This document shows, one piece after another, positions 1 to 64,000 of a stretch of DNA of 64,000 bases (within the stretch, counting starts at the first letter, position 1; every line of letters starts with the position of its first letter). The DNA is from Malassezia japonica (Eukaryota; Basidiomycota; Malasseziomycetes; Malasseziales; Malasseziaceae). Location: NCBI RefSeq assembly GCF_029542785.1, contig NC_083377.1, positions 310,001 to 374,000 of the forward strand. The letters run 5' to 3'. A program made the translations under genes and the position numbers. The notes beneath the pieces are model-generated. The model saw nothing but the letters and a program-made list of their open reading frames with translations, was not told the DNA's origin and searched no databases.

Positions 1-1
1 G

Positions 2-331
2 CACCGCCTGCGTGCTTCCGCGCTCACCGGCAAGGACGCCAAGATCCCGAACAGCGACGCGACGGCGCTGCAGACCGCACACAATCCGTTTGTGCAAGAA
101 ATCCAGTCGGTGCGCGTCGAGCGCATCGTGATCCTGGGCCTCGAGCAGGAGCCACGGACGATCGTCGCGCACGCCGCCGACGGACGCACCGAGACGCTGT
201 CCTTTACGTGGCGCGCGGCGGCCAAGGTCGCACGCTCGGCGACGGACAGCAGCGAGATGCGTGCGTCGGAGCTCGTGATCCGCGACCCGCGCATGCTCAT
301 TGCGCAGGACTGGTCGGTGGAGATTCAGTAG
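2..331 (+). CDS. ROT2: Glucosidase II alpha subunit (GH31), C-terminal end only
   Basis: This is the last 109 codons of a gene that begins outside the window; the open frame runs from the first complete codon at position 2 to a TAG at 329-331. The residues VERIVILGL followed by the closing LVIRDP...IAQDWSVEIQ match the C-terminal beta domain of GH31 enzymes, in particular the end of glucosidase II alpha, which closes with a similar LVLRKPG...DWSI pattern. Glucosidase II trims the inner glucoses from N-glycans in the ER lumen during glycoprotein quality control. The catalytic barrel is not in the window, so activity cannot be judged. It converges on RIM13 with only 19 bp between the stops. Another GH31 alpha-glucosidase is the main alternative. 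Confidence 0.72.
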   Translation, partial: HRLRASALTGKDAKIPNSDATALQTAHNPFVQEIQSVRVERIVILGLEQEPRTIVAHAADGRTETLSFTWRAAAKVARSATDSSEMRASELVIRDPRMLIAQDWSVEIQ

Positions 332-350
332 AAGGGATGCAATGTTTTCA

Positions 351-2660
351 CTAGGGAGCGGCCTGCAGCGCCACGGGCTGTGCACTATATACATCGACGA
401 CCGTCCGGCGGTCCGGGGGGTCGGTACGCAGCAGGTAGTCTCCGGGCGGGAGCATGCGGATAGACAGCGTCGCACACGTCGCGGCCGGTGGGTCGGACGA
501 TGCCGAGGACAGGGGCATCCCGTCGCGGCCACACACAGCAAGCTGCACGCCGCCGCCGTCGCACGACGCACAGAGCTGCACGCTCGTGGCACGCTCCAGT
601 GCCAGGGTAGAGCACCCCGAGTCGCTCACGCCGCTGCGGTGGTACATCCCGGCGCCCTCGACGGGCACCGACTCGACTTCCATCCGCGCACTGCTCTCGA
701 TCGCGAGCGCGAATTCGGCGTGGATCGGATCAAAGGTAGAGACAACGACAATGTACTCGCCGGGCTGCACGGCCTGCACGTCACACAGCGCCAGGCCGCG
801 GGTATAGGCGCCGCTGCTTGCGACGAGCGTCGGCGCGCCGAGGTGCACGACGCGTTCGTGCGTACGCACGAGCGCGACCTGCACCGGCACCTGCGCCCGC
901 GTCGTGAGCCGCGCGACGAGCCGGGGGAGCGAGCCGGGGACGTCGTGCACACGCACGCGGTACTGTGGATTGTGCCGAAAGTGGCCGTACATCATGTTGC
1001 CGCCGGCCGACCGGCCGCGCCATACTCCTTCGATCACTTTGCGCGAAGCAAGCATGGTCGGCAGCGTGTGCACGTCCAGCGCTACGCGCGAGTAGACGCG
1101 CAACGAGTACAGCGGAAACGGGCGCGTGGCCGTGCCGTGTCGCGACACGGCGAGCGTGTACCGCGACGCCTCTGCGCTCGGTGGGAGGCGCAGCAGGGTG
1201 TGGCGCCCATCGACATACACGCCCATCTCCCCACCGTGCTCGACATGCGCGAGCCTGGCCCGTGCGCTGTTGAGAAAGGCGTGCAGCGCAATGTACTCGG
1301 GCACGTCGCGGCTCATGCGGTGCCGCTCGAGGTGGACAAGCACGTCGTCACTCCTGGGCCCGAGTTCCAGTTGGTACTGATCGCTCAGTGCGGATTCCAC
1401 ATGGTCGGGGAGCACGCCGGCGTCCGCGTTCCAGTCCCACGAGGCATGGTGTGTCTTGGTATATGGATACGAGGCCGTGTCCCAATTTACGCCCAGTGCG
1501 TCAAACACCGAGCAGAACTCTTCCCAGCGGCACTCGAGCACTGCCGGCGTGTCCTGCGCAGCGGGAAATAGGGCGTTTGGCGAGTCGTGTTGAACCTTCC
1601 ACGGGTTGACGAGCGTCATGAGCCGTTCGCCGTGGTCCTCCCGCAGACTCAGAATCGCGTAGCAGTGCGAGGGGATAAGAGCATGCAAGACACTCGACGT
1701 CGCCGGATCCACGGTAGTGCCGGTGCCGGCCGACAGCATGCACGCCCCTTGCGACCAGGCGCGGTACAGCCGCGTCCAGGTCTTTTCCCTCTGGAATTGT
1801 TCGTCTTGAAGCGGAATGTGCTCGGGAATCCAGCCGGTGAGCATGTACAGGTCTGCGGCAGCATCCGAGCCGTGGAAATCGTAGCCAGAGTCGTGCGCTT
1901 GGAGAAACGCCTTTTCCAAGAGCGCGGGCCACATTACCGGCGAGTGGCATGTAGAAACGCAGACGAGGTTGCCGTTGGTATCCATTGGCAGCGCATTGTC
2001 CACAATAACACAACGGTCAATGCCGTCGACAAACAACTTTACATGGTATATATTGTTGTGGCTTTCCGTAGGAACTTGCTCCTGTTTCGGGTAGAGTGCA
2101 CCGTGCGCGAGGCCCGTTCCCCACCGTGCATCGTGCTCGGCCGCCACCTCGAGTGCCGCGACAAACGAGCAGTCGGTCGCGGAGCCTTGGCGGATATCGC
2201 CCCCGCGCACAGTGCGGGATGCGTTGTAGACAGGCAAAGAGCATGGCCGGTACTCTGCGCCGTGCTGCAGCTGCAATTCCGAGAGCGGTGGACGTGCTGA
2301 CTCGGCCTCTTTTGGCACGGTCTGTGGCCATGGCGCCCACGAGTTATTCCCCTTGGCCTCCATCGCAATCCGCGCACCCAGCGGATGGTGCAATGCAGCT
2401 TTGATGCGCTCGGCACGCGACAAGAGGCGTGATGCCATGCGTTTGTGGTCGTCCGCAGCGCTGCTTGACGCGCCATGGCTCGTGCGCGCAAAAGACAGAA
2501 AGAGCTGCGTCGCCCTTGTATACCCCTCTAGTGCACATTCATATGCCCCCTGGAGCTCGCGCTGGACTGCGCGCGCCGCCAATGCCCGTGCGCTCTCCGG
2601 CGTTTCCGGCGCCTTAGCGTCCATGCCGGTGGAGTGTGGAGGCTGTGGAGAAACGGCCAT
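351..2660 (-). CDS. RIM13: Calpain-like cysteine protease of the PalB/Rim13 type
   Basis: A 769-residue single-exon protein. Residues about 23-92 form a helical MIT-like segment, followed by a calpain protease core. The catalytic triad is visible as Cys164 in SATDCSF, His332 in PSHCYA and Asn352 in LVNPWK. The remaining 400 residues correspond to the C2-like/calpain domain III modules found in PalB and calpain-7. In fungi PalB/Rim13 is recruited by ESCRT-III and cleaves the PacC/Rim101 transcription factor in the ambient-pH pathway, so a cytosolic, endosome-associated role is expected. The ATG at 2660 is followed by a proline- and serine-rich leader. The gene diverges from ECM31 across a 401 bp promoter region. 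All three catalytic residues are present, so the protein looks active. Confidence 0.9.
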   Translation of the reverse strand: MAVSPQPPHSTGMDAKAPETPESARALAARAVQRELQGAYECALEGYTRATQLFLSFARTSHGASSSAADDHKRMASRLLSRAERIKAALHHPLGARIAMEAKGNNSWAPWPQTVPKEAESARPPLSELQLQHGAEYRPCSLPVYNASRTVRGGDIRQGSATDCSFVAALEVAAEHDARWGTGLAHGALYPKQEQVPTESHNNIYHVKLFVDGIDRCVIVDNALPMDTNGNLVCVSTCHSPVMWPALLEKAFLQAHDSGYDFHGSDAAADLYMLTGWIPEHIPLQDEQFQREKTWTRLYRAWSQGACMLSAGTGTTVDPATSSVLHALIPSHCYAILSLREDHGERLMTLVNPWKVQHDSPNALFPAAQDTPAVLECRWEEFCSVFDALGVNWDTASYPYTKTHHASWDWNADAGVLPDHVESALSDQYQLELGPRSDDVLVHLERHRMSRDVPEYIALHAFLNSARARLAHVEHGGEMGVYVDGRHTLLRLPPSAEASRYTLAVSRHGTATRPFPLYSLRVYSRVALDVHTLPTMLASRKVIEGVWRGRSAGGNMMYGHFRHNPQYRVRVHDVPGSLPRLVARLTTRAQVPVQVALVRTHERVVHLGAPTLVASSGAYTRGLALCDVQAVQPGEYIVVVSTFDPIHAEFALAIESSARMEVESVPVEGAGMYHRSGVSDSGCSTLALERATSVQLCASCDGGGVQLAVCGRDGMPLSSASSDPPAATCATLSIRMLPPGDYLLRTDPPDRRTVVDVYSAQPVALQAAP

Positions 2661-3061
2661 CGATTTTGTAAGTGTGATTCGCGCTGAAAATCGTAATCTA
2701 TGGCGTGCACGACGCCCTTTACTACGTACCTGTCATGGGTGCAACGAAGGAATGAACCCTCCTGTGGCGCGCCCCACGCAATGTTCACCGTTCCTATGGA
2801 TGATTGAGGTGGGCCAGCGCATGGACGTGCTTCACAGCATGCCTATCCTGGCTGTAAATGGGAGAGGGTAAAGGGCCGCTTGCGGTCTGTAGGATCAGTC
2901 GGTTCTGCCGAGCACTCCACTCTACCGACCTCAGTCGCACGTATTCGTAGGGTTCTCGGCACGCAGGGAGCACCTAGCTTGAAAGCGCGCTCAGGCCTCG
3001 TGAGGGTTCAAACTGTTTTTTTTTGCCACGTGTCACACAACGCACGCCCTTTTTTTGAGTC
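2661..3061. promoter_or_regulatory. Divergent intergenic region RIM13/ECM31
   Basis: This 401 bp stretch contains no convincing gene. The part nearest ECM31 has a run of about ten T residues (3015-3024), a CACGTG palindrome (3027-3032) and a second run of seven T residues (3051-3057) just before the ATG. T-runs flanking a palindrome close to the start look like a core promoter, and it faces ECM31. The RIM13-proximal half has no obvious motif. Confidence 0.5.
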
Positions 3062-4174
3062 ATGCTGCGGAGCTGTGCGGGGATACGGATCGCAGGGCGA
3101 TGGCGGGTGCCACGCCTGGCAAGAGCATCACTGAGCACAAGTGCAGTGCAGACGAGTGCATGGGCAACGCCACAGCGCGTGCCTGACCAAACGGTGGCTC
3201 CGCCAAAGCCGATCTCGTTTGCATACTTGTCCGAATGCAAGACACACCGAAAGCCCATTGTGTGCTTGACTGCCTATGACTACCCAACGGCACTCGCCGT
3301 GCGCGCTGCAGGCGCTGATATTTGCTTGGTGGGCGACTCGCTCGCAAACGTCGCTCTGGGGCACGCGTCCACACGCCAAATAACGCTCGAACAAATGATC
3401 CACCACTCTCAAGCCGTACGCGATGCCATCCGCGCTCCAGAACTACAGATGGACCCGCTGTGCCCGCCGGAGCCGCTAATGATTGTCGATATGCCGTTTG
3501 GCTCGTGCGCCGTGTCGCTCGAAGATGCGACGCGCAATGTCTTGCAGGTTGTTCGCGCAACCGGCACGCAGGCCGTCAAAATCGAGGGGTCCCAGGAGAT
3601 TATACCGCTCGTCAAGAGACTCTCCACGATTGGTGTGAGCGTCATGGTTCATATTGGGCTGCAGCCGCAACGGTTCGGCGACAATGCCTCGCTGCGTGTC
3701 CAGGGCTCGCATGCGGAAAGTGCATACGCAGTGTACGAAACTGCCCATGCACTCCAAGAGGCGGGCAGCTTTGCGCTTCTCCTGGAGTGCATTCCCTCGA
3801 AACTCGGCGAGGCGATTAGCACGAGTCTGCGCATCCCGACGATTGGGATCGGCGCAGGCCCATTTACCTCGGGCCAGGTTCTCGTGGGAAGCGACATTGT
3901 TGCCGACCTCGAGAGTCCTGCGCACGTCTCGGCGGTGCTGCGTGCAAGCGCGCCGCAAAGCGCCTCGGTGCCAGAGTCAGACGAGTGGCCGGCGCCGCCC
4001 AAGTTTGTGCGCTCGTTTGCGCCTACGAGCCTCGGTGCGCTGCGCGTCCACGCCTTTCGTCAATTCGCAGACGCAGTGCGCAACGGCAGCTTCCCGGACA
4101 ATGCTACCGAATCCTACCGCATCAAGAGCGACGAATGGGCCAAGTTTCAGGAACGCATCCGTAGTTTCGCATAA
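3062..4174 (+). CDS. ECM31: 3-methyl-2-oxobutanoate hydroxymethyltransferase (ketopantoate hydroxymethyltransferase)
   Basis: The 370-residue product matches PanB/Ecm31, which transfers a hydroxymethyl group from methylene-tetrahydrofolate to 2-oxoisovalerate to give ketopantoate, the first committed step of pantothenate and CoA synthesis. The first 50 residues are basic and hydroxylated (MLRSCAGIRIAGRWR...) and resemble a mitochondrial presequence. The TIM-barrel core then starts with CLTAYDYP and GADICLVGDSLA, and continues through VKIEG, HIGLQPQ, LLLECIP and IGIGAG, all PanB signature segments. The C-terminal 90 residues form a fungal extension. The gene is a single exon and lies 42 bp upstream of the next gene on the same strand. 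Confidence 0.93.
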   Translation: MLRSCAGIRIAGRWRVPRLARASLSTSAVQTSAWATPQRVPDQTVAPPKPISFAYLSECKTHRKPIVCLTAYDYPTALAVRAAGADICLVGDSLANVALGHASTRQITLEQMIHHSQAVRDAIRAPELQMDPLCPPEPLMIVDMPFGSCAVSLEDATRNVLQVVRATGTQAVKIEGSQEIIPLVKRLSTIGVSVMVHIGLQPQRFGDNASLRVQGSHAESAYAVYETAHALQEAGSFALLLECIPSKLGEAISTSLRIPTIGIGAGPFTSGQVLVGSDIVADLESPAHVSAVLRASAPQSASVPESDEWPAPPKFVRSFAPTSLGALRVHAFRQFADAVRNGSFPDNATESYRIKSDEWAKFQERIRSFA

Positions 4175-4216
4175 TGGCCGAATTTCGGGTGGAGGCCCTT
4201 GCGCTGACTCACGACG

Positions 4217-6076
4217 ATGTTTCGGCTGCTGGCCGTGCGTGGTGCGCGGCTTCATACGTCTGCACGGCGGGCGACGCGTGCGCCGCTCTTTGAAATTACC
4301 AATGTGACGATTCCTGGGATGCAGAGCGTCGTTGGGCGCGACACCCCCGGCCTCTCGTGGACGATTCGCGACGAGGGCCGCGACGAGTGCTGGGCGATTG
4401 TCGGCCCCTCTGGCGAGGCCGGCGGTGCAGTGCGCCGGTCCTTGTGTGCGCTGCTGCTGGGCGACGCACGCGCGCGGTATGCGGACGATGCGAGCTCGCT
4501 GCATCCCCCTGTGCACCGATTTCTGGCGGACGAAGCGCCGCAGCAAGCCATTGCACACGTCGCGTTTGGCACACGCACCTCGTCCGGCGGCGAATTTGTG
4601 GACTATTCGACGCGCTACGGCTCGATCCGTGGCGAGGACCGCGTGACGCTTCTCGAGAGTCTGTTGGAGTCGGTCGGCGTATACATAGGCACGGTTGCGC
4701 AGCAGCACATGCGCCCCGACCCCCTTGCCCCCGCAGGCTCCGAGTCGGCCTCTGGCCTTGGCGTGCTCAAGTGGCCGTCCGAGGCGGCGAAGAAGGAGGC
4801 GGTCAATGCCGCGCACGCTGCGCTCGAGCGCATCCGCACCTCTGCGCCCCTCTTGCGCATCGACGAGACGCTGCTGCAGCGCCCTGTCGTGGCGCTGTCC
4901 AACGGCCAGACGCGGCGTGCGCGCATCCTTCGTGCTCTTATCTCGGGTGCGCAAATGGTCGTGCTTGACGAGCCTTTTACTGGCCTCGACCCCCCGACGC
5001 GCGCCAAAGTCGCGTCGCTCTTTTCCGAGGTGCACGCGAAGCGCATGCCGCGCATCTGCCTCGTGCTGCGTGAGCAAGACGAGATCCCCTCGTTTGTGAC
5101 GCACCTCTTGCGTGTCGACGACGAAGGGCGCGTGGCGCTCGGGCCGGTCGCGTCGGTCGACGCTCCCCCGCCGACGGCCTACGCCCCGGGTGGCTACGAC
5201 CTGGTGCTCGCGAACAACGCGGCGGGCCTCGGTGTCGGCGACGCGGCGCAAGCGCCGCTTGTCGCGATGCACGACGTGTCGATTGCGTACGGCGGCGAGC
5301 CGGTCCTGCGGAACGTCTCGCTGACGTTGTGCCCCGGCGCGCGTCTCGTGCTAGTCGGCGACAATGGCAGCGGCAAAACGACGCTGCTTTCGTTGCTGCT
5401 GGGCGACAATCCACGCTCGTACGCGCTCGACGCGTCGCAGCTTGCGCTCTTTGGTGCGGCGCGCGATGCACCGAGCAATGCGCACGTCCTGCTGCAGAAA
5501 CGCATGGGGCACCTGTCGCCCGAGCTGTACAATGCCTTCCCCCGCAAGAGTCTCGAGGCGGGCGGCCTGACGGTCGCCGAGGCGGTCGCGAGTGGCTTTG
5601 ACGGCATCTTTACGCGGCGCCCGATTACGGACGAGCGAAAAGAGCGTGTGTATACCCTGCTATCTCTGTTTGCCGACGTGCTTGTGCCCGCTGCGCGGAA
5701 CGAGCAGAGCACGCCGTTTGCAAACGTCGAGGCGCTGGCCGAGGCGTCGTTCGCGTCCCTGACACACGGCTCGCAGGCCCTGTGCCTGCTGCTTCGTGCG
5801 ATTGTGCACCGCCCCCCATTCCTTGTGCTCGACGAGCCCTTCCAAGGGATGAGCACGCGCCAGGCCGCGCGCGCACGCGAGTTCCTTGACGCCGGCCTCG
5901 CGCCGTCGTCCGACGCGTGGTGGCTCGCCGGCATGAGCGAAAGCGAGCAAGCGACCGACACTGCGTGGCGCCAGCGCCTTGCACTCGTCACTGTGAGCCA
6001 CTACGAGTCCGAGTGGCTGCGTACGTGCGGCCGGCTGCTGCGCCTCCGGCAAGGGTACGTCGTCGAGCAAATGTAG
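4217..6076 (+). CDS. Two-domain ABC ATPase, ModF/YDR061W-like, possibly mitochondrial
   Basis: A 619-residue soluble protein with two ABC cassettes and no membrane segments. The N-terminus (MFRLLAVRGARLHTSARRA) looks like a mitochondrial presequence. Cassette 1 has a degenerate Walker A near residues 63-75 (GPSGEAGGAVRRS, no lysine), but keeps the signature LSNGQ and the Walker B VVLDEP. Cassette 2 has an intact Walker A (GDNGSGKTT), but its signature is altered to LTHGSQ before Walker B LVLDEP. Only one composite ATP site, made of cassette 2 Walker A and cassette 1 signature, therefore looks competent. The closest families are E. coli ModF and yeast YDR061W, whose substrates are not established. 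It is followed 28 bp later by REX2 on the same strand. Confidence 0.82.
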   Translation: MFRLLAVRGARLHTSARRATRAPLFEITNVTIPGMQSVVGRDTPGLSWTIRDEGRDECWAIVGPSGEAGGAVRRSLCALLLGDARARYADDASSLHPPVHRFLADEAPQQAIAHVAFGTRTSSGGEFVDYSTRYGSIRGEDRVTLLESLLESVGVYIGTVAQQHMRPDPLAPAGSESASGLGVLKWPSEAAKKEAVNAAHAALERIRTSAPLLRIDETLLQRPVVALSNGQTRRARILRALISGAQMVVLDEPFTGLDPPTRAKVASLFSEVHAKRMPRICLVLREQDEIPSFVTHLLRVDDEGRVALGPVASVDAPPPTAYAPGGYDLVLANNAAGLGVGDAAQAPLVAMHDVSIAYGGEPVLRNVSLTLCPGARLVLVGDNGSGKTTLLSLLLGDNPRSYALDASQLALFGAARDAPSNAHVLLQKRMGHLSPELYNAFPRKSLEAGGLTVAEAVASGFDGIFTRRPITDERKERVYTLLSLFADVLVPAARNEQSTPFANVEALAEASFASLTHGSQALCLLLRAIVHRPPFLVLDEPFQGMSTRQAARAREFLDAGLAPSSDAWWLAGMSESEQATDTAWRQRLALVTVSHYESEWLRTCGRLLRLRQGYVVEQM

Positions 6077-6104
6077 CGCACGGACCGACCCGATCCCGAT
6101 CTGC

Positions 6105-6777
6105 ATGACCTCTACGATCCCTCCGCCGGCGCCCTCGCGCGTGCTTTCGGCAGAGGATGGCCCGCTGGTGTGGATCGACTGCGAGTAGGTAGCTGCGCTG
6201 ATTTAGAATGACCGGCTTGGATGCGCGCAAAGAGCGCCTGCTCGAGGTCGCGTGCATCATTACCGACAAGGACCTCGTGCCGGTCGACGCCGGGGTGACG
6301 TACGTGATTCAGACGCCGCGCGGCGTGCTCAGCGGCATGGACGAGTGGTGCACGACGACGCACAAGGCCACGGGCCTTACGGACGCGTGCCTTGCGCCCG
6401 ATGCACCCAGCCATACCGCGGTGCGCACGGCGATCCTGGCCTATGTGCTCGACCGCGTGCCCGACGTGCGCGCCGCGTGCCTGGCCGGGAGCACGGTGCA
6501 CGCGGACAAGACCTTTTTGGTGAACGAGATGCCCGAGCTGGTCGAGCACCTGCACTACCGCATTGTCGATGTGAGCACGATCAAGGAGCTCGTCCGCCGC
6601 TGGTACGGCCCCGAGAAGGTGTGGCAGTCGCACGAGGCGGTGCGGCACCGGTACGTAGTCGTGCTGACCCAGCGCACTCGACGATATCCGTGGCTCGATT
6701 GCCGGTACGTTATCTATCTCATCGCAGAGTTGCAATTCTACCGCAGTACAGTCTTTGTCCCAGGCGGGTATGCTTAG
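6105..6777 (+). CDS. REX2: Oligoribonuclease (3'-5' exonuclease, DEDDh family)
   Basis: The gene has four exons (6105-6184, 6207-6650, 6673-6704, 6728-6777) separated by introns of 22, 22 and 23 nt, and encodes 201 residues. Splicing restores the exonuclease motifs: VWIDCEMTGL across intron 1, and HRALDDIRGSIAEL across introns 2 and 3. Without it these conserved segments fall in different frames. The family degrades short oligoribonucleotides; the yeast homologue Rex2 acts in mitochondria and in RNA end trimming. The protein starts MTSTIPPPAPSR and has no strong presequence. Its TAG stop at 6775-6777 overlaps the TAA stop of the convergent lectin gene. Confidence 0.93.
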
Positions 6778-7838
6778 GCCATCGTGCGGCGCGTGTGACG
6801 CCGGGTGTTTGCCTTGTAGTACTGGTATCCAAAGTAGCCGCCTGCGCCGAGTGCGGCGAGGATCAGCACGTACTTGATCAGCGTCACGATCCCGAAGAAG
6901 AAACGCGTCACGAACGACGGCCCCGATGGCTGCGTGCGACGCTTTTTGGTCACGTCCAGTTCGCTCGCGCTCCACCAGTTCTTCTTCGGGGCGGAGTTCT
7001 CGCCAAAGATGTGCAGGCGCTCGCGCTCGAGGTCTGCCGGCGAGCGCGAGTGGTAGACCAGCGAGTTGGTCCACACCGAGATGATGTTGTGATTGTCCGT
7101 CACACCCCCGGTGCTCGCCGAGAAGCCCAGGTAGGGGTGCGTTAGGTCGACGGCCGGCACGCGGAAGCACGACGTCCACTTGTTCCACTCGCGGTTCTGA
7201 ATCGCGAGCTCCATGTAGACGTCCTTTACGTAGGTAAAGCGCAGGCGCGTCTCGACCGGCGTGCGGCGCAGCTGCGCGGTGCACGCCTCAATCTCCTGGT
7301 TCTCGCCGTCGTGCGCGACGTCGTAGCTCATCGCGCCGTCGTTCTGCACGATCGAGATACGCGGAAAAAAGGTCCGGTGCGGCGTGTTTGGGTAGGTGTC
7401 GAAAAAGATCCCGAGTCCCTTCCAGTGGTCCTGGCTGCCAAACACCGGTCCGGCGTGGGCACGCGTCGAGGTGAGCCACAGCGCAAAGCCGTCGCCGTGC
7501 GTCGTGACCGACTCCCCGTTGATCTGGAACTCGGCGGTGATCTCAAAGTCGTTCGCCTCGATCGGCAGACGCGACCAGAGCCAGCCACGCTCGCCCGAGC
7601 GGTCTTGCGTCAGGCGCACATACCGGTTCGTGTCGACAATCGCCGACCCGCCAAAGTCCCAGAACTCGTTCTGGAGGCTCGAATCGACGTACGGCGAAAA
7701 GAGCGAGTGCGTGCGCAGCGGCACAATTGCATCCGCATTCAGCTCAGGGTTCACGCCAGAAGAGCGCACGGCCGCAGCATATGAGGCAAAGAGCAGGGCA
7801 CTCGCACACAGCGTCCACGCCCATCGCATCCCCGCCAT
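6774..7838 (-). CDS. L-type lectin-like type I membrane protein (ERGIC-53/VIP36/Emp47 family)
   Basis: The 354-residue protein starts at the ATG at 7838, which opens a typical signal peptide (MAGMRWAWTLCASALLFAS). Residues about 45-275 form a leguminous-type lectin fold, with FWDFGGSAIV, HGDGFALWLT, GLGIFFDTYPN and YLGFSASTGG, all characteristic of ER-Golgi cargo lectins. A single transmembrane helix near residues 310-335 is followed by a short, very basic cytosolic tail ending RRHTRRTMA. Such proteins bind high-mannose glycans and cycle between ER and Golgi as cargo receptors. The tail has no obvious KKXX or FF export motif. The stop codon overlaps that of REX2, and the start is 77 bp from the divergent phosphatase gene. 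Confidence 0.87.
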   Translation of the reverse strand: MAGMRWAWTLCASALLFASYAAAVRSSGVNPELNADAIVPLRTHSLFSPYVDSSLQNEFWDFGGSAIVDTNRYVRLTQDRSGERGWLWSRLPIEANDFEITAEFQINGESVTTHGDGFALWLTSTRAHAGPVFGSQDHWKGLGIFFDTYPNTPHRTFFPRISIVQNDGAMSYDVAHDGENQEIEACTAQLRRTPVETRLRFTYVKDVYMELAIQNREWNKWTSCFRVPAVDLTHPYLGFSASTGGVTDNHNIISVWTNSLVYHSRSPADLERERLHIFGENSAPKKNWWSASELDVTKKRRTQPSGPSFVTRFFFGIVTLIKYVLILAALGAGGYFGYQYYKANTRRHTRRTMA

Positions 7839-7915
7839 GTTCCTCGTGGGAGAAGGAAGTTGTGGGGAATTATGCAAACTCGGCCGGACGCCGCGCGATT
7901 GTTGCTTGCGACCGC

Positions 7916-10306
7916 ATGGCCGACGGATCGCCGAAGAGCGCGCCGCCGCCAAAGGGCGGGGGCGGGGGCGATGGCGCACCGGACTACTTTGCGCTCGCCC
8001 CTGCACAGGGCACGACCACGCCGCCGGAGCGCGCCGACCCGGTCGTGCCGGCGGACCACCCGTGGGCCGCGATGCTCGCGCCGCCCACGCTGCCGCACGG
8101 CGGATCACTGCAGAGTGGTGCGCACGGCGGTCTGCGCACGCCGCTCACATTGCCACGCACACCGGGGCTGCCGCGTACGCCAAATATAGATAAGGGCTCA
8201 GAAAAAGGGGCGTCACTCGGCGCGCCACCGACATCCGGCGCCTCGCTCGGGGTGCCCGGCGGAGCGTCGCTCGGGGTGCCCGGCGGAGGCTCGCTCGGGG
8301 TGCCCGGTGGTGCGCCATCGCTGGCAGTGCCGGGCACGTCTGGGGCGCTGCACACCTCGCCGCCGTCGCTGCTTGTCCCCCCCGCGCCGGGCCGCTCGCA
8401 CTCGATTCCCAGCGGCCCCGACGCACCGAGCGGGCGCCTCCCCTCTCCTTCACTGCCCCGCGGCGCCCTCGCAGGTGCGGCGCGTGTGCCGCAGAAGGTG
8501 CGTGCGCCGCCGCCGAGCGATCCTGCGGTGGAGAGTGGGCGTATCCAGTCGATTTCCGCGCCGGACCTCGCTGCGATGCTCGCGGCAGGCGACAGCGGGG
8601 ACCCTGTGCTGCTGGTCGACATCCGCCCTGCGACTGCCTTTTCTAAGGTGCATATCCGCGACAGTGTCAACCTCTGCGCGCCGAGCACGCTGCTCAAACG
8701 TGCGGAATTTACCATTGACCGCCTCGAGACCCAGATGCTCGACCCGGGTGCGGAGCGCGACGCCTTTTCGGTTTGGCGCAGCCACGGCGCATCGGGGTGG
8801 ATTGTCGCGCTGGACACCGATGCGATATCCCCCACGAGCATGGGGCGCTCGACGTCGGGCGGGGGTGGCCCGTGCCTCGTTGGGCTCCTGCGCAAGTTTG
8901 ACCAGGAAAAGTACCCCGGCCGCCTGCGCTGGCTACACGGCGGATTTTCCGCGTTCAAGGCGCAAGAAAGCGCACGCGCGCACCTCGTCCACGGCGACGT
9001 CGACCTGAGCCACTGCGCCGCGCCGACGCAGCCCGAGATTGTGCGCCCGCGTGGCCTGTCGCTCGACGCGTTCCGCCTCACGACCTCGGGCGTGGACAGC
9101 ACCGCAGCGCCGCCCGTGCAGGCGACGAACCCCTTCTTTGACAACATCCGCCAGAACCTCGAGCTGTCGTGCGGCATCACGGACGTCGTCCCCCTCGAGA
9201 TGGACCTGACTGAGACCCAAAAAGCGCGGCTGCCCCGCTTCCTGCAGAATTTGCTCGACATGCCGTCGAAGGAGCGCGCGGACCACCTTGCGCAACAGTT
9301 CTTCGAGGTGGAAAAGAGCGAGCAGGAGCGGCTGCGCGGCGTCATGGCGCGGCACACGCACGACTCGTTCAAGGGACCCGCGCCCGGCAACGACAAGCTG
9401 CTCTCGGCGCGCGCCGCGAACCCACGGTCGCCCACGGAGCGGCCCGTGTGCAACGACAGCTTTCCGCTGAGCATCACCGCCGCGCTCGAGCGGGGTATGG
9501 ACAATCGCTACCGCAACCTGTGGACGTTTGAGCACTCGCGCGTGAAGCTCGCGCGGCCGATCGATGCCAAAGACGCGGGTTCAAACTACCTGAATGCCTC
9601 CTTTATCAACCCCTTGCGCCACCTCGGCGGGCACCGCGTGTACCTCGCGACCCAGGCGCCGCTTCCCGTGACCTTTGAGGCATTCTGGGAGGCGCTGTGG
9701 GAACAAGAGTGCCGTATTATCGTCATGCTCTCGCGCGAGTTTGAGGCGGGGCGACAGCAGTGCCACATGTACTGGGATTATACCTCGGACCGGCTCCGTG
9801 TCCGCGTCGAGAAAGAGGAGCCACTGCGCCGCGCAGACCTCGGACTGGACGACAAGGGCAGCGAGGCCGTTGCGCTGCGCCGCACCCTCGTGCTCTCACA
9901 CTCGGACGGCGCCTCGCCGCGGCGCATCGTCCAGCTGCAGTACCTCGACTGGCCGGACCACTCGGTGCCGGACTCGGCCGACGAGCTCCTCGCCCTCGCA
10001 AGCCTCGCGGACGAGGCGCGCCTCACGCACAAGGTGCCGGGCCCATTTGTGGTACACTGCTCCGCCGGCATCGGGCGCACCGGCGCGCTGATCACCATCG
10101 ACTCGGTGCTCTCCTACTTGCGCAACACACGCTCGATGCCCGGCACGGGGCCTACGCCGGAGCAGGCACACGAGGCGTGGCACGGGCAGCGCGACCTCAT
10201 CTTTGAAGCGCTCTCAATCATGCGCGAGCAGCGCATGTCCATGGTCCAGACCGTGCGCCAGTACGTCTTTGCCTACCGCGCCGTGATCGAGGCGCTCCTC
10301 GCGTAG
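7916..10306 (+). CDS. Rhodanese-containing protein tyrosine phosphatase (Pyp1/Ptp2-3 type)
   Basis: The protein has 796 residues from the ATG at 7916; in-frame codons further upstream overlap the lectin gene and lack a good start. The first 190 residues are low-complexity and Pro/Gly/Ser-rich, with a three-unit octapeptide repeat. A rhodanese/Cdc25-like domain follows (LLVDIRPATAFSKVHI). The C-terminal 300 residues are a classical PTP domain, with the WPD loop at Asp681 (LDWPDHS) and catalytic Cys715 in HCSAGIGRTG. Fungal enzymes with this architecture dephosphorylate stress-activated and cell-integrity MAP kinases. The rhodanese domain usually docks the kinase and is not catalytic. All PTP catalytic residues are present. 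Confidence 0.9.
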   Translation: MADGSPKSAPPPKGGGGGDGAPDYFALAPAQGTTTPPERADPVVPADHPWAAMLAPPTLPHGGSLQSGAHGGLRTPLTLPRTPGLPRTPNIDKGSEKGASLGAPPTSGASLGVPGGASLGVPGGGSLGVPGGAPSLAVPGTSGALHTSPPSLLVPPAPGRSHSIPSGPDAPSGRLPSPSLPRGALAGAARVPQKVRAPPPSDPAVESGRIQSISAPDLAAMLAAGDSGDPVLLVDIRPATAFSKVHIRDSVNLCAPSTLLKRAEFTIDRLETQMLDPGAERDAFSVWRSHGASGWIVALDTDAISPTSMGRSTSGGGGPCLVGLLRKFDQEKYPGRLRWLHGGFSAFKAQESARAHLVHGDVDLSHCAAPTQPEIVRPRGLSLDAFRLTTSGVDSTAAPPVQATNPFFDNIRQNLELSCGITDVVPLEMDLTETQKARLPRFLQNLLDMPSKERADHLAQQFFEVEKSEQERLRGVMARHTHDSFKGPAPGNDKLLSARAANPRSPTERPVCNDSFPLSITAALERGMDNRYRNLWTFEHSRVKLARPIDAKDAGSNYLNASFINPLRHLGGHRVYLATQAPLPVTFEAFWEALWEQECRIIVMLSREFEAGRQQCHMYWDYTSDRLRVRVEKEEPLRRADLGLDDKGSEAVALRRTLVLSHSDGASPRRIVQLQYLDWPDHSVPDSADELLALASLADEARLTHKVPGPFVVHCSAGIGRTGALITIDSVLSYLRNTRSMPGTGPTPEQAHEAWHGQRDLIFEALSIMREQRMSMVQTVRQYVFAYRAVIEALLA
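8240..8311 (+). repeat. Three 24-bp tandem units in the phosphatase gene
   Basis: Three consecutive in-frame 24-bp units encode (A/G)SLGVPGG. The first two differ at one base and the third at a few positions. The repeat lies in the disordered N-terminal region of the phosphatase and could vary in copy number without a frameshift. Confidence 0.9.
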
Positions 10307-10329
10307 CTGTACATAATGTGGAGGTATCA

Positions 10330-10335
10330 CACGTG
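10330..10335. promoter_or_regulatory. CACGTG palindrome upstream of the coiled-coil gene
   Basis: A CACGTG E-box-type site lies 33 bp upstream of the ATG at 10368, inside the 61 bp gap after the phosphatase gene. It is a plausible site for a bHLH factor of the Cbf1 kind. Confidence 0.4.
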
Positions 10336-10367
10336 ACCGACGCGTCCCACGCGTCGTGCTTTCCGCC

Positions 10368-12153
10368 ATGCACTGGGCGGCATCGGCACAGGCGCTCGTC
10401 CGGGGGGGGATCCACGCCCAGCTGTCGGGCCTGCCGGAAGACAAGCAGAGTGGGATTCCATGCGAGCTCGAGCCGCTGGCGGTCCTGCTCGACGAGTGCA
10501 CGGACCTGCTGGCGTTCCGCGACGCAGAGCACAAGGCGGTGTTTGATCACCTCGCGCATCAGCGCGACGCTGCGCTCGCGCAGGCGGCCGTGCCAAAGGA
10601 CACGGCGCTCCAGAACGAACGATTTAATTACGCGCTGGCGGTCGAGGCGCTGCATGCAGTCCAAGGCGACCCAGACGCGACGTGCGTCGAGGCACCCAAT
10701 GCGCATGCGGTGGACGCCGAGGCGCTCCGTGCGGAGCACACGGCGACGGTCGAGAGGCTGCGTGCAGAGCACCACGAAACGCTCGAACAGCTGCGCGCCG
10801 AGCACGCGGCGGCCGTAGCGAGCCTCGCCGAGGAGCACGCGACGGCCCTCGTGGCGGCCAAGGCGTCGCACACGTCGGAGCGCAAGGCGCTCGAGGCAGA
10901 GTACATCGCGCTCAGCGAGGAAATGCAGACGGACCACGTCTTTGCGCTCGAGGATATGCGCAAGGCGCACGAGGCGGAGCAGAGTGAGGCGCAGAGCACC
11001 TTTTTCACTACTATGGATACCCTACACAAGAAACACGCCACGGAGCTCGCCGAGGTGCGTGCCGAGCGCGACAGCGCGCGTGCGCAGCTCGCCGAGACGT
11101 CGCGCGCACTCGACACCCAGCGTGCGTCGGTCGCCGACCTCGAAGCGCAGCTGGAGTCGATCCACGCGGCCTTGCAGGCCAACGACAAGGTGCTCGCCAC
11201 GGTGCGGCGCCGCGTCGAGGGGCTCGATGAGGTGCACGCACAGCTCGCGAGCAGCCGCGTAGCGATCGCATCCCTCACGGCTGCGCACCAGCAGACGCAG
11301 GACAGCCTTGCGCTCGAGAAAGAGCGCGCCACGTCTGCTGCGGACGCAGCCGCCGACGCCGAGCGGCGCTTTGCCGAGCGCGAGGCCGCGTTCCACGCCA
11401 AGACGCAGCGGCTGCACGAGGCCGAGCGGCGCCTCGGCGAGCTGCAGCGCGACGTCGAACGTACGCGCGAAGTGCAGGCGAATGTCGATACGCTGCAGCA
11501 GCGTGCCGAGCACGCAGAGAGCGAGGCGGTGGCGCTGCGCGAGCAGCTGCGCGTCACGGAGCCGATGCGTGCGCAGACCGCGCAGCTCCAGAGCGAGGTG
11601 CAGGAGCTGCAGACGCTCGTGTCGATGCACAAGAGCAGCGCCGAGCATGCGGCACAGGAGCATGTGCACGCCGAGGAAAAGATCAAGGAAATGTACGTTG
11701 CAAGGCTAACCCAGCACCGCCAAAGCGTTTGTCACCGAGCACACCCTGCGCGAGCGCGACGCAGAGGTCGAGACGCTCAAAGAGGCGCGCCGGCGGCATA
11801 CCGAGCAGATCCGTATGCTGCGTGCCGCCGAAAAGGAGATGCGCGCGGTGCGTGCGCCGGACCACGCCGCCGAGCTCCACGAGCGCATCGCGCAGCTGGA
11901 GCTCGAGCTGAGCGCCAAGGCGGAGGAGATCGAAGAGGCGGATACGCGCATTCTCCACGCGCTCAAAGACAACAAGCGCCTCGCGACGCAAAACAAGGCA
12001 CTGCAGGCGCGCCTCGACGGCCCGAAAGAGCGCGCGCTTCCGTTCCAGGACCGCACCAACACGCGCGCCGCCCCTGCGCCCGAGCCGGGCAAGTCGCCTG
12101 TGAAAAAGGTGGAGCGCGCCGAGCGCGCGGCGATCAGGCCGGGTGTTTTGTAG
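10368..12153 (+). CDS. Long coiled-coil protein of unknown function
   Basis: Two exons (10368-11692 and 11715-12153) joined across a 22-nt intron encode 587 residues. Without the splice the helical register and the acidic/basic heptad pattern break into a proline- and arginine-rich frame. After about 85 globular residues (MHWAASAQ..., LLDECTDLLAF) the protein is almost entirely coiled coil, with repeated AEH and AEHxxT units around residues 115-180 that look like an expanded heptad module. The C-terminal 50 residues are basic and proline-containing. I do not recognise the family; cytoskeletal, spindle or tethering roles would all fit such a rod. The ATG at 10368 was chosen because the upstream in-frame codon is GTG. 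Confidence 0.75.
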
Positions 12154-12199
12154 TAATGTAGCGATAGTAACCAAGCGATACTCGCATCTATCATACAGG

Positions 12200-14492
12200 C
12201 TACGCCCCGTCGGGCGCCGGCCGCCGCGCACGCGACAGCACATTGGTGCTCATGAGCTGCACGACGTCCGAGTCGAGCAGCTCCGACTCGACCGTGTCGG
12301 ACGCGCGCAGCGTCAGGCGCACGACTGCGTCGACGACCGTCTGGTAGGACCGCAAGAACTCGCTCTCCTCGTCGTTCTGTGCGGTGAGCGGCGGCAGATT
12401 CGACTTTTCTTCGGCCGCATCGTGCTTTGGCGACGAAGTGTCGTGGCCGTGCATCGTCAGCGCCTCGATGCACGCCTCGAGGCACGGCGCGTGCGCCGCG
12501 CTCTTTTCCTCGACCACGTCCACAAGCGCCGTCTGGAGCTCGGCGCGCGTGCGGAATGGGATCGTGGGATTCTTTTCCACTTCGACCGCCGGCGGGCGGT
12601 GGGGGTATGCGGATGGGAAGGTAAAGACGACGCGCAGATAGGCCAGCGCGCGCGTCTGCTCGCTCCATGGGCCGCTCACTAGTACCGTGCACCGCCGGTG
12701 CGCGACGTCGATTGCTTCAAAGATATGCGGAAAGCGGCGGCCGACGCGCATAATCTCGTCGGGCAACACGCCGTAGTTGGGCGTGCGTGCAGGCACAGAC
12801 GCCGAGGGCGGTGCCTCGTCGCCTCCTTCGGCGCCGCGCTCGATCTGGACGCGGGTCATCCAGTTGACGGGGTCGTGAAAGGCGCCGGGTATCTCGTTTG
12901 CGTCCTGGTAGCGCATCTGCGGCCCCGCATCCGTGCTTCCCTGGCGGATATTGGCGGGGGGGGAGTAGGCGTGCAAGGACCGCAGCTGGCGCAGCGCTTT
13001 GGACGGACTGCGGCTGGGCAGCGAGCACGGATTGCCCCCAGAGATCGAGTAGCGATCCGGGAGCGACCGCGCAACGTCGCTCGCTGCGCGACGCGGCGAC
13101 GCACTGCTGCTGCTGCCGAACGACGTCTGGGTGGGCGAAATGTTCCACTCGGGCCGCACCTTGCGCCGCGGCTGCTGGATCTGGATGCCTTCTTGCGTGC
13201 TAATTTCGGGGCCGCTTGGCGTGGCGCTCACCTGCATCGGCGCGCCTTTGATGTGGCCGACCGAGTGCAGCATGTCCTCCGTGATCGGCCACATGCGCAG
13301 CGTCTGGTCCTTGCTCCAGGTAAGCAGCTGGAACTCGCGGTCGTCGTGCGACGCGTCGGTGCCGCCTTTGGTGCGGAAGAGAAACTCGCGCACAGTATCG
13401 GTATGTCCGTCGAACCGCTGGACCGGCTCGGTCTGTGTACCGGCTGCCCATAAGCACGGCGAGCAGTCGCCACGCTGCGCGACCGACATGGCGCCGTGGC
13501 CAAACGGGAGGTACTTGGCACGCCAAACCGGCTGCGGCGTCGCAATTGTCGCCAGCGGCACAGTGATAAGCTCGCGCCGCGACGCTGCGGCACGCGACGT
13601 CTCTGCGCCGAGGTCCCAGTACTTGATGGTGCCGTCGAGCGAGCACGTCATGAATTGCTCGCGGCCACACTCCATTTCGGGGCTCCACTGCAGGCCGTAA
13701 ATCTTGCTGTGGTGCGCCTCGACAGTGGCCAGGGGCAGCGCACCGAATCGGTCATCCCAGATCAAGACCTTGTTGTCGCACGAAGCGGCGATACGATGGG
13801 GCGACACGCGATTCCACTTGACTTGCGTCATGCTGGCATTCCACGCAGAGTAGCCTTGTGCCGGCTTGTGTCCTCGTCGGCCGCCCATGCGCAAGTCCCA
13901 TAGGTAGGTCCATGTGTCCACACTGCAGCTCGCCAGAATCTCGGGATGGATCGGCGACCAGTTGATATCGGTAATCGCACGTGTATGTGCGTCAAAGAGG
14001 CGCTCGACGGCGCTCGAGGTGCTCTCCGCAGGCTGTACCGAGCTGCGCTGATGCGCGAGACGCGTGGGTGGGATGCGGGGCGACACACCGATACCTCCCT
14101 CGCGGATGCGCCGGCGGGGCACGCCGCTCACCACGACGTCGGACGGCACAGGGGTCTTGGTCGCTTCGGGGCGCGACAGGTTCCATAGCACGAGCTTCTG
14201 GTTCGACGTGCTGGCGACCCACTCGCGCCGTGCATGGTGGGGATTCCACTGGATATCAGCCACCTCCCACGCGGTGCGGTGCGCGAAGAACTGGGGAAGG
14301 GCATAGGGGTTCTCGAGGTCGAGCACAAAGAGCCCTATCTTTGCGCCGAGCACCACGTCGCGGCTCGCTGGATTAGTGGGGGGACGTACATGGGCTCAGA
14401 CTCATACTTCCCATCGGCTGCATGACATTAATCACGGCCGACTTGTGCATCGTGCCGCCCAGCGCGCCAGAGTCTACGCGCTGGACCGTCAT
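12200..14492 (-). CDS. WDR59/Sea3-like WD40-RWD protein of the SEA/GATOR2 complex
   Basis: Exon 1 (14390-14492) and exon 2 (12200-14367) are joined across a 22-nt intron, giving 756 residues. The join restores the first WD40 blade (MSLSP|SSRDVVLGAKIG). WD repeats continue with QWNP, SCSVDTWTYLWDLR, SQVKWN-type and LLTWSKDQTLRMW segments, as in WDR59. An RWD domain follows near residues 560-680. The SEA/GATOR2 complex acts on the vacuolar membrane upstream of TORC1. WDR59 proteins normally end in a zinc-binding RING-like region; here the chain stops soon after the RWD and only 46 bp separate it from the convergent gene, so that module is absent. A second in-frame ATG at 14450 is an alternative start. 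Confidence 0.82.
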
Positions 14493-14536
14493 CGTGGCGC
14501 AACGAGCGCCCCACACGTCCCCTGTGGAGTAGTAGC

Positions 14537-14542
14537 CACGTG
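14537..14542. promoter_or_regulatory. CACGTG palindrome in the WDR59/Sld3-like divergent promoter
   Basis: This is the only recognisable motif in the roughly 87 bp that separate the two divergent starts (14492 and 14580). One site would have to serve both genes. Confidence 0.4.
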
Positions 14543-14579
14543 CTGTCATCGGGATCGGGCGACGCGCCTCCACACTTCC

Positions 14580-16278
14580 ATGCGCGAAGGCGAGCCGGAG
14601 GAGGTCCAGCTGCGCCCTCCTGCCCGCGTACTGCGCGACCATGAGCGGGGCGAGGACGCGTACGAGATGGTAAGGCGGGTATATTCGCAGTGCCTGTGGC
14701 TCGGAGAGGCGCACACGCCGCTGCGGGCGTTTCTGGAGCTGCTGGAATCGGTACAGAGCGGCGCCTATCATCTCGTGCATCTCGTGCGCACGCCTGCCGA
14801 GATCCGCGCGCGCTTCCCTGCGTGGGCTCGCGAGAGGCTCTTGGACATGCACGAAAAAAGGGGCGAGTCGTCTGTGCCCCATGACCACGAGGCGGCGGCG
14901 ATGCACGCTGCACTGACCTTGGGTCCACTGGCGCGTACCTTGCCACAGGATCCGAGCGCGCTGGCGCAGTTTGTACATGCGATGCACTGCAGAGAGTACG
15001 TGGATGTTCTGACACAGGGTCCAGCTGCAGCTCGTGCTCCTTGCGTGGCTCCTCGCCAGGAAACGCCATGGCGATCCGCACTTGGCGCACGAAGGCGAGG
15101 CGCCCAAGGCGAAACGGAAATCGTCCAAACCACGGCGCTGGACGGGCATGGCGCCTGCGCTTCCGTTTTCATTTCTATGGGACACGAAAAAGAGCCGCAA
15201 AGGGCGGGCGGACCAAAAAAATACCGGCGACCGGCCAGAGGGAGCGGAAGACGAAGCGGCACGCGCAGCGACCGACTCGCCAATCTCGGAGGTGTCGACG
15301 CCAGGCGAGGCACCGAACAGCGCGTCGGATGCCGTGCAGCCCGAATCAGCGCCTGGCATTGTATCCAGCACACCACATTCCCTGGCCGTTCTACACGACA
15401 CCAACTCTTCTGTACATTCCCTCTCCCCCGCCCCCTCTCAAAGGATCGCGATGCTCGCACAGTACTGGGACCTGCTCGGCGACCAGTTGTGCCTCTTGCA
15501 GTGCGCGCCTACGTCCTCGGCTGGCGTCATGTACGGCTCTGCCGCACACATTCGCCCTGTGAATGACGAGCGCGACGAGGCGCAGTGGCTCTGTGCATCG
15601 GTCCTGGAGCCGGTCTTTTCGAGCACCCTCCCGAAAGAGTGTGCCCGTCTGCGAACCAAGTGCTTTGGCCCCGGCCCGGTCGCTACGCCTGCCCCCCGCC
15701 GCCTAAAGCGCACGACTTCTGCGCCGAGCACGCAGCCCGTTGACAAAAAAGAGCCGCTGCCTACGCTGCGTACCGAGGAACGCACCATGATCCGCGCCGA
15801 CCGCAAGCAGCGCGAAGTGGTGATGCCACGACAGCTCAAGCGCAGCACGAGCGTAAGCGCAGCACCGGCGGCCGCGCCTCCCAATAAGCGCAAGCGGCCG
15901 GCGAGCCGGTGGGGCGCGGCGGCCGAAGGGCATACACTTGTCTGTGCGACGCCCGAGAAGCCGAAGCAGCTTGTGCCCCAAAATGTCTTTGGCAGCGTCT
16001 CGCCCTCGCCGCCGCCCCTGGCGCGCGCCGAAGCGATCGCCAGCCCGACCGCGTCACGTTTCCCCGAGCCGACGTCGCCGGGTGACAAGGCGCATACGAA
16101 TCCCCTTGCGCAGTCCGCGCCCTCGCTCATGGAGCATGTGCTCGCGGCCGAGTCCCCCCCGCGCTCACTGTCGATGCTCGACATGCCCTCGGAAGAGGAG
16201 GAGGAGGAGGAGCTCGTCATACCCGCGTGGCGCAAATCAGCGTTACTGCCTACGTCGCTGCCGTTTGCCTATCGCTAG
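14580..16278 (+). CDS. Sld3-like DNA replication initiation protein
   Basis: Two exons (14580-14995, 15018-16278) with a 22-nt intron encode 558 residues. The spliced product has CREVQLQLVLLAWLLA across the junction, then basic linkers, then WLCASVLEPVFSSTLPKECARLRTKCFG. This order resembles the Sld3/Treslin central domain, where a RE-x-QLQ-x-L helix precedes a segment ending in a short Cys-containing basic motif; I make the match from memory and it is tentative. The C-terminal third is disordered, rich in KR and SP/TP sites suited to kinase control, and ends in seven glutamates before LVIPAWRKSALLP. Sld3 recruits Cdc45 to loaded MCM. The stop codon overlaps that of USO1. Confidence 0.6.
16192..16212 (+). 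repeat. GAG/GAA run encoding poly-glutamate
   Basis: Seven consecutive Glu codons (GAA followed by six GAG) lie near the C-terminus of the Sld3-like protein, about 70 bp before its stop. Confidence 0.9.
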
Positions 16279-19172
16279 AGCTCGTCGTCGTCGTCGTCGT
16301 CCTCATCCTCGCTCACGTCCCAGCCCTGCATGCGCATGCGCGCCTTGTTGCGCTTGTGCTTGGTCGAGAGCTCGTCGAGAAGGACAAGCAGGTCTTCGTT
16401 CTCCTGCGCAAGTTGCGCGTCGTCTGCCGGCGCCGCGCCCTTGGCGTGCTCCTCCCGCAGACGCGCGAGCTCGTTCTGGTGCTCTTCGCGCAGCTGCGTC
16501 TCTTTGAATAGCTCCTGCCGCAGCTTTTCCAGCTCTGCGGCGTGTTCCTCTTGCCTGCGCCGGCTATCCGCGCCAAGCTCCGCACGCAGGCGCTCGGTCG
16601 CCGCGGCGTGTTCCGCCCTGAGCTTTTCCGAGGCCTGCGCGTGCTCGTCGTTCGACTCTTTGGCACTGCCGGTCTGCGCACGCAGCTGTTGGTGGGCCTC
16701 GTCGAGTGCCTTTTTGGTCTCGTCCAGGACGTTGCGCACGGCCGCGAGCTGCTCACGGAGCTGCGTGCTCTCTGCGGCCTCTGCCTGGGCCTTGGCGGCG
16801 TCGGCACGCAGCCCGTCGACCAGGGCCGCTTCCGCTTGGACGCGGTGCAGCTCGGCGGTGAGCGTGGTAATCTGCTGCCGCGCGTCGAGCAGCTCGGCGG
16901 AGCTCTCGGCGGACGACGCAGACGTCGTGTCCGGCTCGACGAGGACCGCTTTTTGCATGCGCGCATAGTGCTCCTTCCAGAACTCGACAAAGAGCCACGA
17001 AAAGTAGAGCTGCGGCGTATCGTCCTTGCCGGGCTGTGCCGCGAGCGTGACAAACTGCTCAAAGACGTCCGGGCCGACCGTCGCAAAGCGCGGATCGCTC
17101 TTGAGGCGCACGAGGCGCGTCGAGAACGCGTCCGGGCCGATGCGCGAGTAGAGAATAGGGTGCATCGCCTGGCGCGTCAACACGCCGTCCTCTTGCGAGG
17201 TGAGCGGGTTGAACTCGTACAGCTCGCCGAGCACAAACGCCGCGAGGCCCTGGATCACGACGTCCACGCCACTCGATTGTGCGACAGGCTGCAAGACCAC
17301 TTGCAGGTTTGCGCTCTCGCTGATAAGGTCCGCGACACTCTCTGGGCTCTGCCAGAGCCAGTGGCAGAGGAGGACGAGGTAGCCGACAATGACGCGTGTC
17401 CAGTCCTCGGAGCTGCTCGTGTTGGCGTCCGCGGCGGCCGCGCGCTCGCGGCGCACCGCCTCGCCGAGCTCGCGCATCGCCATGGCGAGGTTGCCGACGA
17501 TCAGGTGCAAGAGCGTCGTCGGGGGATCCTCGTCGCCCTCGGGCGCCTGGAGCGTCGCCGAGGCGACGCAGCGGCCGCTCTGGTCGAGGTGGATGCGGCG
17601 TGCAAATTCCTTTGTGGTGTCGCTGCCGTGCAAGAGGCTGCTGAGCATGAGCGACGCAAAGAGGTACTGCGACGCGTCAAACTTGGTGCTCGTCGTGGAC
17701 GACACCAGCGACGTGCTCGGCAAGTGTGCGATCGACTCGAGCAGGAGCTGGTTCGAGTTGCCGTGGTTCTGTCCAGGGGCCGGCGCGGCGACGAGCGCAT
17801 GGAGAAGTGTCATGCGCACGTCAACATTCTGCGCGACGAGCGCGTCAAAAGCGGCGAGCGCGGCGGTGCGCACGGCCATGGCCTGCGACGCCATCTCGGT
17901 CGCGCCGGGCCCGCGGAGCGCCAGCGCAATGAGGCACAGCATCGCGGGCTGCGGTGCCTGCCACGACAGCTGGAACGGCGGCTCGCCCATCTCTTCGTTG
18001 GCGTCCTCGCGGCGGACGAGCGCCACGGGCGTCACGACCGAGGTGCTGAGCAGGTCTTGATTCTGCCGCGAGTTGCGCAGGACCGAGGCGAGGAGGTGCA
18101 GTGTCTGTGCCTTGAGCAGCGGCGGCGCAAGACTCGCAAAGACGAGCTGCACCAAGCACTCGGTCAGGCCGCTGTTGCGCATCGCACGCTGGTTTTCGCG
18201 GTGGTCGTCGCCGTGGCCGTCGACGAGGTGGCGGATGCAGCGCACCAAGAGGAGCGCGTTCGCGAGCTTTTCCTCGTCCCATTCCTGGAGGAGGAAAGCG
18301 TCGCGGAGCGAGCTGTACTCGTGCTTTGCCAGCTCGTCTGCGCTCGGGGGGAGGGGCGGGGGAAAGAAGAGCAGCGGCGCCAGAAGCGGAATCGAGAGCG
18401 TCTCGCGGAAGTAGTTCTGGTTCGAGCCATTGTCGACCAAGAGTGCCTCGAGGCCAGTGAGCGCGTCCTGGACGACGACGCCGCCCTCGATGCGCCCTTC
18501 CTGGGCGATAATATCGAGAAGCCGCTCGAAAGCGCCTTCGAACGCAATGATCTTTTGGATATCTGCGCTTCCGCTCGCGAGCGACGGCAGGAGTAGCAAA
18601 GCCTCGTTGCGGATGATCTCGGTGCTCGACGTGGGCGCTGCCTCGAGGCACTGGAGCACTGCGCTGCACCCGCCCGGCGCGGCGAGCACCTTTTCTTGGA
18701 CGTCGGCGCGGCGGTGCTCGAGGAGCGTCGCGAGCAGCTGAAGCGCTGCAAAGCGTGTATAGAAAGCGTGCGCAGGTGCGAGCAGCGCAAGGAGCGCAAG
18801 CAGTGCGTCCGGCTCGTCGAGCAGGCGGTGCATATTTGACACGGCGCGTTTGTGGCCTTCGCCGCTGGTATCTCCCTGCGGCACCTGACACAACGACAGG
18901 CACGCCTCGACGGCCGCACGCAGCATTTCCTCGTCGCTCTCCCTGGTCTTGATCCAACGGAGGAGGGGGATGAGTGCGTGCTCGCCTACGGCGGCGGCAT
19001 GGTCACGCGTCAAGGCGCGCAGCGACAGGAGCGCCGCGCGCCGGTCTTCGCGCGCGAGGGTGGCATCAGACAGTTTCTGTGCCAGCACCTGAATCGTACT
19101 CTCCGGACTCTGCGAACTTCCCGCGGCGTACTTGGTGTACTGCTGCCGGAGCAGGCCCAGCCCATGCAACAT
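16275..19172 (-). CDS. USO1: Uso1/p115-type vesicle tethering protein
   Basis: The protein is 965 residues from the ATG at 19172, close to the size of animal p115 (about 960) and much shorter than yeast Uso1. The first 640 residues form an armadillo-like globular head (LSDATLAREDRRAALLSLRALTRD, typical of the family N-terminus). A helical coiled coil of about 230 residues then leads to an acidic tail of Asp and Glu ending DDDEL. p115 proteins tether COPI and COPII vesicles to the Golgi together with golgins, Rab1 and SNAREs. An ATG at 19319 extends the frame, but it runs through two CACGTG sites and looks like promoter, so the shorter form is preferred. Confidence 0.87.
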   Translation of the reverse strand: MLHGLGLLRQQYTKYAAGSSQSPESTIQVLAQKLSDATLAREDRRAALLSLRALTRDHAAAVGEHALIPLLRWIKTRESDEEMLRAAVEACLSLCQVPQGDTSGEGHKRAVSNMHRLLDEPDALLALLALLAPAHAFYTRFAALQLLATLLEHRRADVQEKVLAAPGGCSAVLQCLEAAPTSSTEIIRNEALLLLPSLASGSADIQKIIAFEGAFERLLDIIAQEGRIEGGVVVQDALTGLEALLVDNGSNQNYFRETLSIPLLAPLLFFPPPLPPSADELAKHEYSSLRDAFLLQEWDEEKLANALLLVRCIRHLVDGHGDDHRENQRAMRNSGLTECLVQLVFASLAPPLLKAQTLHLLASVLRNSRQNQDLLSTSVVTPVALVRREDANEEMGEPPFQLSWQAPQPAMLCLIALALRGPGATEMASQAMAVRTAALAAFDALVAQNVDVRMTLLHALVAAPAPGQNHGNSNQLLLESIAHLPSTSLVSSTTSTKFDASQYLFASLMLSSLLHGSDTTKEFARRIHLDQSGRCVASATLQAPEGDEDPPTTLLHLIVGNLAMAMRELGEAVRRERAAAADANTSSSEDWTRVIVGYLVLLCHWLWQSPESVADLISESANLQVVLQPVAQSSGVDVVIQGLAAFVLGELYEFNPLTSQEDGVLTRQAMHPILYSRIGPDAFSTRLVRLKSDPRFATVGPDVFEQFVTLAAQPGKDDTPQLYFSWLFVEFWKEHYARMQKAVLVEPDTTSASSAESSAELLDARQQITTLTAELHRVQAEAALVDGLRADAAKAQAEAAESTQLREQLAAVRNVLDETKKALDEAHQQLRAQTGSAKESNDEHAQASEKLRAEHAAATERLRAELGADSRRRQEEHAAELEKLRQELFKETQLREEHQNELARLREEHAKGAAPADDAQLAQENEDLLVLLDELSTKHKRNKARMRMQGWDVSEDEDDDDDDEL
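16282..16301. repeat. CGT/GTC trinucleotide run encoding the acidic tail of USO1
   Basis: Six perfect CGT units on the + strand read as Asp codons (GAC) on the minus strand and form the acidic C-terminus of Uso1. It lies about 70 bp from the poly-Glu run of the convergent gene. Confidence 0.9.
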
Positions 19173-19197
19173 GGCGCACGGATCGAGAGCCCGGACG

Positions 19198-19309
19198 CAC
19201 GTGAACTTCCACGTGGTCCACGATCGGCCCATTGGATCGGGCCATCGGGCGCAATTCATTGTGGGTGTATTTTGTGAAACCGGTCGGTAGGCCGTGCCTG
19301 TCGCACGTG
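19198..19309. promoter_or_regulatory. Three CACGTG sites in the USO1/CYB2-like divergent promoter
   Basis: CACGTG occurs at 19198-19203, 19210-19215 and 19304-19309 within the 193 bp between the divergent starts. The first two are 12 bp apart, about one helical turn, beside the USO1 start. The third lies 57 bp upstream of the dehydrogenase ATG. Confidence 0.45.
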
Positions 19310-19365
19310 GCTCCGGCATTGGGGCACAGATGATTGGAAATCATACCCCAACTTGCATTAGCACC

Positions 19366-20882
19366 ATGACGCAGTGGACCTATGACGAAGTTGCGAAGCA
19401 CGGTTCGCGGGATGACTGCTATGTTATCTTGTACAATAAGGTGTACGACTTGACCGAGTTTATCCCTGAGCACCCTGGTGGCCCTCAGATTATTATCAAG
19501 TACGCCGGCAAGGATGCAACGTAAGTCACCTAGCTCATGCCAGTACCATTTTCGACCCTGTCCACCCCAAGGGAACGATCGAGAAGCACCTGCCGGCTGA
19601 AAAGTGCATGGGCGATGTGAACGTCGACACGGTTCCTGAGGAGGTCCTGCGCGAGCGCGAGGCGCTCGAGCAGGAAGAGGTTGCGCGCCGCAAGAACCTT
19701 CCCCCGGTGACGCAGTGCCTGAACCTCTACGACTTTGAGATTGTCGCGCGCAAGGTGGTCACCCCCATGGCGTGGGCCTACTACTCGTCGGCTGCTGACG
19801 ACCAAGAGACGCTCCACGAAAACACCTCGGCGTTCCGCCGTATCTGGTTCCGCCCGCGCATCCTGCGCAACGTCAAGCATGTGGATACCAGCACCCTTAT
19901 CCTCGGCCACCCCAGCACGCTGCCTGTGTACATTACTGCCACAGCTCTTGGCCGTCTGGGCCACCCTGACGGTGAAAAGAACCTGACGCGTGCTGCGGCC
20001 CAGACGGGTCTGATCCAGATGGTTCCCACTCTCTCGTCGTGCTCCTTTGAGGAGATTGTTGCGGAGCGCACGCCCGACGGCAAGCCGACGCAGTTCTTCC
20101 AGCTGTACGTGAACAGCGACCGGAGTGTTGTGCTCGATATGCTCCGCGCCGCCGAGGAGGCCAACATTCAGGCGATCTTTGTCACGGTCGACGCTCCCCA
20201 ACTAGGCCGCCGCGAGAAGGACATGCGCATGCACTTTGACGACGCTGGCTCGAACGTGCAAAATACCCAGGGCGAGGACGTGGGCCGTGACGAGGGCGCG
20301 GCGCGTGCCATCAGCTCGTTCATCGACCCCAGCCTCAACTGGGACGACGTGCTCTGGATGAAGAACCAGACGCGCATTCCCATCCTGCTCAAGGGTGTGC
20401 AGACCTGGGAGGACGCCGTGCTCGCCGCCGAGATGGGTCTCGCGGGTGTCGTTCTGTCGAACCACGGTGGCCGCCAGCTCGACTTTGCGCGCTCCGGTAT
20501 TGAGATCCTGGAAGAGGTGGTGACCGAGCTGCGGAAGCGCGGCTACTACCCCCGCAAGAACTTCCAGCTGTTCGTCGATGGCGGTATTCGCCGTGCGACC
20601 GACGTCCTGAAGGCCATCGCACTGGGCGCCACTGCCGTCGGTATCGGCCGTCCGTTTATCTACGCCTTCTCAGCCTACGGTGCGGAGGGTGTCGTGCGCG
20701 CGGTGCAGATCCTGCGCGACGAGATGGAGATGAACATGCGCCTTATCGGCGCGCCGACGCTCAAGGATGTCGTGCCCGAGATGCTCGACCTAAGCGCTTT
20801 GCACGCACGGGCTGGTACCGTCGGCGAGCGCTGCGGCACCACCGTGCTCGACCCGATGGGCAACGGCAAGAGCCATCTGTAG
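19366..20882 (+). CDS. CYB2: Flavocytochrome b2-type FMN-dependent alpha-hydroxyacid (L-lactate) dehydrogenase
   Basis: Two exons (19366-19520, 19544-20882) with a 23-nt intron encode 497 residues. An N-terminal cytochrome b5 heme domain ([14 protein letters not shown], with the first heme-ligand His in HPGG) is fused to an FMN TIM barrel with [16 protein letters not shown] and DGGIRRATD, the last two being flavin and substrate segments of the lactate/glycolate oxidase family. Yeast Cyb2 works in the mitochondrial intermembrane space and passes electrons to cytochrome c. Here the heme domain begins at residue 2, with no presequence, and the chain ends Ser-His-Leu, a PTS1-like tripeptide. Cytosolic or peroxisomal placement is therefore more likely, and the substrate could be another 2-hydroxy acid. 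Confidence 0.88.
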
Positions 20883-20961
20883 ACGGATATAGCGGTACGA
20901 TGGATCGGGCGATCGGGCAAATCGGGTTCGGCGGCGCACGGCGTTGCTTGCTGCGATCGCG

Positions 20962-22058
20962 ATGGGTGCGTGCTTCTCTGGGCCGGCGGGCGACGGCGAC
21001 CAGGATGCGAAGCTCAAGAGCATGGAAATTGATCGACACCTGGATGAGGATGGGCGTCGGGGGAAGAGCGAGTACAAGATCCTGCTGCTAGGTACGTCCG
21101 CTCGGCTAACATAGGCTCTGGCGAGTCGGGCAAGTCGACGATTGTGAAGCAGATGAAGATTATCCACCAGAACGGCTACACGCCGGATGAGTTGCTGGTT
21201 TATCGTCTGACGGTGATCAAAAACCTCGTTGACTCGGCGAAGACGGTTGTGCTGGCGCTGCGCAAGTTTAAGCTCGAGCCCGAGCGCATCGAGAACCGGG
21301 AGAATGCCGACGTGATTCTGCAGTACGAGGTCGCGCCGAGTGCCGACACGGTGCTCCCGCCCCATATGGGCGCTGTTATCACGTCGCTGTGGAACGACCC
21401 GGTAATCACCAAGCTCTTGGACCGCAGCACCGAGTTCTACATGATGGACAATGCCGCGTACTTTTTCACGAGCGCATCGCGCATCGCCACGCCGACCTAC
21501 TTGCCTAACGAGCAGGATGTGCTGCACGCGCGATCCAAGACCATCGGTGTGATGGAGACGCATTTCCGCATGGGCGAGTTATCCATCCACCTCGTCGACG
21601 TGGGCGGACAGCGCTCGGAGCGGCGCAAGTGGATCCACTGCTTCGAGGCGGTGACGTCGATCATTTTCTGTGTCGCCCTGAGCGAGTACGACCAGGTGCT
21701 GCTGGAAGATAGCCAGCAGAACCGCATGGCAGAGAGCCTGGTGCTGTTTGAGAGCGTGGTCAACTCGCGCTGGTTTACCCGCACGTCGGTCGTCTTGCTC
21801 CTCAACAAGATCGACATCTTCCGCCAAAAGATCCCAAAACACCCGCTGGCGGACTACTTTCCGGAGTACACGGGCGGTAACGACGTGAACAAGGCGGCAA
21901 AGTACATTCTTTGGCGCTTTACCCTCGCGAACCGCGCCAAGCTCAACATTTATCCCCACCTGACGCAGGCGACCGACACGAGCAACATCCGCCTGGTGTT
22001 TGCGGCAGTGAAGGAGACCCTGCTGCAGAACTCGCTGCGCGAGACGGGCCTGCTGTAG
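20962..22058 (+). CDS. Heterotrimeric G protein alpha subunit
   Basis: Two exons (20962-21091, 21115-22058) with a 23-nt intron give 357 residues, the standard G-alpha length. The splice falls inside the P-loop and restores [12 protein letters not shown]. The N-terminus MGACFS carries the glycine for myristoylation and a cysteine for palmitoylation. Other motifs are [12 protein letters not shown] (switch II), NKID and TQATDT (guanine specificity). Switch I reads ARSKTIGV, where many G-alphas have RVKTTGI: the arginine and first threonine are kept and the second threonine is isoleucine. It acts at the plasma membrane downstream of seven-helix receptors for pheromone or nutrients; I cannot assign it to a fungal subgroup with confidence. 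Confidence 0.95.
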
Positions 22059-22096
22059 ATTAAGACACAACACTGTAATGGAGCACTAGACTATAG

Positions 22097-25000
22097 CTAG
22101 AGTGCGTTTTGCACCTCTTCGTCGCTGCGCCACGGCTCAACCTTTTTCAGGAGGTCGCGCGTCTCGCGCGCAGGCCGCGCGACCGACGGCGCATCACTCA
22201 TCCACGTCGTAGCCAGCTCGGGGACCAGCGCGGGGGGGCGGCAGTAGCCGTACAGCGCATCAGACGCCTGGTCCACGCACGCACGCAGGCACAGCGCCGC
22301 GAGCTGCACGTCGACCGGCGCAGGCTGCAGCACATGGCGCTCGAGCAGCGCACCGGCGCGCGGCGTGTCGAATGCGAGCCACGCGGCAGAGAGCTCGGCA
22401 AGCGCCTTTTTCAGCGGCTCGGACACCTCCTCCTCGGCGAGGAAGGCGGCCGTAAGCACGTCGTCGATCGCCGCACGCGACGCCTCGCCGACCTTGTCCG
22501 CAGGGACATGGGCGAGGACCTGGGCGAGGGCCAACGCCATGGCATCGCCCACGTCCACCGGGTCCACGCCGGGGGCACTGGGCGGAGGCAGCTCGCCGTC
22601 GATCGACGCCTTGATGCCTTGCACGAGCTCGAGGAGCACCTGGTCGACACGCATCTGGTGGCCCATCAGCACACCGAGCGCAGCGCCGGCCTTGGAGCGC
22701 ACCGTGTTGCTGCTCTGGTCGCCGACAGCCTTTTGGAAGGAGCGCTGGAGCTGGGGGTAAAACGGCCGCACCAGCTGGGGGACGCGGCGGACCATGGTAT
22801 CGAGCGCGACGAGGATCGCCGTCTTGACCGGCGGCGTGTGGCGGTCGCCACACAGACGGATCAGCGGACCAACCATACCGGTGACAAACGGCTTGACTGC
22901 GTCCGACGTGCTCTTCTCGACCACTTCGCCGAGACCCAGCGCACCGTTTTCGCGCTGCTCTGCCGAGCCGTGCATCAGGCCGTGGAGCAAGAGCGTGGTA
23001 AACGGCTGGGGGCCTCGGGGGATGCACAGACCGGGAAGCGGCGCATCCGGCGCACCGCTCGAGGCGAGCGCACGGCGCAGGGGAAGCACGAGTGCGGACC
23101 AGTTGTTCTTGGGCACCGCATCGACGCACGCAATGAGCGCGGCGTGCGCCGCCTGGTCGACCTCTGCGTGGTCCTCCTCGAGGAGCGACACAAGCTTCCG
23201 CACACAGTCCACCGTGTAGTCGTCCCAGTCCAGCGACGGGTTCTTTGCACGGCAGAAGCGCACAAACAGGTCGCAGGCAAGGGCGCGACGCGCGGGGCCC
23301 TCGCGCGACGACATCCAGCTCAGGAGCAGGACGATCGCCTGGTGCAGAGCCTCGATCTCGGCGAGCGCCGCAAAGACGGCGTCGGCGAGCGCGTGCAGCG
23401 GCGCGACGTCGATGCTCGGCTCCGCACCGGAGCGCACACCACCGTCGAGGAGCGTGCGCGCAACGCAGCTGAGCATCGCGTCGACGTTCGGCGCAAGCGC
23501 CGAGCCAGCCACCGGGACGAGCGCCGCAAGGGCGTGCGCCGACTTGGCCGAGAGCGGCACCTGCGCGAGCGCGGGCACCAGCACCGGGAACACAACCTCG
23601 GGGCGCGTGCGCACAATCTCGCGCAGCGCCGCGAGCGCCGTATCGGCGCGTGCGTCGCCTTGCTGCAGCGCCGACAGGAGCGTCGGGATTGTCGTGTCGA
23701 TCGCACGCGAGCCGAGGTGCGCCTGCACCGCGTCAAAGGTGCGCGCGGCGGCCGCACGCACCTGTGGCGAGCTATCGACGAGCGCGCCACGCACAATGGC
23801 AATGATCGCCTCTTCGTGGTCCTCGAGCTGGGTCTTGGTCGCGTTCGCGAGGATGTCTGCGACCGCGGCGCAGACGCCGGCACGCGTCGCGGCCTGCGGC
23901 GACTGCGCGGCACGCGTGGCGAGCAGGGGAATGGTTTCTTGCAGAATCTTTTCGCCGAGCTTGCGCACGAGCTCGCCCAGCGTGCGGCCAGCCATCTCCC
24001 GCTGCTCGTCGCCTTCGGCGGCGAGCGCGCCGATGATGAGGTCGAGCATGATGGGCAGGACCTCGCGCGCAGTGCGCGGCGTGTTTTGCACGAGCGCCTT
24101 CCAGGTGTGGGCAGCCGCCTGGCGCACCGGGATGTTGGGGTCCTGGCGCAGGACATAGATCGCGGCCAAGAGGCGCGCGCGGCGCTCCTGGCCGAGCGCG
24201 ACCTGCAGCGCCTTTTGGATCGAGTGATTCGCGACCTCTGCTTCCTCGTTCTCGTCCTCGTCGGCCTCGGCCTTGCCAGAGACGCCCGAGAGGCGGAACA
24301 AGAGGTCGGCGGTGAGCTGCAGCGCGGCGAGACGCACGCGCCACAGCTCGTCAAAGAGGCGCGGCTCAAGCTGCGGCAGGAGCAGGTCGACGGAGCGCTG
24401 CAGGTAGTTGCCGATGAGCATGCGGCCGGCACGCATCGACGCCTCGCGCACCGACTCGTCGTCGTCAGCAATGCTCGCAATGATCGGTGGCACAATCACC
24501 GGCAGATGCGGCACGAAGCGGTTGCCAAATGTCGCCGGCAGGTAGATGAGCAGCGCCAGGTGGCCCTCGCGCACGTACGCCTGGCGCGCAGACGTGTTGG
24601 CAATGATGCTCGGCAAGAGGCTCTCCATGCGCTCCATGCCGAGACCCGCGAGGACCTCGGCAAGGCCCTGCGCAGCACCGTGGCGGTCGACGCCGGTGGC
24701 GTTCGTCTGCAGCACGCCGAGCAGCGCAGGGATGAGGTCGACAAAGTGCACCTCGCCGAGACGCTCGACGAGCGTACCAAGCGCCTTGGCAGCGACACTG
24801 CGTGCGTCCGGCACGGGCGACACGAGCACCTCACGCACCAGCGGCGTGTACCGCCCGAGGTACGGCACAAAGTCGCGCGTATCGGTCAGCGACGCGAGGT
24901 TGCCGACGATCTGCGCGGCGTGCTTCTGCGCGGCGATGGTGCGCTCGCGCAGACCACGCTCAATGATCGGCGCAATGAGCGCAAGCGACGGCGCGTCGAT

Positions 25001-28000
25001 GTAGTGCACAAACTTGGTGCCAAGCAGCGCCTTCAGCGCACTGCCCGTCTTTGTGTTGGGGTCCACCAGCGCCTTGAGCAGGGTTGGGACAAGGTCGTGG
25101 ATCTCGGGGTTGTGGATCACCTCGCCGAACTGCTTCAGCGACTTGTTCGCCGCGTTGCGCACCTGCGTGTGCGAGTCGGTAAGCACCTCGCTCAGGCGGG
25201 GGATGACGATCGGCAGCGACGCCGAGAGCTGGCGGGGCGCACAGTACGCCATCGCACCGAGTAGCTCGATCGCACCGCGCTTAGTACGCCACTGCTTCTC
25301 GTCGAGGCCTTCGAGGAGCGACGGCAGAATCTGCTTGACGCACTGGCCGCTGAGGCTTTGCATCAGGACACGCGCCGTGTCCTGAGTCGCCTCGCGCACG
25401 TCGCCGTTGTTATCGCCAAAGCACAGGAGAATGTGCGGCAAAATCTCGGGAACGTACGGCTCAAAGAGGATGCGCAGCGTCTTGGCCAGGACCTCGTACG
25501 CAAACATTGCGCCTTGGCGCAGCGTCGGCGCAGAAGTGTCGTGCACCGCGTCCGACAGGCGGGGCAGGATCCGCAGCGCCTTGACGCTGCCAATACCGCG
25601 GCCTTGCACCACACCTGTAAGGCCATACGCGGCGCCTCGGCGGCCCGCGTACTTTTCGCCGTGCAGCAGCGTGGTAAAGAGGCCGTCGACCATCGACGAC
25701 ACGTCGCCCGCCACCGCCTTGGTCCGCACGAGCGGCGCAAGGCACGCGCCGACCGCTTCTTGCACAAGCTCAGACGGCGTGTGCAGCGCGTCGAGCAGGC
25801 GGTCGACGACGCGGCGGACATGCGCGTCGCCCTCGTCGAGGTGGTTCGCGGCGCGGCCGAGGAGCACGACTGCCGCCTCGGTCACGGCGTCATCGGTACT
25901 GTCGAGACTCGCCTCGAGCTCGGCAATGAGCGGCGTAAGCACCTCGGCGCCGTGCGCGTCGACGATCGCCGTCGCGGCGCGCAGCGTCGCGCGGCGCACT
26001 GCCTCGTTCCGGTCGCCGAGCGCGCCGGGGGAGCGCAGTGCAAACGCAAAGAACGGCAGCACGTCCTTGCCAGAAAAGAGCGGCGCAATCTCGGCCAGCG
26101 ACTCAGCGACACCCAGACGCACCGTCCAGGGGTCCTCGCGGTGCAGCGTAGAATCAATCACCATGCCGAACTGGTCGTACTCAGGCTCAAGCGAATAGTT
26201 CTTGGCCTTGTACAGCATCTCGAGGCCTTCGCGCAGCGACGCAAAGGTGTCGGGGTGCAGCGCACACGCACTGCCCAGCGCACGGGGCGTCGTCGCCTGC
26301 ACGTATGCATGTTTGTGCTCGAGGAGTGCGACGAGCGTCGAGACGTACGTCGTCGGCACGTCCATCGCATTCTCCGCCCAGATGCGGTCGGCGGTGCGTG
26401 CAATCTCCTCGTCTTCTGCGTGCATCGCAAGGTAGAGCGGTGCACTGAACTCGAGCTCGGTCAGGTCGAGTGGCACGAGACACTGCAGTGCACCGTCGCG
26501 CTCGCGGCGCTCGTCGGCAAGCGCCGCGTCAAGCAGCTGCTGCGCAAGCGCACCGGCGCCAATCGTCGTGCGGGCGATCGCCTCGCCGTACGCACGCAGC
26601 GCCGAGATCGTCTCGTGCGCGAGCATCGGAAAGTGGCGCAGGAGGAGCAGGAGCGCACGCAGCACCTCGCTGCGGGGAAATGCGGGCTCCGCACCGAGGC
26701 CGCTGTGCGCCGCGAGGCACTCGAGCGCAAGCTGCATGCGCTCGACTGCCTGATCGTCCTTGACCTCGTCGCCACACAGGCGGCCCGCCTCAATGAGCGA
26801 GACGAGCCACGGGGCAAAGAACGACGCAGAGGCAAGCGACAGCGGAGCGCCGTCGACCGTGAGGCGCAGCTGGTAGAGCACACGCAGCTCGACGTCCGCC
26901 ACCGGCTCGAGCAGGTAGTCGAGCGGCGTCAGGCCAGGGTCGGCGCGGCGCAGCCAGGTGCTCAGCACAAACGCAGCCATAGTCTGCGCGCGCGTTTCGC
27001 CGCTCTCAGCAAGCGCTTCGAGCGCGCTCGCCGCTTCCACACCGAGGCCGAGCGTGCGTGCGCGGGGCGAGGCAAGCACCGCGAGCATCGCGCGCAGGAG
27101 CGTCGAGACATACGCGTCGAGCGCGGTCGAGCGCGAACGTGCGACTGCACGCGCGGAGCGCACGGCCTTTTGCAGGTGCGCCGCGGCACGGTCGACGTCG
27201 CTCCGGATCCCTTTCTCCTTCTCCAGCTGCGCGTCGACAGCGGCCTGCTGCTGCTTGGAGAGGGTCGGTGCGCCTTGCTTCTTGGCAAGCGATGCGCGGA
27301 CCTCGGCGTCCCACTTTTCCATGCTGCCTTTGGCGGCCTTGGTATCCTTTTGCTCGGACGCAAGCACATCAATGTACGGCACGTCACCTGGCGCCGCCCA
27401 GATCGCCATGTCCTGCTCGGTAAATGCGTCGAGGCGGTGCAGCGACGCGTCGCGCACGATGCGCTCGCACGCCATCGACATAATCTCGGGCGCAATAAAG
27501 GCGACGGTCGACAGCGCCGCATCCGCCGCACACGACAGCTGCGCGTCGTGCTGTGCGTCGGCAATGACTTCGAGGATTTGTGTCTTTTGCGACGCGACAG
27601 CCTCATGAGGGTCCGTCTGCGCGGTGCGGCAGAGGTGCACAAAGAACTCGTGCTCGGCGTCTTGGAGCTCGGCGAGGTGCGCAAGCACCACGAGCTCCGC
27701 CAGCAGCGCCGTCGTCGCACGGTCGGCTTCGGGCGCGGCCGGCGTGCTCCCCTCGTCCGAGGCCTCGATCGGGACCTGGAGGAGCGTGCGCAGGCGGGTG
27801 CTCGACACGTGCTCGCCCGCCAGCATCGTGCGCACAAGGCGCGTCACGAGATGGAGCGCGAGGCGGCGGTCGTACGCCGCAATCGCACGCAAGAGGCGGG
27901 GAACGACTTTGAATGAGTCACAGACGTACTCGGCGAGCACCGCCACGACGGCCGTCTGAAGCGCTGCGTCGTGCAGGCACGCCAGTCCGCGCCACTGCAG

Positions 28001-29815
28001 CGTGTGCAGGAGCGCATCCGCGTGCACGTTCGGCCAGGATGCATCGGCGTCACGCAGCTTGCGCACCACCTTTTCGTTCAGAAGAAAAGGCAGCTTGGGC
28101 GACGGCACGAGCAGCGGCGCAAGCGCTTTTTCGCCCGCCGCACCGTCCGTGCCCAGCGCTAGGCGCGCGAGAACACTGGCGGCGGCACTCGCTTCCAGCG
28201 CCGACTCGGGTGCGGTGAGCGCTGCGGCGCCGTTCGCAATGCCGGTCTCTGCGAGCGGCACGAGGTCCTTGGCAAAGGCCTGTGCGCCCGCGCCGTCGAG
28301 CGGCAGCGCCAGCACCGAGCGCATCGCAGCGGCACGCAGCGGCGCCTTTGGCTGCTGGACCTTGCCCGCGAGTGCCTTGAGCGCGGCTGGGGGAAGGGGG
28401 GTATCGTTCCCAATCAGCGAGCTGGCATGGTGCCAGAGGGCAAGGAAAGCGGTGCGCAGCAGCGCAGGCTGCACTTCTTTTTGCAGGAGGGGCGCAATGG
28501 CCTCGACGAGGCGCGCGCTGTACGACGCGGCGGGAATCGCGCCGAGGAACTCGTACAGAGCCAGGCGCTGGTCCTCGGAGCGCGACTCGCCTGCCTTGAG
28601 CGACTTTTGCAGGGCCTCGAGGAATGCGTCAGGAATGCCGTCGCGCACGAGCTCCTCGCAGAACGCAAGCGCGTTGCGGCGCGTGCCGGCGTTGGCCGAC
28701 GCGAGCGCAGAAAGGAGCGGCTGCTGCACGCGGCACAGGATTGCGCCGCGGTCGACGCGCGCATCGCGGCACAGGTGTGTCGCGACGACTGACGCAATCT
28801 CTGGCGAGCGGAGCATCATCTTGTCGAGCGTGGGGAAGACGTACTCGTCGCACTCGGCCTGCGTCACCTGTCCGAGGAAGCCGTGCAGGGCCGTGAGGAC
28901 GTGCGTCGGGACCGGCGTCTTGGACGAGACGACATGCGTCGCATAGTACTGCAGCACGCGCACCTTGTATTTGGCAACGTACGCAAGTCCCACGCTCTCC
29001 TCGTCCTTCTTCGGGCGCAGGTGGAGCGCCACGTCGAGGACCATGCCGAGGGCCGTCACTACGCGGAACGTGTGCGCACCCGCCGGCGTTGCGAGTAGTG
29101 TATCAAGCAAAAGAGGGATGTGGCCTGCGTGTTCACGCACTGCCCGCCATGCGGCGTGCTGGGCGGGCAGCAAAAGGCGGTCGCGCGGCGAACTGCTTCC
29201 GGCAAGCGCGTCGTAGACCATCGCGACGGTCTGCACGAGGCTCGTCCATGGCGCGCATTCGAGCCCGTCGCGCGCGCTCAGCACGCGGTTCAGCAGCGTG
29301 CAGAGCCAGTGGTGCACACCCGCCAGCTGCGCACGGGGTCCCCGAACGGCGCCGTTTGGTCCGCAGAAGCGCTCCGCCTCTGCGCGCAGGCTCGTGAGCG
29401 CAGCAACGCACAGCATGCTGTCAAACGGCTTGCCCTCCGAGCCAATGTCAGCTTGGAGGAGAGCGTCGCCGGTGCCGAGCAGTTTCAGGCGTGTCGCTCG
29501 GTCGGGGTGGTATTCGTACGCCTGAAAAAGAAGCTGGTACAGCTCGACGCGCTCGGCAGACGTCGTCTCGGTATCAAAAATAATCTGGGGAAGACACTCA
29601 TTCAGGAACAGGTCGCGGCGCCGCGGCTTGGTGGACCGCAGCACCTCGGCGGCATGGGTCACAAACGCGTCCCAGTCCGCTGCCGAGTCCGGCGTGCGGG
29701 CGGGAGCGTCGGGCTCATCGTGGCCCGGTGCCATTTCATCATCGGAGTCGTAGGGTGATTCTGTGTCGGCAACATCCGCGGCACGCAGCCACTGTTTGAT
29801 GTCGCGCGTCCTCAT
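22097..29815 (-). CDS. GCN1: Gcn1 translational activator (HEAT-repeat ribosome-binding protein)
   Basis: The largest gene in the window is a single exon for 2572 residues, close to yeast Gcn1 (2672). The chain is built almost wholly of HEAT repeats. The central part (for example QNTPRTAREVLPIML, GLDEKQWRTKRGAIELL, SHTQVRNAANKSLKQFG) matches the eEF3-like and RWD-binding regions of the family. Gcn1 binds translating and colliding ribosomes with Gcn20 and presents uncharged tRNA to the kinase Gcn2 under amino-acid starvation. The ATG at 29815 (MRTRDIKQWLR) is preferred over upstream in-frame codons. No intron is needed anywhere. It converges on the G-alpha gene with 38 bp between stops. Confidence 0.95.
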   Translation of the reverse strand: MRTRDIKQWLRAADVADTESPYDSDDEMAPGHDEPDAPARTPDSAADWDAFVTHAAEVLRSTKPRRRDLFLNECLPQIIFDTETTSAERVELYQLLFQAYEYHPDRATRLKLLGTGDALLQADIGSEGKPFDSMLCVAALTSLRAEAERFCGPNGAVRGPRAQLAGVHHWLCTLLNRVLSARDGLECAPWTSLVQTVAMVYDALAGSSSPRDRLLLPAQHAAWRAVREHAGHIPLLLDTLLATPAGAHTFRVVTALGMVLDVALHLRPKKDEESVGLAYVAKYKVRVLQYYATHVVSSKTPVPTHVLTALHGFLGQVTQAECDEYVFPTLDKMMLRSPEIASVVATHLCRDARVDRGAILCRVQQPLLSALASANAGTRRNALAFCEELVRDGIPDAFLEALQKSLKAGESRSEDQRLALYEFLGAIPAASYSARLVEAIAPLLQKEVQPALLRTAFLALWHHASSLIGNDTPLPPAALKALAGKVQQPKAPLRAAAMRSVLALPLDGAGAQAFAKDLVPLAETGIANGAAALTAPESALEASAAASVLARLALGTDGAAGEKALAPLLVPSPKLPFLLNEKVVRKLRDADASWPNVHADALLHTLQWRGLACLHDAALQTAVVAVLAEYVCDSFKVVPRLLRAIAAYDRRLALHLVTRLVRTMLAGEHVSSTRLRTLLQVPIEASDEGSTPAAPEADRATTALLAELVVLAHLAELQDAEHEFFVHLCRTAQTDPHEAVASQKTQILEVIADAQHDAQLSCAADAALSTVAFIAPEIMSMACERIVRDASLHRLDAFTEQDMAIWAAPGDVPYIDVLASEQKDTKAAKGSMEKWDAEVRASLAKKQGAPTLSKQQQAAVDAQLEKEKGIRSDVDRAAAHLQKAVRSARAVARSRSTALDAYVSTLLRAMLAVLASPRARTLGLGVEAASALEALAESGETRAQTMAAFVLSTWLRRADPGLTPLDYLLEPVADVELRVLYQLRLTVDGAPLSLASASFFAPWLVSLIEAGRLCGDEVKDDQAVERMQLALECLAAHSGLGAEPAFPRSEVLRALLLLLRHFPMLAHETISALRAYGEAIARTTIGAGALAQQLLDAALADERRERDGALQCLVPLDLTELEFSAPLYLAMHAEDEEIARTADRIWAENAMDVPTTYVSTLVALLEHKHAYVQATTPRALGSACALHPDTFASLREGLEMLYKAKNYSLEPEYDQFGMVIDSTLHREDPWTVRLGVAESLAEIAPLFSGKDVLPFFAFALRSPGALGDRNEAVRRATLRAATAIVDAHGAEVLTPLIAELEASLDSTDDAVTEAAVVLLGRAANHLDEGDAHVRRVVDRLLDALHTPSELVQEAVGACLAPLVRTKAVAGDVSSMVDGLFTTLLHGEKYAGRRGAAYGLTGVVQGRGIGSVKALRILPRLSDAVHDTSAPTLRQGAMFAYEVLAKTLRILFEPYVPEILPHILLCFGDNNGDVREATQDTARVLMQSLSGQCVKQILPSLLEGLDEKQWRTKRGAIELLGAMAYCAPRQLSASLPIVIPRLSEVLTDSHTQVRNAANKSLKQFGEVIHNPEIHDLVPTLLKALVDPNTKTGSALKALLGTKFVHYIDAPSLALIAPIIERGLRERTIAAQKHAAQIVGNLASLTDTRDFVPYLGRYTPLVREVLVSPVPDARSVAAKALGTLVERLGEVHFVDLIPALLGVLQTNATGVDRHGAAQGLAEVLAGLGMERMESLLPSIIANTSARQAYVREGHLALLIYLPATFGNRFVPHLPVIVPPIIASIADDDESVREASMRAGRMLIGNYLQRSVDLLLPQLEPRLFDELWRVRLAALQLTADLLFRLSGVSGKAEADEDENEEAEVANHSIQKALQVALGQERRARLLAAIYVLRQDPNIPVRQAAAHTWKALVQNTPRTAREVLPIMLDLIIGALAAEGDEQREMAGRTLGELVRKLGEKILQETIPLLATRAAQSPQAATRAGVCAAVADILANATKTQLEDHEEAIIAIVRGALVDSSPQVRAAAARTFDAVQAHLGSRAIDTTIPTLLSALQQGDARADTALAALREIVRTRPEVVFPVLVPALAQVPLSAKSAHALAALVPVAGSALAPNVDAMLSCVARTLLDGGVRSGAEPSIDVAPLHALADAVFAALAEIEALHQAIVLLLSWMSSREGPARRALACDLFVRFCRAKNPSLDWDDYTVDCVRKLVSLLEEDHAEVDQAAHAALIACVDAVPKNNWSALVLPLRRALASSGAPDAPLPGLCIPRGPQPFTTLLLHGLMHGSAEQRENGALGLGEVVEKSTSDAVKPFVTGMVGPLIRLCGDRHTPPVKTAILVALDTMVRRVPQLVRPFYPQLQRSFQKAVGDQSSNTVRSKAGAALGVLMGHQMRVDQVLLELVQGIKASIDGELPPPSAPGVDPVDVGDAMALALAQVLAHVPADKVGEASRAAIDDVLTAAFLAEEEVSEPLKKALAELSAAWLAFDTPRAGALLERHVLQPAPVDVQLAALCLRACVDQASDALYGYCRPPALVPELATTWMSDAPSVARPARETRDLLKKVEPWRSDEEVQNAL

Positions 29816-31027
29816 GCCCACGAACAGCGAAGAAAGCGAGTGTCCGCGCGAACAAGTCACGTGAACGCCCGTGCGCCGGCGAGGCTCCTGGTCCCCAGGT
29901 GCGGACGGCAGGCGGGCTCGGCGTGGTCTATGGTGTGTGCGTGTGTGTGCAGCATTGTTTCGGCTGGAACACACGTATGACAATGATGCTGAATAGTTGA
30001 AACCTCAACGTTCCTTGTGCGACAATCTGGGTCGTTCGGCTGCGTGTCACATGCTGGCGTCCGCCTGCCCTGCTGTCTATGCCGTTTCGTGCGCGCATGC
30101 CTGCCGCTCGAATACATCACGAATGGGCCGTCGACAATTCGGGCTGTGCAATCCTCGTAGACTCGCAGTAGATCTGGATCGTGCCACTCTTCTGCAAACA
30201 CTGCCCGCTTGCGCCCCTCTCCCATAACACCGTGTACTACGCTGATCCTATGTCACTTTCGAATAAGCAGTGCACGTTGTCGGAGCGAGGTGCGATCCAC
30301 TTTACCCGCGCGCTGCAGTTTACCTGAACAAAATGATCTGTGGAGGATAGGTTCGCTCGCTTGTCTACTCGGTACCTGCGCAGCCTGTCGCTTGGGCATC
30401 CGCAGTCAGGGTGTATGCATGCCGTGCCTGTATCGGACCCAAGGTAGAACCCCGGCATGCTTTCAAGCTCTCTTCAAATTAAGGAACTGCATCGATGGCC
30501 ATACAAATTTCACGGCGCACAAACCAACTGCTCGTCGCTGCGTGCAATGCAGCGTTCACAGCGATTCAATGAATCCCCGCCAAGAATTCAGCAGGCCCTG
30601 CATCTGACCGCCGGTGTGACAAGGGCTGTGTACCGAGGGAGGTGCCTTGCGTCTCCCAGGAGTCGGCACGTGGCCTTACCCAATGAAGAAGCCCCGTGCC
30701 ACAATTTTGCCGTGGAGGGCCTCCTTTTTGCGTATTTGTCGATCGGCGATTGGCTGAAATTTTGTTTCTCGATGCAAGACCGTATCGGAATCGGCAGCGA
30801 CAGCCGCAAATGGCAGGAAAATGCAGCGGTCGTAAGGGGTTACTCAGCCGCCGACGCAAGCGGTCAGTGCTAAAGTGCTGCAGTCCGATGCGCGTAAATG
30901 GGCGTGAAGTAGGTCGGAGGCAGGTCGGTCTTGTCAATCGGTCAAGCGGCGCACCCCCTCGTTCGACTTCAAAAGCAGCCAGGGTCTCCTCGCCGGTTTT
31001 TGCATCTCCCCCATCGACCCGTCCGCT
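29816..31027. promoter_or_regulatory. 1.2 kb intergenic region GCN1/cyclin
   Basis: This is the longest gene-free stretch in the window and is visibly less GC-rich than its flanks. It contains CACGTG at 29858-29863 (43 bp from the GCN1 start) and at 30667-30672, and a GT-rich tract around 29932-29950. Short frames of 60-200 codons occur on both strands but have no recognisable domains or codon bias. It probably holds the GCN1 promoter and a long upstream region or 5' leader for the cyclin gene. I see no tRNA cloverleaf. Confidence 0.55.
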
Positions 31028-32293
31028 ATGGCGAGTGTTGCTACGGACGTGCGGCCGTCGGGTGTGGAGACATCCGGCGCGCCACCGGCTCCCCACATGG
31101 ACGCCCAGCCGATGGTCAGCCCCAGCGCCGCTTCCAAGCGGGCTGTGGCTGACGACAAATTTTACGGTCACCGGGTCATTTCCGAGGTGGCCGAGCGCAT
31201 GCTCATGGCACTCTTTTCGTGCAGCCACGACTCGATGGCCGCTACCGCCGACGCCCACTCGGTCTCGTCATCGAGTGCACCCCGTCTCGCCCACTTTGTT
31301 GCGTACGCACTGTACCGCACGCGCCTCCCCATGATTGTAACCTACTATGCGCTGCTCCTGCTGAAGCGGCTCAAGACTCGATACCCCGTGGCGCGCGGCT
31401 CCTCTGGCCACCGCCTGTTCATCTCCGCCTTCATGCTTGCCAGCAAGATGGTGTGCGACGATTCCTATAACAACAAGAGCTGGACCATTGTTGGCCAGGG
31501 CCTCTTTTCGCTCGCGGAAGTAAACCAAATGGAACGCGAGCTGCTCAACTACCTCGACCTGCACCTCGACGTGGCCCCAACGGAACTCGCGCTGTTTGCC
31601 GAAGAACTCCAGCAGTACGGCGCACCGGCCGTGCCGATGGAGGATCTGTGTGCGACGCGCATCCCCGTGGCGCCCAAGAAGGAGACGCCGCAGCCTGCCG
31701 AGCCTGCGCGCCCGGCCCGGCACAATGGACACCGCCGCCGGCCGTCACACCGCCGCTGCCTCAGTCTCAAGCCCGACTTTTGGACGCAGGGCAACTCTGC
31801 CAATGCGCCGAGCATGCCGCACCGCGCCGACAGCGAATGGAATGTGTCCCGCCGCCCGGTCCTGCGCGCGTCGATGCCGGCCCAACGCACGGCCCCGACA
31901 TCGGTGCACGCCGCGTGCGTTGCGTCGGTGGCGTCCATGTCACAATCCGCCAGCCAGCACGGTCTTTCCGCCAGCCAGCACGGTCTTCCGGACCGCATGC
32001 CGAACGAATGGGGCGCATTCTATGCATCCAACAATGTCTCTTGCTTGTCGATGGAGACGCCGAGCTCGATTACGTCGAGCATGCGCCTCACGCCCTCGAC
32101 GTCCTTCTCGGACACTGCGCCAAGCCCGTGGACAGGCATGCCGTCCTACACGGGCATGCTCCCGTATGCCACGCCGGGCTACCCTCCCCAGACGATTGCC
32201 ACGACGCCGCACGCGGCCAAGGATCCCCACGAATTTGCGAGCGAACTCGGCCCCCCGATGGGCATCCCGATGCACACCTTGTACTCTTCGTAG
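31028..32293 (+). CDS. Pcl/Pho80-type cyclin
   Basis: A 421-residue single-exon protein. Residues about 40-200 form a cyclin box of the Pho85-partner class, with YALYRTRLPMIVTYYALLLLKRLK, then HRLFISAFMLASKM and NNKSWTIVGQGLFSLAEVNQMERELLNYLD, a pattern typical of the Pcl1/2/9 group. The C-terminal half is disordered, Ser/Pro-rich and contains a duplicated heptapeptide. Such cyclins activate the Pho85 CDK in cell-cycle, morphogenesis or nutrient responses. The long upstream gap is unusual in this compact region and may reflect regulated transcription. Confidence 0.88.
   Translation: MASVATDVRPSGVETSGAPPAPHMDAQPMVSPSAASKRAVADDKFYGHRVISEVAERMLMALFSCSHDSMAATADAHSVSSSSAPRLAHFVAYALYRTRLPMIVTYYALLLLKRLKTRYPVARGSSGHRLFISAFMLASKMVCDDSYNNKSWTIVGQGLFSLAEVNQMERELLNYLDLHLDVAPTELALFAEELQQYGAPAVPMEDLCATRIPVAPKKETPQPAEPARPARHNGHRRRPSHRRCLSLKPDFWTQGNSANAPSMPHRADSEWNVSRRPVLRASMPAQRTAPTSVHAACVASVASMSQSASQHGLSASQHGLPDRMPNEWGAFYASNNVSCLSMETPSSITSSMRLTPSTSFSDTAPSPWTGMPSYTGMLPYATPGYPPQTIATTPHAAKDPHEFASELGPPMGIPMHTLYSS
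31946..31987 (+). repeat. Perfect 21-bp tandem duplication in the cyclin gene
   Basis: Two identical adjacent 21-bp units encode SASQHGL twice, in frame, in the disordered C-terminal part. The exact identity suggests a recent slippage event. Confidence 0.9.
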
Positions 32294-32316
32294 CTTCGTT
32301 TTGTACCATACCATCA

Positions 32317-32322
32317 CACGTG
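32317..32322. promoter_or_regulatory. CACGTG site upstream of the STE6-like gene
   Basis: A CACGTG palindrome, in the context TCACACGTGAC, lies 87 bp upstream of the ATG at 32409 in the 115 bp gap after the cyclin gene. Confidence 0.4.
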
Positions 32323-32408
32323 ACTGTGCACGGGCGCGAACAAAGGAAAGAACAATGGGAGGTGCATAGCCGCCTGTATAAGATGCGGCATCGCGCACAG
32401 CGTCCCCC

Positions 32409-35400
32409 ATGTCGCGCGAAAGGCGCGCACGTAGCGTGCCTGGCGTCCGTCCGCTGGCGCTCAATGTGTCCCAACACAACGTGGCCTTGCAAGTGCCAGA
32501 GAACGCGCCGGGATGGGACACCGCGTCGGACCTTGAGCGCAGCACCAAGCTGGGGGACGGCGGGCCTGTGTCGTGCGAGGCGTCGTTTTCTCCCATCTCA
32601 CCGCTGCCGACGGCCCTGCCGACGGCGCACGAGGAAAAGTTCGGCGACGCGGCGCACATCCTCGCACCGCGTGTGCCCCGCCGGATCGTCAAGCGGACGC
32701 CGCGGCGCACGCTGCACCGGATGTACGCAGGGACACCCACACAGGATGTGCTGCTCCTGCTTATCCCCGCCGTCGTGCTCGGTGTGCTCAGCGGAGGCCT
32801 GCCGGTCGCCATGACGCACATTATCGGGCGTGCGTTTGCCGCGTTTGCCGCATACGACCCACACGTTCCTACCGCACAGGCGGCCCTCTACGCCAATGTG
32901 CGCACGGACGTCTACGTGCTCCTTGGACTCGCAGCCGGCACTCTGGTCCTGCGCAGTGCCGCGTCGGCGCTCTGGCTCTTGCTGGGCGAGCGATGCGTAC
33001 GTACGTGGCGTACGCGCCTGTTTCGGACACTGCTCGCCAAGGAAATTTCCTGGTACGACCTGGGGATGGGCCTGGGAGACAAAGGAGACGTCGGTGCAGC
33101 GGGGCTCATGGCCCTATTTCTCAAGGACACCGACGAACTGCGCACCGCCATGGGGCTCCAGATGGGGCACCTCGTCGTGCACATCGCAGCGGCCTCGGCG
33201 AGCTTTGTGTACGCTATGTACCGCCACTGGTCGCTGACGCTCGTCATCTTTGCGTCCATTCCTGTGCTGGCCGGCGTGACAATTGCCGGCGATGTGCTCG
33301 GCGTGCCGCTGCAGACGAAGGAGCGCGCACAGTCTGTCCAGCTTGCAGCGCTCGTCGAGACGTGCACCGCAGCGATCCGCACGGTCAAGGCGTTCAACGC
33401 ACAGGATATGCAGGCGAGTCTTTTGCGCTCGTGCATCCTGCAGTGCCGTACGCTGTATACGCGTATGTGCTGCGTATGGGGCGCACGGTACGGCATCTGT
33501 GCAGCACTGAGCCTCTTGACGTTTGTCCAGGGCTTTGGGTACGGCAGCCACCTCGTGCGCTCCAACCTCACGGGGGCGGATGTGGTGCTTGCGACGTTCC
33601 TGGCCAGTCTCGTGGCCATGGGCCAGCTGCAGTCGATCCTCATGCGCCTGAGCTGGATTGAGAAGGGCAAGAGCGCTGCCGTATCGCTCGACACACTCAT
33701 GCACTCGGTGCCAGAAAGCGACGCGCAGCGCACCGACGCCGAGGACGAAAAGCACTACAAGACGCGTGCGGATATCGAGGCGCCGCACACTATGCGTCGT
33801 ACACTGAGCGCGTGCAGCGGCGAAATGGCGCTCGAGCACGTATGGATGGCGTATCCCACGCGACCCACCGTACCAGCCTTGCAAGGTGTCAGCATGTACT
33901 TTGCCGCTGGCGAGCACACGTATGTCGTCGGCCGCTCGGGTAGCGGCAAGTCGACCGTCGCACAGCTCCTCCTGCAGCTGCACGAGCCGCAGGCTGGCGT
34001 CGTGACGCTCGACACGGCCAATGTGCAGACGCTCGACAAGGCCTGGTTTCGTGCCCAAGTGGCCGGCGTGGCGCAAGAGCCGCTTGTGCTGGAGCGCACG
34101 CTCTACGAGAACATCTCGATCGGCGTCAAAGGCGACGTACGCGCTGCTGTGTGTGCGGCGCGCCTCGACGACGTCCTGACCTTGCTGCCAGAAGGCCTCG
34201 ACACGCTCCTTGGCCGGCGAGGCACGGACCTGAGCGGCGGCCAAAAGCAGCGCGTCGCCCTCGCACGGGCGCTGCTACGTGACCCGCCGGTGCTCATTCT
34301 CGACGAAGCCGTGTCGGCGCTCGATGCGGCGTGTGCCGCGCACGTCCACGCCGCGGTCCGCGCGTGGCGCCAAGGACGTACTACCATTATCATTACGCAC
34401 AATGTTGCACATATTCAGCCGACCGACTTTTGCTATGTCATGGACAGCGGCCGCGTCGTTGAGGAAGGCTTTCTTGGTCGGCTCATCGAGCAGAAAGGGT
34501 GGTTATCGCGTGTCTACTTTGACCATCTCGCGCAAGATATGCCCGTGTCGATGAGTGGAGAGAGCCTCGCGTCCGAGGGACTGTCGAGCCTCGACTCGGC
34601 CAAGGTGCACCTCGGCAAACTCGACGGGCCGGTGCGCCATGTATCGGCGCGGCACATTGTACAGCGTTCTCCCGAGAAGGCCGAGGAGGCGGCCAAGACC
34701 AACCTGCTCTTTGCGACGGCGCGGACGATACTCGAAACGGTGCCCCACCGCACATGCCTTGCTGCAGCGCTCGTCGTATGCATTGCATCGGGTCTCACTG
34801 TGCCTGCGTTTGCGTACTGCCTCACGCAGGTCATGATGGTCATTGCGCGCTCGAGCCATGCGGCACTTGGGCCACTGGTTGGCGCAACGGCCGCCGTGGC
34901 CGTCGCCGACGGCGTCCTGAAAGGTACGCGCCTCGCCTCGATGGAGGCGCTCACTGCGCGGTGGGTCGCCTCGCTGCGTATGCGTGCCATGGACAAGGTC
35001 CTTGTGCAGGACGCGCGATGGTATGACCAAGGCACGAATGCGCCGAGCGCTCTGGCGACGATCATCGGCAAAGACGCAGAGGATGCCGGCGCGTGTCTCG
35101 GGCAGATGCTCGGCCAACTCATTGCGCTCGCCGCACTGATTTTCGGTACGCTCCTCTGGGCGCTTGTGCAAGGATGGCAGCTCACGTTTTGTGCGCTTGC
35201 AATGCTTCCTCTTGTCGGCGCTCTCTATGCCGTGCAAGGGCGTATGGCATCCAAGACGGAGCTCGTTAGCAAGGTACAGCGCGAGCGGCTTGCGCACCTG
35301 TTCTTTGATCAGGTATCGGCGGTGCGCGCCGTGCGCGCCATGGCGCTCGAGGACGCACTATGTGCCGACGCCGAGCATGCAATCGACGCCGCGAGCGCTG

Positions 35401-36416
35401 CCGGGCGCTCTGCGGCGCTTGCGGCGGCGGCGGGTGCGGGCCTCGCCGAGGCGACGACGTATGCGTCCGAGGCGCTGCTGTACGGTGTCGGTGCCGTGCT
35501 TCTTGCGAACCACACGTACGACCTGCACAAGTTCATGATGGTGCTCAACCCCGTCATCTTTGCGGTCGGCTTCTCTGCGCAACTTGCCGCGTCGATGCCG
35601 GCAGGAAGCAAGTGCATGCACGCGCTTGCATCCATTGCACGGTTGGTACGTCTTGGCAGCGCGGCGTCGGATGCCCATGGCGACGCAACGCCGACGCTCG
35701 GTGGCCGCATCACATTCTCCGACGTATGCTTTTCGTACCAAGGGACCAACGTGCTCGACCACCTCTCGTTCACCATCGAGCCTGGGGAGCGCGTTGCGCT
35801 GGTCGGCCCCAGCGGTGCGGGCAAGTCGACTGTCGCCGCCCTCCTTCAGCGCCTGTACGAGCCGGACAAAGGTGCGGTGTATGTGGACCAGTACTGGGCG
35901 CGCACGCTCCTTCCGTCCTGGCTGCGCTCGCACATGGCTGTTGTGAGCCAGATGCCTACGCTCTTCCCTGCCACGGTGCGTGCGAATCTGGAGCTGGGCA
36001 CGAAAGCGAGCGAGGCCGAGTGTGAGGCCGCGCTGCAGCGCGCCGGTGCTGCGTTTGTGCATGCGCTTCCCGGCGGCCTCGACGCGTCGCTCGGCAAAGA
36101 CGCGACGCACCTATCTGGCGGCCAGGCGCAGCGCATTGCCATTGCCCGCGCACTCATACGCACCCAAGCCAAGGTTTTGCTCCTGGACGAATTCACCGCT
36201 GCGCTTGACCCCGCGACGCGCGCTGCAGTGGTGCCCGAGGTGCTGGCGCACCCCGCGTCGCCCACCGTGCTGCTGGTCACCCACGACGTGTCGCTTATGC
36301 GGCAGTGTGATCGGATCCTGGTCCTGTCATGTGGCCGCCTCGTCGAGCACGGCGCGCCGGATGAGCTGCTGAAGGATTCGACGAGTGTGCTGTCGCAGCT
36401 GTTGGCTGCCTTTTAA
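32409..36416 (+). CDS. STE6: Full-size ABCB transporter, STE6 (mating-factor exporter)-like
   Basis: A 1335-residue single-exon protein with the order TMD1-NBD1-TMD2-NBD2. NBD1 has Walker A GRSGSGKST (near residue 508), signature LSGGQKQR and Walker B VLILDEAVSALD. NBD2 has GPSGAGKST (near residue 1131), LSGGQAQR and VLLLDEFTAALD. All key residues are intact, so both sites should hydrolyse ATP. The roughly 95-residue cytosolic N-terminus and the overall length match fungal Ste6, which exports farnesylated a-type pheromone peptides. A general multidrug ABCB exporter or another lipopeptide exporter is the alternative. No pheromone gene or mating-type regulator is visible nearby. Confidence 0.75.
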   Translation: MSRERRARSVPGVRPLALNVSQHNVALQVPENAPGWDTASDLERSTKLGDGGPVSCEASFSPISPLPTALPTAHEEKFGDAAHILAPRVPRRIVKRTPRRTLHRMYAGTPTQDVLLLLIPAVVLGVLSGGLPVAMTHIIGRAFAAFAAYDPHVPTAQAALYANVRTDVYVLLGLAAGTLVLRSAASALWLLLGERCVRTWRTRLFRTLLAKEISWYDLGMGLGDKGDVGAAGLMALFLKDTDELRTAMGLQMGHLVVHIAAASASFVYAMYRHWSLTLVIFASIPVLAGVTIAGDVLGVPLQTKERAQSVQLAALVETCTAAIRTVKAFNAQDMQASLLRSCILQCRTLYTRMCCVWGARYGICAALSLLTFVQGFGYGSHLVRSNLTGADVVLATFLASLVAMGQLQSILMRLSWIEKGKSAAVSLDTLMHSVPESDAQRTDAEDEKHYKTRADIEAPHTMRRTLSACSGEMALEHVWMAYPTRPTVPALQGVSMYFAAGEHTYVVGRSGSGKSTVAQLLLQLHEPQAGVVTLDTANVQTLDKAWFRAQVAGVAQEPLVLERTLYENISIGVKGDVRAAVCAARLDDVLTLLPEGLDTLLGRRGTDLSGGQKQRVALARALLRDPPVLILDEAVSALDAACAAHVHAAVRAWRQGRTTIIITHNVAHIQPTDFCYVMDSGRVVEEGFLGRLIEQKGWLSRVYFDHLAQDMPVSMSGESLASEGLSSLDSAKVHLGKLDGPVRHVSARHIVQRSPEKAEEAAKTNLLFATARTILETVPHRTCLAAALVVCIASGLTVPAFAYCLTQVMMVIARSSHAALGPLVGATAAVAVADGVLKGTRLASMEALTARWVASLRMRAMDKVLVQDARWYDQGTNAPSALATIIGKDAEDAGACLGQMLGQLIALAALIFGTLLWALVQGWQLTFCALAMLPLVGALYAVQGRMASKTELVSKVQRERLAHLFFDQVSAVRAVRAMALEDALCADAEHAIDAASAAGRSAALAAAAGAGLAEATTYASEALLYGVGAVLLANHTYDLHKFMMVLNPVIFAVGFSAQLAASMPAGSKCMHALASIARLVRLGSAASDAHGDATPTLGGRITFSDVCFSYQGTNVLDHLSFTIEPGERVALVGPSGAGKSTVAALLQRLYEPDKGAVYVDQYWARTLLPSWLRSHMAVVSQMPTLFPATVRANLELGTKASEAECEAALQRAGAAFVHALPGGLDASLGKDATHLSGGQAQRIAIARALIRTQAKVLLLDEFTAALDPATRAAVVPEVLAHPASPTVLLVTHDVSLMRQCDRILVLSCGRLVEHGAPDELLKDSTSVLSQLLAAF

Positions 36417-36470
36417 GGTCGCATACGTAGACTGCTTCTACAGTTCTATTTTGCTAAGCTCAAGCAACGC

Positions 36471-38512
36471 TTAGCGGCCGCCCGAGAGACCCTTCTGGAC
36501 AGCGCGCTTGAGGCGCAGCGAGCAGCGGCGGTAGTCGTCCGCCGAGCTGTCCTCGAGCTCGAGGAGCTCGAGCGCCTTGGCGAGCTCCTGCTCCACCTGG
36601 ATCTTCGCGGCGCGCTTGAAGTTCGCGGCGGGGTTCGAGATGGTCGACTCGACCGAGTGCACGTAGGCCTCGAGGTCGTTCTTGGAGTCGTGCTTCGCCT
36701 GGAACTCCTTGTCGGCGTTCTTGAAGGTCTCCGAGTCCTTGATCATCTGCTCAATCTCGGTCGAGCTCAGGCGGCCGACCGAGTTGGTGATGGTGATGTT
36801 GGCCTTGCGGCCCGAGGCCTTGTCCTGGGCCGAGACCTTGAGGAGACCGTTGGCGTCCACCTCAAAGGTGCAGATCAGCTCGGCCTGGCCGCGGGGCATC
36901 GGGGGAATGCCCGTCAGCTCGAACTCACCGAGGAGACGGTTGTCCTTGCACTGGGTGCGCTCACCCTCGTACACCGGGAAGGTAACCTGGGTCTGGTTGT
37001 CCTCGACGGTGGTGAAAGTGCGGGTCTTGTTCGAGGGAATGGGGGTGTTGCGGGGCAGCACAACACCGAACACGTCACCCTGCATGGCGACACCGAGCGA
37101 GAGCGGGGCAACATCGAGCAGGAGGAGATCAGCGGTCTTGTCGCTGGTCTGGTTGGTGAGGACGGCACCCTGGACGGCGGCACCGTAGGCGACAGCCTCG
37201 TCGGGGTTGATCGACTTGTTCAGCTGGCGGCCGTTGAAGAACTCCGAGACGAGCGACTGGATCTTGGGGATACGGGTCGAGCCACCGACGAGCACAATGT
37301 CGTCGACCTTGTCGGCGGGGATCTTGGAGTCCTTGAGCACCTTGGCGACGGGGTCGATAGTCGACTTGAAGGCCGCGGCGTTGATCTCCTCGAAGCGGGC
37401 ACGGGTGATGCTGGCCTGGAAGTCGACACCGTCAAAGAGCGAGTCGACCTCGACGGTGGTCTGGGTCACGCTCGACAGGGTGCGCTTGGCACGCTCACAG
37501 GCGCTGCGCAGACGGCGGACAGCACGGGGGTCACCCGAGATGTCGAGCTTGTTCTTGCGCTCGAACTCCTTCTTGAAGAACTCGAGGAGGGTGTTGTCAA
37601 AGTCCTCACCACCAAGGTGGGTGTCACCGGCGGTGGCCTTGACGGCAAACACACCACCAGTGATGTTGAGGAGCGACACATCGAAAGTACCACCACCCAG
37701 GTCGAAGATCAGGACGTTCTTCTCCTGGCTCGACTTGGAGTCGAGACCGTAGGCAATGGCGGCCGCGGTGGGCTCGTTGATGATACGGAGCACATCGAGA
37801 CCGGCGATCGAACCTGATGGTTAGTAACTGTCTCGAGCTGCGGCCGTGTGCTCATCCAGCGTGCCGAATATAAGGCGTTGTCTTCAAAGGCCGGAGCCAT
37901 TCAGACTTAGCATGGAATATTTTGGAATAATCGTTGCACACGCCGCAGTGAATACGTACCAGCATCCTTGGTAGCGAGACGCTGCGAGTCGTTGAAGTAG
38001 GCGGGCACGGTAACGACGGCCTTCTTGACCTCCTTGCCGATCTTGGCCTCGGCGATCTCCTTCATCTTGATGAGGACCATCGACGAGATCTCCTGGGGAG
38101 CAAAGGTCTTGGTCGAGCCAAGGTACTCGACCTCAATGTAGGGCGAGCCGTCCTTGTCAATGACCTTGAAGGGCCAGTGCTGGGTGTCCTTCTTCACGTC
38201 GGGGTCGTCAAAGCGACGACCAATGAGACGCTTGGCGTCAAAGACCGTGTTGCGGGGGTTCATGGCGGCCTGGTTCTTGGCGGCATCACCAATCAGACGC
38301 TCGCTCTCGGTGAAAGCGACGTACGAGGGGGTAGTGCGGTTACCCTGGTCGTTGGCGATGATCTCGACACGCTCGTTGCTCCACCAACCCACACAGGAGT
38401 AGGTGGTGCCGAGGTCTAGTGTTAGGCGTTGCCTCCCCTCTGCTTACTTACCGATACCAATGGCACCCTCGTAGAGGTTCGAGTCGTTCGTGGCAGGCAC
38501 TTCAGACGACAT
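36471..38512 (-). CDS. SSB1: Ribosome-associated Hsp70, SSB type
   Basis: Three exons (38452-38512, 37960-38415, 36471-37813) separated by introns of 36 and 146 nt encode 619 residues. The spliced N-terminus reads [15 protein letters not shown], and the second join restores [23 protein letters not shown]. Hsp70 motifs [17 protein letters not shown] and [11 protein letters not shown] are present. Ribosome-associated type is indicated by the short C-terminus ending [13 protein letters not shown], without the EEVD of cytosolic Ssa proteins, and by [10 protein letters not shown]. Ssb proteins bind nascent chains with the RAC complex. Codon use is strongly biased to C- and G-ending codons, as expected for high expression. 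The gene diverges from the uS2m gene across 150 bp. Confidence 0.93.
37814..37959 (-). other. 146-nt intron 2 of SSB1
   Basis: The intron begins GTACGT and ends with a branch motif ACTAAC eight bases before the CAG acceptor. It is by far the longest intron in the window. I looked for C/D box snoRNA motifs and found no convincing pair. Confidence 0.85.
38416..38451 (-). other. 36-nt intron 1 of SSB1
   Basis: It begins GTAAGT and ends CTAACACTAG. It is still short by fungal standards but longer than the 21-23 nt introns elsewhere in the window. Confidence 0.85.
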
Positions 38513-38662
38513 GGTGAAAAAGTTCCGTGGAACTGGAAAAGGCAAACGGGGCTGCTGCCTTCCTTTTTCTTCGCTTTCGCGCCGCGTGCTTTTCTGCGCT
38601 GCGGTTCGGCCGAGGCTCGGCCGAGGAAGATTCGTGCGCTGCATCGTTCCCTCCATCTGGGC

Positions 38663-39716
38663 ATGCTGAGGTCGGTGCGTGGTAGCGTGCGCGCTCTGCC
38701 GCGCTTCGGCGTGCGCTCGGTCATGAACGAAGCACGCGAGAGCTTTGTGATCCCCGAGGAACCCATTTCGATCCAGACGGCGGATGCGCCGACTACGCAG
38801 GCCGCTGCACAGCGCCAGCGCGAAGCCGCGCAGGCCAAGGAGCCGCACGTCGCGGAGCACGCGAGCGAGCGCCTTGTGCGCAAGATGCGCCGCACGATGC
38901 GTACGTGGTATTGCTAACCCAGTCGACGACCTTGCGGGCCTCGCAAGCACACAGACGCGCCCGACGTCCTTCCGGCCGTACAAGCAGCGCTCGCAGCCGC
39001 TCGAGCCGAACCAACTCACACTGTCGCACCTGCTCGCGGCGACTGCGCAGCTCGGTCATGCCAAGACGCATGTGCAGCGCTCATACGAGCCGCTGCTGTA
39101 CGGCATGCGCCACGGCATGGCGGTGATTGACGTGGAGCGCGCGACGCTTCCTGCGCTCCGCCGCGCTGTCCAGGTGGTGCGTGGCATTGCCGAGAACGAC
39201 GGCATCATCCTCATTGTCGGCACGCGCCCCGACCTGCAGCCCGCGGTGCGTGCGGCGGCCGCGCGCCTCGGCGCAAACGGTTTCCACGTCAGTACCGACC
39301 GCTGGGTGCCGGGCGTGCTCACCAACGCCCCGAAGCTCCTCGCCCCGGCGATCCAGCACAGCGCCTCGCGCAACGCCGACCAGCTCGACGGCGAGGAGGC
39401 GCCGAACACCGCCAAGCTCGCCTCGCAGCTGTACCAGCCCGACCTGGTGATTGTTCTGAACCCTACGGAGAATGTACACGCCTTGCGCGAGGCGACGCAG
39501 TGCAATGTGCCGACGATGGCCATTGTCGATACCGACGTGGACCCCCGCTCGGTCACGTACGCGATCCCCGCGAACGACGATTCGCCGCGCGTCGCCGAGC
39601 TGGTCCTTGGCGTGCTGAGCAAGGCCGGCCAGGACGGCCTGCGCCGCCGCCAGGCCGCCAAGGAGGCGTCCGAAAAGCGCGAGCGCTCGCGCCGCCGCCG
39701 CGCCAAGCGCGACTAA
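38663..39716 (+). CDS. MRP4: Mitochondrial small-subunit ribosomal protein uS2
   Basis: Two exons (38663-38900, 38923-39716) with a 22-nt intron encode 343 residues. A basic mitochondrial presequence (MLRSVRGSVRALPRFG) precedes the uS2 fold, seen in HLLAATAQLGHAKTHV, YGMRHGMAVIDVERA, WVPGVLTNAPKL and PDLVIVLNP with TMAIVDTDVDP. These correspond to the conserved S2 core that contacts uS1 and helix 26 of the small subunit. The C-terminus is a basic tail of Arg and Lys. The ATG at 38663 gives the presequence; frames further upstream overlap the promoter of SSB1. Confidence 0.92.
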
Positions 39717-39755
39717 AATAGCCGATCGCCGCATACCATTCACGACGCCAGTGTT

Positions 39756-39761
39756 CACGTG
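39756..39761. promoter_or_regulatory. CACGTG site upstream of the SNF5-family gene
   Basis: CACGTG in the context TTCACGTGAC lies 62 bp upstream of the ATG at 39823, in a 106 bp gap. Confidence 0.4.
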
Positions 39762-39822
39762 ACTTATCCCTCGCCACGTCGCGTCCATAGCGAGCTCGGA
39801 GCGCGTAGCCTACCGCGCGACG

Positions 39823-42800
39823 ATGTTTGGCGGATCAGGGAGTGATGGCGGAGGCAAGATGTGGGACGCCAATGCACCGGGGAAGAATATACCGCCGACA
39901 AGCTCCAACTCCACCACGTCCACCGGCATTTACGCGGCGATGCAGACGCCGGGCACCGCGAGCGTGCCGAATGCGACCTACCAGGCGCAGCGGCCCCACG
40001 CCATCCCGCTCGAGTCGGGATTCATGGGCGACGCGCGCGCTGCACGCTACTCGGGCCTGCACACGCCGGGGGGGGCGACACTAACGACCGAGCCCCGGGG
40101 GGGCGCGATGCTCATGCCGGGCACCAGTGCGTACCCCCAGTCCTTTGCGCAGATGGGCGCAATGGCGGGCAATGCGCGGCCTGCGCTCCCTGTCCAGGCG
40201 CCTGCACGCCCGCCAGGGCCACGCCGGGGGCGCCCGCCACGCAACCCCCGCCCCCCTGCACAGACCACGCAGCCGGGGGGGCAGGACGAGTCCGCGCCGT
40301 ACATGGCCCGGCCGCCGAGCGGCGCGATGCCGTTTACCCCATCGCTGAGCGCGCCGCAGCAACAGGCGCTCATGGCGCGCGCCGTGCAGCTGGTCAAGGC
40401 GCAGGACCAGCCCAGCTTTACGCCGCTCCACGCGCTCCTCCAGATGGGCTTTGTGTTTGTGCGCAACGCACAGCTGCCGAACGCGCCGCCGAACGCGCAG
40501 GCGGGTGGCACGATCCTGCGTGCAGACGAGGCCGCGGCACTCGGCCTGCTTCCGCCCCAGGCGCAAGGCGTCCGGCCGCCCGCACCACTGGGCTATGGCC
40601 AAAACGTGCCGTTTGGGCGCCCGATGCCGTTCGAGCCGGCGGTCCACCCAGAGGACAAGGCGCCTGCCGCGATCCTGCCGGGCGCCCCGGCGAACGTGCC
40701 GCTCGTGCGCGGCGGCGCGCCGCCGCCCAAGTCGGCCGCCGGCGTGCCGGTCACGCCGCAAAACACACGCCTGACGCCGCTCCCAAGCGCCACGACGCAA
40801 CCCTACCCGTGGGCGGCTCTCGCTCCGGCGGAAGTCGCGGAGCTCGAAGAGATCATGCGCACCGACGCCAAGTTTTTGCCGGTGCTGCAGGCGCAGCACA
40901 AGCGCGGCGAGGCCGAGCTGTATGTGCACGCGGCCGGCGTGATGCACCCGCCCCTGCCGCAGGTCCCGCCCAAGGCCGTGCCGTGGTGGGAAAAGGCGGC
41001 GCACGAGCCGAATGCGCCGCGCATCTCGGAGCCGCTGCGCATCATCTATCCTGCGCAGCGGCAGCGGGCGCAAGAGCAAGGTGTGCGTGGCGTACGTGCT
41101 GCCGTGCCGCTGAGTGGCGCCGAGATTGAGCGCGTTGCAAATACCCCCGAGTCGCTCGTCCCCATCCGTCTGGAGCTGGACCACGAGCCGTTCAAGCTGC
41201 GCGACACGTTTACGTGGAACGCGGCCGAGGACGACGCGTCGCTCGAGGCGTTTGCGGTGGCTATTTGCGAGGATATGGGGCTGCCCGTCGCCGTATTTGT
41301 GCCGCTGATCAAAGGGGCCGTGCAGGCGCAGGTGAACGAGTATGCGGCTGCGATGGCGCTGCGCCCCGAGCCGGGCCTGCATGGCGATAGCGGCGATGCG
41401 ACCGGCAAGGCTGGGCAAGGGACTCTGGGCACCGATGGCGAGCGGATATGGCAGCGCCTGCGCACCGATGTGCTCCATGGGGGCGAGGCGGAGCACGAGG
41501 AGCAAGACATCGAGCACGAGGCCGAGCCACAGGAGGACACGGGGCACGCCGGCAAGGGCGACGACGAGGCCACCGTCAAGCGCGAGGGCGAGGACGTGGT
41601 CCCTGCCGAAAACGCGCCGGCGCCCGACGCAAAAGATACACCCCGCAGCGACGCTGCGCTGCCCACCACCGATCCGCATCCAGCGCGCGTGGAGAGCACG
41701 CTGGACCAGGACCTGCGTGACGAGCTGCGCATCCTGATCAAGCTTGATATCCTCGTCGGCGCGCAGAATCTCGTCGACCAGTTTGAGTGGGATATCCTGA
41801 GCGCCGACTCGATGGGCGCCGAGCGCTTTGCCGAGGCGTTTGCCGCGGACCTCGGCCTGCCCGGCGAGTTCAAGACGGCGATTGTGCACGCGATCCGCGA
41901 GCAGGTCAGCACGCACCTGCGCCTCTTGTTCGTCCTGGGCTACCCCTTTAATAAGTTGGCGTCGATGGACGAGGAGATCCGCACCGCCTTTTTGCCGGAC
42001 GTCGACGCGGCGCAGCTCGCGCGCCGCCACGGCGAGGTGGATGCGTACACGCCCAAGCTCGTGCAGCTCACGCCGACCGACGCGCTGCACCTCGAGCGCG
42101 AGCACGAGCGCGAGATGCGGCGCAAGCGGCGGCAGACCAAGGGGCGGCGTGGCATCAACCTTGCCGAGCGCGAGCCGCAACGCACGATCCGCTCCGTGCC
42201 CGTGTATGGCCTGCAAGGCGGCGTCCCCGACGCGACGAGTGCCGGGCATTCGTCGCGCCGCGCGGCCGCCGCCGCGGCGAGCGCGAGCATCGCGTCACTC
42301 GGCGAGCCGATGGACGACACCAGCTCGCCCGCGCCGCAGAAACGCATCCGCACCGACCGCCAAGAGGTGCACTTTCGGTACCCCGGCGGCCTCGGCGCGG
42401 CGGACGCGCCGGCCGTGCCGCACTTCCGCTCGCGGACGCTCGCGCAGACGCCGCTCGACGCGCTGGGCCGGCGCACGCCCGCGCAGGCCCCGCCGCCGAC
42501 CGAAAGCGCGCCGCGCGGGCGCCCGCCAAAGGACCGGTCGACCGACGTGTCGCTTGCGCGTGGCGCGCGGCCGGAAGACCTCGAGCGGCAGCACCCCAAC
42601 ATGTTTGACGGCGTGTGGCACTGCGGCAACTGCGGCCTGCCTGGCTACCTTGCGCCCGGCCGCCGCAAAGGGCCTGCCGGCGAAAAGACGCTGTGTGGCC
42701 CGTGCGGCAAGTACTACCACCGGCACCGCCGCATGGAGAGCGTGACGTACACGCGCGACCCCGCGTACCACATCAAGCGGCTGAAGCGCGTCGCGCCCGA

Positions 42801-43143
42801 CGACGCGGCGGACGCCGCGATGGGCGACTCGACCGAGCTGCCGCTCCTGCCCGAGGACAGCGACAGCGACGCGCTCGAGGCGCCTCCGCAGCCCCCCCGC
42901 TGGCTCGTCGCGGCGGCCGAGGCGTCACGGCGCAAATACCCCAACGACCTCTTCCAGGTGCAGCTGCGCCCGCGCCTCCCCGACGCGCCCGAGCCGGCGG
43001 AGGAGTGGCGCATCAAGTGCGCTGACTGCCCTGGCAAGGTGTACAAGCCGGGCCCCGGCGAGTCGCTGATCAACTTTGAGATCCATCTAAAGAACCGCAG
43101 CCACCGTGCGGCCGTCGCGCGCCGCCTCGGTTCGGCGCCATAG
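39823..43143 (+). CDS. SNF5/SFH1-family chromatin remodelling subunit with C-terminal zinc motifs
   Basis: A 1106-residue single-exon protein. The first 400 residues are Pro/Gly/Ala-rich and disordered. The SNF5 repeat region follows: VPIRLELDHEPFKLRDTFTW (repeat 1), an acidic linker, then ILIKLDILVGAQNLVDQFEWD and LPGEFKTAIVHAIREQV (repeat 2), matching Snf5/Sfh1/INI1. A GATA-like C-X2-C-X20-C-X2-C motif starts at Cys934 (WHCGNCGLPG...CGPCGKYY). Near the end, CADCPGKVYK followed by HLKNRSHR suggests a further C2H2-type site. The protein belongs to SWI/SNF or RSC; which one cannot be told from sequence alone. It starts a run of closely spaced same-strand genes. Confidence 0.9.
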   Translation: MFGGSGSDGGGKMWDANAPGKNIPPTSSNSTTSTGIYAAMQTPGTASVPNATYQAQRPHAIPLESGFMGDARAARYSGLHTPGGATLTTEPRGGAMLMPGTSAYPQSFAQMGAMAGNARPALPVQAPARPPGPRRGRPPRNPRPPAQTTQPGGQDESAPYMARPPSGAMPFTPSLSAPQQQALMARAVQLVKAQDQPSFTPLHALLQMGFVFVRNAQLPNAPPNAQAGGTILRADEAAALGLLPPQAQGVRPPAPLGYGQNVPFGRPMPFEPAVHPEDKAPAAILPGAPANVPLVRGGAPPPKSAAGVPVTPQNTRLTPLPSATTQPYPWAALAPAEVAELEEIMRTDAKFLPVLQAQHKRGEAELYVHAAGVMHPPLPQVPPKAVPWWEKAAHEPNAPRISEPLRIIYPAQRQRAQEQGVRGVRAAVPLSGAEIERVANTPESLVPIRLELDHEPFKLRDTFTWNAAEDDASLEAFAVAICEDMGLPVAVFVPLIKGAVQAQVNEYAAAMALRPEPGLHGDSGDATGKAGQGTLGTDGERIWQRLRTDVLHGGEAEHEEQDIEHEAEPQEDTGHAGKGDDEATVKREGEDVVPAENAPAPDAKDTPRSDAALPTTDPHPARVESTLDQDLRDELRILIKLDILVGAQNLVDQFEWDILSADSMGAERFAEAFAADLGLPGEFKTAIVHAIREQVSTHLRLLFVLGYPFNKLASMDEEIRTAFLPDVDAAQLARRHGEVDAYTPKLVQLTPTDALHLEREHEREMRRKRRQTKGRRGINLAEREPQRTIRSVPVYGLQGGVPDATSAGHSSRRAAAAAASASIASLGEPMDDTSSPAPQKRIRTDRQEVHFRYPGGLGAADAPAVPHFRSRTLAQTPLDALGRRTPAQAPPPTESAPRGRPPKDRSTDVSLARGARPEDLERQHPNMFDGVWHCGNCGLPGYLAPGRRKGPAGEKTLCGPCGKYYHRHRRMESVTYTRDPAYHIKRLKRVAPDDAADAAMGDSTELPLLPEDSDSDALEAPPQPPRWLVAAAEASRRKYPNDLFQVQLRPRLPDAPEPAEEWRIKCADCPGKVYKPGPGESLINFEIHLKNRSHRAAVARRLGSAP

Positions 43144-43195
43144 CCCTGTAGGACTACGCGTGGAGCAGCCACGACCCTCCCTCCACATTGCCACC

Positions 43196-43846
43196 ATGGC
43201 GTGTTCGCACGAGCACCACGCGTGTGGCCACGCGCACGACGATGCGGACCATGTGCGCCCTGGCGAAGGGCAGCAAGACTACCTCTATTCCTCGATTGAC
43301 CGCGACCAGGTGAGCGCGCTGAACGAGCGCACGCCGGGCTCGGCACGTGCGGTGATCCGGCCGTTTGACGACCGCTACAGCAGCGACGGAGCGCTCGAGT
43401 CGGACGTCGACGACGACCTGCTTCTCCATATTCCGTTCGCAGGCAGCGTGCAACTGCGTGCGCTTCTGCTGCGCACGGGCCCCGGCCCGACGACGCCGCG
43501 CGCGGTCCACCTCTACAAAAACTGCGAGAACCTGGACTTGGAAGAGGCCGCCGACGGGAAGCCCGCGCAGAAGCTCGAGTCGATCCCCGATTCGAGCGAT
43601 GTCGTGGAGATCCCGCTGCTCGCCGCACGCTTTCCCGACGTGCAGACCATTACGCTCTACGTGCCCGGCGCGCTGCGCGCGTCCGACGACCCGCGCACCT
43701 CGATCTCGTTCGTAGGCTTCCGTGGCGAACCCCGCATGAAGCAGCGGGGAGGGCCGCAGCAGATCGTCTACGAGGCCGCGCCCCGCGCCGCCGACCACCC
43801 GGTGCGGGGCACGGCCGAGGCGCCGCTCCGCAAGAGCGGCACGTGA
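43196..43846 (+). CDS. PITH-domain protein (PITHD1 family)
   Basis: A 216-residue single-exon protein from an ATG in a strong context (CACCATGG). It starts with a His/Cys-rich MACSHEHHACGHAHDD segment typical of the family, then YLYSSIDRDQVSALNE and the PITH jelly-roll (DDLLLHIPFAGSVQLRALLL, TPRAVHLYKN, ISFVGFRGE). PITH proteins bind the proteasome or thioredoxin-like partners; their role in fungi is not well defined. It sits 52 bp after the SNF5-family gene and only 24 bp before the next ATG, so the next gene's promoter must lie within this coding region. Confidence 0.92.
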   Translation: MACSHEHHACGHAHDDADHVRPGEGQQDYLYSSIDRDQVSALNERTPGSARAVIRPFDDRYSSDGALESDVDDDLLLHIPFAGSVQLRALLLRTGPGPTTPRAVHLYKNCENLDLEEAADGKPAQKLESIPDSSDVVEIPLLAARFPDVQTITLYVPGALRASDDPRTSISFVGFRGEPRMKQRGGPQQIVYEAAPRAADHPVRGTAEAPLRKSGT

Positions 43847-43870
43847 TAGACCGTAGCTTGCTGCGACGCG

Positions 43871-46640
43871 ATGGACGCGGAATCGGACAGCGTGGGCGAC
43901 GAGGTGTATGCCGACGAGGGCATTGCGACGCGCGCCATGCGTTCGTTGAAGCGTATGGCGCGCACATACCTTAACTACTTTGTACGTAATTTTGCTCACG
44001 CAGCGTGTCCATTTGATTTGGTTCACGGTGGTGCCGCTCGTCGCGTCGGGCATCATGTACGGCGCGAATGGCAAGGCGCACGTCATTCCGTACATCGACT
44101 GTCTCTTCATGTCTGTGTCGGCGATGACCGTCACTGGCCTGGTGACGGTGCCGGTGTCGCAGCTGTCGCTCGGCCAGCAAATCATCTGCTTCGTGCTGAT
44201 GGTCATGGGCAATCTCGTGGTGAACAGCCTGGTCATCGTGCTTGTGCGCAGGCACATGTTCGGCAAGAAGTTCCAGCACGTAATGAAGCGCAGCTCGTCC
44301 GCACGCAAGCGCATGCGCGACGTCGAGGCCCAGGAACGCAAGGAACACGAGGAGGAGAAGGAAAAGATGCTGCGCTTTTTTGGCCTCGGCCACGAAGACA
44401 TCGAGGAGCGGCGCGCCAAGCCGACCAAGGCGCCGCGCAACCAGAAGAAGCCAAAGCTGAACGCGGCCATGATTCAGCGCATCAACGAGCCGGCACGCCA
44501 GGTCAACCCAAACGGCGAGATGACCACCATGGTCGCCGTGCCAGAGCCGGAGGAGGCGCCGCACAGTATCCTGCAGAGCACCGACGAGCCTCCGTCGCAG
44601 GGCGTGCGCATCGCCGACGAGGCGACACACGGCATCCTCCAGGATGGCTCGGACAGGGCGTCCGAGTCCCAGGGCATCCGCATCGCCGAGCCCGAGCGCA
44701 CCGACGAGGCGGCCCAGCCGGCCCAGACGACGCGCCGCCGCTCGCTCGACCAGGACCCGCGGCCCCACGACCCGGGCCGCGAGGTGCGCCGCGTGCACAC
44801 GGTGGCGTTTGCCGAGCAGACCCGCGACGAGCCGAGCGAGAAACACACGCCGCCGGCGCGCCTCGCGCACGCAACAACGATGCCGGCGCACCAGCTCCCG
44901 ATGCGGACCATGTCGTACGACCGCAGCACAGTGCGCTCGGACACCGAGTCGCGCGCGCCGCGGCCCGGCGCCGCGCTGCACCGCACCATGACGCGGAACA
45001 TCGACAAAGGTCTCGGTGGATTCCCGTCGCCGATCGACTACGCCATGACGCTGCTCGACATGATCAATGCGCGCAAGCGCCTGACCGTGCCGCAGACGTC
45101 GACCCTTGCGCCCACCGTCCCGGAGCGCTCGCAGTCGGGCGACGACGGCGAAGAGCGCGTGCGTTTTGCGCCGTACCTCACCTTTGACGCGCGCGTCACT
45201 GGCAACTCGCACTTTCACAACCTCACCGCCGCGCAGCGCAACGAGCTCGGGGGCGTCGAGTACCGTGCGCTGGATGTGCTGGTGTGGCTCATCCCGCTGT
45301 ACTGGGTGTTTTGGGTGTTTCTTGCCCTGGTCATCTCGACGCCGTACATTGCGAGCAAGAGCGCGGCGCACTACCGCACCTTCCTCGAGACCCAGCAGGA
45401 CAAAGCGCCACACAGTGCCGAGTGGTACTGGATCTTTAATGTGGTCTCGGCGCTGACCAATACGGGCATGTCGCTTGCGGATAGCAGCTTCCAGGGCGCT
45501 ATGAGCAATGCGTACATGTTCCTCATTCCGTGTATGATACTAATTTTGGTCGGCAACACGGCCTACCCCGTGATGCTGCGTTTTATTATTTGGTCGCTGT
45601 CCAAGTGCGTCTCGATTGAGTCGCAGCTGTACGAGACGCTGCGCTTCCTCCTCGACCATCCCCGCCGGTGCTTTGTGTACCTCTTTCCCCGCGAGCACAC
45701 GTGGTTCCTCTTTGCGCTGATCCTCGGCCTGACCATCATCGACTGGTTCTTTTTGATGATCCTCGACTTGAGCCGCCGCAAAGAGGCGTTCTCGGACGGG
45801 ACGTGGGTCTTTGACGCTCTGTTCCAGTCCGTCGCCACGCGCTCCGCCGGCTTCCAGACCTTCAACATTCTGAGCCTCGCCCCGGCCGAGCAGATGATGC
45901 AGGTGTTTATGATGTACCTCGCCGTGTTTCCGCTCACAATGACGGTGCGTACGACGAACGTGTACGAAGAAGGCAGCCTCGGTGTGTACGACGACGACGC
46001 GGGCGCCGGAGCCAACAGCGGCCAGGGGCGCGCAGTGTGGGGACGCTTCCTCCCGGAGCAGGTCCGCCGCCAGGTCGCCTACGACTTGTGGTGGATCGCA
46101 CTCGCGCTATGGATCGTCCTCATCGCCGAGCAGAGCAAGCTCGAGAACGAGGCACAGTTCCCGAACCTCACCATTTTTACCGTGCTCTACGAGATGATCT
46201 CGGCCTACGGAACGGTCGGCCTCTCGTGCGGATCGACGTCCGACAAGGATGCGTCGCTCGCGGCCAACTTTACTGTCCTCTCCAAACTGATCGTGTGTGC
46301 AGTCATGATCCGTGGCCGCCACCGCGGTCTGCCGGGCGCGATCGACCGTGCGATTATGCTCCCGAGCGAGCTGCATGCCTACGACGAGTCGCACGACGTG
46401 CGCAGCCTCGAACCGACGTCGACCTTGGGCGCGATGAGCCTGCCTGGCTCGCTCGCCCGCACGTCGAGCATGCGAACCAATGTGTCAACCGGCGGCCTCC
46501 AGCGCACCGCTTCGGCACGCTCGGGTCCGGGCGCCTCGCCACATGCATTTCCCGCGGCGACCATGACCGAAGAACCAGAGCTGCTAGACACGATCCCCGA
46601 AGCAGCCACCCCCCGCGCACCCTCGGTGCGCTCCTTGTAA
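43871..46640 (+). CDS. Trk-type potassium transporter, first of a tandem pair
   Basis: Exons 43871-43981 and 44004-46640, split by a 22-nt intron, encode 915 residues. Four pore-loop repeats carry the selectivity-filter glycines: SAMTVTGLVTVP, SALTNTGMSLAD, SVATRSAGFQTF and SAYGTVGLSCGS. A long cytosolic loop between repeats 1 and 2 is rich in charged residues, as in fungal Trk1. The conserved GRHRGLPGAIDRAIMLPSEL segment follows the last helix, and a Ser/Thr-rich tail of about 90 residues ends the protein. Trk proteins mediate high-affinity potassium uptake at the plasma membrane. The second copy follows 63 bp later. Confidence 0.93.
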
Positions 46641-46649
46641 GTAAATAGA

Positions 46650-46665
46650 CACGTGGGACCACGTG
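46650..46665. promoter_or_regulatory. Paired CACGTG sites, 10 bp apart, between the two Trk genes
   Basis: CACGTG occurs at 46650-46655 and 46660-46665, spaced one helical turn, inside the 63 bp gap. The pair lies about 40-55 bp upstream of the ATG at 46704. Confidence 0.5.
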
Positions 46666-46703
46666 AAGGTGAACCGTGCGAAGCAAGGTTGTGGTTCGCC
46701 GCC

Positions 46704-48833
46704 ATGCCGGGCGACGTGCGCGAGGCCGACGCGCAGCCCACGGGCTTGCATGGCGTCGCACACACGATCAAGCGCGTCGGAATGACCTACCTAAACTATT
46801 TTGTACGTCGTTAGGCTCACCAGCGCATCCACCTGCTCTTTTTCGCGACCGTGTCGCTCGTGGCCTCGGGCATCCTGTACGGCATGAACGGAGACAGGCA
46901 CGTCGCCTACATCGACTGCCTCTTTCTCTGTGCATCGGCGATGAATGTCACAGGCATGGTCACGGTTCCCGTGTCGCAACTCACGCTGGGGCAGCAGATC
47001 CTCCTCTTTATCCTGATGATGCTCGGCAACTTGATCGTGAATAGCATGGCGGTCGTCTTGATACGGCGGCACATGTTTGGGCGCGCATTTCGCAACATTG
47101 TCAAGCACAATGTCTCGCTCCAGCGGCGTCTGCGCGACCTGGAGCAGCAGGAGCTCGAGGAACTCCACCACGACTTCGACCGCATCCGCGGTTTCTTTCA
47201 CGGAGAGCATGCGCCGCGCAAGCCAAGCATGTCTGTACATGCGCTCGATGAGACCCGCGCGCAAGAGTGTGCAGAAGAGCATGAAATGGGCGATGCGGCG
47301 CCTTCTCATACAGCCACGGATACCCCTGAGCCGACCCCATCCCCTGCGCCCGTGCAGCGTCCCAAGCCGACGCTGCGGCGCACTATGATCAAGAGTAAAA
47401 GCAGGGGCATGGGCGATTTTCCATCGTTGATTGACTTGACGTCACTGGTCTACCGCATGGCCCGCGCCTGGTCGCACGGATGGAAGTACGGCAAGCGCCC
47501 GCCGCAGGCCGCGGCGGACAAGTCCGAGGCGGCGCAGGACGCGCCGTTTGTATTTTCGCGACTGCGACCTGAGCGGAATTCGCGCTTTCGGAACCTCACG
47601 ACCGCGCAGCGCAACGAGCTCGGGGGCGTCGAGTACCGCGCGCTGGATTTACTTGCGTGGCTCATCCCCATCTACTGGATGAGCTGGGTGGTGCTCTCGT
47701 TGGTAGTTACCATGCCCTACCTGGCGAGTGGGAGCGCCGCACAGTACCGCACGTACCTCGACGAGCAGCCCGGCCCGCCCCGCAATATTCAGTGGTTCTG
47801 GGTGTTTCAGACGGTCTCGGCGATTACCAACACCGGCCTGTCGTTTTCCGACATGAGCATGCAAAAGACGCTCAGCGGCGCGTATATGATCCTCATCCCG
47901 ACTACGGTCCTGACGCTGATTGGCAACACGGCGTACCCCGTGGTGCTGCGTTTTCTGCTCTGGGTCATGTCCAAGTGCGTCGCGCGCAAATCGCAGCTTG
48001 GCGAGTCGGTGCAATTTCTGCTGGACCACCCCCGCCGCTGCTTCCTGTACCTCTTTCCCAGAGAGAATACATGGTTCCTCTTTTTTGCCATTGTCACCTT
48101 GACGCTCCTCGAGTGGCTCTTGCTCATGGTCCTGGATTTGAACCGGCGCAACGACTTTCCGTCGGTGGGGACGTGGGTCTTTGGCGCATTCTTTCAGTCG
48201 GTCGCGACGCGCTCGTCCGGTTTTCAGACCTTTGACATTCTGCGCCTTGCGCCTGCGATCCAGATTTTGCAGGTGCTCATGATGTACCTCGAAGTGTACC
48301 CCTTGACCATGGCCGTGCGCACGACCAATGTCTACGAAGAGCAGAGCCTCGGCATTTTCGAGAGCCCCCAAGAGACCTCTGAGCCCGCGCCAGAGCCCAA
48401 GTCGTGGGGCGGCCGTTTCCTGCGCGAGCAGATCCAGCGGCAGGTCGCCTACGACCTCTGGTGGGTCGGCCTCGCGATCTGGATCGTGTGCATTGCCGAG
48501 CAAGGCAAAATTCAGAACGAAGAACGATACCCCTACCTGCAAATTTTTACCATTATTTACGAGCTCATCTCGGCCTACGGCACGGTCGGCCTGTCGTGCG
48601 CGCCTAGCAACGTCTCGCTCTCGGCAGAATTCTCCACCATTTCCAAGCTGATCGTCATTGCCGTCATGTTTCGCGGCCGCCACCGCGGCCTCCCCGGCGC
48701 AATAGACCGTGCGATTATGCTCCCCAGCGAGCTCCTTTCGTACGAATCCGCACCCGACGCCGACAAGGATCCCGACGCACGCGCCTCGAGCGTGCGCGCA
48801 CACCCCTCCGACACGCGCCAGCGCGCCGCGTAG
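46704..48833 (+). CDS. Trk-type potassium transporter, second of a tandem pair
   Basis: Exons 46704-46802 and 46824-48833, split by a 21-nt intron, encode 702 residues. Filter segments SAMNVTGMVTVP, SAITNTGLSFSD, SVATRSSGFQTF and SAYGTVGLSCAP match the first copy closely, and the last helix is again followed by GRHRGLPGAIDRAIMLPSEL. It is about 210 residues shorter, mainly because the loop between pores 1 and 2 is reduced and the C-terminal tail is short. The intron sits at the same codon position as in copy 1, after LNYF and in phase 0, so the pair arose by tandem duplication of an intron-bearing gene. The shortened loop and lost tail suggest different regulation. Confidence 0.93.
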
Positions 48834-48848
48834 CTTCACCTCCACCTC

Positions 48849-48854
48849 CACGTG
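48849..48854. promoter_or_regulatory. CACGTG site upstream of GDT1
   Basis: CACGTG lies 18 bp before the ATG at 48872, in the 38 bp gap after the second Trk gene. Confidence 0.4.
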
Positions 48855-48871
48855 GCCGTAGCGGACCGACG

Positions 48872-49832
48872 ATGAGCAGCGTCGCGAGCAGCGCGGCGAG
48901 TGCCTGGAGCAGCGCCGTGAGCGCAGCGAGCAGTGCGCCTGTGGTGCCTGTTGCAACGCATGCGGAGAGTGTGCTGGCGGATGCGCTTCTTTTGCGTGTG
49001 CACCTGACGCGCGCCGACGTTGCGGGCTTTATCAAGAGCTTTACCATTACCACGGTACGTTTCCTTTCTGACGCAGATTTCCGAAATTGGCGACAAGACG
49101 TTCCTTACGAGTGCCATCCTCGCGATGCGCCATCCCCCAGTGACCGTGTTTTGGGGCAGCTGGTCGGCGATGATTTGCATGTCGACGCTCTCGAGCCTCA
49201 TGGGCGCCGTGCTCCCTGCGCTCCTCTCGCACCGCGGCGCACTCACCATCTCTGCGCTGCTGTTCCTTGGCTTTGGTGCGGTCACGCTCTTCCGCGGTCT
49301 GCAGATGCGCGGCGATGAGCTCGGCGAAGAGTGGAAAGAGACCCAGGACGAGATCCGGGCCGACGAGCAGGAGCACGAGCTCGACGAGCTCGAGCGCGGC
49401 GACACGTCGGACGTATACCCCAACTTCACGCTGTATCCCAGCCAAACCAGCACGCTGCAGCGCGCATCCGAGGCGCTGCATGCGACGCCAAAAACGTCCA
49501 TGTCCGCCTTTGTGCGAGAAGGCGCACGGAACCTGTGTGGCCTGTGCTTTAGCCCGGTGTTTTCCCAGGCGTTCCTCCTGAACTTTCTCGGCGAGTGGGG
49601 CGACCGCTCGCAGATTACGACGATGGCGCTCGCGGCGACGCACCGCACCGCCATTGTCGCTGTCGGCACGAGCCTCGCGCATTTGGTGTGCGTCGCGATC
49701 GCCGTCACGGCCGGCGCCATGCTCGCCGCGCGCCTGAGCGTCAAGCACCTCACGCTCGGAGGAGCGGTCCTCTTTTTAGTGTTTGGCGCAAGCTCGGCAT
49801 ACCAAGCATGGCACGAGGCGCCGCCTAGCTAG
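48872..49832 (+). CDS. GDT1: Gdt1/TMEM165-type cation transporter
   Basis: Exons 48872-49054 and 49077-49832, split by a 22-nt intron, encode 312 residues. The splice restores the first family motif, TISEIGDKTFLTSA. The second is LGEWGDRSQITTMALA. These two inverted E-phi-G-D-[KR]-[ST] motifs in separate three-helix repeats define the UPF0016 family. A charged linker of about 60 residues separates the halves. The N-terminus is Ala/Ser-rich. Gdt1 transports manganese and calcium in exchange for protons in the Golgi and supports glycosylation. The gene ends one base before the stop of the convergent SUN-domain gene. Confidence 0.93.
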
Positions 49833-49833
49833 A

Positions 49834-52164
49834 CTACATATGTACAGATCCCTCCCCATCGCTCCATTCCGAGCTCGGGGCGTAGCTCGACTGCGACGAG
49901 CGGCGCTCGTGGCCGTCGCGGCGGGCGCGGCGCACACGCCGCCACGCACGCCGCGGCGACGGCGTCGCGGTGCCGCGCAGGTGCGGAAACTTGACCGAGG
50001 TCACCGGGCGTGCCGGCAGCGCCGTCTCCTGGACGCGCTGGAGCGGCGGGCGCTCGGGACCGCGTGCCATATCGTGCTCGAGCGCAGCGTGCTCGAGAGC
50101 CGCAACGACTTCGGACGAGTCCTGGAGCGGCGGCGAGGCGCGGAATGGCGAAAAAACACGCCCAAGAGGGCTGCCCATCGTCGCACGGGGTGTGTGCACG
50201 GGCGGATAGGAGCCGGTGCGCGTGCGCACCGGCAGTGCCGCCGAGCTGCGCGTCGCAATGAGCAGCAGCAAGAGCACAAAGAGCAGGACGAGCTGCGCGA
50301 ACCCCCGCCGCTTTTCGTACACGAGCTCGTGCGCGAGCTGCTGGACGCGTGTCGCGAGATCGGCGGCGGCCGCTTCGCGTTGCTTGAGCGCGGTGCGGTG
50401 CTCGTCCATAAACGCATGGAGCTGCTGGGTATAGGTCGTGTTGAGCGACGAGAGCAGCTGCGTGATCCGTGTCTCTTGGGACTGTTCGAGCTCGGTGAGC
50501 TTGTCGCGGAGGACCTGGCTGCTGAGCTGCAGGTACTGCATGCTGAGACTGGTGTTGGACTCAAGCGCAGCGAGGCGCTTGGTAATCGTACGGAAGATGG
50601 ACTCGCTCCCGGGGTTGGCCTTTTCCGAGGCTTTGGCGTCTGCCGGCTTGGTCGTCGTACGCGTGTGGTTCGACGGGGCCGGCGTGCTTGTGGCATTTGC
50701 AGGTACGTTCAGCATGGCCGGCGTCGGCTGCGGCGGCGCATCCGCGAGCGCCGAGACATTGGTCGCGAGTGTGGGCTTGCTTGGCGCGACCGGCGCGTGC
50801 GACACGGGGCGCGGTACACACACACACGGCCAGATCGACGGAGCGTGCGCAGGGCACATTTGGATGCGGCCGCGGATCGTTGCGACGTGGATATCGCAGG
50901 AATAGTTGGGCTCCCAGTCCTCGTCCGCCTCGTCCGCCTCGCCGTCGTCCTCGTCGATCTCCTCGTCGGCATCCTCGCGCTCGTTCCGGCCATAGACACG
51001 CAAGAGGCTGACCGGGCAGTAGTACTCGCTGCCGTAGTGCTCAAGAAAATCGATGCGCAGGAAGCGGTAGTACGAGTGCGGCACGGCGCTGAGCGTAAAG
51101 ACCTGCGGCCCACGCACATTGCGCGCGCGAAAGTGCCCCAGCGTCCGCCACTCGTGCTCCGGCGCGTGGAGATCCGTCGAGGCACGCACGGAAAACAGCT
51201 TAAACATGCTGCTAAAAAACTCGAGGTTGGCCAGGACGATCGTGTCGATGCGGATGTGCTGGCACAGCTCGACGACGACAAACTGTCCCTCGCGCTTGGG
51301 CGTGCGGCAGGGCGACAGCATGTAGCGGTCCTTCTTTTCGCTGAGGATCGCCGATGCAAACTTTGCCGACGGGTTCGCCTGGTGCAAGACGGCGGCGCAG
51401 TCCAGCGACGCATAGTTCCATCGGTGCTTGAGCTTAGCGAGGGCTTCTGGCGCATTTTCTGCCGCAAGGATCAGCGGCGGCGGCTTGTCCGCCTCGGGCG
51501 GCGGCGGCGGCGGCTGCGGCGGCTCGCTGGGCGGCGGCGACTCGTGGTGCGCTGGTGTCGGCACTTCTGGCGCCGATGCCGTGACTGACTCTGGCGCCGG
51601 GGACGATGTCGGCGCGTCCGTCGCAGACGAGGTCCTTGCGCTGCTGCGCTCGCGCGCCTTGTCGCGCTGTTTTGACTTGGCCTTTTGCTGGCGTTCGTTT
51701 TCGAGGTGCTTTTCCTTCCACTCGGAGAAAGAGAGGAGCGTATCTCCTTGCGCCTGCCCCTCGCCTTGCGCGTCCTGCGGCGGAGCCTCGCCGAGGGCGA
51801 CCGGCTTTGACCCGTCGTCCGAGACGAGCACTGTGCCGAGCAGGGCATAGACGCGGTGCATGCCGTCGGGCGTCTTTCCCTCGCCGACGCCCCACGGCAG
51901 CTCGCACACTAGGATATCCTCGCCGATGAGCGTATTCCGCGGATCGTGCAGCGCGGTGCTTCCCACGCCCGGCGCGTCCATCGGTCGCGGTGCCTGCATC
52001 GGCGACACGCACGTGAGTGCCGACGGGAGCTGCGCGAACCGCGGCGTGGCCGGGCGGCGCGCATTCCCCGTCCGTACCTTTACTTCGCTCTGCGCAGCAC
52101 ACACCCAGAGCCACGCCAAGCAGAGCACGGCATAGAGGCGTGCACGGCCTGCGCTCTTCCCCAT
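49834..52164 (-). CDS. SLP1: SUN-domain ER membrane protein, Slp1/SUCO-like
   Basis: A 776-residue single-exon protein. The ATG at 52164 opens a signal peptide (MGKSAGRARLYAVLCLAWLWVCAA). A SUN-like domain near residues 280-430 contains SPCRTPKREGQFVVVELCQ, FSSMFKLFSVRASTDL and YRFLRIDFLEHYGSEYYCPVSLLRVYG, the usual SUN core. A coiled coil precedes a single transmembrane helix (LVLLFVLLLLLIA), and the C-terminal 100 residues are basic and cytosolic. Slp1/SUCO proteins sit in the ER and stabilise membrane or nuclear-envelope proteins. The central region is rich in SPP/PPS motifs. The chain is longer than yeast Slp1 but matches the domain order. Confidence 0.83.
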   Translation of the reverse strand: MGKSAGRARLYAVLCLAWLWVCAAQSEVKVRTGNARRPATPRFAQLPSALTCVSPMQAPRPMDAPGVGSTALHDPRNTLIGEDILVCELPWGVGEGKTPDGMHRVYALLGTVLVSDDGSKPVALGEAPPQDAQGEGQAQGDTLLSFSEWKEKHLENERQQKAKSKQRDKARERSSARTSSATDAPTSSPAPESVTASAPEVPTPAHHESPPPSEPPQPPPPPPEADKPPPLILAAENAPEALAKLKHRWNYASLDCAAVLHQANPSAKFASAILSEKKDRYMLSPCRTPKREGQFVVVELCQHIRIDTIVLANLEFFSSMFKLFSVRASTDLHAPEHEWRTLGHFRARNVRGPQVFTLSAVPHSYYRFLRIDFLEHYGSEYYCPVSLLRVYGRNEREDADEEIDEDDGEADEADEDWEPNYSCDIHVATIRGRIQMCPAHAPSIWPCVCVPRPVSHAPVAPSKPTLATNVSALADAPPQPTPAMLNVPANATSTPAPSNHTRTTTKPADAKASEKANPGSESIFRTITKRLAALESNTSLSMQYLQLSSQVLRDKLTELEQSQETRITQLLSSLNTTYTQQLHAFMDEHRTALKQREAAAADLATRVQQLAHELVYEKRRGFAQLVLLFVLLLLLIATRSSAALPVRTRTGSYPPVHTPRATMGSPLGRVFSPFRASPPLQDSSEVVAALEHAALEHDMARGPERPPLQRVQETALPARPVTSVKFPHLRGTATPSPRRAWRRVRRARRDGHERRSSQSSYAPSSEWSDGEGSVHM

Positions 52165-52202
52165 CCTCGCCGTCGTGCTCCACCAGGAAAAGTGACGCGG
52201 TC

Positions 52203-52223
52203 CACGTGGCAGACCTCCACGTG
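52203..52223. promoter_or_regulatory. Paired CACGTG sites in the SLP1/EXG1 divergent promoter
   Basis: CACGTG occurs at 52203-52208 and 52218-52223, spaced 15 bp start to start, near the SLP1 start. The 219 bp region serves both genes. Confidence 0.45.
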
Positions 52224-52383
52224 GAGTGATGCACGCGTATGCACGCGTCGCCCTGCTGCAAGGAGACGCGTGCCGATGCACGCACCCCCTTGGATCGCGA
52301 TGGCTCGGCGCCGAGCAGGGGAAATTTCATTTCCCGGTAAATCTGGGCAGGACGCGTCGCGTTTCGGTACCCTTCCCCCCATC

Positions 52384-53742
52384 ATGTTTAGCAAGTCCTC
52401 GTTCCTGGTACTGGTACTGAGCGCGTTCACTGCCCTTGCCTCGGCTGGTGGCACCAACGACACGCTTGCCCAGAAGCATGCTACGCGTGGCATGGACGGT
52501 GTCCGTCACGTCCCCCACGTCCAGCGCATGGAGCGCCTGGCTCCCCGTGCCGGCCCCAAGCTGCGCTTCAACTACGGCCAGGACAAGGTCCGTGGTGTGA
52601 GCGTTGGTGGCTGGCTCGTGATTGAGAACTTCATCACTCCTTCCATCTACCAGAGCGCGAACGACAACCGCGTCATTGACGAGTGGTCGTTTGCCAAGTA
52701 CGTCGACCACGACCAGGCCGTCAGCACGCTGCGTGACCACTACGACAACTTTGTTACCGAGAAGGACTTTGAGGAGATCGCCTCGTACGGTCTCAACCAC
52801 GTCCGCGTTCCGTTCCCTTACTGGGGTGTCAAGACCTACAAGGGCGACCCCTACCTGAAGGTCAACCAGTACGACAAGCTCAAGGAGGCTGCTGGCTGGG
52901 CCAAGAACCACAACCTCAAGATGGTCATTGAGCTGCACACGGTCCCCGGCGGCGCCAACCCCTACGACCACGGCGGCCACACGAACCACTCCAACTGGCT
53001 TGGTAACGACAAGTACGAGGGCCGCACCCTCGAGATCCTCCAGGAGCTCTCGAGCGAGTTTAGCCAGAGCAAGTACAGCGCCGTCAGCGCCATCTCGCTC
53101 GTGAACGAGCCCAACGGCGACGTGGAGAAGATCCGCAACTTTTACCAGCGCGGCTACAACGTCGTGCGCTCGCCCGACAATGACCAGTCGAACCTCCTTG
53201 TGATCATTGGCGACTCGTTCCTGAACCCCGCCCAGAACGACTACTGGCACAACAAGATGCAGCCCCCCAAGTACCAAGGCGTTGCGGTCGACACCCACGT
53301 GTACCGTCTCTTTGACCCCTCGTCGATCGCTCTGAGCCAGGATGACCGCATCTCGTACTACTGCTCGCTCAAGGGCGGCTTCCAGAACGCCAACTCGCAG
53401 CTCTGGTCGATGGTCGCCGAGTGGTCGCCTGCCTTTACCGACTGCGCCCCGGGCCTGAACGGCCGCTTCCAGGGCAGCCGCTACGAGGGCTCCTTCCCGG
53501 GCTCGACCCGCCGCGGCTCGTGCAAGAACAAGTCGGGCAACGCCAACAACTTCTCGGACGGTTTCAAGAAGAACCTCAAGAAGAACTGGGAGGCCCAGGC
53601 CGACGCCTACGAGGGCGGCCTCGGCTGGATCATGTGGACCTGGAAGACGGAGCACCACAACGCTGATGACTGGAGCTACCGGGCAGGTGTCAAGAACGGC
53701 TGGATCCCCCGCGACCCCACCCACCGCAGCTTCTCGTGCTAA
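52384..53742 (+). CDS. EXG1: Secreted exo-1,3-beta-glucanase (GH5)
   Basis: A 452-residue single-exon protein with a clear signal peptide (MFSKSSFLVLVLSAFTALASA) and a propeptide-like stretch ending before LRFNYGQDKVRGVSVGGWL. The GH5 core includes VRGVSVGGWLVIENF, LNHVRVPFPYWG, the acid-base Glu in LVNEPNG, and the nucleophile Glu in VAEWSPAF, where many fungal enzymes have GEWS. Exg1 enzymes trim cell-wall beta-1,3-glucan. Codon use is strongly biased toward C-ending codons, suggesting high expression. Cysteines in SCKNKSG and the terminal SFSC may form stabilising disulfides. Confidence 0.93.
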   Translation: MFSKSSFLVLVLSAFTALASAGGTNDTLAQKHATRGMDGVRHVPHVQRMERLAPRAGPKLRFNYGQDKVRGVSVGGWLVIENFITPSIYQSANDNRVIDEWSFAKYVDHDQAVSTLRDHYDNFVTEKDFEEIASYGLNHVRVPFPYWGVKTYKGDPYLKVNQYDKLKEAAGWAKNHNLKMVIELHTVPGGANPYDHGGHTNHSNWLGNDKYEGRTLEILQELSSEFSQSKYSAVSAISLVNEPNGDVEKIRNFYQRGYNVVRSPDNDQSNLLVIIGDSFLNPAQNDYWHNKMQPPKYQGVAVDTHVYRLFDPSSIALSQDDRISYYCSLKGGFQNANSQLWSMVAEWSPAFTDCAPGLNGRFQGSRYEGSFPGSTRRGSCKNKSGNANNFSDGFKKNLKKNWEAQADAYEGGLGWIMWTWKTEHHNADDWSYRAGVKNGWIPRDPTHRSFSC

Positions 53743-53801
53743 GCGCACAGACCTTCCTTAGTAGCCGCCGCTCCTTATAGACATTGCAACGTTTGATTTT
53801 C

Positions 53802-53817
53802 CACGTGTAGACACGTG
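53802..53817. promoter_or_regulatory. Paired CACGTG sites, 10 bp apart, upstream of the RhoGEF gene
   Basis: CACGTG occurs at 53802-53807 and 53812-53817, one helical turn apart, 56 bp before the ATG at 53873. Confidence 0.5.
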
Positions 53818-53872
53818 ATTTTATCCGACGCGCCTGCGGGGATCCCTGGACGAAGCGCCGTGTGCGGAGAGG

Positions 53873-56800
53873 ATGCCGGTGCACCCTGTTCCGAGCGGGG
53901 GCCCCACGTCCGAGGCCGCTGTGCCAGCCACGCACCAGGACTGGGAGCCTCCGCCCCAGTTTGCACGATACCAAATTCGCCGCGTAGCTTCCAACGACGA
54001 GAACCTGCACCGGCCGATGCTAGGCGTCGATACACAGCACCTGCCGCGCCCCGAGAGTGCCGTGCGTGTACACAGCCCGCTGGTGCCGCATGCCGCGGAC
54101 ACCTCGCCACTGCTAGATGGCCCGGAAGAGAAGCGGCTGGGACGCACCGCCTCGCGTATCCTGCGCCTCTCGCGCTCGTTTTCGCGCCTCGGCGAACGCA
54201 AGACATCGGACGGCAGCGGGCGGGGGACGCCCACGCCCGTGAGCGCGCAGAGCCGCAGCACGACACCGACATTGAATACCGCACGCTCGACCCCGCGCCT
54301 GCGCTCAGACTCGGGGCAGAGCACCGCGGGGACGACTCGGATGCGCACGCGCACCGCGCTCCTCGCCGCACGCGACTCGCCCGACGTCTCGCCGACGATC
54401 GACGAGATGGGCCAGCTCTACCAGCACACGCCGAGCCCTGTGTGGCACGAGGGCGACGGATGGCAAAAACCGCCTTCGCGGCCGTCTAGCAGGCTCGAAC
54501 GCGTACGAGGGGCACTGGGCTCGCCGAGCGCCTCGCCGACGGTGCGCCTGCCGCTCGACCTCCCGTCGCCCACCGTGCACCTCAACTCGCCGGTCGAGAC
54601 GCGCGCGGCCAAGGGAGTCTCGCCAACCGATACGCGCTTTTCCAAGGGCGCCTCGCCGAGCGACGGCCGGCCACGCACCTCGCCCAACGAGGTGCGCATG
54701 TCGCCACAGGACCGTCGCGCAGCACTGCAGGACGTGCGCCGCATCGAGACGCCGCCGCCGGTGCCGGCACTGCCACAAAGCAACCCCAGTGGCCTGGGCC
54801 TCACGCTCGACGGACAGCGCGTGGGGCCCGACGAGCTCGGCGAGTGGCCGCCGATGGGCTCGCCGTCTTCGCCTCTCGACGAAGACGCGGCGGGCCTGCG
54901 CCGCTCGAAAGCACGCGCGTTCCAGTCGCCATGGAAGACGACCAAGCGCCGCGAGAAGCCGCTGCCTTCCATCGACACGCCAGAAGAGGGGCAGAAACGC
55001 AGCAATACGAACCTGCGCCGCCTCTTTAAGACGGGCATTGTCGACGAGGAAGAGGCGCGTCGGGGGGCGTTCCGGCGGCGAAGGTCCGAGACACGCCTCG
55101 CGTCGGGCGGCAGCGACGCGCCGCCCCTGCCGCCGGTCGATCCGAGCAGGGACGCGTCGCCGGTCGCGAGCCGCCCACCGATTGTACATATTCCCTCGCC
55201 AGCTGCACACGCGCGGTCGGCGTCGGTTGCCGAGGCGTCGCCCGCGATCGCCAGCGTGCCGCTCGCTGCGCCGGCCACGATTGTGCGCGGCGCATCACCC
55301 GCGCTCGGCGCGACCCCGGCGCCGGCGCGCGGCGCATCGCCTGCGCTCGGCAGTGCCGTGCCGCTCGTGCTGCGCCCTGGCGGTGGCCCGTCGGTGAGCT
55401 ACGCGCCAGTGACGGACCCGGTCGGCGCGGCGCCCCCGTCGCTGAACCCCTTCCGCGAGCGCGCCGACTCGCTGCCCGCGCTCCCGGCGAGCGACGCGCA
55501 GGATCCGGCACGCAAGCGCGCGCTGCTGCGGCAGCACATCCTGAGCGAGCTCGCCGAGACCGAGCGCACCTATGCCGGGGACCTCGAGGTGGTAAAGGGC
55601 CTGTACCTCGCCCAAGCGCGCATCTATGCCGGGATCAAGACGCCGACGACGTCGATGCTGGCGCCGTCCCCCCACCCCCAAAGCGGGCCTACGTCGCCGC
55701 TCCCCCGGACCTACTCGAGCCGCTCGACCGAGAGCGCGGACGCAAAGCACTGGGACCATGCGCTGCACCACCCCCTGTCGCCAAAGAAGCGGCGCGACGA
55801 CCGCCAGTCGATCCACTCGCTCACCTCGACCGAGGACGAGGACGGCCCGTCGTGGGCGCACCCCGAGCGGACGCGCCGCTCGCCGCTGGTGCCCGAGCGT
55901 GCGCTGCCAGCGAGCCCCGCGCCTGTCGCGCCGCTCGGCGTGACGGATATCCATGTGATCTTTGCCGGGCTCGAGCCGTGCGCGGCGCTGGCGAGCGAGA
56001 TGAGCTCGCTGCTCAATGCGGCCGTCCAGCACCAGGACGTGCAGGCGGTCGGCTCCATCTTTCTGCAAAAGATGGGCCAGATCGAGCAGGTCTATGCGCT
56101 CTACTGCGGCCGCCACGAGGCGGCGATGGCGCGCCTGAGCGAAGTCACGACCAAAAACCCCGCTGCTGCGGCGTTCCTCGCAGAGTGCGACGAGACGTCG
56201 CGCGAGCACTCCCGGGCATGGGACCTCCCGTCGCTGCTCATCAAGCCCGTCCAGCGCGTACTGAAATACCCCCTGTTTCTGAGCAGCATCGTGGAGCAGA
56301 CCGACGTGCGCGAGCCGTGCTATCCCACGCTGCACGCCGCCCTGCAGCAGATCCAGCTGGTGGCGGACCGCATCAACGAAAACAAGAAACGGATGGAGAT
56401 TGTCGAGCAGCACGGGTTTGTGCCGCCGCAGGCGCCGCGGCCGTCGGCGTTTCGGCGCCCGCCGACGGCGCTGCGCAAGGCCAAGGCGTCGCCGCGCCCC
56501 GACGAGCCGCCGCTCACCACCGACGAAGGCGAGTACCGTGCGCTGCTGGAGCGCGTCGACGCGAGCGAGCGCCACCTGCTCTCCTTCTCGCAAGAGTGTG
56601 CGACGTGGGCGCGCAGCGTACGGGCAATGTACACAGCCCAGCTGCACGTCGCCGACGCATGGATCGCCGTGTACAGAACGGGCGATACGCGCGGCGTCCT
56701 CTCGGCGATCGACCGACTGGTGCAATTCCGCGCGGTGCTGCAGCACACGCTCCTCGACACGGTGTGTGCGCGGCTCGATACGGAGCTGCGCCGCACCGTG

Positions 56801-57532
56801 TTTGCGACCGTGCACACCGTGCACACGCTCCTCGAGCGGCCGCGCATGGTGATGGCGAACCGCACTGCCAAGGAGCACGAATACCGCAAGTACCTCGCCG
56901 AGGCTGCACGCAAGCCGACCGCGCGGCCGAGCACTGGCGCGCGCGCCTTTCTCTCGCTCCACGTCCAGCTCATGGAGGAGCTCCCGGCGCTGCTACGGGG
57001 CATTGCATTGGTCATGGACCGCTGCGTGATGTTCTTCGCAGAGATCCAGACCGCGTACTACGCTTTGGTCGCCGAAGAGCTGCACGCATTCTGCACACAG
57101 TACCTGCCGACGGCCATGACGCCAAACAGCGCGTCGCTCACGCCGACCGCTGCAACAGTCCGCACGCCGACTGAGGCAAGAGAGCCGCCGGCACGCCCGC
57201 AGCGCAGCGAGGCACGCCCGCGTGTCGTGCGGCCAAGCACACCGCCGTCGTACCCGAACGAACCGGCACCGGCGCCAAGCGATACGCCCAACGAGCACCG
57301 CACACGGCACACACCGACGCCGTCGGTCGTCACGGCGCACACGACGCTCGAGCCGCTCTCGCCGATCGAGCGCTCGCGGTGGCGCGACAGCATGCAGGCG
57401 TCGAGTGTTGGGCACATGTCCTTCCGCGATGCACGCACATCGTTTAGCGACGTCTCGCGCTCGTCGTACGGCGATGCGAGCTCGCTGGGCGACCTCAACA
57501 CACTTCCCGACTATAGATTTCCGACGCGGTAG
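53873..57532 (+). CDS. Rho guanine nucleotide exchange factor with DH and BAR-like domains
   Basis: A 1219-residue single-exon protein. The first 540 residues are disordered with many Ser-Pro and Thr-Pro sites. A DH domain at about residues 545-845 carries ILSELAETERTYAGDLEVV at its start, and DLPSLLIKPVQRVLKYPLFL in the conserved core helix that contacts the GTPase. A helical, BAR-like region (about 880-1090) follows, as in fungal relatives of dynamin-binding protein/Tuba; no PH domain is evident. Such proteins activate Cdc42 or Rho1 at membranes. The C-terminal 130 residues are low-complexity with more SP/TP sites. A 180-residue insertion splits the DH after its first helix. Confidence 0.85.
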   Translation: MPVHPVPSGGPTSEAAVPATHQDWEPPPQFARYQIRRVASNDENLHRPMLGVDTQHLPRPESAVRVHSPLVPHAADTSPLLDGPEEKRLGRTASRILRLSRSFSRLGERKTSDGSGRGTPTPVSAQSRSTTPTLNTARSTPRLRSDSGQSTAGTTRMRTRTALLAARDSPDVSPTIDEMGQLYQHTPSPVWHEGDGWQKPPSRPSSRLERVRGALGSPSASPTVRLPLDLPSPTVHLNSPVETRAAKGVSPTDTRFSKGASPSDGRPRTSPNEVRMSPQDRRAALQDVRRIETPPPVPALPQSNPSGLGLTLDGQRVGPDELGEWPPMGSPSSPLDEDAAGLRRSKARAFQSPWKTTKRREKPLPSIDTPEEGQKRSNTNLRRLFKTGIVDEEEARRGAFRRRRSETRLASGGSDAPPLPPVDPSRDASPVASRPPIVHIPSPAAHARSASVAEASPAIASVPLAAPATIVRGASPALGATPAPARGASPALGSAVPLVLRPGGGPSVSYAPVTDPVGAAPPSLNPFRERADSLPALPASDAQDPARKRALLRQHILSELAETERTYAGDLEVVKGLYLAQARIYAGIKTPTTSMLAPSPHPQSGPTSPLPRTYSSRSTESADAKHWDHALHHPLSPKKRRDDRQSIHSLTSTEDEDGPSWAHPERTRRSPLVPERALPASPAPVAPLGVTDIHVIFAGLEPCAALASEMSSLLNAAVQHQDVQAVGSIFLQKMGQIEQVYALYCGRHEAAMARLSEVTTKNPAAAAFLAECDETSREHSRAWDLPSLLIKPVQRVLKYPLFLSSIVEQTDVREPCYPTLHAALQQIQLVADRINENKKRMEIVEQHGFVPPQAPRPSAFRRPPTALRKAKASPRPDEPPLTTDEGEYRALLERVDASERHLLSFSQECATWARSVRAMYTAQLHVADAWIAVYRTGDTRGVLSAIDRLVQFRAVLQHTLLDTVCARLDTELRRTVFATVHTVHTLLERPRMVMANRTAKEHEYRKYLAEAARKPTARPSTGARAFLSLHVQLMEELPALLRGIALVMDRCVMFFAEIQTAYYALVAEELHAFCTQYLPTAMTPNSASLTPTAATVRTPTEAREPPARPQRSEARPRVVRPSTPPSYPNEPAPAPSDTPNEHRTRHTPTPSVVTAHTTLEPLSPIERSRWRDSMQASSVGHMSFRDARTSFSDVSRSSYGDASSLGDLNTLPDYRFPTR

Positions 57533-57733
57533 ATGTGGAGTGTGGGGTTGACGAGGGACCTTGACGACCAGGCCGGTTGCACCGCTGAAAGGGCACACGG
57601 AGCGTCGCGAGACTGTGGCGAGACAGCGCATCCGCTGTGCACACGAACAAAGACAAGGCACGAGACAGAGGCCGGGCCAGAAGAAGCACATATTCGCCTC
57701 GAGCGTCGCTTCACGATCGCCGTACGCATACCC

Positions 57734-58405
57734 ATGGACGCCCACGCCCCACGCACCCGCCCCAACCCACGCGACTATATCCAGACAGCCGCGACCGGCA
57801 ATGCGCTCTCGCGGCGTGCCGCGATCTATGGCGCGTCCAACATCGTGCTCGGTGGTAAGTGCATCGTCGAGCACCGTGCGATTCTGCGCGGCGATTTGCA
57901 GCGCACGGTACGCGCCGAGGGCGACGAGCGCTCGAGTGCCGTCGTGATTGCCATGGGGCGCTACGGACACGTCGGCGAGCACGCCGTGCTGCGCCCGCCG
58001 CACAAGACCTACAAAGGGTACGTCGTGTGCCTGACCCAGTCTCTTTTCCTACTTTCCGCTGCGCCTCGGCGACCACGTCACGATCGGTGCACGAACCGTG
58101 GTCGAGGCCGCGCAAATCGGCAGCCATGTCGAGATCGGCGCTGACTGCGTCCTGGTACGCCTCTCTTCTGACCCAGGGCGCCTTTTGCATCGTGCGCGAC
58201 GCGGCGGTGATCCTCGACGGCGCCGTTCTCGCACCCCATACGATCGTTCCCAGCATGACCATCTTTGGCGGCTCGCCAGGTACGTCTACGTACTCACCCA
58301 GCGCGCATCGTAGACCGCCTCCCCGAGTCGTTTGAGGATCAGTGCGAAGCACGCAGCCGCGAAGCCTACGGCGCATTTCGCGCTGCGCTCGGACATCGCC
58401 CGTAG
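57734..58405 (+). CDS. Dynactin subunit p25 (DCTN5 family)
   Basis: Four exons (57734-58017, 58040-58154, 58177-58279, 58302-58405) separated by three 22-nt introns give 201 residues. The joins restore a left-handed beta-helix: NIVLGGKCIVEHRAILRGDL, LGDHVTIGARTVVEAAQIGSHVEIG, GADCVL|GAFCIVRDAAVILD and PHTIVPSMTIFGGSP|RIVDRLPES. This hexapeptide pattern and the ending ESFEDQ match p25, which caps the pointed end of the dynactin Arp1 filament and helps bind cargo adaptors. The stop at 58403-58405 is only 25 bp before the ATG of the next gene. Confidence 0.9.
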
Positions 58406-58430
58406 CAAAAATCGGCCCATTTCCTCCACA

Positions 58431-59831
58431 ATGACGATGACCGGCCATGGTACGGTGCAGCTCCCGTCGCTGCTGGACACGGACCTGTACAAGCTGACGA
58501 TGCAGCAGGCCGTGCTGCAGCACTTTCCGGATGCCCAGGTGACTTGTACGTAGCAGTGCTCACCAGACCGCTTCACGAACCGGTCGAAGGAAATGCAGTT
58601 TACCGCCGCGACCGTCGATGCGGTGCGTGCGGGGATTGAGCGTACGTCGTGTGGCTTATGCAGACCTCGGCACGCTGCGGATCTCTGCAGAAGAGGAGGC
58701 GTGGCTGCGCGAAGCGTGCCCGTACTTTCAGGAAAAGTACCTCGCGTTCCTGCGCGACTTTCAGCTGCGGCCTGCCGACGAGGTCGACGTGCGTTTCGTG
58801 CCGACCGACGGCGAGTACGGCCAGCTCGAGGTGCTCATCCAGGGCGCATGGGCGTCGGTCATTCTGTACGAGGTCCCGGTGATGGCGATCATCAGCGAGA
58901 CCTACTTCCAGACCGTCGACCGCGACTGGACCGCGGCCGGGCAGCGGGAACGTGCGGCGGACAAGGCACGCAAACTGCTGCAGCACGGCGTCATGCTGTC
59001 CGAGTTCGGCACGCGCCGCCGCCGCTCGCTCGCGACGCACGTCGAGGTGATGCACGGCCTGCTCGATGCGCAGAAGGAGGTGGGCGACGCGCCTGGCGCG
59101 GGGCGCATCCTAGGCACGAGCAATATCTACCTTGCCAAGCAGTTTGGCGTCGCACCGGTCGGCACAGTCGCGCACGAGTGGACGATGGCCATCGCCGCGA
59201 TCCACGGGTACGAGCACAGCAACCTGCGTGCGCTCCAGCTCTGGGACGCCGTCTACCAGCCCCCGGCCTTTACGCCGGCGCGCCCCGTCGACGATCTCAC
59301 CATTGCGCTGACCGACACGTTCAGCACGCGCGTCTTTTGGGACGACCTGCTCTCGAGCGAGTCCGGCAAGGAGATCCTGCGCCGCTGGCGGGGCGTGCGG
59401 CAGGACAGCGGCGACAGCCGCGTGTTTGTGCGCCATGCGCTCGACGTATACCGCAGCATTGGCGTGGACCCTGCCAAGAAGCTGGTCATCTTTTCCGACG
59501 GTACGTCTATGAGCTTATGCAGGCCTCAATGTCGAGCGGTGCCTCGAGCTCCAGGCGTTTGCGAAGGAAATGGGCATCCTCGCGGGTTTCGGCGTGGGGA
59601 CGCACCTGACGAACGACTTTGGGTGCGCTTCGGATACGTCGCGCAAAAGCCGCGCGCTGAATATGGTGCTCAAGCTCGACTCGATCAACGGGCACCCTAC
59701 GGTCAAGATCAGCGACGAGCTTACGAAGAACACGGGCGATGCGGACGAGATTGCGTACGTTGTGCGGCTTACCCAGCCTTGTCAAGCGCCGCTTTGGTCT
59801 GTCGGGCGCCGATTCCGTGGAGGATGCGTAG
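58431..59831 (+). CDS. NPT1: Nicotinate phosphoribosyltransferase
   Basis: Five exons (58431-58545, 58567-58641, 58664-59500, 59523-59754, 59777-59831) with introns of 21, 22, 22 and 22 nt encode 437 residues, close to yeast Npt1 (429). Splicing restores TDLYKLTMQQAVLQ, YRFTNRSKEMQF, FGTRRRRSLATHV, GTVAHEWTMAIAA, RQDSGDS, FSDG|LNVERC and FGVGTHLTND, all from the catalytic core. The His of AHEW is the residue phosphorylated in the family. The enzyme makes nicotinate mononucleotide in the Preiss-Handler NAD salvage route. A second ATG six bases later (58437) is an alternative start. It has the most introns of any gene here. Confidence 0.95.
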
Positions 59832-60131
59832 AAGTAGAGGCGTTGGTGATCCGTGTGCCGTCTGGGGGCCTGCTCATTGTCGTGAGGTGCCGCGCATGGG
59901 AAGCGTCATGCCTGGATCATAGCAAACGTCCGCGTAGTAAACGTCCGTGCACCGGTCACGAATGGGTCTGAACCTTTGCGCCGAGAACAACACTTGACAG
60001 CGTTTCGCGCGTTGGTTCGCGGTACAGGCCCGGCCCTTTCCATCCCCCGTCTTGCGCACCACCTCCCTACCTCTTACACGCCCACGCCTGTCGAACGCGC
60101 ACACGGCTCGATTCTACACTTTCATACAACA
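59832..60131. other. 300 bp convergent gap, no gene found
   Basis: This stretch lies between the NPT1 stop and the 3' end of the light-chain gene. Short frames on either strand have no recognisable domain. It most likely holds the two 3' untranslated regions. I see no tRNA cloverleaf. Confidence 0.5.
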
Positions 60132-60649
60132 CTACTCCAGCGCGGTCCATTCACACATGCCCAGCATTTCCACAACTGCATAAGCGACGCCACGTACACT
60201 TTCGGTACTCGAACCGCTTGCGTGTCCGATCCAAGAACGGCGGCACGAGCCACTGATCGATCTGCATTAGCCGCGACACGCACCGCCTCCTGGTCATTCG
60301 CCAGGATCTCTTTCACGACATCGACGTCGACGACGCCCTCGTCGCGCTCGTCAAAGCTTTCAAACGCCTCGAGCAGCTTGCGTGCATCGCTCACCGGCCC
60401 CATACGCGTCGCCATCATCGTCAGGAAGCTGGTCGCGTCGAGTTCCGGAGCGTCGCTGCCGAGCACGTCCGCCTGGAAGTGCTCTTTTGCCTCGGTCGGC
60501 GCGTCGCGCGCGCCGAGACTGCGCAGCGCCTTGGCGAGGTCACTCTCGCTCACGTTCCCGTCCTCGTCACGGTCCAGCGCATAGAATACACGCTGAAGCT
60601 GCTTGATCTGCGCAGGCGACAGGCGCGCCAGCGCCCCCCCTTCGCTCAT
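60132..60649 (-). CDS. EF-hand myosin light chain (regulatory light chain-like)
   Basis: Three exons (60284-60649, 60198-60261, 60132-60175) separated by two 22-nt introns give 157 residues. Splicing changes an apparent Ala/Arg-rich tail into IDQWLVPPFLDRTRKRFEYRK|FVEMLGM, a typical EF-hand light-chain end. EF-hand 1 (DRDEDGNVSESD) keeps all Ca/Mg ligands. The other hands are degenerate, and DERDEGVVDVD begins the third. Regulatory light chains bind the IQ motifs of myosin II. There is no N-terminal extension carrying the usual phosphorylated serines. An essential light chain or Mlc2-like role is possible. The start is 39 bp from the divergent nucleoporin gene. Confidence 0.83.
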
Positions 60650-60670
60650 GGTGGAGGTGTGTTGATTGTC

Positions 60671-60676
60671 CACGTG
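60671..60676. promoter_or_regulatory. CACGTG site in a 39 bp divergent promoter
   Basis: The palindrome sits almost midway between the light-chain start (60649) and the Pom34-like start (60689), and is the only motif seen there. Confidence 0.45.
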
Positions 60677-60688
60677 GCTTCCTCCGTC

Positions 60689-61676
60689 ATGTTCGCGCCT
60701 GCGACGCCCGGACGGGGCATGCGGCGCCCCTGGACGCCGGCACGTCGCGACGACGCACGGCAAGAGAATGCACAAAAGAGTCCACAGGCCATTGCGACAG
60801 GCAATAGTGTTTTGAGCGCGGCAAAAGCGCTTGCGGCGAGTGCAGCGCCGAGCACCGCGCCGAACGCGGTGGCCAGCGTCGCTGCCCCCCCGCCCAAGCC
60901 GCCTGCGGCGCCGGCGGCACCGGCGGCGCCGAGCGCGAGCCCTGCGAAGGCGCCGTGGCTTGCGCGGCGGCCAGCGCCGATGACGACCGCGACGGCACAG
61001 CGCCGTGTCTCGTGGAACTTGGCGAGTCTTGCGCTGCTCTATATCGTGCCGAGCGCGTGGCCCGGCATTCTCGATGTATACTACGACCTGCTCGAGGCGC
61101 TCGTGCACACGGGCCGCCTGCCGGACGGCGCCGACGAGCTGCTGGATGCGGTTCTGACGTGGCTGCGGTATGCGCTCACCATTGTCTTTGTGTTCAACAT
61201 GGCCGAGGCCCTGCTCATGCGCCCCGCCCCCCCGCCGGTCGGCGAGCGTGCGACAGAAGTCGGCGCGGCATTTGCGCGCAGCGTGTCGAGCGGCTCGCCG
61301 CTCACGCGCCCCGACCTCCCCCAGCGGCGGCACGTCTCTGGCGTGTCGGCCGTGACGCCCGCGACGCCGCATGCGACGCCGCAGCGCACGCCTGGGCGCA
61401 GCGTCTCGCCGTTCCGTGCGTCGCCCTATGCGCTGGGCCGCGGCCGGCCGTCCTCGACGCCCTTTTCGCAGCGCAGCACGTCTGGCACGCCGCGGCGCAC
61501 GCCGTCGCACCGCGATGCGTTTGCGGGCCGCAGCGTGAGCCGCACGTCGCCCGGCGTGCGGCGCTCGCCGAGTATGCAGGCGTCACCGCCTGGAGCACGC
61601 AGCGAGCTCGGTACGTGTTCTTACTCACACAGAGGATGTACGGGAAGTAGAACAGGCGCTGCAGCAGTTGCGCTAG
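60689..61676 (+). CDS. Pom34-like membrane nucleoporin
   Basis: Two exons (60689-61610, 61633-61676) with a 22-nt intron encode 321 residues. An Ala/Pro-rich N-terminus of about 105 residues precedes two transmembrane segments (VSWNLASLALLYIVPSAW and LTWLRYALTIVFVFNMAEAL), a VSWN start typical of the fungal NPCC/Pom34 family. The C-terminal 130 residues are Ser/Thr-Pro-rich with many TPxxTPxR repeats, likely kinase sites. The last exon adds only EDVREVEQALQQLR, a short amphipathic helix. Pom34 anchors the nuclear pore with Pom152 and Ndc1. Identification rests on topology and the short motif, so it is tentative. Confidence 0.5.
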
Positions 61677-61686
61677 GGTATAGGCT

Positions 61687-62259
61687 CTATAGGGTCAGGT
61701 TGTACTCGTAGTCGCTCTCCACGCGCTGGCTGAACCAGAGGATCACCGCGCAGGCCATGATGGCCATGTTTTGCACGACGCCGGCCACGCCGAGCTCGAC
61801 CAGCCCCTCGGCCGCGTTGTTGGCCATATACTTGATGATCAGCACAGCCATCGAGCCAGCCATGCCCCCCGCGAGGAACGCAAAGCCGATAAAGAGCCAC
61901 ATGCGCGTCCGCCAAAGCACCGGGTCCTCGTTCCAGGCGCCCGACTGCAGCGCGCCCTCGTCGAGCAGGTGCTGCTTGTTGATCATATTCACAATCGCGA
62001 GGCCGAGCGTCGTGCTCAGGCCACTCACCCAGTCGTCCAGCTTGATCGAGACGCCGGGGGGCTGAAACGGCTCGTCGCCGGGCGGCGGACGGTGCAGGTG
62101 GTGCGAGCGCACGCACGCATCCAAAAAGATCCACCACCCCGCCGCAAAGAGCGCTCCGGAAGCATACACGCCAAACGCACGCCGGTTCGTGCGCAAGGCA
62201 GAGGCGATATTCGGCAGCCGCACGCGGCACACGCGCCGCGTCTCACTCGTTCGGACCAT
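61687..62259 (-). CDS. VPS68: Vps68/TMEM50 (UPF0220) membrane protein
   Basis: A 190-residue single-exon protein with four predicted transmembrane helices. It carries the family pattern NRRAFGVYASGALFAAGWWIFLDA, then MWLFIGFAFLAGGMAGSMAVL and MAIMACAVILWF. UPF0220/TMEM50 proteins of fungi (Vps68) act in endosome-vacuole sorting, with Vps55. The ATG at 62259 gives a basic cytosolic N-terminus. It starts 42 bp from the divergent CEF1 gene and ends 10 bp from the Pom34-like stop. Confidence 0.92.
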   Translation of the reverse strand: MVRTSETRRVCRVRLPNIASALRTNRRAFGVYASGALFAAGWWIFLDACVRSHHLHRPPPGDEPFQPPGVSIKLDDWVSGLSTTLGLAIVNMINKQHLLDEGALQSGAWNEDPVLWRTRMWLFIGFAFLAGGMAGSMAVLIIKYMANNAAEGLVELGVAGVVQNMAIMACAVILWFSQRVESDYEYNLTL

Positions 62260-62301
62260 GGAGGCGCGGGACTTGCTGACTAATTCTTTTCTCCTGCCGC
62301 G

Positions 62302-64000
62302 ATGGTGCGCGTGATCGTCAAGGGCGGCGTGTGGAAGAATGTAGGTGGAAAGGCTGACGCAGACGGAAGATGAGATCCTAAAAGCAGCCGTATCCAAGTA
62401 CGGAAAGAATGTAGGTAGCGTGGCTGACGCAGCAATGGGCACGTATCTCGTCGCTGCTCGTGCGCAAGACGCCGAAGCAGTGCAAGGCACGGTGGTACGA
62501 GTGGCTCGACCCGTCCATCAAGAAGATTGAGTGGTCGAAGGAGGAAGATGAGAAGCTGCTTCACCTTGCGAAGCTCATGCCGACGCAGTGGCGCACGATT
62601 GCGCCGATCGTCGGCCGCACCGCGACACAGTGCCTCGAGCGGTACCAGCACCTGCTCGACGAGGCTGAGTCGCTCAACGACCCGCTCGCCCTCGAGGGGC
62701 CCGGCGCAGAGGCCGCGCCGAGTGCGGATGACGTGCGCCGCCTGCGCCCGGGCGAGATCGACCCGGACCCAGAAACAAAGCCGGCGCGCCCAGACGCGGT
62801 CGACATGGACGAGGAGGAAAAGGAGATGCTCTCGGAGGCGCGTGCGCGTCTCGCGAATACAGAAGGTAAGAAGGCAAAGCGCAAGGCGCGCGAGCGCGCG
62901 CTCGAGGACGCACGCCGCCTCTCGATCCTCCAGAAGCGCCGCGAGCTCAAGGTCGCGGGCATTTATACGCGTACGCGCAAGAAGGACAAGTTCCACATCG
63001 ACTACTCGAAAGAGATCCCGTTCGAGCGGCAGCCCGCGCCGGGATTCTATGATACCACGGAGGAGTCGGCACGCGTGTTGGACGCGCCACTCGGCCGCTC
63101 CATCGGCCAGATGGACAGCGGGGGGCGCGCCGAGCCAGAGCAGGACAAGCGCAAGCGCGAGGAAAAGAAGGCGCCGCAGCCCAAGCATGACGAGGCGCTG
63201 CGCAAGCTCCGCGAGGAGGAGATCGTGACCAAGCGCCGCAAGCTCTTCCTGCCGGAGGCGTCGGTGGGCGAGCGCGAGCTCGAGCAGATCGTCAAGATGG
63301 GGCAGGCGGGCAACACCGCCCGCGCTCTGGTGCAGAACGACGAGGGGACGGCGACCGACGGCCTCCTCGGCGAGTACGCCACCATGGAGGCGCACGAGGC
63401 GCCGCCGACGCCAGCGACGCCGTCGACGGGGCACGAAGCGCTCCTGCGCGAGGCGCAGAACCTCAAGCGCCGCACCGAGACACAGACGCCGCTGCTCGGC
63501 GACGATAACGCCACACTCCACGATACCGCACAGCCCGAGGCGACGCCAGGCGCGACGCCACGCACACTCACCACGCCGGGCGTAGCGCCGGGCGCAACGC
63601 CGGGCGCGACGCCGCGCCGCGACACGCTCGGCCTGAACGCCGACGTGCCGGGCACGCCACGCAGCGAAAAGGCCGCGCAGCGCGCCGCAAAGCACGGGCT
63701 GCTCGCGGGCCTCGGCAGCCTGCCCAAGCCCAAGAACGACTTTGAGCTGGTCGTCGACAACGCCGAGGACGCCGAGTCTGTCGCCGCGCCGGACGTCGAG
63801 GAGGATGCGGCGGAGCGCGACGCACGCCTCGCGCGCCTCGCCGAGGAGGAGCGGGCGCGCGAGTTTGCGCGCCGCTCGCAGGCGGTGCAGCGCGACCTGC
63901 CGCGCCCGCTCGAGGTCGACGCGGAGCTCGCGTCGGAGCTTGCCGTGCTCCACGACGGCGACGCAGTGCAGAGCGCCATTGACCGCGAAATGCTGGCGTT
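62302..64000 (+). CDS. CEF1: Cef1/Cdc5 splicing factor, N-terminal part (cut by the window edge)
   Basis: Three exons so far (62302-62340, 62363-62410, 62433-64000+) separated by two 22-nt introns give at least 551 residues. Splicing builds the highly conserved Myb start: VKGGVWKN|TEDEILKAAVSKYGKN|QWARISSLLVRKT, then CKARWYEWLDPSIKK and KLMPTQWRTIAPIVGRTATQCLERYQ. The basic EARARLAN...KRKARERALEDARRL region and a TP-rich segment with TPGAT repeats follow. Cef1/Cdc5 is a core Prp19-complex component of the activated spliceosome. Both introns follow the same codon pair (AAG AAT) and are 18/22 identical to each other. The gene continues past the window. Confidence 0.95.

Follow-up and report, generated by a model that had tools for sequence, protein, structure and literature searches.

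Tiny introns have been described in Stentor coeruleus, where they are of near-uniform length with a fixed branch-point A and a 5-nt 3' tail, as also seen here; as reported, they measure 15-16 nt, carry the branch A at 10-11, contain 75.6% AU and show no strong branch consensus (PMC9505925). In contrast, the commonest detected intron of Malassezia japonica has 22 nt, the branch A at 17 and a strong CTNAY motif, and lies in a GC-rich genome with a tail of longer introns. The type B introns of Trichomonas vaginalis are likewise uniformly short (about 25 nt, the shortest 23 nt) and carry their branch-site motif near the 3' end, but the published account gives 24 of them (PMC12316389), whereas about 2,000 are extrapolated for the M. 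japonica genome from 200 kb. That paper, from 2025, still counts introns of 23 nt with the shortest on record, on a par only with those of Stentor (15 nt) and of Bigelowiella (18 nt). Ultra-short introns dominate the genomes of nucleomorphs (18-20 nt) and Paramecium (~25 nt), as described in PMC5014332; these lineages are unrelated to Malassezia, and nucleomorph splicing reportedly falls for introns of 21-27 nt (PMC5014332), whereas M. japonica has longer introns too. Cryptococcus neoformans, also a basidiomycete yeast in which short introns dominate, differs in an average of 56 nt and a small population below 40 nt, according to the published account (PMC11913375).

For Malassezia, a genus of skin-associated yeasts, a genus review speaks of 'very short introns' (PMC7426719). 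M. restricta was reportedly annotated with a minimum intron length of 20 and later 15 nt (PMC6473144), and the reported mean and median lengths are 37.2 and 30.0 nt in M. restricta and 68.1 and 40.0 nt in M. arunalokei (PMC9241646), with a mean of 76-79 nt in M. globosa (PMC4634964). An earlier note on the DNA studied here had left in doubt whether such introns were described in this lineage. Short introns as such were thus already known for the genus, and in the literature on Malassezia introns, as far as its text was available to us, no description was found of a mode at 22 nt or of a branch point held in a fixed register.

Short introns with a common layout of splice signals

The window, the whole 64,000-nt stretch of M. 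japonica DNA analysed, contains 24 stretches of 21-23 nt that the earlier note had taken for spliceosomal introns. Each was read out at its coordinates, 21 on the forward strand and three on the reverse strand (14368-14389, 60176-60197 and 60262-60283), and the lengths agreed with those given before (22 nt in 19, 23 nt in three and 21 nt in two). All 24 open with GT[AG]NG[TC] and close with AG, shortly upstream of which stands a CTNAY motif. A scan of both strands of the window for GT[AG]NG[TC]...CTNAY...[CT]AG at lengths of 15-150 picked up all of them, with two extra matches in the 21-23 nt range (chance expectation 1.05): 37480-37500 on the forward strand and 35938-35959 on the reverse strand, antisense in an intact ABC-transporter frame. 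At 22 nt the scan returned 21 rows, which fall on 20 separate places; the chance expectation, taken from 20 second-order Markov sequences, was 0.25. In three other contigs, 200 kb together, we found 47 matches of 22 nt against 0.6 expected, and a stricter motif gave 38 against 0.0. The 22-nt peak in these contigs is a narrow mode below 30 nt, as in an ultra-short-intron genome.

In the 22-nt form, the 5' splice site (most frequently GUACGU) occupies positions 1-6, the branch motif CUNAY positions 14-18 with the branch A at 17, and NCAG positions 19-22, the branch A lying 5 nt before the intron end. C was favoured at +4 of the 5' site (49 of 66 motif matches). In the 200 kb of other contigs, the branch motif stood at one offset in 46/47 of the 22-nt matches and in 38/38 of those with the strict motif. 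Among the candidates of 21-39 nt in 200 kb, exactly 4 nt followed the branch motif in 59/73, and still in 21/35 once the 22-nt ones were left out. The 5-nt tail does vary: four of the window's five non-22-nt introns differ there, with three bases after the branch motif in two and five in two, while the fifth deviates in its front part instead.

The length distribution has a sharp left edge, the excess over expectation in 200 kb being 38.0 at 22 nt, 1.9 at 21 nt and 0.5 at 15-20 nt. Towards greater lengths it tails off to about 50 nt, with some introns near 100 nt, and the longer introns gain bases mostly between the 5' site and the branch point. These data indicate a longer-tailed length distribution whose lower boundary at 22 nt is sharp. 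The proposal of a class of 21-23 nt introns stands as to their spliceosomal nature and falls as to a separate class, since they make up the maximum and the lower end of a single distribution.

Junctions in the individual genes

The earlier note held that each removal restores conserved residues. For 16 of the 24, a Pfam match to the spliced protein spans the junction (three in REX2, one each in Cyb2, G-alpha, Sld3 and Gdt1, four in NPT1, three in dynactin p25/DCTN5 and two in Cef1), and two further junctions are backed by an identical place in tandem Trk-like paralogues; for the other six (11693, 14368, 38901, 60176, 60262 and 61611) the support consists of frame and motif. Introns lie on the forward strand below unless marked otherwise, and the motif is present in each.

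In the oligoribonuclease gene REX2, removal of intron 1 (6185..6206, 22 nt, phase 2) gives WIDCEMTGLD inside the RNase_T match, as the note had claimed for DCEMTGL, and WIDCEMTGL is common to the M. globosa, M. sympodialis and M. psittaci proteins. Removal of intron 2 (6651..6672, 22 nt, phase 2) restores HRALDDIRGS inside the same match, and the public M. globosa and M. sympodialis proteins depart after HR. Removal of intron 3 (6705..6727, 23 nt, phase 1) brings back IAELQFYR at the final residue of the match, and a frame-consistent 21-nt intron was back-inferred at its place in two metagenome relatives. The 6651 place showed no intron sign in two metagenome relatives, from which it follows that gain or loss does occur.

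The note had named restored residues for three more genes: removal of 21092..21114 (23 nt, phase 1) gives the P-loop GSGESGKST inside the G-alpha match, that of 49055..49076 (22 nt, phase 0) gives ITTISEIGDKTF, claimed as EIGDKT, inside the GDT1 match (aa 55-128), and both introns of the Myb gene (62341..62362 and 62411..62432, each 22 nt, phase 0) have their junctions inside a Myb match; the name Cef1 for this gene, as used in the earlier note, is presumptive. In the Sld3-like gene (14996..15017, 22 nt, phase 2) the junction at aa 139 falls within the Sld3_STD match (aa 125-422), and in the cytochrome b2-like gene Cyb2 (19521..19543, 23 nt, phase 2) 14 residues are restored inside the Cyt-b5 match. 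The three 22-nt introns of the dynactin p25/DCTN5-like gene (58018..58039, phase 2; 58155..58176, phase 0; 58280..58301, phase 1) all have their junctions inside the DCTN5 match. The tandem Trk-like potassium transporter genes carry introns at a matching place, one of 22 nt in the first copy (43982..44003, phase 0; TYLNYF/RVHL restored) and one of 21 nt with an in-frame stop in the second, which has a TrkH match (46803..46823, phase 0; TYLNYF/RIHL).

Among the six remaining introns, 11693..11714 (22 nt) lies in a coiled-coil-like protein gene with a joined frame of 587 aa, and 14368..14389 (reverse strand, 22 nt, phase 1) near the start of a WD40/RWD protein gene, where the joined frame has its junction ahead of the WD40 matches. 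In a Ribosomal_S2-family gene (uS2m-like; 38901..38922, 22 nt, phase 1) the joined frame runs into Ribosomal_S2, with the junction at aa 80 preceding the matched 116-318. The EF-hand gene, which we take to be myosin light chain-like (joined frame 60649-60132, reverse strand), has intron 1 at 60262..60283 (phase 0) and intron 2 at 60176..60197 (phase 1), each 22 nt with its junction outside the EF-hand match. The last, 61611..61632 (22 nt, phase 1), is near the 3' end of a presumably Pom34-like gene, whose joined protein of 321 aa matched no family in a Pfam search. Open frames hardly discriminate in this GC-rich DNA: at least 30 open codons on both sides were found in 57/66 motif matches against 72% of the controls (1,622 GT-18N-AG strings), and at least 100 in 18/66 against 21%. 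A further 22-nt intron, outside the window, coincides with the frame change in the profile match of a METTL16-like methyltransferase gene, and taking the intron out joins both parts; the METTL16 Pfam family also exceeds its cut-off in four control prokaryotes.

In NPT1, removal of four short introns (58546..58566, 21 nt, phase 1, with an in-frame stop; 58642..58663, 22 nt, phase 1; 59501..59522, 22 nt, phase 1; 59755..59776, 22 nt, phase 2) yields a protein identical to the public M. japonica protein (P0121). Judged from this identity, at least four of these introns are already in the public annotation. At the 59501..59522 point, the M. brasiliensis protein has a 9-aa insert. The matches listed include 11 named Malassezia entries; four of them (M. 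brasiliensis, M. psittaci, M. vespertilionis and M. sympodialis) are damaged at the junctions or next to them, and in two more (Malassezia sp. CBS 17886 and M. nana) NPT1 is fused to a DCTN5-like part; the DCTN5-like gene adjoins NPT1 in the window.

Proposed splicing mechanism and alternative readings

The spliceosomal reading is borne out by the signals, their spacing and enrichment, the restored domains, the identical public protein and the presence of genes for U2 (with GUAGUA), U6 (with ACAGAG) and U5 snRNA. A GTRNGY-kind 5' site and a yUnAy-type branch motif (CTNAY), as expected of U2-type introns, were found in 24/24. The genome also encodes an SF1-HH domain and a U2AF65-like protein (224.4 bits, under the curated NCBIfam cut-off of 310.3). 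Counting against the reading, U1 snRNA was not found in the searches given below. From these sequence features we infer splicing, and the stretches are very probably ordinary U2-type spliceosomal introns that have shrunk to the minimum spacing tolerated by the M. japonica spliceosome. The lariat would have a loop of about 17 nt and a 5-nt tail, and since there is no room for a polypyrimidine tract, the 3' end is probably the first AG past the branch point. A geometric floor would then set the 22-nt edge, and U1 and U2 would presumably have to share so short a substrate.

It is conceivable, though we consider it improbable, that the Malassezia spliceosome itself is altered, such that a U1 with a changed 5' end reads the 5' site and the branch point almost as one signal. 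The favoured C at +4, the single register of the branch point and the absence of the canonical ten-base U1 5' end ATACTTACCT suggest this reading; the decamer had no match in the assembly, against five for the reversed control. A genome search with the Rfam U1 model at E up to 10 gave no match, and ATACTTACCTG had none in the assembly. Against an altered U1, none of the 57 places with ATACVTACCT could be established as U1, and in a survey of 230 Saccharomycotina and 10 outgroups ACUUACC reportedly did not vary in any U1 that was found (PMC10581693). We would give about as little weight to the view that many of the 24 are regulated retained introns, whose length of 3n+1 makes retention shift the frame and lower expression. 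With 19/24 at 22 nt, and a stop met within 50 codons on retention in 39/57 open-frame matches, the figures would suit it, but a geometric floor accounts for the length peak equally well; the window's two 21-nt introns each contain an in-frame stop, which with n=2 shows nothing.

Far less credible is a mobile intron (introner) from one source, whose recent copies would have spread the 22-nt introns. Their lengths and signals are uniform, as copies would be, but beyond the splice signals they are no more alike than background: over the seven middle positions of 66 matches the mean identity was 0.323 against 0.333 expected from column composition, and just one 7-mer was found twice. Moreover, an intron place is common to the Trk-like paralogues, and places are common to other Malassezia species, judged by read-through or missing residues in their proteins. 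Removal by tRNA-type or Ire1-type cutting, or ribosome skipping, is similarly implausible; the introns are far shorter than the 79-125 nt that the human A complex reportedly covers (PMC11913375), but they bear spliceosomal signals, the U2, U5 and U6 genes are in the genome, and spliceosomal introns of 15 nt in Stentor (PMC9505925) and 23 nt in Trichomonas (PMC12316389) are on record. Sequencing or assembly indels, or decayed genes resembling short insertions, are just as hard to credit. One indel-like fault may exist in the assembly, in the SF1-HH gene (G000:C1:62486-62514), where the frame shifts at a C run and no intron motif was found. Indels would not, however, bring GT, branch point and AG into one register (38 strict 22-nt matches against 0.0 in 200 kb), and the public annotation removes the four NPT1 stretches identically, which refutes the indel reading for the introns as a class. 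U12-type introns have an (A/G)TATCCTT 5' site and a TCCTTAAC branch site, and are ruled out by GT[AG]NG[TC] with CTNAY in 24/24.

Implications for Malassezia

Introns this short are easy to miss for gene-finding programs, and the usual intron minima in annotation may, to extend from the one gene NPT1, harm many Malassezia proteins. With strong signals in a single register in its commonest detected intron, M. japonica would offer a readily accessible fungus in which to ask how U1 and U2 come together on such a short substrate and what determines minimum intron length.

Ultra-short introns in the window

All 24 stretches that the earlier note had listed as spliceosomal introns could be read out on the correct strand, and each begins with GT[AG]NG[TC], ends with AG and carries a CTNAY branch motif just upstream of that AG. 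Their lengths are as listed, with 19 stretches of 22 nt, three of 23 nt and two of 21 nt. A scan of the window with the same signal set, covering lengths of 15-150 nt on both strands and using 20 second-order Markov sequences as control, recovered 24/24 of these introns. Where the second-order Markov control predicts 0.25 matches of 22 nt, the window has 21 rows at 20 distinct places, and the unlisted matches of 21-23 nt numbered two, against 1.05 expected by chance. In the sequence features tested, the listed stretches are real and spliceosomal.

The claim that removal of these stretches restores conserved residues was borne out for 16 of the 24 junctions, which lie inside Pfam matches. These are all three junctions in REX2 (6185-6727), all four in NPT1 (58546-59776), all three in DCTN5, both in the Cef1-like gene and one each in Cyb2, G-alpha, Gdt1 and Sld3, the Sld3 position being derived from coordinates. 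Two further junctions belong to tandem Trk-like potassium transporter genes (43871-48831), which have an intron at a common place, 22 nt long in one gene and 21 nt in the other, and for the remaining six the support consists of the frame and the motif. Spliced NPT1 is identical to a public Malassezia japonica protein over all 437 residues; the public model already removes all four of its introns, of which three measure 22 nt and one 21 nt. The window spans positions 310,001-374,000 of contig C8, and elsewhere on this contig a METTL16-like profile match shifts frame at a 22-nt intron, the excision of which unites both parts. Open-frame length discriminated poorly as proof of splicing, since at least 30 open codons on both sides were found for 57 of 66 motif matches and for 72% of 1,622 controls. 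The window also contains, on the minus strand, a 2,628-codon open frame (22097-29983), and it encodes a Ste6-like ABC transporter for which the best named relatives are Malassezia proteins.

Length distribution at genome scale

The assembly comprises 8.43 Mb in nine contigs, from which twenty 10-kb stretches of contigs C1-C3 were sampled (200 kb, three stretches being contig ends), with third-order Markov controls for the relaxed and the stricter motif alike. The sample yielded 47 matches of 22 nt against 0.6 expected with the relaxed motif, and 38 against 0.0 with the stricter one. Scaled from 200 kb to 8.43 Mb, introns of exactly 22 nt would number about 2,000 genome-wide, with a Poisson range of about 1,400-2,600. 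With the stricter motif, the excess over control in the 200 kb was 0.5 at 15-20 nt, 1.9 at 21 nt, 38.0 at 22 nt and 5.6 at 23 nt, followed by a tail of about 40 at 24-99 nt and about 4 at 100-130 nt, so that 22 nt accounts for about 43% of the detected excess (about 89). Because this profile shows near none below 22 nt and a tail above it, 22 nt is read as both the peak and the left edge of one distribution. In a second sample, made up of the surroundings of all 57 genome places of ATACVTACCT, a query for a changed U1 end, 22 nt was again the commonest length among the places where the antisense 5' site is followed by an intron-like motif (13/34). Longer introns are also present, such as one of 98 nt with TACTAAC directly 5' of a start codon (positions 1386-1483 of locus L087); the protein that follows it starts with MGAYKYLEEL, and we take it to be RPL15-like. 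Long introns thus survive in M. japonica.

Geometry and base composition

The branch motif stands at one common offset in 46/47 relaxed and 38/38 strict 22-nt matches of the 200-kb sample. Exactly four bases follow the branch motif in 59 of 73 candidates of 21-39 nt, and in 21 of 35 when those of 22 nt are left out. Since the tail mostly stays at four bases, most of the extra length of longer introns sits between the 5' site and the branch point; exceptions include four of the five window introns of 21 or 23 nt, which vary in the tail instead. Among 66 matches of 22 nt, position +4 holds C 49 times, G and T 8 times each and A once, and the base preceding the branch A is unconstrained (A 21, G 19, C 14, T 12). 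Loss of METTL16 (PMC10581693, available text) was considered as the cause of the rare A at +4 and is unsupported, as a METTL16-like gene is present; its Pfam family is also found in bacteria. The seven middle bases of the 66 matches have a mean identity of 0.323 against 0.333 predicted from composition, and this lack of any extra likeness speaks against a recent spread of copies from a single intron.

Junctions in related species

Among the matches listed in the NPT1 comparison, 11 were named Malassezia entries. The M. brasiliensis protein carries an insertion of nine residues at junction 3, that of M. psittaci is without residues 39-65 and 338-353, that of M. vespertilionis is without 1-47 and 65-85, and that of M. 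sympodialis diverges after junction 1 and is without the C-terminus, while in Malassezia sp. CBS 17886 and in M. nana the protein is joined to a DCTN5-like part. Of this set (public proteins P0123, P0133, P0160, P0178, P0125 and P0128), four are disrupted at or beside short-intron junctions and two are DCTN5-like fusions. Judged from the protein sequences, the four disrupted entries are read as annotation missing or mishandling short introns at shared places. Read-through residues, back-inferred by hand from the peptides, fit GT...CTNAY...AG introns of 27 nt in M. brasiliensis and 22 nt in M. sympodialis, and those in REX2 of two metagenome relatives, obtained in the same way, fit a 21-nt intron. 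Two Malassezia REX2 proteins (P0242 and P0265) are publicly named 'Phosphatidylinositol 3,4,5-trisphosphate-dependent Rac exchanger 2', probably through confusion of gene symbols.

Splicing machinery and the U1 5' end

The U2 snRNA carries the GUAGUA branch-pairing element, the U6 snRNA carries the ACAGAG box, and a U5 snRNA gene is present. A possible snRNA promoter box, AAAAATATAAA, lies upstream of both the U2 gene (locus L022, from 1465), at a distance of about 37 bases, and the U5 gene (locus L088, minus strand), at about 45 bases. A U2AF65-like protein scored 224.4 bits, under the curated cut-off of 310.3, and matches solved U2AF65 structures in the RRM part and in the C-terminal part as far as the searched piece extends. 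An SF1-HH domain is present in the genome, and the PDB search with this piece returned no match. The SF1-HH gene (locus L026, G000:C1:62486-62514, minus strand) shifts frame at a run of C that has no intron motif, possibly a homopolymer assembly error.

The Rfam U1 search of the genome gave zero matches; the same loose search gave sub-cut-off matches in 9 of 14 prokaryote controls. The canonical U1 5'-end decamer ATACTTACCT and another U1 query, ATACTTACCTG, had 0 matches in the 8.43-Mb assembly, against five for the reversed control of ATACTTACCT. For the missing canonical end, the alternatives are a changed U1 end, an assembly gap or a variant beyond the tested decamer. Queries for a changed end matched at 6 places (ATACGTACCTG) and 57 places (ATACVTACCT) in the genome. 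An intron-like motif was found on the opposite strand at 34 of the 57, by a loose test that includes chance matches, and these places are for that reason interpreted as 5' splice sites in antisense. Locus L039, whose position 5 is a fitting G, was dropped as a candidate U1 gene, its surroundings being the 98-nt intron directly 5' of the ATG of the RPL15-like protein, and Rfam searches of 20 of the 57 places and of the wider L039 locus found no U1. In the available text of one study, U1 was also undetected in Cryptococcus neoformans by that study's own model (PMC10581693).

A likely minimum for U2-type splicing

The sequences point to ordinary U2-type splicing by intron definition as the likeliest mechanism, with introns worn to a minimum by deletion. 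A geometric floor would be consistent with the abrupt drop below 22 nt and with the tail of 5 nt that commonly follows the branch A. A polypyrimidine tract would not fit into introns of 22 nt, so that selection of the 3' site probably depends on the branch point together with the first AG. In Stentor introns, too, the branch A lies 5 nt from the end and the loop can be as short as 10-11 nt (PMC9505925, in part). By this analogy the 5-nt spacing may be a general limit, whereas the loop in M. japonica, at 17 nt, is longer than that of Stentor.

Very short introns in Malassezia genomes are mentioned in a review (PMC7426719), the annotation of M. restricta permitted introns down to 15 nt (PMC6473144), and a median intron of 30 was reported for that species (PMC9241646), all according to the portions available. 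A fungal intron survey places M. sympodialis among intron-poor species in its accessible part (PMC8476143). This is hard to reconcile with the estimate of about 2,000 short introns for M. japonica, unless short introns escaped detection or the two species are not alike in this respect. Our searches on introns in open-licence PubMed Central turned up neither a 22-nt mode nor a fixed register described for Malassezia. Short Malassezia introns are thus known in outline to annotators of the genus, and the 22-nt floor with its fixed register was not found described. Of two 2025 papers, as far as their available text goes, one names Stentor and Bigelowiella as the only cases comparable to the 23 nt of Trichomonas (PMC12316389), and the other finds Cryptococcus the richest in short introns among its studied fungi, with an average of 56 nt (PMC11913375). 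M. japonica joins the ultra-short-intron genomes, among which it is unusual as a fungus.
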